A stretch of 64,000 nt of DNA from assembly GCA_964034945.1 (NCBI GenBank), contig OZ035960.1:83452148-83516147 (forward strand), in the 5' to 3' direction. The stretch's first letter is position 1; the number at the start of each line of letters is the position of its first letter. Below the pieces are notes generated by a model. That model was not told where the DNA came from and ran no database searches. It saw nothing but the letters and a program-made list of their open reading frames with translations. This document shows, one piece after another, positions 1-64,000 of the stretch. Made by a program: the position numbers and the translations under genes. Origin of the DNA: Chrysopilus asiliformis (lineage: Eukaryota; Arthropoda; Insecta; Diptera; Rhagionidae).

Positions 1-829
1 CGGATCCTCTTGCTTGATCTCACAGTGGAAAATTTTTCTCTAAAAATTTGTTCTAAGAGTTTATTCTCTAGATTATTTGTTCTCTGGTAGAAGCTAGTTG
101 GGAATTCAGCTATAACATAGATCCATATAAAAGTAGCCTGAAAAGTTGTTGAAGTAAGGAGAGGGGATAAAGTTAGTCTGAAGTTTACTTTTTCCCCTAT
201 GTTATTCTTTCGCGGGAAAATTACCAAGTAGATTAGCCTGAAATTTGGCACAGATGTTCGTTGGGGATCCAGCTCTAACATAGATTCTTGGAAAGTTTTT
301 ACAGTTTTTTTTTACACCACGCAACATTTCTTTCTAAGTTTTAACATTAGACATCCCAAACAAACAAAAAATTGTTAATCGTCAACCATAATCACGTTAA
401 AGGCTTCTGCGGCGCCATTAGATTATCAACATTAGATTATCGAAAAAGAAAGAAAACACTTTAAAACATTATACTCAATCACTTTAAAACATTATATTGA
501 CTGTCGATAAAATGTGTACTATAAATCGTTGATGGCAGATTCAGTTGACGGTCAACGACAATTTTTTTGTCGAAAATTAAATGCAATATCTTTTTTTTAA
601 GTATTTGTGAGGGAATCTTTTTTTAGAATTTCATAGCAAAAGCTTTTGTCCAGTATTTTACAGATATTTTACATGTCAGAATTTGTTTTCCTTATTTTTC
701 AATTTTCGAAGAACCATTTTCCCAAAAACGAAAAATGCACCGACCGGTTTCTCTAGGCTATCTGATATATACCTAACTGAATGTGGTTTTCCTAGACGTA
801 ATCACACTTTTAGCCGGGCGAAGCCGGGT
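1..829. other. AT-rich sequence, no gene seen
   Basis: No coding exon is recognisable on either strand. A short tandem duplication of an ACTTTAAAACATTATA unit sits near 460-500. Because the next gene to the right lacks its first exon(s), this stretch is probably part of that gene's long first intron, which is an inference. Confidence 0.5.
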
Positions 830-837
830 GCAAATTT

Positions 838-1050
838 TAGTAGTATTATTATAAAGTACTAGCTTGCATACCCGTCGTTGCCGGGTTAAGTTTTTTGCAT
901 AAGTTTTAGAATACAAAGAAAACCGGAAACAACTTAAAAACTTTTGAGAAAAATCTTATCCTTGCAGGGCTCTCCGTTGCGATTTAGTCTAACACCAGAT
1001 TCGTGATCAGCGACCTCGAAAATTCCATAATGCCAATTTTTCCAGGCAAA
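838..1050 (-). repeat. Dispersed repeat family D, fragment
   Basis: This fragment matches, in inverse orientation, part of the repeat filling the BubR1 intron near 16030-16230. Shared landmarks are GCATACCCGTCGTTGCCGGG and the phrase around ACACCAGATTCGTGATCAGC. It is truncated on both sides and has no coding content. Confidence 0.6.
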
Positions 1051-1138
1051 AACGGACTCGGGAAGTTTTTTAGGCTAAATCAAAAGGTCGAAATCGTTCA
1101 TGAATGCAATACTTCGTATAAGAAAGTATAAATTCATA

Positions 1139-1594
1139 TTTTTAACCGACTTCCAAAAAGGAAAAGGTTCTCAATTCCACCTGAATATTTTTTTTTTTTA
1201 TGTATGTTCACGCCTAACTTTTTACTGGGTTGACCGATTTTGGTCATCCCAAAGAGAAAGTTGTAGAGAAAGTTCCTGGTTGGACCCCGGTTCGTTCGTG
1301 GGCAAAAATGGACCATTAGGGGGGGTACCCCCCATACAAACGAAAACGTTTTTTCCGAATATCTCAAAAACGGTGCATTTTATCAAAAAAGTCCAAGAAC
1401 AAAAATTATTTAGGATATGATTCTACATAAAACTCCCATACATAAAAATCCGATTGGAATAAATTTTTAAAAATCTTCTTGGAAAGTTCGACTTCAAAGT
1501 GTAATTTTGGTACAAATGCTCAAATTAAGATACCAATATCACCATACAGGTTTTCAATAATTGCCAGATTGGCAATTATAGCTTTTGTTATGTT
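1139..1594 (+). repeat. Repeat family A, copy 1 (chimeric 5' half)
   Basis: From about 1300 onward this matches the 3' module of family A: GGGCAAAAATGGACCATTAG, ATATCTCAAAAACGGTGC, then the AATTGCCAGATTGGCAATT hairpin at its end. The 5' half (1139-1299) is a different sequence beginning TTAACCGACTTCCAAAAAGG, not the usual CTGT-rich head. It abuts copy 2 with no spacer, giving a tandem arrangement. Confidence 0.7.
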
Positions 1595-1734
1595 TATACC
1601 CGTATGGTGAAACCAAAGGGTATATTAACTTTCCCTTACCGTTTGTAACGCCAAGATCCCTTTATCACACACAAAAATGAATTACACCAGTGTGTTTAGA
1701 ATGATAAAAAAAAATTGAATTTTCCATGTCCGTC

Positions 1735-1765
<31 letters not shown>

Positions 1766-2409
1766 GGCGCGGATTGCGGGCGCATGGATTGAGCTAGAGA
1801 CTTGAAATTTTCCGCAGATCCGTTTTTCGTAAAATGCGAGGCTAAGTTCGTTAACCCTAATACTGTCCTTAATAAAAATAACGTATGTCTTCGTGGGTCA
1901 AGAATGACCCTCTACATAGAATACTACACCCGTCACAATTATCAGTGCTCTTCAATGGATTAAAATATGAACAAATAGATTATTGTTATCGGTATTCAAA
2001 AGAAATTTGTTCACTGGGCCTACATCATACAAACATTTTTCATGTAGTTGAGAAGACACTTTTAATTAAAATCGAATTTGGGTCAGAAATGACCCGAGGA
2101 CAGTATGAGGGTTAATGGGCAAAAATGGGGGGTTACCCCCCATAAGAACGAAATCGTTTTTTCCGAATTTCTCAAAAACGGTGCATCTTATCAAAAAAGT
2201 CTAAGAACAAAAGTTATTTAGAATATGATTCTACATAAAACTCCCATACATCAAAATCCGATTGGAACAAGTTTTAAAAAAATCTTATTGGAAAATTTGA
2301 ATTCAAATGAAATTTTGATACGCCGTTCAATTAAATCACCATACGGGTTTTCAATAATTGCCAGATTGGCAATTATAGCTTTCAATAATTGCCAGATTGG
2401 CAATTATAG
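1595..2409 (+). repeat. Repeat family A, copy 2
   Basis: A long copy. It opens with a hairpin (TATACCC ... GGGTATA), continues through TTTGTAACGCCAAGATCCC, a GTCC/GTCT microsatellite and GAGCTAGAGACTTGAAATTT, and ends with an inverted ACCCGTATGGTGA and the AATTGCCAGATTGGCAATT hairpin, which is duplicated here. A 257-bp piggyBac-like MITE interrupts it at 1855-2111. No coding capacity is credible. Confidence 0.8.
1855..2111. mobile_element. piggyBac-like MITE, TTAA target duplication
   Basis: The termini are CCCTAATACTGTCC and its inverse with one mismatch (13/14). TTAA flanks both sides at 1851-1854 and 2112-2115. Other family A copies carry a single TTAA at the same point (GTTCGTTAATGGG), so the empty site is documented inside the window. 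TTAA duplication with CCC termini is the piggyBac signature. The element encodes no transposase; internal GGGTCA/TGACCC short palindromes are visible. Confidence 0.9.
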
Positions 2410-2648
2410 GAAGGTTCTTTTATATATTTCCCCCGTGTTAACCTACCCCTTCAAACCCCTTCCTGCTTGGGATATCGAGTAAAATTCTTTGTATTGTGTT
2501 CAGTACAATATCTGGAAGATTCTTTTATATATTTCTCATCTGCGGACTTATCCCCTCAAACCCTTTGTAATTTTACCTATATTAAAAATTGAAACTAAAA
2601 ACGTTCGAAATAAAAAAAAAATTTTCTAAAAAAAATAAAACCGACTTT

Positions 2649-3186
2649 AAAAAAAACTGAAAAGAGAAAAAAGCACTAAAAAGAAAAAAATAATTTCAAA
2701 CTATGTCCATTAATAGCGTATTTAAAATTCGGCTTTTTTGGAGTGGCGTTAAATTTGCAACTAAAATAAATTACATACTTTCTAACCCTTAAGGCTAATC
2801 GTTTACATACTTTCTAACCCTTAAGGCTAACTAAGAACTAAGATCGACTCCAAAAATTTTGTTGTCAAACTATAGATACGGCTCTTAGAAGCACCAAAAC
2901 TAAGTTCTTTTATGTCCCAAATTGGATTCCCTATTTTTAAGCAATCGCTATAAAAAAGCCCACTGTCTTATATGTTACTATTTTTTGTAGAAATCTATCC
3001 TATTTTTTGTTTCCATGTACAAACTGAATTTGTGCGAAACTTGACAATAGAAATTTTACAACGATTTTATTTAGTGTAAATTTAACGCCACTCCAAAAAA
3101 GCCGAATTTTAAATACGCTATTAATGGACATAGTTTGAAATTATTTTTTTCTTTTTAGTGCTTTTTTCTCTTTTCAGTTTTTTTTT
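2649..3186. mobile_element. MITE with ~108-bp terminal inverted repeats
   Basis: 2649-2756 and 3078-3186 are near-perfect inverse copies containing TATGTCCATTAATAGCGTAT and GGAGTGGCGTTAAATTT. The central 320 bp holds a direct duplication of a TTACATACTTTCTAACCC unit and no coding frame. The flanks do not show a clear target duplication, so the superfamily is unassigned. Confidence 0.8.
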
Positions 3187-3337
3187 ATATAAACTTTTGT
3201 AATATTTTTTTCATCGGGTTTTGCGCACAGACGTAGATTTTGTATAAGAAAGTCATGTCCTGTTTACATCACATATTTTGAACAATAAAATTAAACCACA
3301 ATAATCACAAACAAATAATACTCAAATTTGGTAATAG

Positions 3338-4029
3338 ATTTGGTGCCTTCGAAACTCTTAAAAATAAAATGGTTGACTCAAGGGGTCAGCTAAGCACTTC
3401 TGGAAAATTGCTTTCTGGATTAGGCGCTGGAGTCGCCGAAGCAATACTAGCTGTAACGCCAATGGAGACAATTAAAGTGAAATTCATCAATGATCAGCGT
3501 AGTGCCAATCCTAGATTCAAAGGATTTCTACACGGCGTTGGAATGATTGTGAAAAAAGAAGGTAAAATAAGAAAATAATCGTTATCTTTTTATTAAGATT
3601 TTATTATTATGATTATTATTTTTAGGTATTTCCGGGGTTTACAAAGGTTTAACGGCAACAATTATAAAGCAAGGATCAAATCAGGCGATACGATTTTATG
3701 TGATGGAAAGTTTAAAGGATCTTTACAAAGGTGATGATCCAACTAAACCAGTTCCAAAACTTGTAGTAGGTTCATTCGGTGCAGTTGCTGGGGCCGCTTC
3801 CGTTTTTGGCAATACACCGATAGATGTAGTAAAAACACGTATGCAAGGACTGGAAGCTTCAAAATATAAATCGACACTTGACTGTGCGGTTAAAATATGG
3901 AAACATGAAGGTCCAGCTGCATTTTACAAAGGAACTGTACCTCGTTTAAGTCGCGTATGCCTCGATGTTGCCATTACATTTATGATTTATGATTCATTTA
4001 TGGACTTGTTTAATAAGTTCTGGCATTAA
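3338..4029 (+). CDS. Mitochondrial citrate carrier (SLC25A1-like), 3' exons
   Basis: This encodes the C-terminal two thirds (about 208 residues) of a mitochondrial carrier that exports citrate from the matrix for lipid synthesis. Exons are 3338-3561 and 3626-4029, with a 64-bp GT/AG intron between. The acceptor at 3336-3337 gives an in-frame [10 protein letters not shown] before the first methionine, so the ATG at 3369 is internal and the start lies in an exon left of the window. Two carrier signatures are visible, PMETIK in the second repeat and PIDVVK in the third, plus family-typical [29 protein letters not shown] and [13 protein letters not shown]. The first carrier repeat, with its own signature, is the part missing. 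The citrate family is the best match, judged from remembered family sequence. The gene is intact where visible. Confidence 0.9.
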
Positions 4030-4125
4030 AACTAGTTACATATTTAAAGGAACACTAAATTTAAGTGTAGAAATCGTTTGGGGCTTTCATTTCTTACAGT
4101 GCTTATTGACAATCGCAACAAAATG

Positions 4126-4131
4126 AATAAA
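4126..4131 (+). terminator. Polyadenylation signal of the citrate carrier gene
   Basis: AATAAA lies 97 bp after the stop codon, followed by T-rich sequence. This is a normal 3'UTR length for an insect gene. Confidence 0.5.
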
Positions 4132-4614
4132 AATATTTGTTATTTGCACAGGTTTCGTTAATGAAAGCCCCATTTTTATGCATAGACAACACGGTGTTAC
4201 TTGGTAGTTACTATATTAATTTAGTAGTATTGGCACAAAGATTTTTTTATCCAAAGTTATATTGAAATGTTATTTGAAAGTGTGCACTTGATTTAATATT
4301 AAAAATATTTTGAAACAAATGAAGTAAATGGATAAATACACATACATATGTATATGATAAAACATCGAACCTAGTCTATACTCTACTATACAATTATAAA
4401 TTAAAAAGTAAACATATTTTTATAAAAAAAAAAGATTGTTTCATATTTATAAATACTTTTAAAAAGTTTTGTACATGTGTATTTTTTGTAAGGTTTTGTA
4501 ATTCTAAAAAAAATCGATGAAATCTAGTTCTATTTCATTGTTTTTTTTTTTAAATTAGAAAAGCTCTTATAATCTGATTTCAGCAAATAAAATAATGAAA
4601 ATACAACTTTTTGG

Positions 4615-4915
4615 CAGAGATGCATACCGGTTTTTTGAACCGAACCAAAAACCACTAAACCATTGAAATTTTAGTGAACCAAAACCAAACTACTCTGAAA
4701 AAAGATATCCGAACCAAAACCGAGCCATTTTTAAAAAATATGGCTGAACCGAGTAAAAACCAAACCAGTTTTTCAAACAAATGCTGTAACCAAACCAAAT
4801 ACCAGAATTTTTTTTTCAAATTTTGAAATTTTAGACCAGAATCAAATTTTGAAATTCAAATCACTCTTGAACGAAAACAGAACTACACTCGAAAAACTTT
4901 TGGTTTGCATCTCTG
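4615..4915. mobile_element. hAT-like MITE, 8-bp target duplication
   Basis: A 301-bp element bounded by CAGAGATGCA and TGCATCTCTG. It is flanked by a perfect 8-bp direct repeat CTTTTTGG at 4607-4614 and 4916-4923. The 8-bp duplication and CAG-type ends are diagnostic of hAT. The interior is rich in repeated GAACCAAAACC words and carries no transposase. Confidence 0.9.
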
Positions 4916-5774
4916 CTTTTTGGAAACTTTTACTGATGACATGCCAATTATAACTTAACAAAAAAGCATTTATATGATAGTTTTGCTTTTGTATGTTTAT
5001 AAAAATGAATAAAATGTTTATCTTATTGTATTGTATGTTCTATATTATATAAAACATAATTAGTTGCCTCGACTAAGCGATGGCTTGGGAAAACCAAGAA
5101 TCAGAAATGGTTCACCGAAAAAGGTAATTCTTACACTAACACATGAATGTCAAAGTTTCTTTAATTGTATCTTTAATACATAGTTTCCAATTCTATGAAT
5201 ATTGCGGAAAATGTTTAAAAATAAGGGATGGCAAACGAAAAAAATCGCAACGTTATACATTTCGTTATATAACGAAATTCATTTTTTTTTTCGTTACATT
5301 ATTTCGTTTTGAACGATAAACAGCAGGGGCACTTGAGGAGTAAAATTGACAACGCACAAGAAACGAAATTTATTTTAACCGTTTTATATTCCAGTTTGTG
5401 AAAAAACCTTAATTTAATTTAACAGACAATGTATTGTTGGGACAGACTGAGACCTGCGCAGTATCGTACCATTATTACTTATTGTATCATGGCCACAGAA
5501 ATATATCCCATAGAATGCACCTTACTTGAAAAGCCCGTATAAAGAAATGGGCCAAAAACACTAATGCATTCTCTATTTTCATAAGCCTAAAATTTATTTG
5601 CATACCATAGTGAAATGAATCCAGAATAGCCAACTTTGCTTTTATCAAGTTTCAAATTAAAAATGAATTTTAGCTTTTAAGTGAACTACAAACATTCTAT
5701 ATTCCAAAACGAAGCATGATATATTTATCTCCTTTCCGCATAATAATTCTAATTCCGATATCTGTGATCATGGC

Positions 5775-6005
5775 CCAGACCCTGATATTTTGAAAAAATG
5801 CGGGTCGTGTGAAAAAAAACCGAAAATCATGAAAAAATTTCAAAGTCACTTTTCTCGAAAATGGAAACACTTTCCATTTTTTAAATAGTTTAGGTCTCCT
5901 CATGCCCTTTCCTAAGTTGCTGGATTTCCTAAGTTTCCTAGACTCGTGTATTTTTTTTCACATGACCCGGATTTTTTTCAAAATCTCAGCTCTTACGGGT
6001 CTGAA
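5775..6005. repeat. Imperfect foldback repeat
   Basis: An arm at about 5780-5822 (CAGACCCTGATATTTTG, GCGGGTCGTGTG) is repeated in inverse at about 5947-5993. A direct CCTAAGTT word recurs between the arms. No target duplication was found; it is probably an old MITE. Confidence 0.5.
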
Positions 6006-6131
6006 CTACTTAGGAAATCCGGCAAAATAAAGGGTATTTCAGCTCATGATGAGCCGAGCAATTTATGAAACCCAGGGAATTAATCGGTAGGAGAAAGGCT
6101 AAAACATAGTAAAAAAATAAGTTTGTACAAT

Positions 6132-6582
6132 CAGGGTATTCACAGTCCTCTTTTAAATTGCGGGTAAATTTATCGCTGGTATTTCAGTCAAATTTAACAG
6201 AGACGGTAACTTGGTTCATGTAAAAATGAATTACCGGATTCGGTAATTGTATACATGCCTTATTCGGTATCAAGAATCAACCGCGTGTGGCGCTAGTAAT
6301 GTTTTTAGTTGTCAAATTTTCTCGCTGGTTATCTCATCGGACTGCAATTTTTTTCAATTTTGATAGCCGTTGCCACAATAGAAATTCAAAAGAATACATC
6401 AAACATGGATTTAAAGGTATGTGACATATTTTACAATCAAATTCGCAGTTCATGATTTGGTCACGTATCAAATAAAAGCGCTGTTCTCAAATCTGTGCTG
6501 TGGGATGTTCACAACAGAATATTTTCAGTCTTTTAATATTACCGAAAATACCGAAAATTAAAAGAGGATTGTGAATACCCTG
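6132..6582. mobile_element. MITE with CAGGGTATTCAC termini
   Basis: A 451-bp element with inverted termini CAGGGTATTCACA.TCCTCT and a 3-bp AAT on both flanks (6129-6131, 6583-6585). Near 6405 there is ATGGATTTAAAG followed by a perfect donor GTATGT, which may be the first exon of a parental transposase gene. A 3-bp duplication fits PIF/Harbinger, but AAT is not the usual TWA, so the class is tentative. Confidence 0.75.
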
Positions 6583-6609
6583 AATGTTTCGTTCTACCGC
6601 TATATACTT

Positions 6610-7028
6610 AAGGCCCAACTACGATAGACATAGGAGCACATATGTTAATGTCAAATTCCCAACGAATGTTGACATACATAGCTGTCAACATAAAAGCGAA
6701 TCTTCATTTTACCTCAAGTGGAAATTAATATGGCCACAATTTTATTAAATTCACACTAAAATGTTAGGTTATGTTCACTATTTTCATATGCCAGTTCCAT
6801 TTGTATCAAATCATTCATGCTTAACGAAAGTTTAACGAAGGTTTGAAAGTGGCAACACTTTGACACATGTCTATTGTAATAACATTGACAATAACATTGA
6901 CTTTCTTATTCAGGAAATGACATATGCAGCTACATATGCGCTCCTATGTCGATCGTAGTTGGGCCTTTATTCTGGAAATTACATATGCAGCTACATATGC
7001 GCTCCTGTGTCGATCGTAGTTGGGCCTT
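6610..7028. mobile_element. AAGGCCC-terminus MITE, copy 1, with duplicated end
   Basis: The inverted termini read AAGGCCCAACTACGAT and match those at 10063-10857 internally as well. The right terminus (about 60 bp, ACATATGCAGCTACATATG...) is present twice in tandem, at 6908-6968 and 6969-7028. The copy is otherwise intact and lacks the nested insertion seen in copy 2, so it serves as the empty-site reference. Confidence 0.8.
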
Positions 7029-7138
7029 TATCTCTAACTTTTTTAGTTCCGATTGGTAATAATTCTATTTTGGCCCCATATAATTAACTGACACCAGCGG
7101 CGAGCACGGGAATTAAAAAAATTAGAGATAAGTCGTTA

Positions 7139-7667
7139 TACTATGTTCACACTGAAGCAAAATTACGTAATTTTGAAGATTTTCGTAATTTTGAACGAAA
7201 TCTTCCTCGAAATCACGAGATTTCCAGTACAATGAATACAACCCTGCATCACTTATTCAGCTATCTTCAGTACATCAGTTTTGAGAAGTTTTGACATTTG
7301 TGCTGGATTGGAAAGACGGAAATATAAGAAAAAGAAGCCGTGTTCCGCACGCGAAGAGGATATATTAGTAAACAACCTACGCGGGGCAAAAAAATGGACC
7401 TATTTTTGATGCGATTAGATATGAAATGGAAAATAATTGTTTTTTTTCATTACAGATAATTTCCATTTTCATCTAAAGTGTTTAATTCTGTTTGCACATA
7501 TTTCATCGATGTTTTGAATTGTATTATTCATCATATTACTAAAATTCATAGCAATCCTGTAGTTGAAATGTCAAGCAAAATTACCTTAACCTCTGTGTGA
7601 ACACTTTGGTTTAAGATTTAAATCATTTCGCAAAATTACGTGATTTTGCGTCAGTGTGAACTTAGTA
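7139..7667. mobile_element. PIF/Harbinger-like MITE, TTA duplication
   Basis: A 529-bp element with termini TACTATGTTCACACTGA and subterminal GCAAAATTACGTAATTTTG in inverse at the other end. TTA flanks both sides (7136-7138, 7668-7670). The 3-bp TTA duplication is characteristic of PIF/Harbinger. No transposase frame survives. Confidence 0.85.
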
Positions 7668-8832
7668 TTAGTGCTAAGTTCACGACAGTTAAATTACAAC
7701 CTATCGAGACCATATTTCCTACGGTTTGTTTTACTCCAGGAGTTTACCCAACGTAAATGGAGCAAAGCCATTATCTTGCGATTAGCCACTCTTTGCACTG
7801 TGACTCTATTTTTCTAGATAAGGTCTCTACTCATCAAGATAAGGTCTCTACTTTTCGGTTCCCGTGTTCTCTACTGTTCATAAAGATTTTAAGAATAAAT
7901 TTTAGCTCACCTGGTTCGTTGCTCTAAAGTGTAAGCCACTGGGTCATAGCGGAGTGAGGAATAGTTTTATTTCGTGTGAAAATCATTAAAAAAGGGACAT
8001 CAAAAGGCGTTTTAGGCAAAACACGCTAATTGTAATTCATTAAAGTTTTAGTGTTACTAAATATTGCGATTATATTACAGTAATCGTTACTAATTTTCTA
8101 ACAAAAATGTATCACCAGGTAGAATATCTTACACTTTTCTTTCACTTAAAATCAAGTCATGTGTATTTTAATTTCAATTTTTGGTAGTGTGCCGATCAAA
8201 TTTAATGTTAAACGCTAGAATTTTGTTTAAAATATTGAATTGCTGAAATTTTCGTTACTGGAATAAAATGGAAAAATTCTGACAGCTTCGGTTATTCTAA
8301 TAAAAACATTTCGAGGTTAGATTGGAGCTCGTCTCAGAATGGATTTCCAAAGATTGTTGAGGCCGAAACCAGTCATCATTTTTGTTAGAAGATAAATAAT
8401 ATTAAATTTCTGACGTTATTGTGATTTTCTAGTTTGTATGTTTGGCATTCTATTGCGAATTATGAACTTAATGGTGCTTGATCCGTTGTCGACATTACAT
8501 GGTTTATAGGGTAAACCCATCACTGATTTACATTGAAAACCTCGAGAACTAATTCATGTAGAAAATTTAAATTTGGCGTGCAAGAGGCTTTGGCTAAAGT
8601 TCAGTTTAGCGCCATTGACCACATATTTTTCGTGTATACGGAGGGATAGAGAAAAGTATGCCGTATAGAGAAAAGTATGCCGAGTATTTTTAATCATCAC
8701 TCACCATCCTTGACGCTCCGCTCCGCGACCCCAGGCTACTCCTTACCACTGCCTTTCTCCATCTCACCAAGTTCTAATGTATTTCCCTCTTCATAAATTT
8801 ATTTCACAACAGACCTCTACCCTAGGGAAAAA
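7668..8832. other. Gene-free interval
   Basis: No coding exon or complete transposon was recognised. A short tandem ATAAGGTCTCTACT.. unit lies near 7817-7855, and a GATAGAGAAAAGTATGCCG unit is tandemly repeated near 8645-8683. Confidence 0.4.
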
Positions 8833-9142
8833 ATATTTCCCAAGTACTCCCGAGTCGATTGGAGGATTTTACAAAAATGTCTGTCTGTTTGTCGGTCTGT
8901 CAGCCTATGTACAAGATCTTTTAAAAACTACTGGAGCTCAAGCCATGAAAAAACCATGCAGGATTCGACGTTTTTTATGCCCCCGGGCTAACTTTTGAAT
9001 CAGTTAGGGTCAAGGGGCATTTTCGTGCATCGTTCTTTACAAAACGTTGGTCTTGAAATGGGACGATCCTATCAACTTTTGGTAAAAATCCGTTAACGGG
9101 AAGTAACCAAAATTGCGACTTTTTAAAAATCTGGAACTACGC
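8833..9142 (+). repeat. Repeat family B, diverged copy 1
   Basis: It aligns to the copies at 56350 and 61786 through TTTCCCAAGTACTCC, a TGTCTGTCTGTTTGTCGGTC run, GTACAAGATCTTTTAAAAAC and ATGGGACGATCCTATCAACT. It is older and truncated; the terminal hairpin is not recognisable. Confidence 0.7.
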
Positions 9143-9250
9143 ATTTTTCAGTATTATCTTCGAGACAAAAAATTTTTTTTGAAAATCAGTATTTTACAAT
9201 TTTTTCAAAAATTAAGACAAAACAGTTTTTCAACAAAAAAAAAGAACGAA

Positions 9251-9393
9251 AGGCCTACCCTACACGCGGCAACTTTAAGCGGCGACTTTTCTTAAGTATA
9301 GGCGAGAGAGGTGAGGGGCACCGCTTCCCTCACTTCTCTCGCCTATACTTTAGAAAAGTCGCCGCTTAAAGTTGCCGTGTGTAGGGTAGGCCT
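9251..9393. repeat. Near-perfect 143-bp foldback (snapback) element
   Basis: Arms of about 67 bp are inverse copies around a loop of roughly 9 bp centred near 9322. The outer end is AGGCCTACCCTACAC.CGG, then GCAACTTTAAGCGGCGAC. Only a few mismatches separate the arms, so it would fold into one long hairpin. No clear target duplication was found. It could be a young MITE or a hairpin-RNA source. Confidence 0.85.
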
Positions 9394-9481
9394 AAGAGAA
9401 AAACTAAAGACAATATAGAAGACAAACCTCCATACATGAAATGAAGAAAAAACCCCATGTATCGAAAACTTGGCATCCTAA

Positions 9482-9840
9482 GCGCGGTATTACAAACTTA
9501 CTTAAGCCGATTTTTGGGAGAAACGACTGAGGAGGGAAAAGTTGCCACTCGAAATCATGGCTTATCGACAATCTGCATACATGCAAACCGTGTAAACCGG
9601 TTTGGGAAAAGTAGTAGCTAGAAATCATTTTCGTTCTGACCGTCAGCAGGTAAAGATCTTGGGAAGTATATGAGCAGCAGCAATTTCAATGGTTTGAGTT
9701 CACACACACCCATGTAAACTTGTGTAGCATATGCAAACAGGATTGTCTTATTTAAGCCACAAGTGTAAGCACATTGGCTTATTAAGCCCAAAAGTTGCCG
9801 GCTTAAGTAAGCCTGAAAGTTGCTTTGTGTAATACCACGC
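9482..9840. mobile_element. PIF/Harbinger-like MITE, TAA duplication
   Basis: A 359-bp element with termini GCGCGGTATTACA and its near-inverse, flanked by TAA (9479-9481, 9841-9843). A second copy of the family lies at 46877-47216; both contain CTTGTGTAGCATATGCAAAC and CTTAAGCCGATTT words. Confidence 0.85.
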
Positions 9841-9902
9841 TAATTGGCTAGAAAAATCTGAAATTTTTGAGATACAAAAAATTAACAAGCAATATGGGCA
9901 CA

Positions 9903-9990
9903 AAAAAATTTTTTTTTTTTAAATTTAAGTTAGGTTGGCCCAGTAAAACTATATGGCCATGTCTGTATTCCAGCCAGCTGACGTTAATTA
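9903..9990 (-). mobile_element. 3'-end fragment related to the non-LTR element at 29.9 kb
   Basis: A poly(T) run followed by GTTAGGTTGGCCCAGTAAAA, CTATATGGCCATGT and CAGCTGACGTTA closely matches 29873-29960, the 3' end of the intact non-LTR element in the same orientation. Similarity stops after about 90 bp, so it is a 5'-truncated copy or a SINE sharing the tail. Confidence 0.75.
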
Positions 9991-10062
9991 GTGTAAATTC
10001 ACTTCTTTAAAATAGAAACCATGTGCGCCATGAAAATGGCGACAGGTTCAATCTGGCTTTTA

Positions 10063-10857
10063 AAGGCCCAACTACGATCGACATAGGAGCGCATATGTAG
10101 CTGCATATGTCATTTCCAGAATAAGAAAGTCAATGTTATTACCCACAATAGACATGTGTCAAAGTGTTGCCACTTTCAAACCTTCGTTAAACTTTCGTTA
10201 AGCATGAATAATTCGATACCAATGGAACTGGCATACCCAGTGAAAAATTATTAAGGCATTATAGCTAAGGTATCTTTAAGACATGAGACAAGTAATATAA
10301 AAGCCTCCAAATTAAAATGAGATGGAAGTTCATCTCAGAAAAAACGCGCCTTTTCATGCGTGTGTTGGAAAAGTGAACTAAAAGTTATATGTCAAAAGAT
10401 TTTTGTTGAAGTTTTGTGTTGGCTGGCAGGAGAATTTAAACGAAAGTAATAGAAATTTATTTACAAAATATATTTAAATCCTCATTTTAAGCAAAGCTTT
10501 TACCATATCTAAGCAATCAGCGCCATCACCGGTAAAAAAAAAAAAACATCCATTAATGTTGCCTTAGTAATAAGGCCTTATATAAGAGGAAATGGCCATG
10601 CAAAATTAAGGCAACAATAAGGTAACTTTAATGCATTAGGATAATGCCTTTATAATGCCTTAATAAGGCATTTTTTGTTCACTGGGTATATAAATAGTGA
10701 ACATAACCTAAAATTTTAGTGTGAATTTAATAATATCGTGGCCATATTAATTTCCACTTGAGGTAAAATGAAGATTAGCTTTTATGTTGACAGCTATGTA
10801 TGTCAACATTCGTTGGGAATTTGATATTAACATATGCGCCTATCGTAGTTGGGCCTT
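10063..10857. mobile_element. AAGGCCC-terminus MITE, copy 2, TA duplication
   Basis: The termini AAGGCCCAACTACGAT are inverted at the two ends, with TA on both sides (10061-10062, 10858-10859). The internal sequence is homologous to copy 1 at 6610-6968 in the opposite orientation. A second element (10236-10686) is nested within it. Confidence 0.85.
10236..10686. mobile_element. TA-inserting MITE nested in another MITE
   Basis: A 451-bp element with CCCAGTGAA / TTCACTGGG ends, flanked by TA. The uninterrupted sequence in copy 1 of the host MITE (GGAACTGGCATATG in inverse) proves the insertion. The ends also carry AAGGCATTATA / TAAGGCATT sub-terminal inverted words. The TA duplication is consistent with Tc1/mariner-type mobilisation. 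Confidence 0.85.
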
Positions 10858-10989
10858 TACAGTCCGGATCACTACCGACACCCGAGCCCCCCTGGAATAC
10901 ACAAGTCTGCACTCCAAAGACACTCAAAATGGCGATTCCTTCGACCGGAACCAATTTCCACCGCTTCAATCAGCAACTCGAGAGAGACT

Positions 10990-12135
10990 GGCACAAAAAT
11001 AGTTAATAAATGTGAAATATAAAGCCTAGTACGCAGTTCGAGTAAAATGAAATTTTAACGCGGTCTCCAAATTGGCACATTAAAACCGAAGTAAAAACTG
11101 TTTGTGGAGAAAAAATATTGACAGCCGAGCACACACAATTAAAAAACCACACTCGTTACGAAAACTGGAAACAGAACCTCTATTATTTTCATCTGTCAAA
11201 TTTTTACCTCGAATTTAATGTACCGAACAGTTAAAATGCTGGTAAAATCAAGTGGAGACTTTCTACACCATCTAGTGAGGCAACATTGCAACATGAGTTT
11301 TTCACATCATTTTACCAGCGAACTGCGTACCGCTTGGTAGAATTTCTGAGGTTAAATTTAAGCGCAGTGTTAAATTTGTATGGAAAATTTCATTTTACTC
11401 GAACTGCGTACTAGGCTTAAGTGTCAAACATGAGAGACGCAACGGCGTTACCAGATGAACTAAATGAGATATGTATTTTGTTCTTAGAAATTAAATACAA
11501 TTCTAAAATAAGTTGTACATTATTTATGTTTGAATAAAGAAAACTAGAAATTCAGTCAAAACTGTTACTGCATTTTTGGTCAAATGTATTTTTTGCTTTG
11601 AAATTAGCATACCGTCGTTTGTAAATTGATTTTGACAGACCGAAGATTTGATATCAACTGCTTTTTAATTTTTTCCTGACAATTTAAATTCAATGTCCAA
11701 TTTCAGCATAAAGTGATGAGTTTTCGTGCCATTATATGAAATGGTGGTCAAAACAGATTTTAATTTTTAAATTTTCCGCATATATAGAGCAACATGTTCC
11801 ATACAAATCGCGGCAGCCGGCGCAAGCAAAAGTATTCATCAATAATATCAATAGATCAATAGCCCGAAAATTATCAAATAATTTTAAAAATTCATAACAT
11901 TCAGAACATTAAAAAACACGCCTAATATCAACAGCAACAAAATCGGACTTGTCAATGCTGTTTGCAAAAAATGTCGATCAGCTGTGTCGCTTTTGTTTAC
12001 ATATTTTTCGATTACAAGTATATATGGCTGTTCTGTTTACTCCAGTGTTTGCTGACTATGAATATGCTATCTGCTCTTTACTCTTATATGTTTAATTGGG
12101 CTATTTTCGAGCTTGTCTTCTGTATTATGTGCTAA
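10990..12135 (+). repeat. Duplicated segment H, copy 1
   Basis: This resembles the reverse complement of about 42390-44220. Landmarks are CGCAACGGCGTTACCAGATG, GACAGACCGAAGATTTGATA, CAGCATAAAGTGATGAG, GATCAGCTGTGTC and ACTCTTATATGTTTAATTGG. The two copies are clearly diverged. Copy 1 carries a PIF/Harbinger-like MITE (11023-11417); copy 2 carries other insertions. The left end overlaps the stop and AATAAA of the exon-like ORF at 10016-11002, so H may be a gene-end duplication or an old transposon. Confidence 0.65.
11023..11417. mobile_element. PIF/Harbinger-like MITE, TAA duplication
   Basis: A 395-bp element with perfect 34-bp inverted termini starting AGCCTAGTACGCAGTTCGAG, flanked by TAA (11020-11022, 11418-11420). 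It sits in segment H copy 1; copy 2 lacks it. The perfect termini suggest relatively recent insertion. Confidence 0.9.
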
Positions 12136-12433
12136 AGATATTAAAATTCTCTACATTTTCTTTGTTTTATCGTATTATCGAAATACTTCAGATTTTGTAA
12201 ATTGAAAATTCATATTTTGATAAAACTAAAATTTTATTCGTCGGGTTATAGTGTACTCGTTAATTGCCCAAGAACGTAGATTTGGTATAGGAAAGTCATG
12301 TGCTGTTCCCATCAGATATTTAAAAATCATGAATGTTGATGACCGTGTATTGTTTTCTCAAAAATATTGCATACTACTTTTTCATAAACACACTATTAAT
12401 AAATATTTAATTTTTTGGACGTTATTTGCATTC

Positions 12434-12816
12434 CTATGAAATTTTTGGCTTCAAAAATATCCGCCGCGATGTTTTCATGTCTAAGATTTTCGTCCAAAGT
12501 AAAAAAAATGTACACTAGACATTTCAATTTCAAGGCATGGACCAAAGCATAATTAATATCCAATCGAGACCGCGTTTTAAGTATTCAGAACCTATACTCA
12601 AAAATTGTGTTTACCTGTGTTATATAAGAAATATGTCATCTGGATGGATTTATCTATGCTTGCTGTTATGGAACTGTCCATTTCAAACTCCTTCCCCGTT
12701 TTGAGCATAGCCCAATCATGTCTAAAATTTATTCAGCAAAGGCATGTAGTTCGGTTTTTGAGTTTGAATTGTTACTTACATTGTGCCGGGCAATTCGAAA
12801 GGACCGACGGTCGTTT
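12434..12816 (-). other. Candidate minus-strand exons with short introns
   Basis: Reading the minus strand, 12780-12816 ends in a consensus donor (GTAAGT). A 58-bp intron with a T-rich acceptor leads to 12615-12721, which ends at a GTAAAC donor. A further acceptor allows 12434-12480. The middle exon is open as HDWAMLKTGKEFEM... and continues to a stop in the third. The intron length resembles those of BubR1. However, the first exon has a stop in the matching frame, so only a peptide of about 37 residues from an ATG in the middle exon is coherent. I do not recognise it. Confidence 0.2.
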
Positions 12817-12912
12817 GTTATTCTTGGAATTTGGGGCAACAATTTGTAATTACTCGTATGATTACTTTATTGTTGATTAGTAAAAAAAAATAACATTTGA
12901 ATTTACATCCAC

Positions 12913-13466
12913 ATTTTTATACCCGTATGGTGAAACCAAAGGGTATATTAGATTTGCCTTACCGTTTGTAACGCCAAGATCCCGTCATCACATAAAAAAA
13001 TGAATTACACCAGTGTGTTTAGAATGATAAAAAAATTGAATTTTGCATGTCCGTCCGTCTGTCTGTCTGTCCGTCTGTAGCGCGGATTGCGGGCGCACGG
13101 ATTGAGCTAGAGACTTGAAATTTTACGCAGATTCATTTTTCGTAAAATGCAAGGCTAAATTCGTTAATGGGAAAAAATGAACCATTAGGGATGGACTATT
13201 ACCCCCCATACGAACGAAAACATTTTTTGCGAATATCTCAAAAACGGTGCATCTTATCAAAAAAGTGCAAGAACAAAAGTGATTTAGGATGTGATTCTAC
13301 ATAAAACTCCCATACATTAAAATCCGATTGGAAAAAAATTTAATAAATCTTATTGAAAAGTTTGACTTCAAAGTGGAATTTTGATGTAACTGTGCCCCGT
13401 TCACTTAAATCACCATACGGGTTTTCAATAATTGCAAGATTGGCAATTATAGCTTTTGTTATGTTT
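12913..13466 (+). repeat. Repeat family A, copy 3
   Basis: Complete from ATTTTTATACCC through the CTGT microsatellite and GAGCTAGAGACTTGAAATTT to the ATTGC.AGATTGGCAATTAT hairpin and TTTTGTTATGTTT. It lies upstream of BubR1. The TTAA that hosts a MITE in copy 2 is empty here (TTCGTTAATGGG). Confidence 0.8.
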
Positions 13467-13534
13467 GAATTTGAAAACAGAGTGTCCTTTTAGAAATTTA
13501 TATTTTAAGCATTCATTTTTCTATTGTCTATTAA

Positions 13535-13850
13535 CCCATTAATGCCCATGACAAAACCACAAAAGTGGTAAAAAGCAAAAACCAATTTATTCTTATAAAA
13601 TAAAAAAGAATTTCTGAAAAAGAATTGTACATAAATCTGGTAATAAGTTAAAGTAGCTTAAGTCGATTTTCAGGTAAAGCTAAAGTACGGACCACATCTA
13701 TCAGTTTTTGTGGCACCTACTTAAAGTGTACTGTTTGTAAATGCAAATTCAGATCAGTTTGGTTTTGCTTGAAAATCGACTTAAGCTATTTTAATTTATT
13801 ATCACCGATATATCCGGTGTACTCGTTTGAGTACAGCGGGCATAAATGGG
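13535..13850. mobile_element. piggyBac-like MITE, second family
   Basis: A 316-bp element flanked by TTAA (13531-13534, 13851-13854) with near-inverse CCCATTAATGCCC / GGGCATAAATGGG ends. A large inner inverted repeat (TAGCTTAAGTCGATTTTCA and its inverse) makes most of it fold back. It lies just 45 bp before the first visible BubR1 exon. Confidence 0.9.
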
Positions 13851-13895
13851 TTAATATCATCGCATATGATTGTAAAGCAAATGCACGTTTCTGAG

Positions 13896-16800
13896 GTCAT
13901 CTAGCTCCAAGCGAGATTGGGTATGCTCCAAATTCGGAGTTGGATGAGCTCCAGGTGAGGTGAGGGGTGAGAAAGACAATACAGACGATAGTATTTTTTA
14001 AATTTGAAAGTCCCATAAACATTATTAAAATATTCTTGATTTAAATTATTTTTAGATGAATCAAGATCGAACTCAAGAGATATTTCACACGATGAATCCT
14101 CCTCCCCAGCACACAAATGATCAATCGCATCTATTCCTTCGTGATAAACAGTAAATAAGAAAAAAACAGTTTTTTTTTCATAAATAAAGTATTTTTTTGA
14201 ATTTATAGAGCGTGGGAAAATGCTATTGCATCATATAATGGTCCAGATCCATTGGAACTTTGGTACAATTATATATGCTGGTACGATTACAACATACACA
14301 TCGACCCAGAGAATAAGTTTCGCGAGAGTTTGGAAAAATGTTTAACCCTTTTCGAGCATACGGACGAATATAAACAAGATGTGCGTGTAATAAAACTCTG
14401 GGTCAAATATGTAAGTAAAAAATGTGTTTTTCATCTAGATATATGATCAATACTTTTGGGATTTTGTTATAGATTGATCTTCAACCAAATCCTCTCAATT
14501 TGTATCAAATATTATATCAACGGGGTATTGGGACACAATGTTCTTGCTTTTATATTGGCTGGGCGCATTATTATGATTCCGCAAATGCTTTTAAACAAGC
14601 AGAGTCGGTTTTTAATTTGGGGTTTCAAGTAATTAGTATTTAGTTTGTTGTATTTGTGCGATTCCTTAATTTTGAAAAATTTAGGCAAAAGCTGAGCCAT
14701 ATTCGGAACTTCAGGACGCCCATACAAAATTTCGCTTATCGTTATCACAACGAATGCTTTACGATGATAATTCTTCAAAGAAGCGAAGTGCATCACATCT
14801 AAATGAGCAAAGACAACAAATTACTACACTGACACCGGCGACTAAAAAACATAAATTGGAAGAAATTGCTGATATTCCACAAGTTAATAACGTCTCACCT
14901 CAGCCACATAACAATCAGTACCAGCACAATTCAGCCCAGATTCCTTCTCAACAGCAATTGCAGCCACCAACCCAGCAGCAACAACAATTGTCCCATCAGT
15001 CAACAACGCAACAGACAGAGAGCTTGTCTCCACAAGCTCAATCGCAGCTGCAGATGACTAGTTTAAACAAACAAAATGTTAGCACTTCAGATCAGTGTAA
15101 TTTAAATAATAGCGCATACGTTATATCGTCATCGCTGAACTACATCTACGACGAAACCGGTGAAAATGCTAACTTACAAGATGAATCGGCTTATGCTAAT
15201 GTCGATTACAAGCTTGAAAATGCTAAAATTCCAGCAAACTTTCCGCGTTATGCGAAAACTAATCATGAAACTTGGCGACCTCCGATATGTCTGGAAGAAC
15301 CATTCGATCCGAATCGTGTCTGTGTCTATCAAAAAACTTTTGTGTACCCGGGCAATGGGGTCGAATATAGTCCTGAGGAGATTCGATCAAGGAAATGGGA
15401 AAAGAGGCTGCAGGAATTGCAAGAACAAAAGGCTCGTGAAACTGCGATTAATCAACAAGAGGAGCAACAACGCCTTACTACTGTTTGTAATGTATCTAAT
15501 ACTAATATTGTTGAATCGCCAACTGCCGCAAGCGTTAAAATACAGCATCATTCGTACTCAATACAACAAGAATCAAATTCGACAATAGTCAGTAATTGCA
15601 GTAATAATGGTGCTAGTGAAACAGATTTCGAAGAACAAATTGAAGCATCGACTATTCGGTTTAGTACTGATGCAAATGGTGCCACCAAAAATAAGACAAT
15701 TACTATTAAATTTCGTCGAGAGAAACCGGCAAACGATCAGTCAGTTTCGTCTGCGTCATCGGGTTCGATGGCAGCACAAAATTACACTATATACCGCCCT
15801 ACGACAACAGATCAACGTCATATAGTTGATGGTCAACAGAAAAAATATGATTATGATACTACAGATGGTATGTATATAAATGAGTTATGATCATCTATAT
15901 ATTTATATAAAATCGTTTAACCTGATTGACTGACTGACTGACTGACTGACTGACTGACTCGTCAACACCCAGCTCAAACCCCGCGTGATTTTCGCCATTA
16001 ATCCTGCTCAATAGGAGGCTGAAAAGTTTCTCTCGGGGGTTTTCAGGGTCGCTGATCACGAATCTGGTGTTAGAATTTTAAAATTCGGAACGGGAGGTCC
16101 TGAAGGCATACCGATTTTTTTCAAAAGTTTTTAAATTATTTCATTGTTTTTTGGCCACAAGAAAATTTTTGCAAAAAACTTTTACCCGATAACGACGGGT
16201 ATGCAAGGTAGTTTATTATAAATATATTGTTGAGCCGTCGTTGCTGGATGAAATTTTGTATGCGTTTTGGATTCGGTATTTTCAAAAAAAAAATCCAGAA
16301 ATCGCTTTCTTATCAATTTTAAGAAACTTTTTCTCTGAAGAACTTTTGAGTACCAAATTTTGATCATTGGATTCGTGATGAGGAAACTTAAAAACTCCCT
16401 AATAGTAATTTTTCCAAAGCAAAGTGGATATCATGATATTTGCGATTTTCTTAAAAGGATTTTCCTTTCGAATTTTGAAGTTTCCACAATAGATTTGTGA
16501 TCACTAGACCCTTAACTGCAAATAGCAATCTAGACCGATAGTTCGATCTAGTTAATGGTAAAAGCCTGATGAAAAACGTTTCAATCGGCTCAGAAGATAG
16601 CAGTGGAGGAGATCACATGGGTGGGGGTGGATTTAGGTGGAGAGACATTTTGTGACCAACCCGATTAAAATCCCTTCAGTTATCTATAAGATATTAGGGA
16701 AGGAGTTATTGGCCAGACAGGAGAGGAATTTTGTTTTTACATAGTCTTTGAGATCTTTTATCCAACACAGAAAACCAAAACGGTTTAAAGGTTATCTGGG

Positions 16801-19800
16801 GAGAAGTACTTAACTATTTAAACATAGGGGGAAGGTCTATAAAGTATCACATCCTCTATTCTGCACGTAATTTTGCTCATGTGAAAAATTACATCAAAAT
16901 CGGTTCAGCCGATTTCGTGTGATCTCGGTTGAGCCGGTTTTGTGTTAACATACAGACAGACACACAATTTACAGTTTTGTTATATTTATAAATAGACAAG
17001 TTCAACTTTTATCTTTTTCAGATTCTAGAAATGTGGCCAATGTAAACCATTTTGCCCAAAATGTACCAACTATTACACCAAAGCAGAAAAAAATTAAGAA
17101 AATAAAAATTATTAACAATTATGACGATCCAAAATACATTGGTGGTTTATCGGCGAGTAATAGCAATTCATCATGTGATTACTACGCCAATACAAATAAA
17201 TCGAAATATAATTCTAGTAGTACAACATCGATGTCTCGTAATCAGTATGAAGACGCTAATTTATTATTATCAATTGCGAATATGCATTCAAATGATGGTA
17301 CAGCCACACCATATTCTAACGGTACTGCCTCGACTGCTGCCTCATCAACGAATACATCAGAAACGTTAGCATATAACGATGACTCAATATCAAATTCAGA
17401 ATTCAATACATCATTCAATGACAATGGTTATATAAGTAATTCGAATTGCTCAACACCGATCCGAAAGCTCTCACAAACATTTTCGAAAACATCAACACCA
17501 CAATATTTCCGTAGCTTAAAGAAACACACTTCAAATTTATCCTTGCAAAATGATGATTCCATGTGCTCATACGAACAGAATAGCTTCTTTGCGTCGGAAC
17601 ATAATGACGAATTGAGACAGAAACGTTTGGATAAAGCTTTATTAACAATCGATACGCATTTATCGAAGCAGGCGATTGATCCATTTAATACGGAACTGTG
17701 TAAGGCGTTTTTAACGAAAATCGATTTTCCAACTCGTGATGCGGACAATTCCTACAAATTGGTCAATACGCCAATACCAAAGCTGGCTAACACAAAAACT
17801 ACTACTTTAGACAATAACACATTTAGTATTGAGAAAGAAGTGGGTCGTGGATCTTATGGTTCCGTTTATAAGGCCGCTAATGTTCAAACTGGTGCCGTGG
17901 TTGCACTTAAATATCAGAAGCCCCCAAATACGTGGGAAGTCTACATTTGTACAGAAGTACGAAAAAGGATAAGCAATTATGACATCGTAAGTATTGGTTT
18001 AGTGAAATTTTACCGTAATACACTTTGCAAAAGTGACGTTTATCAAAGTTTCTTCAATAAAACAAAAAAGCTTTTCGTCGAATGTTGATACTCCAAAAAA
18101 AAAAAAGACGTTTAATAAATAAGACATAAAGTATCATCATTTTCGGTACTACTTTCATTGCTTTTTTCAATGCTGAAAACTTTCAGTACTGAAACTAGGT
18201 TTGCAGGGCTAGGTCAACTAACCTGATGCCAATTTGACAATAGAAAGCATAAAAATTTGAAAATTTCAATTGAACAGCTTCCTGCACGATAACTGACTTT
18301 TTGTCAAAAAAATTTGGTCATTAAAATGTACTAAAAAAAGCGAGATCAATTTTTATTCTAACTTTTGTGCTTTTATCGCGCTTTTCTGTATCATACACGG
18401 TGCCGAAATACCTTTTTTCTTTTTGTTCCATTTTAATGATTTTTTTTATTCGAATTTTTTTGATTTTGTCCTTTTTAGTCATTTTGTATTTGATTAGTAA
18501 AAATGTCTTTTGCCGATCTTATTCATTTAAACTAGGGGTCGAAGTTACGATTTCTGATCAACATCGTCATTACATTACCACTATAACATAAAATATAGTG
18601 CGCATTACTTTTACAAACCACAATATTTTTGAAAGCAAATCAAAAATTTCTCGTTTTCCCCTTGAAAACGAGATTGAAACCCTTGTTCTGGGTAGTTTTC
18701 TCGCCATTATCAAGCTTGCAGCCGCATTTATGGCGTAGACCTCAGCTTGAAATACACTGCTCTCATCAGGCAGTTTGTAGCTCCTTTGGAGGTCAAGGTT
18801 ATCCGAGAACATTCCCGCCCCCGTGCCTTCTCCAGTCTTGGATTCATCCGTGTAAACCGAGACCTCTTGCTTGTCTATGACGCTGCCGAGATCCCAAAGT
18901 CTCCTTTCAGGAATCAAAACTGAGAAGTTCACATTCATATTCAGGTGAGGTATACAGTAATCCGTAGAGTCCGGGATACCCCATTCATCACTTTTAAGGA
19001 TGCTATTATGACCGAAGGTACTGTGCTTCCAGAGGCCGGACTCTCTGATCCTTAGTGCACTCTTGGCAGCAGTACACTTCGTGTACTCATTCAGGGGAAT
19101 GAGATGCAGTAGAGCTTCCATTCCCGCTGTTGGTGTTGATCTAACAGCTCCTGTGGTTCCTAGCGCCGCTAGTCTTTGTACTTTGCTAAGGGTTTGATAT
19201 CGGCAGTTGACCCTCATGGCTGGAGCCCAATGAACGCAACGCGAACGCAGAAACTGTCACTTACAAGTTTGTTCCATAGAAATTATTTGAAGTGAGTACA
19301 GTGAACGCAACTACAACGCAAAAGTTTGCAAACTTCTAACTTTGCCGCAGCAATTCTGCGTTGACAGTTCATAAAGTAAGGTTAGGGAAATGTTGTTTGA
19401 GGAAAAATTGATAGCCTTAGTGCAAAAAACAACAAATAACAAAGATAAAGACCAACAAAGCAAATTATCGCTTCAAAATTATCCATTCTTGTAATTTTGC
19501 CAACTTTATACCACTTTATATTATGTCACTTGTACTACTTCACAAGATGCCATTGGGCTCTGCCGCTGAAATGTTGCGCTGCGTGACAGTTTGTGCGTTT
19601 AAGGCCCGTTTGCGCGTATTATTCTTAAAAAATTAAGTTGTGGTTAGCCTACTTAAACCGTAGAAATTCTTCGACTTAAATTTTTTAAGTTGTACATAAG
19701 TTGCTAAGTTTTGTTGGTGCAAACGGCACTTAGTTGCGTTCGCGTTGCATTCATTTACAGAATATAAATTCTCTTGAATTAAGAACATAAATTAATTTTT

Positions 19801-22800
19801 CTATTTAGAATTTTCATTTTCATGTCGTCGTTTCTTTTTGGACGACATTGTTGTGCTTGAAAAAAATGTCAACACGCCATACCTTGACGGCTGCTAGAAA
19901 TGCACTGATATCAACCGACTGGCGAGTGATCTGTTGCTCATTATGCTGGAGTGGAAAATCGACAGCGATCGTATCGCCGCTCGCTTAGTTTTAATTTTTG
20001 AACTGATAATCTTTTATGGGTGCATATACATGATGTTAGAGAACAAAGGTTGTATTGCTACGAGTCTCTAGATGATGTCTGATTTCAAGTCAAGCGCCCG
20101 GCGTTTTGTTTTTTTTTCAACAGTTTGAAATGCGAATTTATGACTATATTTTTAAAGCCCATTCATTAAAGACCCCACACAATAGGCAGCTTGGTATAAA
20201 TCATTTATACAAGATTGCACTTGACAGCCACCATTTTGTTTTTTTATGTGTGCGTATATGCACATTATATTGTCCCCACAGTTACATATGCCTGTCAAAT
20301 TTCAAATCAATCGCAATGTAGAATTGGTCCAAATGGAGCCTGACAGACAAACAGATACGAAGACAAGCTAAATAAATGCTTCGCTACTGATAACTAATTT
20401 TGTTTTGTGTTAATTGCAGTTACCTGGATTTATGGATATCTCAACAGCTATAATAGCACCGAATGCAAGTATTCTAGTGACAGAGTTCTCAGCTTACGGT
20501 TCCTTATTAGATATAAACAATAAATTAAGGCAAGCAACGCATAAGGTAAGCTGTTTTAACATTTGAATAAAGAGTTATGTAATTCATGATTTCAAAAATT
20601 TTAACGATTCCCTTTAGGTTATGCATGAGAGTCTCGTCATGCATTTTAGTAGTCAGATACTAAGCATCGTTAGTCATTTACATTCCTGTAACATAATTCA
20701 CGCTGACATCAAACCAGACAACTTCTTATTAATGAGAGTGTTAGTTATTAATTTATAATTCTACCGTTTTTTGCAATGCTAATGTAGAAAATATTTTTTA
20801 GTCCAAATGCTGATACACACATACCTTCGCTTAGATTAATTGATTTCGGTTGTGCTATTGATATGACACTGTTTCCTGAGAAAACCCAATTTAAAAAGGT
20901 AATATTTGTAATTTTGTATCAATTAATTATCATAAAAATTGTCACATGATTTTTAGGTTATTCAAACTGATGGTTTTACATGTATTGAAATGCAAGAAGG
21001 AAGGTCATGGTCGTACCAAACTGATTTATTCTGTATTGCGGGCACTATTCATGTGATGTTATTTGGGGATTATATGCAATTAGTTAAAAAATTCGGATTG
21101 TGGGACATCAAACAGAAGCTACCTAGGTACGTATGCTTTATAAATATAATATTATCAATTGCGTATTTGTGTGTTTTACGAACGCACTTTTCAAAAAAAA
21201 ACAGCTTTTCGGCAGTTTTCCCTTAGCAACCACAAAATTAGGAGTTGAAAAAGACGAGAATTAAAAAAAAACAAAATAATTAAAATATGGGAATGAATGG
21301 CACAACGGAAATTCTTATTGTTACAGCCCAATTTTAAAATTTCTTGAAATTTCGGAATTTGATGTTTACGTAAGTTGATGAGGTTGTTTTCACACCAAAA
21401 TCGTTGCGTAAACTTACGATAGTCGCATAAACGATTTTCCATATAATTTTTGACAGTTCATTCACAAGGTGGTAAACTTGCACGGCTTACAAGGCATTTC
21501 TCAGATTCCATATTTGTATAATATTAGAATGTGAATCTGTCTTTACTGATTTAAAGTGTTTTAGATATGTTTTTAAAATACGGAACAATTCTAGGAATCA
21601 CTTAAAACTTTAGAGAAAATAGCGTAATATTTATAGGACCCGATTTCAAATTCTTCTCAATATAAAGCGGTGTCCACACAGAGTAGTTAGAATACAGAGG
21701 TTAAACATTTTTTTCTCTAAAATATTGGGTACCGATGATGGAAATTTTACATTGGGCTTATGGCGAACGAATTCGTATTTATTGTGGATTTTTCCATTGA
21801 CAATGCGAATGGTTTTCGACTGTGATTCAAATGAAATGAACATTTGTTTTGTTTTAGCTTTGAGCTCGAAACAAACATGAACCTTCCAATAAACAATTTC
21901 TGTAATAGAGAACAGGAGGAGTTGACACTACTCTATCTGAATTCGTATTTATTGGCGGTGGACGAGACGATGTCAGTGCAGGGAGTATGACGACAAGCAG
22001 GCAACGAAGTTCGATATTATTGTGCCTGTTATTAATTTTATTGCATACTCGCTCTACCGTCAGCGTTTCGTTCATTGCTGGTGAGTGTAAATTCGTTCGC
22101 CATAAGTCCAATGCAAAATCTCTAAATTGGAACGCAATGTTTTAGAAAAGAAAAAATTTGAACCTCTGTATAATAATTACTTCGTGGTGTCTATACGCCC
22201 CGCATTACGCGGCACAAGTGCTGTCGAAAGTGCCTTGCATTGGGCATAATGTGTCCCGCATTGATCATAAAATATTTTGCAACTAATTTTAAATAACATT
22301 AATGCCCGGTTCCACAGTGCAAGCTTAAGCTTCGGTTCAGTTGAACTTGATAATTAGTTTAAGCTTTAGCTCAAGGTACGACTGTTTCACAGTCAAATTT
22401 TATGTGTGGTTCAACAAAACCAAGTTCACTGAGTTTTGCAAGTCAGTGTCCCTCTCCTGTTACTCAAGTTTGTACTTGTAGTGAGTAATTTCGATATATA
22501 TTTACAAACCTGGAGATTGAATCCGTACATGGCTACAGTCCATGACATCAATCAGTCTTGGGAATCGAGCAATACTATAATATTCTTTCATCATTCCATC
22601 ATTCCAATAATTAAAATTTCTTCTGCTATGAAATCTTCTTGGTCTTGCCACACGAGTAACAGAAATATTCTTCATCACTTTCGTCAATCATATCACCAAA
22701 ATCGCTATCCATTATAATAAGTTCAACAAAATATCTAATTTAAAAAATCAAACAGTTTTGATGTATCAATCAAAATGAAAAACGACCGCTTTGATTTCGG

Positions 22801-24919
22801 AAACGCGATAGGAAAAATGACATTTCTAACACTTAAGCTTGTGAATTCAGATTTGAGCGTCAATATTTTACGGCTCAAATTGAACCGGCATTTGAACTCA
22901 GTTCAACACTTAAACCAGTACTGTGAAACAGTGAATACAGTTGAGCGAAAGCTTATCCTCAATCCGAAGCTTAAGCTCACACTGTGGAACCGGGCATAAG
23001 AGCTTTTTTACAAAAGAAACCCATATGCGGAAGTCAATTGTCAAAATTTTTCGAAGCTCGATTGGAGGTTAATTTCAGTGGCTTCTGCGTAGCTAAAAGG
23101 GAAAGTACTGCATTCATGACTGGCCGATTCAGTAGATAGAAAATTTCCGATCAGTACGAAATCCGTTTCAGGTAAAATTATGAGGGTCTCCGCGCATCTA
23201 TCTGTCGCTCCGTCGATCTGTCCTTTGTATAGCGACTTCAATTTTTTTGTGGTTTACCCGAATCGAAATGAGTTTTACCCGAATCGAAATTTTTTTCAAC
23301 TTTTGGAAAAGTATCATCTACTATACTATACATCGCGTACATTTTTTGCTTCAATGATTTTACGTATCTCTGATTGTTCTTGACTAATTTCAAAAAAATT
23401 CAAAAAATGTTAGGGTCAGGTAGGATAAAGTGGTCCACGTTTTTATTATTGGTCAAAAATTGGAATTTTTGCATGATAACATAGTCAAATCGCAAGCGCA
23501 GGATCTAAGCTAACTTTCTGCATTGCTAACTTTTTGACAATAAATTTAATTTTTAGGCATTTATCGAAAACTTTGATTTTTCGATTTTTTCAAAATAGTA
23601 GGGAGAAGTGGTCCACCCACAAAATTTTTCCAGAAATCGCATAAACATAAAATTAAATGACAAATAAAAATATAATCATGAAGTTTGATCGAAAATATGG
23701 TTTATTCGAAAGTAACAAATGACCGTTTGGTCTGTTTTGGTGTTGGTTTCCTCGGTGTAGTTGTTAAGCGTCGTTTTCCGACGGCTTTTTCTGCTTCTCT
23801 AATTCAGCTCGATTTCCGGGACAAGTTATAATCGAGCTTCGCATCGATTTCCGGCCACGATTTGAAACATTCAAAATAACTCATAAAAAAAACTTTAAAA
23901 CACGAAATATGACATTGACAGGGTGGACCACTTCACCCTACCAAACGTGGACCACTTTCCCTACCAACGCTATTTTGCGCGGAATGACGCTGCTTCAACA
24001 ATTGTGGAAAAAAATGAAGAAATTCGGTGGACAAAGTTCATAATGTAAACAACATTTTAGATTAATTACCTTTTTGAAATTGATGAAGAATTCGTCAAAA
24101 TGTTGTTGAATGTGAATACTTGCGAAAACTTTTCACAATGCTTTTTTGCCATTGGTCTGTGAGAGTGAGTAAATATACGTCTGCACACTTCAATGACTAA
24201 TAAAAAACAAGCTGTCATCAAGAGCAACCGATGAGAGTTGCATATTCTGTGGTGGACCACTTCTCCCTACGGACCACTTCACCCTACCTGACCCTACTTT
24301 TTACTTATTTTTTCCGAAACTTTAAGTATTGCAGGGGAAAGTTTTCTTATGACCACAACTGATATTTATTTATACCTGGATAAGGGAGAAACCTCTATAA
24401 ACTGGACCTGGTCAACATGGACTTGTAAAAAATAAACTGACCTTTATTAACCTTTTGCCCAGTGACGTGGCGTGCTGTTTTTAGTTGGGAGTTCAATATT
24501 AAGTTGGTGTTAAATGATTTACATCATTGTAGCTTATAGTGGAGTTTAGTACCACTAAAAATGTGACATATTTCATGAACAGCCCCTTATCATCTTCATG
24601 AACACACACGTTTTTTTAATAACTTGACATAAAATATAAATAAATCGGATAAAATTATAACTTCTCTTTGTAATATTAATATGATATGAGAAAAATAATT
24701 TAATTTTTTTTTCATGATGATTTGTTATGATTTTATTGCAGATACTTAAAGAAAAACGTTTGGACTGAATTCTTTTCAAAAATGTTAAACATTAAAGATG
24801 TTGATAACATGCCAAATTTATTAGATATGAAAGGTCTTATGGATGATGAAGTGTGCAAAATGGAATCTGAACTACAAAATCAGATCCGTACATTATCGAA
24901 CCTTCTGCATAGACGCTAG
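13896..24919 (+). CDS. BubR1: BubR1/Bub1-family spindle checkpoint kinase
   Basis: A mitotic checkpoint protein that binds Bub3 at kinetochores and restrains APC/C. Exons: 13896-13954 (tentative), 14056-14150, 14209-14410, 14473-14628, 14685-15867, 17022-17986, 20420-20545, 20618-20739, 20802-20898, 20957-21126 and 24742-24919; all phases agree. From the ATG at 14056 the protein is 1097 residues. A TPR region reads DPLELWYNYICW ... GIGTQCSCFYIGWAHYYD; the GIG context favours BubR1 over Bub1. A GLEBS Bub3-binding motif (VEYSPEEIRSRKW) lies near 15365-15400, and a Gln-rich linker precedes it. The kinase region has GRGSYGSV, the VALK lysine, HADIKPDNFLL (HAD instead of HRD) and DFG, so catalytic residues are kept, unlike the vertebrate BubR1 pseudokinase. 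The N-terminal KEN-box exon was not found, so the true start may lie upstream. The donor at 20740 (GTTAGT) is required for frame. The BubR1 call over Bub1 is an inference. Confidence 0.88.
15891..17003 (+). repeat. Repeat family D, long copy in a BubR1 intron
   Basis: It fills most of the 15868-17021 intron. It opens with AT-rich sequence and a TGAC tandem run (about 15926-15958), continues through TCGTCAACACCCAGCTC and TAACGACGGGTATGCAAGG, and closes with ACATACAGACAGACACACAA. A fragment recurs at 838-1050. There is no coding frame; the boundaries are approximate. Confidence 0.6.
18640..19217 (-). pseudogene. Non-LTR retrotransposon fragment (LOA/R1-like), 3' part
   Basis: An open frame of about 190 codons resembles the region between reverse transcriptase and RNase H of RNase H-bearing non-LTR elements. 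It has a linker with LAALGTTGAVRSTPTAGMEALL and LLHLIPLNEY, then an RNase H start VYTDESKTGEGTGAGMFSD and VFQAEVYAINAA. The frame breaks within RNase H. It is 5'-truncated and sits inside the 17987-20419 intron of BubR1 in antisense. Its sequence differs from the intact non-LTR element at 30-35 kb, so it is another family. Confidence 0.75.
19225..19760. repeat. Composite inverted-repeat element in BubR1 intron
   Basis: AATGAACGCAACGCGAACGC at the left end recurs in inverse at about 19733-19754. A second inverted pair (GCCCGTTTGC / GCAAACGG) bounds about 19604-19726, suggesting one MITE inside another. Target duplications are unclear. Confidence 0.45.
21695..22168. mobile_element. TA-inserting MITE in BubR1 intron
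   Basis: Inverted ends CAGAGGTT.AAA with about 80 bp of further similarity (TTATGGCGAACGAATTCG at the left, ATTCGTTCGCCATAA at the right), flanked by TA (21693-21694, 22169-22170). GAATTCGTATTTATTG is directly repeated inside. No transposase. Confidence 0.75.
22303..22996. mobile_element. PIF/Harbinger element with transposase remnant, TAA duplication
   Basis: A 694-bp element with 36-bp inverted termini beginning TGCCCGGTTCCACAGTG, flanked by TAA (22300-22302, 22997-22999). On the minus strand at about 22502-22620 the frame reads IARFPRLIDVMDCSHVRIQS, which matches the first catalytic-aspartate region of the PIF/Harbinger DDE transposase (family pattern FP.VIG.IDCTHV.I). This ties the TIR/TSD class to a transposase. 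The rest of the gene is deleted. It sits in the 21127-24741 BubR1 intron. Confidence 0.85.
23413..24294. mobile_element. Large TA-flanked MITE with repeated GTGGTCCAC words
   Basis: 882 bp; inverted ends GGGTCAGGTAGG.TAAAGTGG, flanked by TA (23411-23412, 24295-24296). AGTGGTCCAC and its inverse GTGGACCACTT recur in both terminal regions, at least five times in all, like clustered transposase-binding sites. No convincing transposase frame was seen. It lies in the same BubR1 intron. Confidence 0.75.
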
Positions 24920-25576
24920 TTATTCATACTTCGTAATTTTTTTTTAGTTTTTAAGAAAGTTAAATGACTATAAACAGCCGACAATTATTTTTTTTATTTA
25001 TTTGAAGTGTTACTGTTTTTCATAAAAAAAAATAATATTAAATACTAAGGAAAATATGCAGTAAAGAATATTTATTGTAATTTTGTCACGTGTAAAACAC
25101 AATTTTCATCAAAGTTTAAAGTAGTCAAAATTCTTATTCATATTAAAATTACTTTATTATTTTCAAATAATCTCACCGATTGCGTAAGTATTAGGTTAAT
25201 TAAGAGAAATTGAAATCAAATAGTTAATTTCGCCTAAAGGTAATTAGTTTCATTTATATTTTAGCACAAAATCATATTTATCTATATAATATAACTTGGA
25301 TCTTATAACGTTATATTGAGTTTGAAAGTAAAGTTTATTTTTTTTAAAGCATTGGATGTAGATTTTTTATATTTTTAAATATATTGCAAATTATTTTTCC
25401 TATAATTGACACATCAAATGTTTATGTTTTAAGGTTTTTATTTAAAAAAATTATAAAAACAAAAAAAAAATATCGAGCAATTAATTTGTAAAAAGAAAGC
25501 ATGGTAAATATAAAATAGAATTATACATGTTGTAACATAAGATTGTGCAGAGAAATGTAATATAGTACCAAAATTG

Positions 25577-25582
25577 AATAAA
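25577..25582 (+). terminator. Possible BubR1 polyadenylation signal
   Basis: AATAAA lies 658 bp after the stop in AT-rich sequence that holds no other feature. Earlier AATATT-type variants could serve instead. Confidence 0.35.
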
Positions 25583-25710
25583 TCTCTATTTACATATTAA
25601 CTACAAAATTTTTGTCAAATCATTAATAGTTTTTAAAATTTTATTTCAACTAAATTGCTGATGATGTTTTTTGGAGAAACGAGTATAACACTGCACAATA
25701 GCTATTTTGC

Positions 25711-26450
25711 TGCCAAAGATGTTACAATATTGTTATGGTAATTTGACGTCACTGATTCCAATCTGTAAGTGGTTTGGCTAAATTGGCTCTAGTTTTTGAG
25801 AAAAACTATTTTTTCGAAAAAATTCCATATAAACTGAAATTTTTTTTTTGTTGCCGTGAATCGTTTAATCATGTTATGGTAATTTGACACCGCCGAATCT
25901 GGAAGTAGTTTGACTGAATTCGTTTCAGTTTTTGAAATTAGAAATTGCTCCTAAGAAAGCCTTTATAATTAGAAAAAAATCAAATTTTTAAAACTAAAGT
26001 GAATCCAGCCAAACTACCAGATTCGGATTTAGCGATGTGAGTTTACCCTAACAACGAAATATCCATTGAAATTTCCACGGCAACAAAAAAAATTTTTTTT
26101 TTCAATTTATATGAAAAAATAATCTTTTTTGGGCTTTTCAACAAAAAACCAGAGCCAATCTGGTCAAACCAATTGCATATTAACATGTTCGGGACATTTG
26201 CTTTTTCAACTTTTTTTACATTTGGACATCGTGTACCACGGGTGGTACACGAGCGATTTGTTTTCTGGCGGTTGTGCGCCATCGGTGGTACACGGTGCCT
26301 GTCTTTATATTATTGCCACAAAAAAGCTACCGCACTATTTACTGGCGCGGTTTTAAAAAACTGTACATGTACCACCAGTGGTACACGATGTCACAAACGT
26401 GGTAAGAATCAGCGACGTCAAATTATCCTAAGATTGTAAAATCTTTGGCA
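25711..26450. mobile_element. Complex MITE-like element with GTACCAC palindromes
   Basis: Diverged inverted ends of about 50 bp (TGCCAAAGAT ... AATTTGACGTC.CTGATTC) bound 740 bp. The left half contains two direct copies of a GTTATGGTAATTTGAC unit and an inverted copy near 25990-26060. Between 26231 and 26387 there are two perfect palindromes (GTGTACCACGGGTGGTACAC; TGTACCACCAGTGGTACA) and a half-site. No target duplication was found. Confidence 0.55.
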
Positions 26451-26869
26451 ACACAAAAAAAGTTGTTTTAGTGTTATTCAAGAATTTTTTTACCCTAAAA
26501 TTGAAGGACGGATTTCGAAATTTTATATTATACTATAGCATTAGATAGGATTTTTGGCGGAAGCTCGAAAGAAAACATTATTTCGCTATAGTGTTGGAAG
26601 CATCTGTAGCTGACCAAACAAATCGAAACTTATGGCAGTGTACACGAATTACGGCGAATGCAAGAGTGTGCAAGTGCCTTCACCTTCATTGGCCTGGGCA
26701 CCAATCTTGTATTGCGACGCGTCTGCGTCTTTCATTCGACGCGAAGAAATCGACGCGACTCAATATTGCAATCCTATTTGTTGTTTTTGTAAGTGGGCTT
26801 ATCGGTCCTTTGATATGTTGTGGAAATAAAACCAGAGATCTCTTTTTGGTTTTTAATGTTTAATCATCC

Positions 26870-26901
26870 GACGTTTCGATCATGTATATGATCATCTTCA
26901 G
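26870..26901 (-). ncRNA. Hammerhead-ribozyme-like core, left repeat
   Basis: On the minus strand the core reads CTGAAGA, a stem (TGATCAT ... ATGATC), then GAAAC and GTC, matching the hammerhead consensus CUGANGA ... GAAA with a cleavable triplet. Hammerhead motifs are known in the terminal repeats of Penelope-like elements, usually with very short stem III. Activity is untested. Confidence 0.55.
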
Positions 26902-27165
26902 GGTGCTTATAATGAAGGGTTACAAATTATTTTATTTACTTAATTTTAGTTAATTCTACTTACATTACGTTTTTGGATGAATTTAATAGATCACATATGT
27001 ATAATAAAATAAATAAAAGAAAAAACATTGATTGACGTCATGCATTATTATAAAAACAAGAAAATACGGATTGAATAAGTTAAACAAGACGTCACTGGAA
27101 TGGTTATAAAAGTAAAAGAGAATAATAACTGCTACTGCAAACCCCGATGCGGTTATTTTGGTTTA

Positions 27166-29286
27166 TTAATATTTAGTTCTTTTTGCGTTTGTATTCTCGT
27201 TTGTGTATGTCCGTTTTCTTTTGCGTGTGTTTGTCTCGTTATGTAGTATTGCGCAATACACTGCTGAAATGTCCTGTGTATCACGTTTTATGTTGTATGT
27301 GTCCTCTGTGTATATGTGTAATGCTTCTGTTGTGAGTCGTTTGTTATAGTTTGTTTGAGTTGCCAGTATTTTCGTGTTTTCAAAGTCTGGTTTGTGTCTG
27401 TGTGTATTGCAATGTTCTACTAGTGCGGTGTGTGGGGTGTTCAAGATATCACCAATCCTTTTCAAATCATTTTTGTGGTTATTAATTCGTTTTTCTAGGT
27501 ATTGTTTTGTTTGGCCTACGTAACTCAGGTTGCACTCTGCCCCTATGTTTGGATCGCCCAAGCACGGGATTTTATAAATTACATTTGACCGTTTTTGTTT
27601 AGGTGTAGGATCTTTTAAATTTGAATATAGACTTCGAACAGTGACTTTGTTACGATATGCTAAAATTGTGTTTTTTGTGTGTTGTTTTAATGTTTTTGCG
27701 ATTTTTTCAGAGGTTCCCCTGATGTACATTATGCTTCTGTACATTGGGCTGTCAATGGATGTCTCGATCTGAGTAGGTATGGGATCATTCTGTGTTTGAT
27801 CATTATTATTTCTAGTTTTAAGTAATGAGTGTATTATGTTTTGGGGATAGTTGTTTTTGGTTAGTATGGTTTTGGCTAATTTTATGTTTTTCTTGTGAAA
27901 TCTGTCAGAGCTGATGATAGTGTTTATTAATTGTCTAGCGGTGTTTAGTTTCTGAGTATGGGGGTGGTGGGAAAGATAATTGAGGATACGGTTTGAGGTG
28001 GAAGGTTTTTGGTACCAATCAGTGTCTATTTTGTTGTTATGATTTCGTATTACAAGTACGTTTAGGTATGCTAATCTGTTGTGTTGTTCTATTTCATGTG
28101 TGAACTGAATTTTAGGGTGGAAATTATTCAATTTTATTAAAGTATTTTGTATTTGATCTTTAGGTATAATGGCAAACATATCATCAACATACTTCACGAA
28201 TAATTTAGGTGTATAGTTTAGACTTGGGATTACGTCTTGTAGTAATTTTTGTGTGATGATGTCGGCGATTATGGATGATAATGGGTTACCCATTGGCATA
28301 CCATAGGTTTGCTGATAGAACGTTTTATCTGCGATGAAGTAATTCGCGTCTATTAAACAAAACTTCAATAGTTCAAAGAAAGAATCTTTGGGTATGTTGG
28401 TGTTTTGAGATATTATATCCCATTTTAGATTAATAATATCTATAGCGAGTTTAACTGGTATACTTGTGAATAGTGATATTATGTCAAAACTTATCATGGT
28501 TTCTGTGTTGTTTATTTCTAATTTGGATAATTTTTCTTTAAATGCTATAGAGTTTTTAATATTGTGTTCGTCGTTGTTGGTAATTGACTGTAAGGAATGA
28601 GCTATCATTTTCGACATGTAAGATCCGGGGGTATTCATCGTTGACACTATTGGTCTTAGGGGTATGTTTGTTTTGTGGGTTTTGGGAAGGGCGTATAATT
28701 TAGGTGCTATAGTGTTATAATTGGTCATTTGATATTTCTCATGTATGTTTATGTACTTGTTTCTATATAGGGATCTGCTGTAGGTGTTATTTAATAATTG
28801 TAATCGTGGTGTGGGATCTTTGTCTAATTTTTGATATGTGTTCATGTCTTGTAATAAGGTATTCAGTTTTTGGCGATAATCTTTTTTATACATAAAAACT
28901 ACGGATTTACTTTTGTCACTAGAAGTAATAATGATGTCTTTGTTATCACGAATGAACGCTTTTGTATTATTTACGATTCGTTTTATTGTTGTATCTATTG
29001 TTAATTGTTTCAGGTTTGGTTTGAGGTTTTTGTTGTTGGACACAATGTTAGCAAATTTTGTTCTTACTATGTCTTTCGATTTGTTGTCACTAATAGTTTT
29101 TATGACTTCTTCGACGTCTGCGATGATATCGATGATTGGGAAATCCTTATCATTTGGGGGTAGTGCAAATTTTGGTCCGAGAGATAGTAGCCAAATGATT
29201 TCGTTAGGAATGGTGACGTCAGTTAGATTTGTAAACATTTTGTTGTCTGGTATTATGTTCAAATCTTCAAGTAATTGGTTGTGCAA
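27166..29286 (-). CDS. Penelope-like RT + GIY-YIG endonuclease
   Basis: The single protein of the element, catalysing target-primed reverse transcription. Reverse transcriptase motifs in order: SFDIISLFTSIP (first catalytic Asp), GMPMGNPLSS, and KYVDDMFAI (YVDD, around residue 370). A C-terminal GIY-YIG nuclease follows (about residues 590-690): VIYKIPC, then LSYVGQTKQYLEKRINNHK, a downstream Glu (TTEALH), and paired Cys/His near CNLSYVG and HCNTHRHK. The frame given starts at a non-ATG codon. It stays open upstream to about 29550 with no ATG, and the first in-frame methionine is residue 17, so the true start, possibly through an upstream intron or a non-AUG codon, is undecided. No stops or frameshifts interrupt the conserved domains, so it looks functional. 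Confidence 0.9.
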   Translation of the reverse strand: MHNQLLEDLNIIPDNKMFTNLTDVTIPNEIIWLLSLGPKFALPPNDKDFPIIDIIADVEEVIKTISDNKSKDIVRTKFANIVSNNKNLKPNLKQLTIDTTIKRIVNNTKAFIRDNKDIIITSSDKSKSVVFMYKKDYRQKLNTLLQDMNTYQKLDKDPTPRLQLLNNTYSRSLYRNKYINIHEKYQMTNYNTIAPKLYALPKTHKTNIPLRPIVSTMNTPGSYMSKMIAHSLQSITNNDEHNIKNSIAFKEKLSKLEINNTETMISFDIISLFTSIPVKLAIDIINLKWDIISQNTNIPKDSFFELLKFCLIDANYFIADKTFYQQTYGMPMGNPLSSIIADIITQKLLQDVIPSLNYTPKLFVKYVDDMFAIIPKDQIQNTLIKLNNFHPKIQFTHEIEQHNRLAYLNVLVIRNHNNKIDTDWYQKPSTSNRILNYLSHHPHTQKLNTARQLINTIISSDRFHKKNIKLAKTILTKNNYPQNIIHSLLKTRNNNDQTQNDPIPTQIETSIDSPMYRSIMYIRGTSEKIAKTLKQHTKNTILAYRNKVTVRSLYSNLKDPTPKQKRSNVIYKIPCLGDPNIGAECNLSYVGQTKQYLEKRINNHKNDLKRIGDILNTPHTALVEHCNTHRHKPDFENTKILATQTNYNKRLTTEALHIYTEDTYNIKRDTQDISAVYCAILHNETNTRKRKRTYTNENTNAKRTKY

Positions 29287-29702
29287 CTTATCGAACTTAT
29301 TGCGATGTAACGTCGTTAGTGTATTGAATATTTTGTCAAATGTGTATTTTTGAGTAGTTAGGAATTCGTGTGCGGTATCGTCGGGAAAGTTCTGTAAGAT
29401 TTGTTCTTGTAGTTCGTATAGTCTTTCGTCATTTTTAAACGTGAGAGCACATTTTTCTCGTATGACTATGTTTAATAATTTTTTATGGAAGTGATTGAAG
29501 GTGTTTGCAATACTGTTATTGATTATAATGTTTTTATAATAATGTTTTTATAATAATAATGCATGACGTCAATCAATGTTTTTTCTTTTATTTATTTTAT
29601 TATACATATGTGATCTATTAAATTCATCCAAAAACGTAATGTAAGTAGAATTAACTAAAATTAAGTAAATAAAATAATTTGTAACCCTTCATTATAAGCA
29701 CC

Positions 29703-29734
29703 CTGAAGATGATCATATACATGATCGAAACGTC
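29703..29734 (+). ncRNA. Hammerhead-ribozyme-like core, right repeat
   Basis: An identical core in the opposite orientation (CTGAAGA, GATCAT/ATGATC stem, GAAACGTC) inside the right inverted repeat. Only the left copy is in the sense direction of the element transcript. Confidence 0.5.
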
Positions 29735-30131
29735 GGATGATTAAACATTAAAAACCAAAAAGAGATCTCTGGTTTTATTTCCACAACATATCAAAGGACC
29801 GATAAGCCCACTTACAAAAACAACAAACATGAACACAACGGTCAACCCACACAAATTGCAATCCTATATCTCTTTTTTTTTTTTTTTTTTGTATTTTGAG
29901 TTAGGTTGGCCCAGTTAAACTATATGGCCATGTGTGTAATCCAAACAGCTGACGTTACTCTTCCACATCACCACATTTGAGATTATGTAGCGTGTAGTAT
30001 CTTATGTACTTCAAGGTAAAAACAAACGAAAATCAAAAAGAAAAAAGAACCCCAAACAGAGCTTCAGTCCGAAGATTGTCTGGCAGTTCTGCACATGCGA
30101 CAAATCTAAAAAACAAAAACCAGATGGCACT

Positions 30132-33100
30132 TTACAGTTCCATCTTCGTAATTCTAATAAAGTTAGTCAGCTCAGCAAAGACTTCCACGCGCCTGGAGAG
30201 CAGAAGATCACAAATACAAGAGAACAAACCGAAAAACCGAAACCCCGGCCTGAAAGAGTCAAATTTCCTACATGCAAAAACAGCATGGTTGCTGTCATCG
30301 ACCTCATCACACACGGGGCACATGTCAGACTGCTCCACCCCAATTAGATGCAAGTACTTCCTGTCATACGCATGTCCAGTAAAAAGTCTATTCATTAGCT
30401 TTATCTGCCAGGACTCAAGGGATATCCCAGAGAACCATGGCTTCACCGTGATCTCAGGAAAGAATCTACCAAAAAACCTTCCCTTAGACCCTATTGTTGC
30501 AATATATTCCGCATTCCATTCATCCCTCAAGACACCTCGGATCTTGCAAAAAGCCTCCTTCACGGACAAACCCACTTCCACCGTTCTGCCCGACACCGCC
30601 GCCTCTTTGGCCGCCAAATCAGCCTTTTCATTAATGGCAAAACCCACGTGACTCGGCACCCATATAAAGTGGCACAGTTCGATGTTTGAATTTTCAATGA
30701 GCGTTATTATTTGGGTCACCAGGTAATTATCCGATCTATTTCCTCTAAGTAGTATGCAGCTTGACCTGCTGTCCGTGAAGATCGCAACCCTAACACAACC
30801 CGCCCCCTTCGCCCACAGAATCGCCGCCTCTATCGCCAACAACTCGGCAGTAAGTGATGATACCTTTTCATCAACCCTGTAAGCAAAGGACTCCTTTTTT
30901 GAGTCATTATAGACAGCGACTCCAGACTCGCTTTCCTTCACCGAGCCATCCGTGGCAATGATTTCGAACTCCCTCCGCCTGTAATCGTCAAGTCTCTCGA
31001 GACAGATCTTGTTCGCCGCCTCTCGTCCAACTTCAGATTTTTTTGATGCCAGCTGAGCCAGCACGTCCAGGACAAAAACGGACTTCGTGCTTCCCACCCT
31101 GTCACGCGGTTCCGCAACCCTACCTAGAATCACTTCGAACTTTCGGTAACAGCACCCGTAGCTCGAGTTTACCGATGCTGCGCTGACCACCCCTGTGTAT
31201 GCGAGCGGGTCATGAATCTTGAGTCTGATCAGTTCCTTTGCCGTGAGCAGGAAAGCCCTCTGTCTGGGGGGCAGTTCGCACGACAGCGCATACAGCACGT
31301 GATTTGGCGTTGACGGAGTGCAACCCAGGCACCTTCTCAAGTGGGAGTTCTGGAAAGTTAAAATCTTCTTGTCGATATATTTGGGAGAATTGCAGGTTGT
31401 TGTTCTTGCAGTTTCAATTTTTGACCGCACAAGGGATCTAAACAAGTTCAGGGACGGTCCGGGCGCCAAACCCCTCCTAACCCCCGTCATCATACCAAGG
31501 GCACAGGAATTACTCCTTGCCTCATCCACAATTCGCCGATAATGCTCCACCAGAGTCAGAGACGGACAAATGTCCCTCCCCAGAAACTTCAAGGACCTCA
31601 CCTGTTTAACAAACGTATCATTGATCTTAACCTTGACCACTTTTTTGCTACCTTTAGCTAAGTGCATACATTGGGTTTTTTCAGGGTTAAAGGACAGATT
31701 TAGTTCCCGACACCTTATCGAGAAATCCTGTGCCTTGGACGAGAGATTATTTACCACATCGTCTAGTTTCCTGCCGAACGACACAATGACAAAATCATCC
31801 GCATATTGGAAAATTGCCGTTCGCTCATCCTCCAAATCATGGAGCTCCGCCGTGTATATGTTGAAAATGACCGGGCTGATGCTCGATCCCTGAGGGAGGC
31901 CATCGAAAACCTCCACGCTCGCTGCGCCCAGCTTCAGAGTTCTTTTGGAGAAAAAATTTATAATCCAAGCAGCCAGATCCACGGGAACTTCCATTCGAGA
32001 GAGGGTGCTCCCGAGCCTCGTAAGCAGGACACAGTCATAAGCCTTATTGAGATCCAACGTCATCATAACCACCTTAAAGCCAGCTGATTTTTTTTCCGCC
32101 ACCACATGCATTATGGCATTGATACACATGTTGGCCGATTTGTTCTTTCTGTATGCATATGAGCGTGGAGGCAGCAAGGCATTGTCACCGAGAAAACCCC
32201 CAAGTCTTGCCTTAATCATCAGGTTGATGATCTTCACCAACACCGAGATCAGGGAGATTGGTCGAAAATTTTCCAAGTTGTTGAGGTCCTTCCCTCTCTT
32301 GGGGATTGGAGCAATCCTTATGACCCTCCACTCTTCAGGAATCTCATTTTTCACCCAGCACTCATTCAAGGCGGACAACAGCCTGTCACGGTTTTCATCA
32401 GACAGGGCCCTTATCATATCATATCTTATACCATCGACCCCTGCCGCAGTGGCCCTTGCCTTGCCGGCCAAAACGGAGTCAAACTCCTCTCGCGAGAAGA
32501 TCTCCGCCTCACGTGTAGGTGAGCAGATCGGAACGGGCATATCCGTCAGTCGCGCACTATGGCCCCTAATGTAGTTCAAATACCTCTGATCATTGTCACG
32601 GTTCCAGACCTGCGCTCCCGTCTCGGCATTGGCACCACTCTTGCAGCGACGAACATACGTCCAGAACTCGCGGTTACCCTTGGATTCACTAAGGTGGGCC
32701 ATGTACTCCTCCCGTTCCTTTCTTTTCGCCACATCCTTGCTATGGGTCCACTCCTCCTTGGCTGCCCTGAAACCGCTATAATTCTCCACAGTAGGATTCC
32801 CACAGAACTTCTGTCTCGCGGCCTGCATGCACCGGAAAAGCCTTGACAGAGCTTCACTCCACCATTTTTTGGGGATCCACTTTCCCCTTGGGTCCACCCG
32901 TACCCAGGCATCACCGATTACTCCCTTCAGAGACCCAATCACCTCCCCCACCGTACAACCGAGACTCAACTCAGACAGGCCCACGAAAAGCCTTTTGTTA
33001 GACAGATATCTTTTCTCATGTGGAAAAACCATTCCAACGCACTCGAAGACAATGGGGATGTGGTGGCTCTTGCCTATGTATGTTTTTATTGTTGTCCAGG

Positions 33101-33701
33101 ACCTGAAAAGTTCGGGGGAGCTGGCAAAGGTTAAGTCAAGGACACTTTGCTGTATAGTGGGGTCATCAGCGAAGCGGTGATATGTATGTTTGTTGGTATT
33201 CAGACAATGCAGGGAGTATTGATCCAATATCTCCAGCAGCCTGGAACCCCTGGCGTTAGTGACCGAGTCACCAAAAACCGTCGCCCTTGCGTTAAAATCG
33301 CCGCACACAATCGCGTTGCTGTGGCCATTGGCGCAATTGCAGATCTTCACGAATTCACGCGCAAAGTCGAGGAGAGCCATATTTGGCGGAAAATATGCGG
33401 CAAAAATAACAACATTCGGGGACAGATTTGTGGTTCGGACGACCAGAACGTCATTTGTGGTATCAAAATTAATCTTTCTGTACTTAATATTTTTTTTTAA
33501 TAGGATAGCAACACCTCCATATCCATCGTCACGAAACCTTGTGAGGACATTGTAATTTACAAGTTTAAAAGCAGGATTCTCCTCGTCGAACTGAAAGATC
33601 TCAGAGAGGATTCCAAACTCTATTTTATTATTATCTAGGTATACCTCTAAAAGGTCCTTGTTGGTCTTGAAACTTTGTATGTTATATTGTAAAAATTTCA
33701 T
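30132..33701 (-). CDS. Non-LTR ORF2: endonuclease, RT, RNase H
   Basis: 1189 codons without a stop. The apurinic-type endonuclease at the N-terminus has MKFLQYNIQS, LSEIF, a CGDFNARAT block and LDLTFAS. Its SDH-like motif reads SHH, a possible change of a catalytic Asp. Reverse transcriptase in the middle has FRPISLISVLVK, TLDLNKAYDCV, GLPQGSSISP and the YADD box (FQYADDFVI). RNase H shows ATDGSVKE, ELLAIEAA, FTDSRSS and WVPSHVGFAINEKADLA, so all four acidic/His positions are present. The C-terminus has CPVCDEVDDSNHAVFAC, a CCHC finger typical of this group. The start is the first ATG, 89 bp after ORF1. It supplies nicking and target-primed reverse transcription. Confidence 0.92.
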   Translation of the reverse strand: MKFLQYNIQSFKTNKDLLEVYLDNNKIEFGILSEIFQFDEENPAFKLVNYNVLTRFRDDGYGGVAILLKKNIKYRKINFDTTNDVLVVRTTNLSPNVVIFAAYFPPNMALLDFAREFVKICNCANGHSNAIVCGDFNARATVFGDSVTNARGSRLLEILDQYSLHCLNTNKHTYHRFADDPTIQQSVLDLTFASSPELFRSWTTIKTYIGKSHHIPIVFECVGMVFPHEKRYLSNKRLFVGLSELSLGCTVGEVIGSLKGVIGDAWVRVDPRGKWIPKKWWSEALSRLFRCMQAARQKFCGNPTVENYSGFRAAKEEWTHSKDVAKRKEREEYMAHLSESKGNREFWTYVRRCKSGANAETGAQVWNRDNDQRYLNYIRGHSARLTDMPVPICSPTREAEIFSREEFDSVLAGKARATAAGVDGIRYDMIRALSDENRDRLLSALNECWVKNEIPEEWRVIRIAPIPKRGKDLNNLENFRPISLISVLVKIINLMIKARLGGFLGDNALLPPRSYAYRKNKSANMCINAIMHVVAEKKSAGFKVVMMTLDLNKAYDCVLLTRLGSTLSRMEVPVDLAAWIINFFSKRTLKLGAASVEVFDGLPQGSSISPVIFNIYTAELHDLEDERTAIFQYADDFVIVSFGRKLDDVVNNLSSKAQDFSIRCRELNLSFNPEKTQCMHLAKGSKKVVKVKINDTFVKQVRSLKFLGRDICPSLTLVEHYRRIVDEARSNSCALGMMTGVRRGLAPGPSLNLFRSLVRSKIETARTTTCNSPKYIDKKILTFQNSHLRRCLGCTPSTPNHVLYALSCELPPRQRAFLLTAKELIRLKIHDPLAYTGVVSAASVNSSYGCCYRKFEVILGRVAEPRDRVGSTKSVFVLDVLAQLASKKSEVGREAANKICLERLDDYRRREFEIIATDGSVKESESGVAVYNDSKKESFAYRVDEKVSSLTAELLAIEAAILWAKGAGCVRVAIFTDSRSSCILLRGNRSDNYLVTQIITLIENSNIELCHFIWVPSHVGFAINEKADLAAKEAAVSGRTVEVGLSVKEAFCKIRGVLRDEWNAEYIATIGSKGRFFGRFFPEITVKPWFSGISLESWQIKLMNRLFTGHAYDRKYLHLIGVEQSDMCPVCDEVDDSNHAVFACRKFDSFRPGFRFFGLFSCICDLLLSRRVEVFAELTNFIRITKMEL

Positions 33702-33790
33702 TGTGCGTTGACTTGGATTAGGCTGGCATTAATGATTTCTGTGTCTCTCCTCATCGCGAGCGTGTTGAAGGCCGACCTACAAGACGAAAG

Positions 33791-35458
33791 TTAGTTCAGC
33801 AAGGGAGGGTCCTCCGTATTTGTTATTCTGATAATGTGTGTCACAAGACGTAGCAGGGAACTGATAATTTTCTCATACTCTGTCGTTATATTGTTGTTAA
33901 TGATTGGAGCCTTTGGCTCCGACGTATAGGGTTTAGCAACTGGTAGTATAAGCCTCGGTGCGGCAACCGTGCTTTTTTGTTTCGCTACATTGCTGTGGCT
34001 GGGCCTCGACAGATTCCCATTGACCTTGGTCTGGGGAACACAGCGGCTTCGGGTCTTGTGGCTGAGTGTGACCGGAAGATTCAGATCATATTCCTCGGAT
34101 CTCAGGGGATCGAATTGATTTGCGGTTGAATATTTTTTCCTATATTCTTTATATGTTATATTTTCCAATGTCATAATCCTTTTTTCGTCCTGCTTCCTTA
34201 CTCGGACCGGACATGACTTACTAAATGAATCGTGATCCAGGTCACCACACAAAATGCACTTCTGAGCAGCCCCACACGCCCCCGCACACCCAGGAGTTGT
34301 TCCACAACGCAAACATCGCGATTCTTTGGCCTTGCAGAAAACCGCCAAATGACACATTCGTCCACACTTCCTGCACTGCCGGACGGCCGGAATGAAAAGT
34401 TGCACCCCTACCCTGCACGTCCCCAAATCGACCGTCTCCGGTATGTCTTTTCCCTTAAAACCGATATTCACCGACGGAGTGGGTATCAAGTCGTTGCCCT
34501 CCCGCCTTTTCAGTCTTTGCACCGATTTTATGGGTACGCTAGAATTAATGTTTTCACGAATGAAATCCTCCGAATATCTCGTGGGGACATGTTTTATCAC
34601 GCCAAATTTCTGAACACAAGATTGGGGGATATATGCCTTAAGATGTTTTTCCTTTAATTTGTCATTCAGGGTACAGTTATTAGCATTTACCGCGCTATCG
34701 AAGATCAACCTCGCCCGCCCATTTCCGACCGCGTTTAGTTCACGGAGTCCAACCAAGCAGAAGGGCTCCATCATTTCCATGAAATATAGGTTGGAAAAAA
34801 CCCTTTTTCTGATCCCATTTTCATCTGGCAAGACTTCCAGCATCACCAGATACTCCATCTCGACGTCGGTGTCATACAGCACCGAAGCGTCAACACCACT
34901 CCCCCCCACGGTCGTTACAGGGGTATGAACCGCCTGCAAAATCACTTTTTTTGGGGCAGCCTCAGTGTTGGAAATAGCGCCCGCGCCATTTTCCAGGACC
35001 GCCCCGACATTAATATTATTATCACACAGTTTTGCAGAATCATTCTGCTTTGTACTCTCTGTTTCTGAGTCAGTTCTCCCTTGCGTCAAAACGCTAGTAT
35101 TTGGCGCCAAAAAGGCACCACTACTGTTGCACTTGGCGATTTCAGGAATCTTGGATTCCACCCGCGAATATATGTTCTTTGGGATAGTCCCAGTCGTAGA
35201 AGTCGCGCACGCGCCATTTTGACAGTTTTTTTTGCACTTACTGTCCCTATCGCCCACTTTCACAGCCTTATTTGTACTTTTTACATCATATTCCCGTTTT
35301 TCCTTCCCCATCATACCACCGGACGCCCCCAGCGCTCCATCACCCTTCTTTGCAGCCGCCCTCGTGTTCACAGTCCCATTCGCCATCCTTCCATTGACTG
35401 GATCAGGAATCCTATATCTCGACGACATGTGTGTCGAAAGAAATAATTTAGAGGACAT
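33791..35458 (-). CDS. Non-LTR ORF1: gag-like RNA-binding protein
   Basis: 555 codons. A low-complexity N-terminal third precedes a central region (about residues 195-330), and then three Cys-rich knuckles in the C-terminal half: CRKCGRMCHLAVFC, CLRCGTTPGCAG..C and CILCGDLDHDSFSKSCP. This is the arrangement of gag-like ORF1 proteins of I-group, R1 and jockey elements, which bind element RNA. A second methionine at codon 11 (MSSRYRIPDP) is an alternative start. The gene precedes ORF2 on the same transcript. Confidence 0.88.
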   Translation of the reverse strand: MSSKLFLSTHMSSRYRIPDPVNGRMANGTVNTRAAAKKGDGALGASGGMMGKEKREYDVKSTNKAVKVGDRDSKCKKNCQNGACATSTTGTIPKNIYSRVESKIPEIAKCNSSGAFLAPNTSVLTQGRTDSETESTKQNDSAKLCDNNINVGAVLENGAGAISNTEAAPKKVILQAVHTPVTTVGGSGVDASVLYDTDVEMEYLVMLEVLPDENGIRKRVFSNLYFMEMMEPFCLVGLRELNAVGNGRARLIFDSAVNANNCTLNDKLKEKHLKAYIPQSCVQKFGVIKHVPTRYSEDFIRENINSSVPIKSVQRLKRREGNDLIPTPSVNIGFKGKDIPETVDLGTCRVGVQLFIPAVRQCRKCGRMCHLAVFCKAKESRCLRCGTTPGCAGACGAAQKCILCGDLDHDSFSKSCPVRVRKQDEKRIMTLENITYKEYRKKYSTANQFDPLRSEEYDLNLPVTLSHKTRSRCVPQTKVNGNLSRPSHSNVAKQKSTVAAPRLILPVAKPYTSEPKAPIINNNITTEYEKIISSLLRLVTHIIRITNTEDPPLLN

Positions 35459-36601
35459 TGAGTTTGATTATCAAAATAGTTCAGTTTGTGTATGGCACAA
35501 AGCACACATTCCATTATTTGATCTTGATTGTCAACATACATATCTGACATTGCTGGGGCAAACTGTTCACGAACTGTCAAAATGATAAGTGCAATGGACA
35601 TTTATATCCTCGGTTTGGATAATTCGAATCAAGAAAAAACTATCAATTTACGCCTAATTAGAAGGACACTGAAATCACTGAAACCATTTAAATCATCGGT
35701 AAAAGTTTCCCATAACTTCGTTTTCTTGGTTTTCCCCATCGCATTTTTTTCGAGTGAACCTGTGGTAAGTGACGGATTTTCGCCCATAAATTTGACAATA
35801 GCCGCCAACTGATGGTTGTTTGTCTGTTCCCTATAAATTAGTTGTGATAATAAAATATAATGTATATTTAATTTGGTGTTATTTACTTTGGTTTTGGCAT
35901 TGTTTTAAACCACTTCTTACGAAATTAATTGCAACGAAGTAAACGCCAAAGTCTTTATCGACGCTAGTCAATGCGTCGTAAGGTTTATGTCGAAGTTTGT
36001 TCGACGCGTCGAGCTACATGATCGACTTTTGTTTTGTGAGACGCGTTTATGCAGACGCGTCGCAATACAAGATTGGTGCCCTGGGCTACGTTCAACTTGA
36101 TGCCGAACTTTGGTAAATAAAGTCAGGATCGCTCCTGTAATTCTTCCCTTAGCCAAAATGAGTTTAAGGGCCGGATTTAAAGTGTCGAAGTTTCGATTGC
36201 GACAAAAAGTTAATTCCTATAATAAAAATTTACTAATATTTACTATAATTCCTATAATAAAAATTTACTATACAAAATGTTCGAAATATTTAAAACGGTT
36301 CGAAACTTCTCGAACAGTCAACAGTTTTCCGATGGCCGCACTCTAGTATTATACAGTCACTCTAACCAGGCAAGGCCCCAAACCCGAACATGTCGATTTT
36401 GCTGATTTGTGGATATGGTATAGTAGACCAAAAACTAAGCGATACGTTTTTTTATCTGTGGGAAAACAGTTTAGAGGACAAAAAATCGTTTTTTGGCCAT
36501 AACACGGCAACCAGTAGTCGACAACCAGTAAATAAATTTTAAGGGAGTTTTTATATTGTTTGGAGCCAGACTCCTCCCAATTCTTTAAATGATGCATTTA
36601 A

Positions 36602-36965
36602 AGGTAGAACCTGAATCGTACGTCAATGCGTCCGTCATGACAGTTCGATGCGCTGACAGTTGGTTGCGGCAACGAATCTGGAGTTAACTCATTGTTTTGC
36701 ACTTCTTCTATTAGTTTATCGTCGAAACAATTACTTTCAATTTGTTCCATACTTAAATTGCTTAAATCGTAAACAAACTTTTTTGCGAAATGACATTTCC
36801 GTGCGTTGCCGCATGTAAAAGTAGAAATTCGACCTACTCTATGCGGTTGCCGCATCGGAAAACGCATTATTAAGGGAGTACTCATAGCAGCCCGTTGATA
36901 CTACTCGAACTGTCAACCGGACGCACGCATGACGGACGCATCGACGTACGATTCAGGTTCTACCT
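36602..36965. mobile_element. PIF/Harbinger-like MITE with conserved ORF, copy 1
   Basis: 364 bp, ends AGGTAGAACCTGAATCGTAC and inverse, flanked by TAA (36599-36601, 36966-36968). A minus-strand frame from ATG at 36885 runs through the element (MSTPLI..RFPMRQPHR ... CGNARKCHFAKKF ... EEVQNNELTP) and is shared with the copy at 40144. No match to a known family was recognised; it could be a captured exon. Confidence 0.85.
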
Positions 36966-37204
36966 TAATGTAATCGATTTTATATTATTTGCTCTAAAGT
37001 GTCCTCTCACTTTTTGATGTAGTTTGAGAAGGGATTGAGATATTGCCGTAATTGTTTCCATTACAGAATTATGACCAATGAACGTAGTTTTTAATAAAAA
37101 ATCCCCTCTCTTCACCATCAAGAATCGATTTTTTTCCGCCGGCAAAAAATACGTGTCGCTCAGTTTTCGGTCTAATATTATATGCAAAAATCAGCAAAAC
37201 CATT

Positions 37205-37834
37205 GGGCGCATTCACGAATACTCAACGGTTGAGTAAATCTCGATTAGTTCTCGTGAATGCCTCGATACATTAAACAGCTGATATCTGTCAATCTTGTCA
37301 TAGACAAATGGAGGGAAAATTTGTTGTGTGAAAATTGTTAGTTGTAATTATGGAAAACCACTGGTTTTTGAAGTTTTTAGCTGAAGATGATGTTACCACA
37401 AACATTGCAACAGATTCCTGATTTAAAGCAAACATCTTTATTTGCGCATGAAATATTTAAAGGCCGTGAATCGGTGAAAGTGCGGAATGAAAAATTTCTT
37501 CCAACGATTGGAAATATTTCCACCTCTTGTAAACTAATAAAATGCAACTTATCAGTTTGTAATCTGTGATGCACCTCCGGAGTTTCGAAAATATTATGTT
37601 CCATATCATTTAATTTGTAAATTTGATCCAGAAAAGCCATTCTGTTTCGCAAATATTTTGTTCTTCGAAAAAACGCCAGCTGTTATCTGTCAAAATACTC
37701 AATCCATCGGTTGAGCAGAAAAGTATCGCAGTAATTTTCCGATACAAAAAATGGCGTCCGATCAGTGGCTATGATGAGTAAATCTCTCAACTGTTGAGCA
37801 AATCTCTCAACCGTTGAGTACCGTGAATGCGCCC
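37205..37834. mobile_element. MITE with GGGCGCATTCACG termini, 3-bp ATT duplication
   Basis: 630 bp; inverted ends GGGCGCATTCACGAATACTC, followed by ACTCAACGGTTGAG repeated at both ends. ATT flanks it (37202-37204, 37835-37837). The minus-strand frame 37377-37652 (RMAFLDQIYKLNDMEHNIFE...) might be a degraded transposase N-terminus, which is a weak suggestion only. The 3-bp duplication suggests PIF/Harbinger. Confidence 0.75.
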
Positions 37835-37904
37835 ATTGTGTTCAGCTTCGCGGCATTACCTTGTAAGTATTATGTAGTCACTCTAGTTTCTAGGTGACCC
37901 TTAT

Positions 37905-38348
37905 GGGGCTATTCACGAATGTAAATGTATCTGCAACTGTAACTTTACATGTTCCACATGATTCATACTAATTTTACATTAGATTCCAAATTGGTATTCA
38001 CAAACTGTAACTGAATAATAGGGATTCCTGACAGTTGCTTCTTCTGAACTGTATAACAAATCGTATAAACATTTCTTTCTAAGTATTTTTATTTAACTTA
38101 CTCAGAATCTTCTTCCCATCCATTATACAACAATATTAAGTCCGACATATTTCCTTTATTCTTAAAATTTTGCATTTTTCTTAAAAAATGTAACCTTATG
38201 GATAAGTTTTCTCTCGGCATAAACTTACAGATGATTTGACAGCTATTTACAGATACAGAATGTCAAAGTTACAGTTTGTGAATAGCAAAGTGGACTGAAA
38301 ATGTAAAGTTACAGATACAGAGCAATCTTACATTTTAAGAATAGGCCC
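37905..38348. mobile_element. MITE with GGGCTATTC termini
   Basis: A 444-bp element with inverted ends (GGGGCTATTC / GAATAGGCCC) and subterminal ATGTAAAGTTACAGATACAG matched by CTGTAACTTTACAT at the left. Flanking TTAT/ATAA is itself palindromic, so the duplication (AT?) is ambiguous. Confidence 0.6.
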
Positions 38349-38627
38349 ATAAGTTTTTAATGGTTTTTTAGATTTGTAAATCGGTCATGTTGTTCAAAAA
38401 ACAAGTTTTGGCTTAATCCCAGTATATTGTAACGGGATCGGATGGGCTCCTTTGAACATTTGCAGAATATAACATCAGAAAATTAACAAATAAATGTCTT
38501 TATTTCAGTTTCTTAAATAATCACAAACTCAAACTCTAAGTACTCTATTTTACAATACAATGTCCGATCTTAATTCAATAACTCACAATTTATAACACTT
38601 TGCAATACAAAATCGCTATTTCTCTTA

Positions 38628-39074
38628 CACCGCGTCTTGATTAACAATTTTTCATCCCAAGAAATATCTCACCGCAATGAGATTTTTTTGACAGCTGGGC
38701 CGAAAATCTCTTGAAATTTTAGTACTCAAAATAGCGATGTAAAGAAAACACATAGTCGCCGCTCTTGCAATTAATGCAATACGTGAAATTGAAAAGGCTG
38801 AAACAGAAGAACAGACGAAAAGAAAAACCTCTTAATGTTATATATTCTCTTCCAAAGCTTTTTGTATCGTATTGTTTGTAAAAATTAGTTTTTTTCGCAA
38901 CTACTTGTCGGGAGAATTTAGATACCGCCATCTTGAATTGGGAAATTCCAAGAAATTTTGCAATTGCAAGATTTCTTGAAATTTATCTCTGGGATTTTTT
39001 ATCGCCGTTAACTCGAGTTCTGATTGGTCAATCAAAAATCTCTGCGATGAAAAATCCCAAATCAAGACGCGGTG
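38628..39074. mobile_element. PIF/Harbinger-like MITE, tandem copy 1
   Basis: 447 bp, ends CACCGCGTCTTGATT / AATCAAGACGCGGTG, with TTA at 38625-38627 and a shared TTA at 39075-39077. A 70-codon minus-strand frame (38719-38931, MAVSKFSRQVVAKKTNFYKQ...) is conserved in the neighbouring copy. Confidence 0.9.
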
Positions 39075-39077
39075 TTA

Positions 39078-39523
39078 CACCACGTCTTGATTAACAATTT
39101 TTCATCCGAAGAAATATCTCACCGCAATGAGATTTTTTTGACAGCTGGGCCGAAAATCTCTTGAAATTTAGTACTCAAAATGCCGATGAAAAGAAAACAC
39201 ATAGTCGCCGCTCCCGCAATTAATGCAATACGTGAAATTGAAAAGGTTGAAACAGAAGAACAGACGAAAAGAAACACCTCTTAATGTTATATATTCTCTT
39301 CCAAAGCTTTTTGTATCGTATTGTTTGTAAAAATTAGTTTTTTTCGCAACTACTTGTCGGGAGAATTTAGATACCGCCATCTTGAATTGTGAAATTCCAA
39401 GAAATTTTGCTATTGCAGGATTTCAAGAAATTTATCTCTGGGATTTTTTCTCGCCGTCAACTCGAGCTCTGATTGGTCAATCAAAAATCTCTGCGATGAA
39501 AAATCCCAAATCAAGACGCGGTG
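39078..39523. mobile_element. PIF/Harbinger-like MITE, tandem copy 2
   Basis: 446 bp, same orientation and about 95% like copy 1. It starts CACCACGTCTTGATT and ends AATCAAGACGCGGTG, followed by TTA (39524-39526). The pair is arranged TTA-element-TTA-element-TTA, with one TTA between them. Confidence 0.9.
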
Positions 39524-39862
39524 TTAGCACGTCTCTTATCACTGTAAAATTACTTGCTCACCAGAGGTACTGTAGTCGATTGGATCGCTTTTGATTCAAA
39601 CTTCAAAATACCGCTAGTTGACTTTGGGGCACTATTTATACGGGTATCTGGCGTACTAGGAAGTTGTGGACGTTTCTAGATCCTTTCAGAGGATCCTTGT
39701 GGCCTAGAATCTTCGCCATTTGTCTGGAAGGTTCTAGTGGGTCGCCATTTTTCTCGAATATTTGTTTTATGTTGGCTCACCTGATGACTCGGGTTGCTGC
39801 TTCGCTGGAAGTTGTGTTTTTTAACGATGCTGGCGTTTTACTACCCCTTTTTTAGATGATTG

Positions 39863-40065
39863 CTAGTCCCTAGCATCGCTATATCGACACATTCTGTCAG
39901 CATGAACGATCTTGAGTTTTTTTCGTGTCCCTTGCTGGATTGTGTAAACGACATCATTTATGCGAGTTACGATCCTATAGGGTCCCTAAAGGTATCCTTT
40001 AGGGTGTTGGCCTAGTTCCTTGTTCTTTCTCTGCGATCAGGTGGGTCAGTTCTGGGTTATTTAAC
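39863..40065 (-). pseudogene. Ty3/gypsy integrase C-terminus remnant
   Basis: The frame reads RIVTRINDVVYTIQQG, KLKIVHADRMCRY and then stops next to the polypurine tract. This is the C-terminal end of a gypsy-type integrase (mdg1/412-like wording). An in-frame TAG lies upstream of the GPYRIV motif, so it is dead. Confidence 0.75.
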
Positions 40066-40143
40066 TACGCTTGCCGCAGTTCCTAGGAGTTCCACCCTCC
40101 TTTGGGTTGTACCACAATGGTTCCGGGCAGGGCTTCTTACTTA

Positions 40144-40510
40144 AGCTAGAACCTGAATCGTACGTCGATGCGTCCGTCATGCGTCCGTCCGGTTGACAGT
40201 TTTATGCGGTGACAGTTGGGTACGGCAACGAACCTGGTGTTAATTCATTGTTTTGCACTTCTTCTATTAGTTTATCGTCGAAACAATTACTTTCAATTTG
40301 TTCCATACTTAAATTGCTTAAATCGTAAACGAACTTTTTTGCGAAATGACATTTCCGTGCGTTGCCGCATGTAAAAGTAAAAATTCGACCTATTCTATGC
40401 GGTTGCCGCATCGGAAAACGTATTATTAAGGGAGTACTCATAGCAGCCCGTTGATTTTACTCGAACTGTCAACGTGACGGACGCATCGACATACGATTCA
40501 GGTTCTAGCT
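40144..40510. mobile_element. PIF/Harbinger-like MITE with conserved ORF, copy 2
   Basis: 367 bp, ends AGCTAGAACCTGAATCGTAC and inverse, flanked by TTA (40141-40143, 40511-40513). Same family and orientation as 36602-36965. It lies within the gypsy pol region, between integrase and RNase H remnants. The 79-codon minus-strand frame differs from copy 1 at about seven residues. Confidence 0.9.
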
Positions 40511-40513
40511 TTA

Positions 40514-40983
40514 CTCTCTATTTGGACGCAATGCTTACACTCCGGTTTGCATGGTTGACGTGGTAACGAGTCGGCGTTATTGTGGTCTCGTCCTTTCCTA
40601 TATATTATTTCGAAGTCGTAAGTTTGTAGACGCTCCAGCCACCTGGCGACTTGTCCTTCAGGGTTTTTAAACTTAACAACCACGTAAGTGCGGCATGGTC
40701 GGCCCGCAAAATGAATTGCTGTTCGTAAAGGTACCTATGGACGTTCTTTGATGCATGGATTACCGCTAGCAATTCCTTTCTTGTAACGCAATAGTTACGT
40801 TCGGGCTTTGACAGGACTTTGCTGTATGCAATCATGTGTTCCTGTCCATTTTGCTCTTGTGAAAGTATTGCACCCACATCTGTATTACTGGCATCCGTGT
40901 CCAGAATAAAACGCTTGCCGGGTACTGGATATGTTAGGATTGGTGCTGAGTATAACTGGTTTTCCAGCATAAATATTTCGAAT
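40514..40983 (-). pseudogene. Ty3/gypsy RT end and RNase H remnant
   Basis: Minus-strand reading gives LYSAPILTYPVPGKRF, then RNase H: ILDTDASNTDVGAILSQ, AYSKVLSKPERNY, RKELLAVIHA and LRADHAALTWLLS. A frameshift near 40650-40680 leads to VARWLERLQTYDFEIIYRKG and DHNNADSLPR, the RNase H end and connection of gypsy pol. It is truncated before the RT catalytic box. With the integrase remnant and LTR it forms one decayed element. Confidence 0.85.
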
Positions 40984-42389
40984 ATAGAGAAATACCGATA
41001 TTGAAAATACGTATATTTAACGTAATGAATGTATGAGAAAGTGAAGTAATGTCCCTTATAGTAGTAAATTTTTTTTTTTCGAAAATAATTAAGGTACTCT
41101 AGTCTTGTTTTTGATATTTTAAAACATAATTTTTTGACATTTGACTGTCTTGCCATGGAAACACTAGTTTTCTCTATTATCCACTGTGGATTCTTCAGGT
41201 GAGTTGGTGCAGTTTTTGTTTAAGGAAATTGTAGATTTTTTGTAGAATTTTTGTGGTAAGAACCGTGAATTTTAATTGGAATTAAGATTGATTAAATTAT
41301 CTAAAATTAAGTAAGCTTTCAATCGCATTTTACTACGAAACAAATTTTCGTCTTTTCACTTTTACAAGAGTAAATTGGATAAATGTTACATCATCTATTA
41401 CTTGTTGATTAATTTCTTTTTTTTTGTTTGGTCTTATCAATTTCTTTTTGAACATATGTAAAAGGTTCTAATATTTTATGAAGGGAGTTCCCTAGATTTT
41501 TCAATTCAACTGAATTTAATGAAATACGATATTTTGTTAATATTACATAATGGCATCTGTGCACAAAATATTTTAGGTTCTAATAGTGTTAAAAATATAA
41601 TTGATTTTTTAAATTGAGAACTCATCACATGCCACTTTCACATGAGTTTTCGCAAAAATTCGTGCCAAACAAATTTTTGTATTTTCGGTGACCTAAATTT
41701 AACCTTATGTTCTCCTAAATTTTACAATGTTTCAAATCAATTTTAAGAAATTTGTCCTTATCAATCTCGAGGTTTTTTTTTGTAAAAAAGTGTGTTCGTT
41801 TTTGGCATTTTATTTGTTATTTAGCACAGATATAAATGTATCTTGATTTTAAATTTGGATACCGATCTCAATTTCTTTATCGATTTGGTGTCAGTGGCAG
41901 AGAACTTTTCTATTATTTATATTTAGGAAACGGGAAAAAAATCTTATTCAATTCGTTTTATCAACATTTCTATGGCAAAATCCCAAAATTATTTAATTTA
42001 CATTTTTCCCGAGCTGGGGATAAAAGAGTGCGAAGTGTGATAATAAAGCAAGTGTGAGTAAATTCATGATTTTTATACTTCTCTAACGAAATAATGGCAC
42101 TTGTGGAAATTCCCATATGGTTTGATTTAAAGATTTTATAGTCCAATTAGAATAAAAGATTGGAATTAAAAAGCCATAGAAATTGATACCCTATAGTCTA
42201 TTTCAATTTATATATATTTTTTAATTTTTTTAAATATATTTTACAAATTTTTGTTAGGACATAATATGTACGTATTCTACAAGCCAATGTAACTGTTAAG
42301 CATACACAATAAAATAAAACAAAATTAAATGCAGTTGACAGGCTGCAACGCAATCTGGTAGTGCATCCACCAAGTTCAGCACTACAGCA
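40984..42389. other. Gene-free interval
   Basis: AT-rich sequence with no recognised exon, transposon end or tandem array. The short frame at 41836-42057 has no family resemblance. Confidence 0.4.
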
Positions 42390-42449
42390 CAGAATTTAGA
42401 AGATAAACTCGAAAATAACCCAATTAAACATATAAGAGTATAGAGCATA

Positions 42450-42700
42450 TTGTTGGCTAAAAGTGAAATTGTGGTAAGTCCATTATACCAAATTTGACAG
42501 AAGAGCAATAAAAAACCTTGTTAAATCATTTTAATTTTCATTTAAAGAAAACAGGGTATCATGTAACGAAAACTGAGCCCAATTTTTCTCATTTAAAGAA
42601 AACTCAGTGTTATTGAAAGAGAATTAAAACGATTTAACAAGGTTTTCATTGCTCTTCTGGAAAATTATACTATTTCACTTTTAGCCGACGATATATCATA
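42450..42700. repeat. Foldback element inserted in segment H copy 2
   Basis: Arms TTGGCTAAAAGTGAAAT and GAGCAAT.AAAACCTTGTTAA are repeated in inverse (AACAAGGTTTTCATTGCTC; ATTTCACTTTTAGCC), with the axis near 42578. CATAT occurs on both sides. Copy 1 of H lacks it. Confidence 0.75.
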
Positions 42701-42791
42701 TTCATAGGCAGGAAACATTAGAGTCTGTGTTGTTTCCTGATATATGTTTGTAACCGAAAATTTATAAACAAAACTGACACAGCTGATCAGC

Positions 42792-43420
42792 ATTTTTATA
42801 CCCGTATGATGAAACCAAAGGGTATATTAACTTTGCCTTACCGTTTGTAACGCCAAGATCCCGTCATCATACACAAAAATGAATTACACCAGTGTGTTTA
42901 GAATGATAAAAATAATTAATTTTTGCATGTCCGTCCGTCTGTCTGTCTGTCCGTCTGTCTGTCTGTCTGTCCGTCTGTCTGTCTGTCTGTCCGTCCGTCT
43001 GCCTGTCCGTCCGTCTGCCTGTCCGTCCGTCTTTCTGTCTATCTGTGGCGCGGATTGCGGGCGCACGGATTGAGCTAGAGACTTGAAATTTTGCGCAGAT
43101 CCGTTTTTCGTAAAATGCGAGGCTAAGTTCGTTAATCGGCAAAAATGGACCATTAGGGGGGGGGGGGGGGGGGGTACCCCCCATAGGAACGAAAATGTTT
43201 TTCGCGAATATCTCAAAAACTGTGCATCCTATAAAAAAAGTGCAAGAACAAAAGTTATTTAGAATATGATTCTACATAAAACTCCCATACATCAAAATCC
43301 GATTGGAATAAATTTTAAAAAATCTTATTGGAAAGTTTGACTTCAAAGTGGAATTTTGGTACAACTGTTCGAATTTTGACACGAATATCACCATACGGGT
43401 CTCCAATGATTGCCAGATTG
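42792..43420 (+). repeat. Repeat family A, copy 4, with expanded microsatellite
   Basis: Typical head and body. The GTCC/GTCT microsatellite is expanded to about 120 bp (42928-43046), and a run of about 18 G lies at 43157-43174 where other copies have 7 or fewer. The right-end hairpin is cut in half (TTGCCAGATTG only). Confidence 0.8.
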
Positions 43421-44229
43421 TTTGCATTTCGCAATGTGTTCTGCATGAGATTTAGCGACGTATAAATATTAAATGAGTAATAAAATCTCAGCAAAACACA
43501 CGAAATAATATGCAAAAATGTTAAACTAGAAAATTGCTGCTTATCATTTCATTTCACAGTAAATCACAAAAAATAAATACCGGTAAGCACCGGATATCTT
43601 GCTGTGTTCCATCTGGACCACAAAGAGTGGTAAAATTTAACTTATTTTAAATCTTTTAATGATTGCAAGAATGGAAAATGGGAGAAAAATCAAAACCGAA
43701 ATATATGCGACCATCGAATCAAAACAACTAAAAAAATGCAATCCGCAGCATTGCCGAGTCCGATTTTTTTGTTGTTGATTTTTTTTATTTAAGAGGCGGG
43801 AAATTTAGAAATTGAAATTTGTTTTGACCATATCTTATAAACGTACAAGAACTCATCACTTTATGCTGAAATTGGATGCTGAATTTAAATTGTCAGGAAA
43901 TAGTTGAAGATCAATTGATATCAAATCTTCGGTCTGTCAAAATCATTTTACAAACGACGTGATGCTAATTTCAAATCAACAACGACGTTTAAAAAAAATG
44001 CAGTACCAGTTTTGACTGAATTTCTAGTATTCTATAGTCAAACGATCATAATGTAAATTTTATTTTAAAACTGTATTTAATTTCTAAGAAAAAAATACAT
44101 TTCTCATATAGCTCATCTGGTAATGCCGTTGCGTATCTTATGTTTGCCACTATATTCCCTTCTCTGTTTTACATTTATTAGATTTCTTTGTGGTCATATT
44201 CCTTGCTCATTCTTTGTACCCCAAAAATT

Positions 44230-46340
44230 TCTAACCAATTAGAATGCCAAGCTCTGAGTATTTCTGGGTTTTTCGTTTTTGGTTACATCGGTTTTTTTCT
44301 GTGGAGGTTTGTCTTCTGTATTCTGTAACTATAGTCAAAGGCGTCAGTAGAGTCATATGCAGGGGGAGGGAAGATGCATTTATTTATAAAAAAACATTGG
44401 ATGTATTTGTTATAGTTAATGACAAGATAGAAAAATTCAATTTTGGTCAAATCCATCCACAAAAGTTTTCAAGTCGCTAGTTCAACGCGTTCTAGAGTTA
44501 TTTGACATAACATAGAGACGGACAAAACAACAGACCGACGGACAAATATACGGAAATCCTAGTAATTTTCGCAGATACGGATCTCAGGTTAATCAGAAAG
44601 TTCCAATTTGTCAATGTTTTCATTTTCACTGGTTTTTGACGGATTTTTGGTTAAAGGAATTTCGATTTGACCTTATTTGCGAGCTTACGGTTTGGAAGAA
44701 AATATCAATAAAAACATTAATTTAGAGACCTTTTTGTAACCGAAAACTGCAATTTTGACTCAATATTTGTAAATTTGGATTCAATTGGCGGTTTAGTGAC
44801 AATAACATTTAACAGGACATACCGCAAACCGTTATGGGTCGTAGCTTCTGGAATTTCAGGTAGATTTTTTATTTCCTTAAGACACTGCACCCTACAGACT
44901 TTTTATTGTGTCATAGTTGGTTTGATCAAATGGCATTTGGCTGAATGAAACTATGCACACTTGTCGATTACAATTTCCATAAATTTAACTTTTTTTTATT
45001 GTTATTATTGCGAGTATTCAAGCTTATGATCTTATAATGCAAATTCTTAAGAGCAATTATCATATTAGTATTTCACATGTTTTAATTTATAATACAATTC
45101 CGATTGTCTCGAGAAAATTGAATATACTTTAAAATTTATTGATAATCAGGTGGTATGGAAGTTAATACATCAACTTTTTTTTTACTAAGCTAACTAAACT
45201 ATCACTGAACTATCAATAAACATATGAAACCTGGAACGAATTTTGAGAACGTAAAAAATTCCGCCGGAAATAGACTTTAATTTTTTTTGTAAAGTGATAA
45301 TTTGACTATTTTGACGCTAAACCACAGATATAATATAACCAAGATAGCGCTAACTGCTATCTCAATTGAGCTAGGAAATTACACGTAATTCCAAAGGAAG
45401 AGTGAGAATAAAATATTTAAAAATTGACAAATAAAAAGGTTGAATTGCTTTTATAGTCTGTTTGCACTCTGCTCAGCATTTTTTTATATCCCTTTATTGC
45501 TTACGTTAAAATTTGAACTGCCAGCTACATTGAATAGAAATGAAAGAAAATATATATTGTTTTCAATTTTCCGTCTATGGTTGTTTGAAAAGGGCATAGT
45601 TGCCATGAAAAACTATTTAACTTTTTATCAAAAATCTGACAAAACTCAATTCCAATGAATATAAAGGATAGCGATATATATTCTCGGACCATTTTATTTT
45701 GTAACTTTATATGACGTTTTAAACGACTGACCTGCCTCTTGTTTAACTTCCCTTAATGCTAGGACTACCCATTCTTTAATAATACTTCAAAATTTGAAGT
45801 TTACAGCGCAACCATATCCAAAGCTATATAAGAGTCGTAAAATCGAAAATTTCAAGAAATTTCCTTTTTAAACACTGACAATTTATATCAAATTGTATAT
45901 GGAGGGCGACATTGTCGCCGTAATCTATTGCCGTAAATGTTGTGTCGGGACAATTGTATTTAGCGCTTTATACTATAGTTTTGAAATTTGAGGCCTAGAC
46001 TGAATTGATATATGATTTTTTGAAAAACTAAATAGTTTAAGCATGTTATTGATTTTTTACTGTCTAATAAGGTTAAGTTATATAACAATAGCATTACCAT
46101 AGAAAATCATTGGTCTCTGTCAAATTAAATTAATTAATTTGGTTATCATCTATTGAGGCAATTAGATATTTTTTCCATCAAATAAAACATTAATTTTTTC
46201 AGCTTCATATTAGTTTACTTTCAATTTCACATTAGTTATTGTGTATCTACTGAAGTCTTACAATGGTGAGAAAAATTCGCGAAATAGACTTCGCTTAAAA
46301 ATAACTTGGGTCATAGTTTTTAAAACAAATCGTAATAGAA
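44230..46340. other. Gene-free interval
   Basis: No exon recognised. A GACGGACAAAACAACAGACC stretch near 44518-44550 recalls the tails of family A/B-like repeats, but no boundaries could be set. Confidence 0.4.
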
Positions 46341-46561
46341 AACAACAAAAGCTTCAATTGCCAATCTGGCAATTACTGAAAACCCGTACTGTGATTTAAG
46401 TGAACAGCGAACAGTTGTATCTAAATTCCACTTTGAAGTCAATCTTTTCAATAAGATTTATTAAAATTTATTCCAATCGAGTTTTGATGTATGGGAGTTT
46501 TATGTAGAATCATATCCTAAATAACTTTTGTTCTTGCACTTTTTTTTTGATAAGATGCACC
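46341..46561 (-). repeat. Repeat family A, copy 5 (3' module only)
   Basis: It contains the end hairpin (AATTGCCAATCTGGCAATT), the CCGTACTGTGAT junction and the TATGTAGAATCATATCCTAA block, then stops at GATAAGATGCAC. The microsatellite half is missing. Confidence 0.75.
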
Positions 46562-46876
46562 ACAAAAAACAACTCCAACAACCATCTAAATTTTGGTGGG
46601 GCCCTCCCCAAAACAAATTTTGCAAGCGACACATAAGTTAAAAGATCGTAAAAGCTCTACGGGATGATCTTGCAAGTTTTCTAACCGTCTGTTAATTTTT
46701 ATCCAGAATAGAAAAACTTCTTAAAAAAATTCAACATGGAACTTAAGAAACGCGCATTAACTTGTTATCCAGAAAATCAGATTATATTTAATTTCTCTTA
46801 ACGCCAGTTAACAAGTTAATAGATATAAATTTGTTATCTAGAATTGGGGGTAGGTGAGAAGTTTACTCGACTGATA

Positions 46877-47216
46877 GTGCGGTATTACACTTGGCGATTT
46901 TCGGGCTAACTTGAGTCGATTTTCGGGCTAACTTAAGCCGATTTCCGGGAAAAACGGTTGCGGAGGTAGAAAGGAAAACTCACCACTCGAAATTATGGTT
47001 CATCGGCAACATTCTAGAGAAATAATTTTCTTTCTGAATGTAAGCAGATAAAGGTCCATGTTAACTGTCTGGCAACTGCAGCACGAGTGAAGTTGAGCCC
47101 ACACTCATATGTAACCTTGTGTAGCATATGCAAACAGGGATGGTTTGCTTGAGCCAAATGTGGTTTACTTCAACCCAAAAGTTTACGGCTTAAATAAGCT
47201 AAGTGGAATACCGCAC
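46877..47216. mobile_element. PIF/Harbinger-like MITE, ATA duplication
   Basis: 340 bp, ends GTGCGGTATTACACTT and near-inverse, flanked by ATA (46874-46876, 47217-47219). Same family as 9482-9840. A GATTTTCGGGCTAACTT unit is tandemly doubled at the left end. Confidence 0.8.
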
Positions 47217-47584
47217 ATAGAGTTTTATCATGCGTAAAGAAACAGTCGAATCGAGAAAACTCCACTGTGGTGAAATCGAGTAAGTTATATTTTCTTACAG
47301 AAACACGTCTAGGGAAAATGACGTTAAAACGACGTATAATTCAGAAGTTTTCACAGAGAATGCTCGATTCGCAAATTACAGACCAAACTTCTGATTTATA
47401 CAAGCTCAAGATGATTTCGAAAAATGTTCAAATTTTCAAAAAAAGCTTTAATTTGTTAATATAATCGCCATTCATTAGCAGAAAAAGTCCATGGAGTAAG
47501 GTGTTTAATAGACAAAATTGATAAAAAGTGTGGTCGATGTTGAAAAAAGCAGAAACATTGTATGACATTTTTATAATACATAAA

Positions 47585-47884
47585 CAGTGAAAGCTCCCAT
47601 AACCGGACACTAACGGGACTAAGATTTCTTTCCGTTTACCAGAACTCTAAGGGTGTGTGCAAAATTGTCTAACTGCATGCTAATTTCCCGTTGTAATCCC
47701 AGTTTTTATTGGAAAGTTTCCAGTTTGCTGTCATTATTGTGCGAAACGATTACTGGAATGTTGTGCTAAATTTTTGACGTTTGACATGTAATTAAAGTTT
47801 GGAACTACGAATTTGGTCATGGGAAATGTCTGTTTAAAGGAATTGTCGGCCTATGGAAGGTGTCCGCAAAGGAAGCTTTCACTG
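47585..47884. mobile_element. pogo/Tigger-like MITE
   Basis: A 300-bp element with CAGTGAAAGCTCCCATAACC and inverse CTTTCACTG; the internal CCGGACAC also matches inversely. TA follows on the right; the left flank is AA, so the TA duplication is damaged or the call is wrong. The termini resemble those of pogo/Tigger elements. Confidence 0.6.
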
Positions 47885-47886
47885 TA

Positions 47887-49525
47887 TTGATAGTTTTTGA
47901 TTTAATTACCAATATTTCAAAAATTAAATCAAGTTCCATAAAATTGATTGATTTCTTGTGACTTGGTGTTAGCCATAAAATGTTTAAAAAAAGTCATAAA
48001 ATTATAAATTGCGTCATTGTTTAAACCCCCATCCTAGAAACATATTAATCAAAAAACTAGTTGCTGAATAAATGAAATTTCCACTGATTTCTTCAAGTAA
48101 ACTTGAGTCGTTGCCTGTATTTAATGCAAATACAAACGTATCTGCGAGTATACTTAACGTGCCATGCACGGCTTTAACTAAACCAATCAACTTTCCAATC
48201 GAACAGTGTTAAATCAGCATTTGATCTTGTCGGTCACATATTTTTGCGTTGAAATACATTTTGTTGGAAGCGTTTGAGCTATCAAACAAGTTATACATAT
48301 CGCTTTTAAATATAAATATTGGTTCTGGTCTTATCTTGGAAATTCGGTACGTATAAGTGGTTATAGATTATTCAGCATTTTTTTATCATAATGTTTTTTT
48401 TTTGTGGGTTTTACCTTTATCATGTCTTTAATTATCACATACTGTATATCCGGTTCAATTATGTATGAAAATCTACATATGTTAAATATTTGTCTTTCAC
48501 AATATCCAAATAAAGGTCAAAGAATCTGGTAATGTTACAATCGTTTTTTCTGCATCCAATTTATCCAAAGTGCCGTACTATGTCATTGACGCATGATGAC
48601 GTTTATTATAATATTTCATCGCGTGAATTATTGGCAAGTTATGAATTGTTTTTTAAACATTATTTGACATACATAACTTGCTTAAAAACATTTAATTTGG
48701 CCTTGGGTATTTTTTTTCTCAGAAAGTCAAAATCACTTTCTAGGTGTAGATGTTAGTTTACAGAATAAAATCGCCTTTTCAATTTTATCATTCCCTGCAA
48801 ACGTTTTACTTTGAATTTATAAGTTCGATATATAAACTTTCATATTTACATTGATGTCGACCGGTTTTAGTTTCAGTTATATAATGAAATATAGTGCCTA
48901 CAAATAACCTCGAAATATTAATTTGTTCAACTATATTTTCCAAATTATCAGTCTGTTTGTAAAATCAACATTTTTGCACTAGTTTCTAGAATACGATTTT
49001 ACATTACTTTTTCATACATTTAAAATGTCATTTCGTAATTGAACTCGATGTCGTATAAAAGAAAGCATTGGAAAAAGCTTTCGATATATATTTGATCATT
49101 CAACTGGCCATTGGCCAAGGTGGAACAAAAAAGTATTTCAATCCACGTGAAAAATTTGGATGGATCATTTAGTTCACCTTCTCTGTGTGTACTGGGGTAT
49201 ATTCTTACCCCATTAAAACTTCAATAAAAAGTTTTGGCCCGAAACAACACGCAAATCAAAGAAACAACCGTCCGTAATCATCCTGAGCTGTCTTCCCCTA
49301 AGCTCTGGCTGGAACTATAGAAAAAATTACAATGTGAAACGCATTTTTCTTCAAACATATGGACGATCAGCAAGTGCTTTTCTTGGAATTTTCAGCTCTG
49401 CTCTCTAGTTTTCGACATTGAAACCCATTTTGACTGTGAAAATCAATTTGGATAACATTTGCATGGATTTCTATGAATTTATCAACACTGTATGCAGCGG
49501 GTGATTGAGAAAAACGTGTGTAGTT
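47887..49525. other. Gene-free interval
   Basis: AT-rich, with no exon or transposon end that I can support. The frame at 48532-48756 has low-complexity AT-driven composition. Confidence 0.4.
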
Positions 49526-50085
49526 AAAAACATAACAAAAGCTATAATTGCCAATCTGGCAATCATTGGAGACCCGTATGGTGATATTCGTATCAAAATT
49601 CGAACAGTTGTACCAAAATTCCACTTTGAAGTCAAACTTTCCAACAAGATTTTTTAAAATTTATTCCAATCGGATTTTGATGTATGGAAGTTTTATGTAG
49701 AATCATATCCTAAATAACTTTTGTTGTTGGACTTTTTTGATGAGAAGCACCGTTTTTGCGATATTTACAAAAAACGTTTTCGTTCGTATGGGGGGTACCC
49801 CCCCTAATGGTCCATTTTTGCCCATTAACGAACTTAGCCTCGCATTTTACAAAAAATGGATCTGTGCAAAATTTCAAGTCTCTAGCTCAATCCGTGCGCC
49901 CGCAATCCGCGCCACAGACGGACAGACGGACAGACAGAGGGACGGACATGCAAAATTCAATTTTTTTTTATCATTCTAAACACACTGGTGTAATTCATTT
50001 TTGTGTGTGATGACGGGATCTTGGCGTTACAAACGGTAAAGCAAAGTTAATATACTCTTTGGTTTCACCATACGGGTATAAAAAT
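49526..50085 (-). repeat. Repeat family A, copy 6
   Basis: A complete copy in inverse orientation, from AAAACATAACAAAAGC and the AATTGCCAATCTGGC hairpin through GGGGGGTACCCCCC and the GGACGGACATG microsatellite to ACGGGTATAAAAAT. Very similar to copies 3 and 7. Confidence 0.85.
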
Positions 50086-50124
50086 TACAACATTCAATGT
50101 AGACAAATATGATGCCAACTTTGA

Positions 50125-50559
50125 CCCCCGTCGCACACTTCAGCTAAGCTATGTGAGCGAGGCTAGCTATAGTTACTGGGTTAGCTCACCTCGTTGCACA
50201 CTTGAGCTAAGCTACGCGGCGATATTTTCGGTAAATATTTTCACGTTTTCCAGTCCAAATGCAATTGGTACTTACACATTTATGTCCACAAAATACTACA
50301 CTTTTGGAAACACCGATTCTACACTGTAAAACGGCGAAAGTATTTATATGTGAGTGTCAGCGATGCCAGCGAAGTCGTTCGCGTAGTTGAAGTCTGAACT
50401 ACGCGAGCGAGCTTAGTCCGTGTCGCCCATGACTAGGCGACGTAGTTTCATAGTTTCGCTGAAGTGTGCGGTCGCCAATGCAAATGCTAAGGATTTTACT
50501 TTCAGCGAGAAACTTAGCTCACGTAGTTGAGCTCGCTTAGCTGAAGTGTGCGACGGGGG
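50125..50559. mobile_element. MITE with CCCCCGTCGCACAC termini, TGA duplication
   Basis: 435 bp, inverted ends CCCCCGTCGCACACTTCAGC, flanked by TGA (50122-50124, 50560-50562). GCTAAGCTA/TTAGCTC words are reiterated inside. A 3-bp duplication suggests PIF/Harbinger. Confidence 0.85.
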
Positions 50560-50562
50560 TGA

Positions 50563-52539
50563 ATGCTGTAAAAATACATCGCGCATGTAAATGTCAGCGT
50601 AAAATTATAATTAAAGTGTAAAACGGAATTACACATTAATTATGTGAAATCGCAAAATAGTGTTGTAAAATTACAATTTCAGCTAATGGAAATTTCCATC
50701 TAAGTATTGTAAAATAACAATTAGTCTGTAATTTTACAACATTGCTAATGTAAAATATTTCATGGATTTTTTCCTGAAAAAAGTTTGCGGAAATAAAAAA
50801 AAGTTTCATTTTGGCTTAGAAATTTCTTTCTTTTATCCGAATACTGTCCGTGTCCGTTTATCATAACTCTTTTAATATTAGAATTATGAATTTAATCGTA
50901 GGTAATCCGTTTTAGGGAATTGTTCACCTCCAAAAATTATGCTTTCAGACATAATTTTTAACTGTTTGTGTACACTACGCGAGTAGCGATGATTATTTAC
51001 AACTGATAATGATTTCTCGCTGCTGTCATGCTGACTGGCAAAAATGATAAAATTTACGTATTACTTAAGAGTTTATTCATAGTTTTTTTTTTATTATAAA
51101 TTGTTTTTTGCTTGCCCAAAGTAATCAAAATTCACAGAATATCGCGGGTTGTTGCTAACAATATCGCTGTTGTAGTTAGACGTTTTATTTTGGAAAAACA
51201 ATCAAACTCGTGTTTCAACTAGTAATTTATATTCAACAACTTAAGCCATTTTAAATGTTTCAACGATTTTTTTTAAAGAGAATAGTTTTGTGTTTAAGCA
51301 TTCAATCATTTCTGATTCATGGTTTTTAATCGACATTTTTAGCAATAACTCTATTGGAATTACTCAGTTTATAGGGTTTCAGCCAAATATGCCTGACCTA
51401 TTAGGGGGAACTTTTTTTTAGCAAATGTGAATACCCCTATAGGTTTGGGAAAATCGCGATTAAAGTTTCACGTTATTTCCTAAATGCTCCAAATATGGAT
51501 GCATGAGTCGCAGCAATTTTCATCCGATCAACTTAAAATATAAAAAGTTAAAATGTCGTACTTTAAGAAAAAGCAAAAAAAAAAATTGATTTCTCCAAAG
51601 TTTGCCTTTAATATTCCATTTGATAGACCCTGAACATAGTTGAATCGTTCCAAAAAAATGCCAATCTGTCTATTTATTGTGAACATATAAACGAAATTTT
51701 GCGAAAATAGTTTCTTTCTGAAGTATCAGCCTGTTGTGGAAATTTCTGGCGGTGTGTATTTATTTATTTTTTGCTTTTATAAATATCAATTGATTCTTTT
51801 GTACGCAAATCTTTTTTCAACTGAAACCATGCATGTTTTATACTAAAAAGTCAATGAACGATATCTGATATTACACTCGTTACACACGCTTCTGAACATT
51901 TTAGATCGTGTTTCGTAATGTGAAACTTGCGTTACAGTCTTGTTCAATTAAAAGATATAATTTTATATGAAAGTCATCACAATCTTTCGTAGAATGATTA
52001 GACATAAATTTATTATTTTTTCGCGGGATGTTGCCAATTCAACTACTTCGCTATTTTATGATTTAACTTATAATCTCAATCATATTTTCTATGATTTTTT
52101 TCCGAATTATAAATCGGTTGATGATTGTTGAAGATAATTGCTTTTATCTTATCTATAAAGCTGATATAAAAAGTTAATGGATTTTTAATTATTTACAAAA
52201 CTGAATTTCAACGACGTTAAAGTTTCTTTTGTATTCTAATTTGGGGATCTCCACTGATATCCAAAATGCAAATTATAACTGTCTAAATGTATACAATGAG
52301 CCAAGAGGGGTGTTCAACTAAAATTCAACGAATTAAAATCTTAAACAGGGAGATTTTTTCGGGGATTGCATGTTATTTAATATTAGGTGCACTCTTTGGA
52401 TTGTATTTAGATCAAAAAAAAAAAAAACACTTGAAACGCGAAAAAAATTGATGCATACATTTCACAACACATTTATAGTACTGCCTTCGCGAGCGAGAAA
52501 GCTAAAATCGAATTTGCGTGCGACACGTATTCTCCCTTC
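50563..52539. other. Gene-free interval
   Basis: No exon was found. GTAATTTTACAAC and its inverse occur repeatedly between 50570 and 50760, probably an old inverted-repeat element, but the ends cannot be fixed. Confidence 0.4.
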
Positions 52540-53125
52540 AATTTTTATACTCTTTTTATACTCATATAGAAGTATATTAGATTTAGTATATCGTTTGTAA
52601 CACATCGAACCAATCATCGAACACAAAAATGAACTACACCAGGGTGTCAGTGATGACTAAAGATTTTGATTTCTGCATGTCCGTCCGTCTGTCAGTAAAC
52701 CCCATAATTTTCGAAAGGATTAGAGCTAGAGACTTTTTTTTATAGTTTCAGTCAAAGCTTAGGGGAAGAACCTATAATGACGAAGCACAGCTCAGGATGG
52801 TTGGAAGAACGAAAGGAGATGTCGGCAGGTTATAGTCCGGGGGAACATTCCTAAACTTTACTGTACGAAACTGGGGAGGCTCAAGGAAGAAGTCGTGCGC
52901 GCGTGCAGCTGCACTTGAAATTTTATAAATGGCATGGCTAAGTTCTTGAACGGGCAAAATTGGACCATTCCTTTTCCCCTCGCCCATACAAACGAAACAA
53001 CAACGAATTTTGCAATTTTTTCGAAAACGGTGAGCTATATTGAAAAATTTTATAAAGGCAAAATGTGTTTAGGATAGGATTTTACATAACTCATCCATAC
53101 ATCAAAATCCAATCGAACCACTGCT
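52540..53125 (+). repeat. Repeat family C, diverged relative of family A
   Basis: It begins ATTTTTATACTC with a TATACT...AGTATA hairpin, then TTTGTAACACATCG, AATGAACTACACCAGGGTG, TGCATGTCCGTCCGTCTGTC and GAGCTAGAGAC. It ends with ACATCAAAATCCAATCGAA. The order of blocks is the same as in family A while the sequence between them is different. Confidence 0.7.
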
Positions 53126-53301
53126 CTACAAATGGAATACTTTTTTCCTGTTTTCTCAAAAATAATTAGCTGTCGAAACTTTGACATTTCCTTGCTTCTA
53201 ATATTATTTTTATCCGCACAAAACCGCTTAACCTTTGTTGAGCTTCAAAATAACGAGCGACCGTTTCTCGGTGTAATTTGCTCCTGTACCAAGACTGGGG
53301 G

Positions 53302-53580
53302 CACGGCATAAAGACCACCAAGGTATGCCATGAACTTTTGATAGTCAGGTGTGACGTCATTTGTGCCGACTTTTTTAATTAATTTTTTTATTTATTGATC
53401 ACTATTTAATGCAATCAGTCCACTAATTTACGAATTTCTTATTTAGATCGCACAAAAATTTAAATAACCATCCACAAAACAAAATTCCCTCTGAACTTGA
53501 CGAACTAATTGGCACAAGTGACGTTGCAACGAAACGTCAGATTTGAGTTAATGGCATACCTTGGTTGTCTCTATGCCGTG
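53302..53580. mobile_element. hAT-like MITE, 8-bp ACTGGGGG duplication
   Basis: 279 bp, inverted ends CACGGCATAAAGAC and CCAAGGTATGCCAT, flanked by a perfect 8-bp duplication ACTGGGGG (53294-53301, 53581-53588). Unrelated in sequence to the hAT-like MITE at 4615. Confidence 0.9.
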
Positions 53581-53588
53581 ACTGGGGG

Positions 53589-54688
53589 CAGCAGTGCTAG
53601 GCACCGAGAGTCAAAAGAGCTAAACTCGAACAGCCGGTGTCAGAGTACCGTGTCAAAAACGAAAACGCCCTATGCTGTCTAGCCCGAAGTTTCGCCACTG
53701 ATGTTTTTGTTAATATGTGAAATACGGTCAAATCATAATTTTTCCCGTCAAAAATTCGGTCTACCGGATTTTTTTTTCGATCAAAATTCACAAAATTTGG
53801 TCAGTTTGAATTTGTTAGGGGCGACCATCAAACACGGCATGCTAATTTTCGGCTGTTTAACTCCTTGTAAGTGATTAAATCCACATATTGCTCATTTGCG
53901 ACAACAGTGAATTTTTTAGGCGATACTTTTTAAGGTTTTGGATTGCGTGATTTTGTACTAAATTATGTGAGTACAAAAATGTTACAAATGCCCTCTCATG
54001 GCGAGTATTTCTTTCAGAGCTAAGACGTTTTTCCAAATGAAAGTATAAGTCAAAACGAGTCATTCTGCATCATTTTGTTAGGAGATCAATAGATCGAGCA
54101 ATTACTTTTCCAATACTGTTTGGTGGAGAAAACTATGAACCAGGAATGGTTCAAGGCGCGCAATACTATTTTGTTTTGTGAAAGCCTTTGTGGCAATAAA
54201 AATTTGAGTATCTCTTTTGAAGTATTTCGAAACATAATATTAATATTTTCATTAATTAGACGTACCCAATGCCAAAATAAATTCTATTGAAAAACAATAA
54301 ATTTAAGTTGACCTTCCAATTCTTTAAAAAAATAAAACGTAACACTTATTCAGAACGATTAAAAGTGCTGAGAATTCGCCTGACGCACGAAATTACTTTT
54401 GAATTCATTCATCTTGGGACATTTATCGACAAATTAAAATAACAAATTATTCTTTCCATGGATAGAGAATTTATTAAATGACGTGATCTTTCCTGTTTCT
54501 TTAGAGAGACATGCCAAATTTGAACACAACTCCCGAATTTCGTCATTATATTAAAGACCTTTCTAAAAAAATATTGAATTTCTTACTATTTATACGAAAT
54601 ATACTTTGTCAATAGTGTACTGTATCGATATTTTCACTGAGTACACATTTAATTTGCGTGCATATTATTGAATCAACTTAATCGAAAA
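53589..54688. other. Gene-free interval
   Basis: A GC-richer patch at 53589-53700 has no recognisable protein or RNA. The rest is AT-rich without features. Confidence 0.35.
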
Positions 54689-54902
54689 TTAAAGGAAAGT
54701 GCGACTATAACTACGCGAGCTGCTGTAACCGTCCAAGTAGTCGGTCGTGGTGCCAATGTCGGCAAACACTTCAGTCACGATTACTTTATTGCAATTATAA
54801 TTAATTTCAATTTTCGTGAATGTCTGTCTTAAGCCTTCCTTAATATTTAGTAGTTTACATTTCGTCGAACTAGACGCTTGTATTCCAAACGATACCAAGT
54901 TT
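54689..54902 (-). CDS. Candidate terminal exon, unknown protein
   Basis: Minus-strand sequence after a plausible acceptor (GGCTACTTCTAG) stays open for about 70 codons to TAA. The translation has ordinary composition (NLVSFGIQASSSTKCKLL, VIVTEVFADIGTTTDYLDGY, SSSRSYSRTFL at the end) and a Ser/Arg/Tyr tail. It is richer in GC than the flanks. I do not recognise the family, no upstream exon was found up to 56 kb, and no canonical AATAAA follows. It may be a lone exon of a gene with long introns, or chance. Confidence 0.25.
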
Positions 54903-54919
54903 CTAGAAGTAGCCAAAGT

Positions 54920-56349
54920 GCTTTTTTGTGTTCAATAGTTTTGAAAATTAAGCTGTGGGTATATAACAAAAAATGTTTCAGGTTAGCAATAATATTAAAC
55001 TCTTTTTTGGTTCAACATTAAAGATTGGTCTTACAGTGCATTAAAACTTGCTCAATATTTTTTTTTTTTTATTTATAATTCTCTAAAGTAGTCGTGGTAC
55101 AGTTTATGGTAAAAAATTGGGTTGCATTTATTCAGTCTTGAAACGTAAATTGACAATTTTTTTGTGGATCGGTAGTAAAAAAAAGGTATTATGACCAAGT
55201 GAGGAATTTTTTTTTGTTTTTTAAAATAATGTATTGAACATTACTCTCATATAAAATATGTGAATGCGATAAAAAAATTATTTCTATAAACATTTTTTTA
55301 AAAAAGACGTCATACTTACGGAAAGTTGCTTAGCAATTACTTTTTTTTTATTATCGTTTAACTTTTTTTTGTGTAGTGTCTGTTCTGATTACGTTTCTTT
55401 TATGCATTCATTGAACTAAATATCCATTAATTAAAGAGTAAAGTGTCACCTGATTGCGGTGCACTTGCGTTTTTAACCATTTATAGAATAGCTACGCTTG
55501 TCATTTACACGAAAACGTGTCAATATGTATTGTTTTTAGTTGCCTCTTTAATAAAATCAGTAGAAGACCCAATAAACAAATATTTCTTACTACACTCTTT
55601 CTCACAATAATTCAACAGCATTAAACAATAATTCAACTAATCTGATTCTACCACCTTAATTGAAATATACAACATTTCCTTATTTTTTTCTTTTACCGGA
55701 CCTGAAATCGTCCTTCGAAGATTTTTTTTCCCCAAAAATATCGACTATTTTGAAAATAATTGATTTTTTATATATTTTTCTTTGAAATCTAATGATGGAA
55801 AAATATCTTCAGCTTCGTTTTATGCCCTGATTATATACATATTTTCAAAAATATGATTTAATAGACCCAGCAATAGGATAATTTCTTTCTTACTTACAAT
55901 CTATACCATCAATTTAATCAAAAAACCTGTATTATATAAATTTACTTAACAAAACGACTCGAAAACTCAAGAACTAATTGAGATAAAAAGTTAAAATTAA
56001 GAACAGATCTGTCTTTTATCAAAAGTTAAATCCCATCCACAAACAGAAAAAAATTTCCCCACCCGCCTTTCAAAAAGAACTTTTTTGCAATTTTTAAAAA
56101 ACGATAATTTAAATTTTTTTTCGAAAAAGCGTGACAAGGTCGAGGATTGGAGGAGGCCCGAAAATACGAAAATTAGCGTTGATTTTTTTATTGGAAGTCC
56201 CTTGAGATCATTCCTTATGATTTATCCATAAACATTCAATATGAATTAAAATAAGAAACAGAGTTTTCTCATTATCTATCCACACTTTTCTCAATCTCGG
56301 AAATCGGGAATGAAAATTTATAACATCCCAGGATTTCCCGACTACTGGG
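54920..56349. other. Gene-free interval
   Basis: Very AT-rich with poly(T)/poly(A) runs; nothing recognisable on either strand. Confidence 0.4.
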
Positions 56350-57246
56350 ATTTTTACTTTCTTCTACGGAGTATAATAAAGTATTGTATTCATGAAAAAT
56401 TTCGACCTCTTAATTTTGCCTAAAAAACATTTCCCGATTACTCCTGAGTGGATTGGAGTCATATTTAAAAAATGTCTTTCTGTCTGTCAGTGTGTCTGTC
56501 AGTCTGTGTACAAGATTTCTCAAAAACTAATAGAGCTAGCGACATGAAATTTTATAGGCATGTTGGGTCCTGAAATGGGACGATCCTATCAACTTTTGGC
56601 GGAAATCCGTTAACCGGAAGTATCCAAAATGGCAGTTTTTCAAAAATCGCAATTTCGATTTTCTCGATTTACTCCCAAACTACGCGTTTTTTAGTGGCCT
56701 TAAGTATGACTAAACTTGGAGAAAATAAAATTTCCCACACTTTTGTCTTTAGCTATAACTCGATATCTCAACCTGTTATCGAGATAAACCGTTATTTCCA
56801 AAAAAACAGTTTTTTGCGATTATCTCGAAGACTAACGGGTTTTTGCTGACTGAATGTATGAAGTGAATTAATGAGAATGACATTCTGCACAATTTTGTCT
56901 TTTACCGTTATCCGTTATCTTTTACCGTTATTGAGATATTTTCATTAATATGTAAAAAAACATATTTTTGCGAATAATTTGCAAACTAACGGTTTTTCGA
57001 CAAATCAGTTAAAAGAATAATTAAAGATGTTAACATTTTCTACATTTTTGCCGTTTACCGTAAATTGATATCTTTTACCGTTCTCAAGTTATCTCAAATT
57101 TTGTACGTTTTTGATATTTTTGGATGAAGCAACAATTTATTGGGAGGTCGTCTTAGGTTGAAAACGCGACAGGGCTCTAGCGTAAATTGCACAGGGTCGT
57201 AGATTTTGTAGAAGAAAGTTTTGTGTTGACCACAACTGATATTCTA
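56350..57246 (+). repeat. Repeat family B, copy 2
   Basis: A full copy. TTTTTACTTTCTTCTACGG with a TACTTT ... AAAGTA hairpin, GTATTCATGAAAAATTTCGA, a TGTCTGTCAG microsatellite, AGAGCTAGCGACATGAAATT, GGGACGATCCTATCAACTTT, several CCGTTA/TAACGG words, and an end at TGACCACAACTGATATT. More than 90% like 61786-62595 by eye. Confidence 0.85.
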
Positions 57247-57290
57247 AATATTAAAAACTTTACGTTTTCAAACACTTTTTAAAGGCCATA

Positions 57291-57811
57291 GCCGAACAAG
57301 GTACTGAAAAGTGCCCTGGGACCGAGTGATCTGAAATTTTTACCAGACGTTGGTATTGATGCAAGTACCGTTTGACGAAATTTTTAATTTGTTAACCCTG
57401 CGAACCCCTTATAACGGCCGAAAGGGGCGGTGGAAGCAAAATCTTAAAACTTAATTTTCTTGGGAACCGCTTGTCCGATTTTTTTTAAAAATATATGTTG
57501 TAGTGACGCATCCGACAATGTTGTGAAAAAAGTATAAAAAAAAATTTTACAATTATAAATAAAAAAAAAATCTTTAAAATTAAAAAAAAATTTCTCAGAA
57601 TTTGGGCCGAACACAACCACCATATTTTCACAAAATAATCTTTGTTTATGGTGGACGTGTTCGGCCCAAATTCTGAGAATTTTTTTTTAAATTTTCAAGA
57701 AATTTATTTTTTATTTTTTATACTTTTTTCACAACGTTGTCGGATGCGTCACTTCAACATATATTTAAAAAAAAAACCAGGGCACTTTTCAGTATCTTGT
57801 TCGACTTTGGT
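57291..57811. repeat. Long foldback with asymmetric left arm
   Basis: Outer arms GAACAAGGTACTGAAAAGTG / CACTTTTCAGTATCTTGTTC and inner arms (GACGCATCCGACAATGTTGT; TCAGAATTTGGGCCGAACAC) are inverse pairs around a centre near 57632. About 160 bp in the left arm (57322-57480) has no partner on the right. Confidence 0.8.
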
Positions 57812-58051
57812 TGAAAAGCTGGTCTAGAAGAATGATTTGAATTACAAATACAATTTGTGGTTATTTTACAGATATAACAGACATAAAATCAAATAAAAAC
57901 TTGTTTGTGATGTTTATACAAGTAGGAAAATTGCAAAGGGTTTTTGATTGTTTTAGAGCAAATTTTTTTTCCTAAATTTGTAGCATTGTAGGAGATTATC
58001 GTAAGTTTAATTTTTAAATTGAACTGCAAGGAGATTTTGTGCGAAATTAGA

Positions 58052-58610
58052 AAAAAAAACCTAACAAGTGCTATAATTGCAAATCTGGCAATTATTGAAA
58101 ATCCGTATGGTGATATGGCATTGTTCGAAGTTTAATTGAACAGCGAGCAGTTGTATCAAAATTCCACTTTGAAGTCAAACTTTTCATAAGATTTTTTAAA
58201 ATTTATAACAATTGGATCTTGATGTATGAGAGTTTTATGTAGAATCATATCCTAAATAACTTTTGTTCTTGCACTTTTTTAATAAGATCCACCGTTTTTG
58301 AGATATTCGCAAAAAAAGTTTTCGTTCGATTGGGGGTGCCCCCCTAATGGTCTATTTTTGCCCATTAGCGAACTTAGCCTTGAATTTTACGAAAAACGAA
58401 TCTGCGTAAAATTTCAAGTCTCTAGCTCAATCCGTGCGCCCACAATTCGCGCCACAGATGGACAGACGGACGGACATGCAAAATTCAATTTTTTTATCAT
58501 TCTAAACACACTGGTGTAACTCATTTTTTATGTGATGACGGGATCTTGGCGTTACAAACGGTAAGGCAAAGTTAATATACCCTTTGGTTCCACCATACGG
58601 GTATAAAAAT
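58052..58610 (-). repeat. Repeat family A, copy 7
   Basis: Complete and inverse, ending ACGGGTATAAAAAT. The microsatellite is reduced to GACAGACGGACGGACATG. It lies about 750 bp upstream of Alas. Confidence 0.85.
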
Positions 58611-58720
58611 CGTGAATGAAAGGTGTTTCATTAATGTTTCCATGATAATTACAAATTCCGAAAAATCCGGCAACTTTTTTCGGTTAAGTGTTAAAAAAAC
58701 GGTATTTTGGTTTCGTTTGA

Positions 58721-59012
58721 GTGTTTACATCAGGACTTCTTTTCATTCGCTGCGGTTTTCGCCCTTTCGCTGCGGTATTCTCACTAACGCCTCGTTTCTT
58801 TTCCATTCGCTGAACCGGTTTCAGCAACAAATGGAAACGGAACAGGTTTCACCAACCAGACAAAAACCAAATTGCGTCTGGAATTTTTAAGTGAGTTTAA
58901 ACTTCGTTCGCCTTTTTTGGTTTCCTTCTCCACTGCGTCCCTTATCAGCTGAGAACTTGGCCGAATCGAAAGATGCAGCGAATGAAAAAAAAAGTTCTAA
59001 TGTAAAAACACT
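58721..59012. repeat. MITE-like inverted repeat upstream of Alas
   Basis: GTGTTTACATCAGGACTTCT and TTCATTCGCTGC at the left recur in inverse at about 58972-59010. No certain target duplication. It falls in the region expected to hold the Alas 5'UTR intron. Confidence 0.55.
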
Positions 59013-59361
59013 CTTTAAGAGGGGCGAAAATACAGTTGATTTAACTTTGAAAACATCTTTTTAGAATAGGTCTAAAAATGGTCTATATGAATTTGATATC
59101 TTGTATCTATAGAAAATTTGAGTACGCAATGTCACTGATGCAAAAATTTAATATTTTATGTAAAATGTTTTTTAATCTCGGGTTTTAAAATGTGAAATCC
59201 CGGGAATCGGGGAATCCGCTCCAGGGAAATCGCGGGAAGCACCCATTAATTCACACCCAACGAAATTGTTTGTGATCAAAAACTAAGCAAGAAAATTTTA
59301 ACTTTTCTTTTTGTTTCAGATTTTTTCTGGTCATTTACGTACGGTAAGCAGCATTAAGAAG

Positions 59362-61155
59362 ATGCCTTGCCCATTCTTGAGCCGTTTAAGCGCAAGCTAC
59401 GTCCGCAATTATGCTCCTGTACTTCTTCAAACTTATGGAGCTCAGTGCCCCGTCGTGTCGCGTACGATTTCATCCCTAAGCGATAGCAACAATAATTCCG
59501 GTGAGAATAACATCAACAACAAGTTGATTGAAGCAGCTGTCCAGCAGGTTCGCAACATGAGTTCACTGCAGCAACAAGAGCAGCAGCAAGCTATTGACGA
59601 AAAGTCGCAGCAATCGAATTTGACGGGTGTTTCATTAACTGAAAAGAAATGTCCATTTTTGACTGCTGCCCAGGCCAACAATAATTCGTCGTTGGTGAAG
59701 GAAGTGCGGGAAGAAATTCAAGACATTCCCATGCAACGTTCAACATTCCCATATGAGGATTTCTTCCATGAGCAGATTATGAAGAAGAAAAAGGATCATT
59801 CCTATCGTGTATTTAAGAAAGTCAATCGGTTAGCAGGGGCTGGACAGTTTCCAACTGCACTGGAATATTCTTGGGGTGAACGTCCAATAACGGTTTGGTG
59901 CTCGAATGACTACTTGGGCATGTCATGCCATCCAGAGGTCAAGCGTGCTGTAGGCAATGCTCTTGAGGAACATGGCGCCGGTGCTGGAGGCACCCGCAAT
60001 ATCTCAGGAAACTCCTTGTTTCATGAACGGCTTGAATCTCGCCTAGCAAAACTACACCAGAAGGACGCGGCTCTACTCTTCACTTCCTGTTTCGTCGCCA
60101 ACGATTCGACTTTGTTCACTTTGGCCAAACTGTTGCCGAACTGCCACATATTCTCGGATGCAGGAAACCACGCCTCAATGATACAGGGAATACGCAATAG
60201 TCAAGTACCGAAGCATATCTTCCGACATAATGATCCTCAGCATCTACGCGAGTTACTGCAGAAAGTTGATAAAAACATACCAAAAATTGTGGCATTCGAA
60301 ACGGTACATTCGATGACTGGTGCTATTTGCCCATTGGAAGAATTATGCGAAATCTCTCATGAATATGGCGGGATTACATTTGTTGATGAAGTACACGCGG
60401 TTGGTCTGTATGGTGATCATGGAGCTGGTGTGGGTGAACGTGACAACCAATTGCACAACATGGATATAATTTCGGGAACTCTGGGAAAGGCTTTTGGTAA
60501 TATTGGAGGTTATATCGCTGGATCTTCTCATCTCATCGATATGATTCGTTCTTATGCTGCTGGCTTTATTTTTACGACTTCTTTGCCGCCAACGGTTCTA
60601 TGTGGTGCTTATAAGGCCGTCGAAATCTTAGCCTCGGAAGAGGGACAAGAGTTGAGAGCACGCCACCAAGACAACGTACGTTACTTGAGAAATTTGCTAC
60701 AACGTGAAGGTTTTCCCGTCGAGCATACACCAAGTCATATCATTCCGGTTAAGGTAAACTTATTGAGCATTTTCATATTTGAAACAAAACTTTAACTTTC
60801 GATATTGCAGCTTGGAGATCCACAAAAATGTACTTACATATCTGATTTGCTAATTCAACAATATGGCCATTATGTACAAGCTATCAACTATCCGACGGTT
60901 GCTCGCGGTGAGGAGAAACTTCGTTTGGCTCCCACTCCATTCCATACTCATTCTATGATTGATCAATTGGTTACCGACATGAAAAAAGTTTGGAAACAAC
61001 TGGGGATACCACTTAATGGTCCAACGTGTTCGGAACAGTGCTCTTTCTGTAGTCAACCAGGATTGTTCGATTATTACGAAGCTCGGGTACGAGGATGTGC
61101 TTCAAACATCGCATGTGAAATACCAAACTGCCCACGTATGGTTGCGGCCGCATAA
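59362..61155 (+). CDS. Alas: 5-aminolevulinate synthase, mitochondrial
   Basis: Condenses glycine and succinyl-CoA to 5-aminolevulinate in the mitochondrial matrix, the first and controlling step of heme synthesis. Coding exons 59362-60753 and 60811-61155 (57-bp intron, GTAAAC...TTGCAG) give 578 residues. The exon begins at an acceptor (TTTTTGTTTCAG, to 59319), so a 5'UTR exon lies upstream. The ATG at 59362 is chosen because it gives MPCPFLSRL, the conserved first heme-regulatory motif; the frame is open back to the acceptor. Cys-Pro motifs at C3, about C28 and about C97 (KKCPFL) lie in the N-terminal targeting region and suggest heme feedback. PLP-enzyme motifs: [34 protein letters not shown] and SGTLGKAFG with PLP lysine K376. 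The C-terminus has [11 protein letters not shown] and Cys-rich [12 protein letters not shown]. Complete and apparently functional. Confidence 0.97.
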
Positions 61156-61361
61156 TTGCTCAAATAGTAATTTTGAGAGTAATCAAAAGAAGAAAATATA
61201 TTAAAAGTAAATTTCAAAATTTCCTTATATACTTATATGTCTCCAATATAATTTCGTTGTTAATTTGCAAAACTTTATTTCCATTTCTTTTTGGGACTGT
61301 TCATGTCTACTTTATATTTTTTCGTTATTTTTGACGCTGAGCGTAACTTAATGTTGTTGAC

Positions 61362-61367
61362 AATAAA
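61362..61367 (+). terminator. Alas polyadenylation signal
   Basis: AATAAA 207 bp after the stop, in CAATAAATGG; no nearer canonical signal. Confidence 0.5.
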
Positions 61368-61785
61368 TGGTGATAGCATGCAAAATATTGGTTTTTTTAT
61401 TATTAGATGCAAATGTAGTTTCCCCTAGGAACCAGATCTAAACGTGTGGTTTGAAGGCGCAGATTTTCTCGACACTCGTGCACACGATCAAAGTTTTTTC
61501 TGGAGTCGTATTTGGCCGTGGCTTGGTTGGGTCAGCTGTGGGTCAAAAATATAAAAAAAAACTGTTGATTTCCAAATTTATATACAGGATGTATCAGATC
61601 TAGAGGCTAATCCTGAAACGGGTGATTCTATGGACAATTTCATGCAAAAAATTGTATGGGAGGTGGTGGTTCATCACATAGAATTACAGGGTGTATAAGA
61701 AAAGGGGGCTAAATGTGCATTTACATATTGAATCGAAACTCTTAAACTAATAAACAGATTTTCTTCAAGTCATACTTTTTACTTT

Positions 61786-62595
61786 CTTCTACGGAGTATA
61801 ATAAAGTATTGTATTCATGAAAAATTTCGACCTCTTAAAACATTTCCCGATCACTCCTGTCAGTCTGTCAGTCTGTCTGTCAGTCTGTGTACAAGATTTC
61901 TTAAAAACTAATAGAGCTAGCGCCATGAAATTTCATAGGCATGTTGGGTCCTGAAATGGGACGATCCTATCAACTTTTGGTGGAAATCCGTTAACCGGAA
62001 GTATCCAAAATGGCGGTTTTTCAAAAATCGCAATTTCGTTTTTCTCGATTTACTCCCAAACTACGCGTTTTTTAGTGGCCTTAAGTATAACAAAACTTGG
62101 AGAAAATAAAATTTCCCACACTTTTGTCTTTAGCTATAACTCGATATCTCCACCTGTTATCGAGATAAACCGTTATTTCCAAAAAAAAAACAGTTTTTTG
62201 CGATTATCTCGAAAACTAACGGGTTTTTGCTGACTGAATGTATGAAGTGAATTAATGAGAATGGCATTCTGCACAATTTTATCTTTTACCGTTATCCGTT
62301 ATCTTTTACCGTTATTGAGATATTTTCATTAATATGTAAAAAATCATATGTTTGCGAATAATTTGCAAACTAACGGTTTTTCGACCAATCAGTTAAAAGA
62401 ATAATTAAAGATGTTAACATTTTCTACATTTTTGCCGTTTACCGTAAATTGATATCTTTTACAGTTCTCAAGTTATCTCAAATTTTGTACGTTTTTCTTA
62501 GGTTGACAACGCGACAGGGCTCTAGCGTAAATTGCGCAGGGTCGTAGATTTTGTAGAAGAAAGTTTTGTGTTGACCACAACTGATATTTTGAAAG
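61786..62595 (+). repeat. Repeat family B, copy 3
   Basis: The same landmarks as copy 2 over the whole length. Two deletions relative to copy 2 are seen, about 45 bp before the microsatellite and about 40 bp before the GACAGGGCTCTAGCG block. It lies downstream of Alas. Confidence 0.85.
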
Positions 62596-63419
62596 GTAAT
62601 TGTGTGACCCTTTGCAGTCTCATATATCAAAGTCACCAGTCCGAAGATATAGGTCCCCAAAGTTAATTTTTTATTCTTACTTTTCGTTAAATGTCATTTT
62701 TTTAAAACTTCTCCTCTGATTTTTAGTTTTTTCGTATTTTCTAATTCGCTATATTCTTACCTACAAATCAACCATACAAAATAAGTATGTGTCATTAACG
62801 GTTTCCAGTTAAACGGTATTTACAATGCTTACGGTTCCAATTTCTCAAAACGTAGGGTTTATTGGTCAGCAGTCTTACTAATATTTGCTACTCTTGAAAC
62901 AAATTTGTTATTCGGAGTCTTGTACCGGAGATTTTGAAGTTAATACAATTGAATCAAACGAAAGTAAGAAATTGTTTGAAGCGCCAATCAATAACGGTTC
63001 ATTATGATGTCTGGTAGTCCTCAATTTTTTTGAAGGACCGTTTTTTTAAGTTTTTTAACCATCTTGTTTCGTGATCATACTGTGGAGGATTTGATAACGT
63101 TTTTGAAGACATATGAAACAAACATAGATAGGTATAGGTTTTAAAATACTTTGATAGAATAGTGGTAACGCTACGTTTACGTCAGATGCAATTGATTTCG
63201 AAAACAAAAGCCGTCAATTGCAATAAGTTTGACGTCCCGTCTAGTATTCAGCGCTGTCAGGTAGTTTTCACCATCATCCAAGGTGTTCCAACTGAGATTG
63301 GAAAGATTGAAGTATTCGAGTACGAACAGCTTGTCATCTGGACCCATGAGATAGTGGGTCAATAACACTGATCGTCAACAGCACTGACAAGGTATCTAAA
63401 GACCACTAATGTATATATC
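62596..63419. other. Gene-free interval
   Basis: No exon could be supported. Both strands of 63162-63368 are open, which points to chance rather than coding. Confidence 0.35.
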
Positions 63420-63974
63420 GGGTCTTTCAATAAGGACATAACAATTTTGTATTTAAATAAAACACAGAATAATTGAGATATCGGGCTGAAATTTATTCCA
63501 GGTGTAGTGGACATGTTACATTGAAGTATGAAATTCGATGTCGTTCATATGGCCAGCGCGAGCACGTTTGCTGATTGATTCTTTGGAGCCAATTTTCCAC
63601 CACTCTTCCACACATATCGGCCGGAACGTTGGCAATTTCGCGTTCGATATTGTTCCTGAGCTCCTCTAACGTTGTTGGCTTGTTGGCATAAACCAACGAC
63701 TTAACATAACCCAATAAAAAGAAATCCAACGGCGTTAAATCGCATGAGCGAGGTGGCCATTCGACCGGACCATTTCTCGAGATTACATGATTACCGAACT
63801 TCTCCTTCAATAGATCAATTGTTTGACGAGCTGTGTGGCATTGCTCGTTCGTGAACTTCACCATGATAAAAATGTAAACCTTGACTGACGTTTTAGCATT
63901 GCCAGATCATAAAAAAAGTTTTAGGGTGCGTTTTTATTAAAATACAAAATTGTTATGTCCTTATTGAAAGACCC
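63420..63974. mobile_element. Mariner-like internal-deletion derivative
   Basis: 555 bp bounded by GGGTCTTTCAATAAGGACAT and its inverse, with similarity continuing through AACAATTTTGTATTT. It encloses a shortened transposase gene. The immediate flanks (TC / AA) do not show the TA duplication expected of mariner, so the outer base is approximate. Confidence 0.8.
63493..63864 (-). pseudogene. Truncated mariner-like transposase
   Basis: 123 codons. The first eight residues (MVKFTNEQ) look like the native N-terminus. They run directly into CHTARQTIDLLKEKF, normally just after the second catalytic Asp. The frame then continues WPPRSCDLTPLDFFL (the region of the third acidic residue, here in SCDLTPLDFF) and a C-terminal helix region with NKPTTLEELRNNI. 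The DNA-binding domain and the first two catalytic residues are therefore deleted in frame. It cannot be active, but could be mobilised in trans through intact ends. Confidence 0.85.
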
Positions 63975-64000
63975 AAACATTGTCTTCCATTAATATTTTG

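Follow-up and report, generated by a model that had tools for sequence, protein, structure and literature searches.

Repeat families sharing a conserved core in a fly genome as probable DINE-1 / HINE-like rolling-circle transposons

Results

The repeat families A, B and C in the window, i.e. the whole 64-kb stretch of fly DNA analysed here, are very probably non-autonomous members of the DINE-1 / HINE group of rolling-circle transposons (HINE, Helentron-associated interspersed elements). This is a described class of mobile DNA, not a new one, and what is new is the membership of these fly families. The first-pass annotation, whose interpretation as a whole is partly supported, would have been contradicted if the families were ordinary classified transposons, and this is largely the case as the elements fit DINE-1 / HINE.

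Layout and core block

The order T run, hairpin, microsatellite and block that had been described for the families was confirmed: a T run and a 5' inverted repeat are common to them, as are a GTCY microsatellite and the block GAGCTAG-GAC-TGAAATTT. When we searched the window for GAGCTAGNGACNTGAAA with up to 3 mismatches we obtained 11 matches as compared to 1.05 expected, and none of 100 shuffles reached 11. Five of these matches lie in A (1791, 13104, 43072, 49872, 58412), two in B (56533, 61914), one in a partial B copy (8934) and one (44467) in a degraded possible fourth family, D; the matches at 39921 and 57320 were taken as chance. The block of C (52723) is split by an insertion at about 52736-52928 and is for this reason missing from the 11. 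The distance between microsatellite end and core start is 25 bp at 7 of the 9 places found (five A and two B copies), a count in which ATCTGT was accepted as last unit as well as GTCNGT (A4 and A7 depend on ATCTGT) and whose search pattern misses the degraded core of B3. For D, a tentative feature consisting of a degraded microsatellite and core (44420..44545, minus strand), the spacing is 34 and not 25. By published description, block A of DINE-1 / HINE characteristically has a GTCY microsatellite and, after it, a conserved core, and A and B have both.

TTTTTA starts 7 of the 9 5' ends read (A3, A4, A6, A7, C, B1 and B2), with TTTA instead in A2, where it joins A1, and in the fragment B4. The 5' end of A is ATACCCGTATGGTGA, whose part ACCCGTATGGTGA comes again at the 3' end; as read, the ends of A are TTTTTATACCC and ATGTTT, and B begins with TTTTTACTTTC, its 3' end being inexact. 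A 5' hairpin had been claimed for each complete copy, and stems of 7 bp (four of five A copies), 5 bp (A6) and 6 bp (B1, B2 and C) are indeed there, with 4 bp in B4. On its own this feature is weak, as stems of 7 bp are reached by 6.7% of random window 45-mers, those of 6 bp by 18.8% and those of 4 bp by 84%. The 5' stem is part of the minimum-energy fold in A3 and A7 and absent from that of A6, B1 and B2.

Subterminal inverted repeats and 3' stem-loop

The layout as first described was incomplete, missing two diagnostic features, a 3' subterminal repeat and a 3' hairpin. An inverted repeat is located near both ends, as in DINE-1 / HINE, with 13 nt in A and a different one of 12 nt in B. The exact length of this subterminal inverted repeat (subTIR) is 13 nt in A3 and A6 (ACCCGTATGGTGA), 10 nt in A7 and 12 nt in B1 and B2 (ACTTTCTTCTAC); A7 is thus below the published threshold, by which at least 11 bp of identical subTIR define a Helentron family. 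For the five copies sampled (A3, A6, A7, B1, B2) these lengths were reached by 0, 0, 2, 0 and 0 per 1000 shuffles, respectively, and by 6, 4, 9, 3 and 3 per 1000 random window stretches, the latter including repeat copies. The 3' repeat lies 44-46 nt inside the end in A and 34-36 nt in B, where the end is the match limit.

The 3' subTIR is followed by a stem-loop before the element ends, again as in DINE-1 / HINE. All six A copies examined (A4, whose end is cut inside the hairpin, is left out) have a hairpin downstream of the subTIR with a perfect stem of 7-10 bp, lengths reached by 0.3-3.8% of random 45-mers. Both B copies have a stem of 5 bp, which is not above chance as 28% of random 45-mers reach it; this is within the 5-10 bp of mite HINE palindromes (PMC4067079) and under the 7-11 nt of the DINE-1 stem-loop, which follows the 3' subTIR after a few nt (PMC2374699).

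Short, gene-less elements with inverted repeats near both ends might also be MITEs mobilised by a cut-and-paste transposase that recognises these repeats, and DINE-1 itself was formerly called a MITE (PMC2374699). We rejected this candidate, which would have terminal inverted repeats with target-site duplication, and consider it highly improbable: the 3' inverted repeat is subterminal in five copies (34-46 nt inside the end) and precedes a stem-loop, and the flanks of A3, A6, A7, B1 and B2 show, as judged by eye, no duplication beyond T runs. Inverted terminal repeats are also possible in Penelope-like elements.

Copies in the window

Family A, about 555 bp long, has seven copies as first counted, two of them 3' fragments. 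Full-length elements are A3 (12913..13466, plus strand), A6 (49528..50085, minus strand; 558 bp, used as reference) and A7 (58057..58610, minus strand). A4 (42792..43420, plus strand) has an expanded microsatellite (42928-43046), and A5 (46339..46561, minus strand) is a 3' fragment with its hairpin present. A1 (1290..1598, plus strand) is a 3' part, 90.9% identical over A6 253-558, having the 3' hairpin and a subTIR with one mismatch (by eye); it abuts A2 (1595..2409, plus strand) head-to-tail. Inserted into A2 is an element with flanking TTAA (1855-2111), and the 3' hairpin unit of A2 is present in duplicate (2349-2409, a 31-bp tandem copy). The duplication of TTAA is a property of piggyBac elements. 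The head-to-tail junction and the doubled hairpin fit rolling-circle read-through, without being proof of it.

Family B, about 820-900 bp long, had been credited with three copies, and we find two near-complete ones and a partial one, plus three weaker fragments that had gone uncounted. B1 (56351..57250, plus strand), whose 3' end was placed where the match between B1 and B2 stops, and B2 (61776..62595, plus strand) have identical subTIRs. B3 (8828..9178, plus strand) comprises the microsatellite, the degraded core and the following stretch in two pieces (78% and 76%). The fragments are the B-like 5' end B4 (1058..1132, minus strand; 77%), a B-like 3' end (3221..3289, plus strand; 72%, E 4e-7) and, more weakly, a diverged B-like 3' part (12133..12327, plus strand; 61%, E 2e-8). 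Central direct repeats, a DINE-1 / HINE feature, are present in B only, with self-matches offset by about 152 bp and 62.5-64.7% identity; the same self-match comparison showed none in A.

The shared plan had been ascribed to mobilisation by a rolling-circle-like or unknown class, of which the first part points in the right direction; the second is unneeded since the subTIRs at both ends and the 3' stem-loop fit the published structure. No transposase for the A, B and C elements was seen in the window, as might be expected of a new class of mobile element, yet A has all testable published DINE-1 features except central repeats, and B has subTIR, microsatellite, core and central repeats, so that we regard a new class as extremely improbable.

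C (52541..53113, plus strand) is 71% identical to A over 52541-52696 and 69% over 52921-53113; its 11-bp 5' end occurs twice, and no 3' end was recognised in it. Judged by its sequence, about 70% identical over the 5' and central parts, C is a diverged A. The description of A, B and C as unrelated-looking thus needs correction for C.

Relation of families A and B

We compared A with B using one copy each, A6 and B1. The score of their cores was attained once in 300 shuffles and never in 2000 random 60-mers, showing similarity beyond chance. In the centre there is a second, weak match, with a score attained by 0 of 300 shuffles and 1 of 400 random stretches. No similarity was detected between the 5' parts, the 25-bp spacers or the 3' 110 nt, whose scores were attained by 62, 75 and 270 of 300 shuffles, respectively. 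By the published rule A and B are two Helentron families with one old core, for which we infer common descent.

Dissimilar ends outside the core would also be expected if A and B were unrelated mobile elements that acquired the same microsatellite-linked motif by convergence or capture. This is improbable, as order and 25-bp spacing are the same in A and B, the core match exceeds chance and is joined by the weak match in the centre, and a core of this kind is reported as the constant part of DINE-1, while subTIRs differ between species (PMC2374699).

Microsatellite end, 25-bp variable spacer and GAGCTAG-GAC-TGAAATTT might constitute one functional cis unit at fixed spacing, for example a helicase-loading or host-factor site, with subTIRs and ends being replaced, so that Helentron families swap ends round a common core. 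We hold this to be rather unlikely; if true, the core would mark lineage better than the ends now used for classification.

Protein partner, empty sites and relatives

No autonomous Helentron was recognised in the window, Rep, PIF1 and RPA domains (E 0.001) being absent from all 29 ORFs of at least 110 aa. An Exo_endo_phos_2 match was rejected as partner, its ORF being LINE-type, also with reverse transcriptase and RNase H. When the flanks of 8 places (9 copies), left and right separately, were searched against the window, no side-by-side pair resulted, the matches being one-sided or at unrelated places (longest 224 nt, 71%, left of A4); as the window yielded no empty site, the exact ends and the TT target remain putative.

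The core pattern with 18 set letters had no match in viral_contigs or in genome_contigs, both of which may omit sequences close to the window's own genome. With 15 set letters it matched 8 places in viral_contigs, taken as chance because none of them is preceded by three GTCY/GTCA units within 120 nt. Exact core and subTIR strings had no match in the collection of papers searched, a weak result since such sequences sit in figures and supplements. The window also contains an ALAS gene, by which it is dipteran: the best of the 120 listed matches is from Hermetia illucens (78%), and all named matches above rank 63 are from flies.

Discussion

HINEs are non-autonomous partners of Helentron rolling-circle transposons, DINE-1 included (PMC4067079). 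For the elements described here we infer a protein partner, a nick-displace-paste cycle and a target site as follows. A Rep-helicase-endonuclease protein, encoded by an autonomous Helentron at another place in the fly genome, would recognise the subTIRs and nick at the T-rich 5' end; a single strand would be displaced until displacement halts at the 3' stem-loop, and the copy would be pasted into a T-rich site without target duplication. Since the subTIRs of A and B differ, each would depend on a Helentron family of its own, and the microsatellite-core segment common to both may be an ancestral cis module.

The similarly organised Drosophila repeat mentioned in the first-pass annotation leads to DINE-1 / Helentron-associated elements, whose published anatomy matches. 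We take the core of Drosophila melanogaster DINE-1 to resemble the block found here. DINE-1 is defined by 13-bp subTIRs with a partial inverted repeat by the 5' one, a block A with its GTCY microsatellite, a conserved core, central repeats, the 3' stem-loop and TT insertion, and functional significance has been proposed for its core (PMC2374699; for mini-me, Wilder and Hollocher 2001 as cited therein). By description, the DINE-1 / INE-1 / mini-me / SGM elements of Drosophila resemble ours in the partial inverted repeat, GTCY microsatellite, block A core, 3' stem-loop and T-rich ends; like A they have a 13-nt subTIR, several published ones containing ATACCC, and their central repeats have a counterpart in B, whereas the subTIR sequence differs from that here (PMC2374699). 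Canonical Helitrons have the 3' hairpin in common, but we rejected this assignment as their 5' TC and 3' CTRR termini (PMC2374699) are missing from the A and B ends as read.

The blowfly Calliphora vicina has two DINE-1-like families, Helitron2_Cv and Helitron3_Cv, with 40-41 copies each in 600 kb, which by description are alike in the 5' subTIR with adjacent inverted repeat, the GTCY proto-microsatellite and the 3' hairpin (PMC3630058). They differ from A and B in length, one being 750 bp with an 11-bp subTIR and 9-bp stems and the other about 395 bp without 3' subTIR (PMC3630058). The HINEs known from the mite Metaseiulus and from Culex share subTIRs (12-15 bp in the mite) and the 3' palindrome, and some carry microsatellites or tandem repeats, as here; their T-rich target resembles the putative one of our elements. 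Mite HINEs differ by palindromic subTIRs and are described without 5' inverted repeat and core, and T runs at the ends and a lack of target modification are reported as well (PMC4067079).

Puzzling fly repeats are hereby filed under a known class, which is otherwise routine transposon annotation. What stands out is the occurrence of two HINE families with dissimilar ends and one core in a single 64-kb stretch, so that the proposed function of the DINE-1 core is now testable between families of one genome instead of between species. At least two families are found side by side here, in contrast to one type each in 11 of 12 Drosophila species (PMC2374699).

Copies and family relations

Searching the window locally with one copy per family as query, we recovered the seven family A copies of the first-pass annotation: A3, A6 and A7 are full length, the 3' hairpin of A4 is interrupted by the copy's end, A2 contains an insertion, and A1 and A5 are 3' fragments. 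Pairwise identity among A2, A3, A4, A6 and A7 is 88.7-94.0% over ungapped columns (10/10 pairs). The three B copies reported earlier correspond to two near-complete copies (B1, B2) and a partial one (B3), but there are three weaker fragments besides. The single copy of C, previously listed as an unrelated-looking third family, is a diverged A and adds no third plan, because its 5' and central parts are 69-71% identical to A. With at most three mismatches, GAGCTAGNGACNTGAAA matched the window 11 times against 1.05 expected (11 reached in 0/100 shuffles). An additional family, D, may be represented by the degraded core at 44467 (minus).

Two copies carry insertions. That in A2 (1855-2111, ~257 bp) has TTAA on each side, where A6 has a single TTAA, and inverted ends CCCTAATACTGTCCT / AGGACAGTATGAGGG (by eye); it looks like a piggyBac-type MITE with the empty site preserved in the sister copy. 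The C core is split by 52736-52928, the start of which resembles 49291-49326 (minus; 89% across 36 nt).

Anatomy of the elements

Seven of nine 5' ends read start with TTTTTA, the other two, A2 (adjoining A1) and the B-like fragment B4, with TTTA. As 5' inverted repeat, A has TATACCC..GGGTATA, pairing over 7 bp in 4/5 copies and over 5 bp in A6; C has TATACT..AGTATA, and B1 and B2 have TACTTT..AAAGTA, with 4 bp left to pair in B4. A microsatellite, GTCY or GTCTGTCAG, lies 3' of this repeat and has grown to 119 bp in A4; its last unit is 25 bp from the core start in 7/9 places (5 A, 2 B), 26 bp in C and 34 bp in degraded D, B3 being left out as unmatched by the spacing pattern. The order of hairpin, microsatellite and core proposed in the first-pass annotation was seen. 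Taken one by one, the hairpins are a weak signal, since 6.7%, 18.8% and 84% of random 45-mers match 7, 6 and 4 bp, respectively, and minimum-energy folding of the 5'-most 60 nt gives the stem in A3 and A7 and a different structure in A6, B1 and B2.

That description lacked the 3' half, which emerged when we compared the first 40 nt of A3, A6, A7, B1 and B2 with their reverse-complemented last 110 nt and took the longest identical stretch. In A3 and A6 this subterminal inverted repeat (subTIR) is the 13-nt ACCCGTATGGTGA, of which A7 has 10 nt; that of B1 and B2 is the 12-nt ACTTTCTTCTAC. These lengths were matched by 0, 0, 2, 0 and 0 per 1000 shuffles and by 6, 4, 9, 3 and 3 per 1000 random window stretches, repeat copies not being excluded (A3, A6, A7, B1, B2). 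In A the 3' subTIR sits 44-46 nt inside the end, followed by a stem-loop around ATTGCCA-GAT-TGGCAAT with a perfect stem of 7-10 bp (6/6 copies examined); in B it is followed by TTGTG-TTGAC-CACAA (5 bp, equalled in 28% of random 45-mers). B also has central direct repeats, offset by ~152 bp, with 62.5-64.7% identity.

Relation of A and B

Local alignment of A6 with B1, using shuffle and random controls, detected no similarity of the ends (5' part, score 12, equalled by 62/300 shuffles; 3' 110 nt, score 8, 270/300), nor did the 25-bp spacer stand out (score 4, 75/300). The 60 nt from the core start scored 17 (1/300 shuffles, 0/2000 random 60-mers outside repeats) and the centre 25 (0/300 shuffles, 1/400 random stretches). 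Core, order and spacing are common to both. By the published rule that a Helentron family has an identical subTIR of at least 11 bp (PMC4067079), A and B fall into two families. Most simply, they would share an ancestor, their ends having changed fast to match their proteins, just as subTIRs also vary between Drosophila species (Table 1, PMC2374699); a bolder and less probable reading would have Helentron families swapping ends around a common core.

Possible signs of rolling-circle movement

Anatomy and copy relations are read directly from the window, and the movement cycle would follow that of the published class: a Helentron Rep-helicase-endonuclease would act in trans, displacing a strand starting at the T-rich 5' end, terminating at the 3' stem-loop and inserting into T-rich DNA. 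At ~1590-1600 the 3' end of the 5'-truncated A1 (...GTTATGTTT) passes directly into A2, whose 5' end reads TTTATACCC; three Ts stand here where the seven other complete ends have five, an arrangement that fits a product of read-through or re-insertion. A2 also carries its 3' hairpin unit twice in tandem (31 bp, 100% matching). Both agree with the rolling-circle-like mobilisation suggested earlier, but neither proves the mechanism, as nested insertion or slippage could also generate them.

The window's 29 ORFs of at least 110 aa include no Rep, PIF1 or RPA domain (0 in 29/29) and no autonomous partner of A or B. The ALAS gene lies at 59302-60795; the best of 120 listed matches is a Hermetia illucens-named protein (78%) and the named ones above rank 63 are all from flies; the window is fly DNA. 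At 26772-29832, 288-nt inverted arms (98% complementary) enclose a 793-aa ORF that contains a reverse transcriptase domain; this looks like an apparently recent Penelope-like element. At 30132-35467 (minus) a LINE-type ORF pair, possibly young because both frames are open, combines 1198 aa (endonuclease, reverse transcriptase, RNase H) with an upstream 558-aa ORF that has no Pfam match and CCHC-like motifs (by eye). The direct pair 36638-36930 / 40194-40486 (293 nt, 94%, 3.6 kb apart), immediately beyond which lies a reverse-transcriptase-type RNase H ORF (40605-41219, minus), may be the long terminal repeats (LTRs) of a disrupted element. Inverted arms at 2649-2759 / 3075-3185 (111 nt, 99% complementary, 315 nt between) apparently form a young fold-back element, and 38625-39526 is a direct tandem duplication (449 bp, 96% matching).

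Comparison with known elements

DINE-1 is defined by 13-bp subTIRs, a partial inverted repeat beside the 5' subTIR, a microsatellite (GTCY) lying in block A, a core (initially put at 33 bp, later lengthened to 90 bp), central repeats that vary, a 7-11 nt 3' stem-loop immediately below the 3' subTIR and insertion between TT (PMC2374699). DINE-1-type elements are shown to be non-autonomous Helentron partners that leave the target unmodified and end with T runs (PMC4067079), and two DINE1-like families, one without a 3' subTIR, are reported from the blowfly Calliphora vicina (PMC3630058). The likeness of A and B to Helitron2_Cv, Helitron3_Cv and the Drosophila elements is at the level of published descriptions. 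Compared with DINE-1 as published, family A has the features testable in the window, the target site being set aside, except central repeats. In family B the subTIR, microsatellite, core and central repeats are present and the hairpins are weak.
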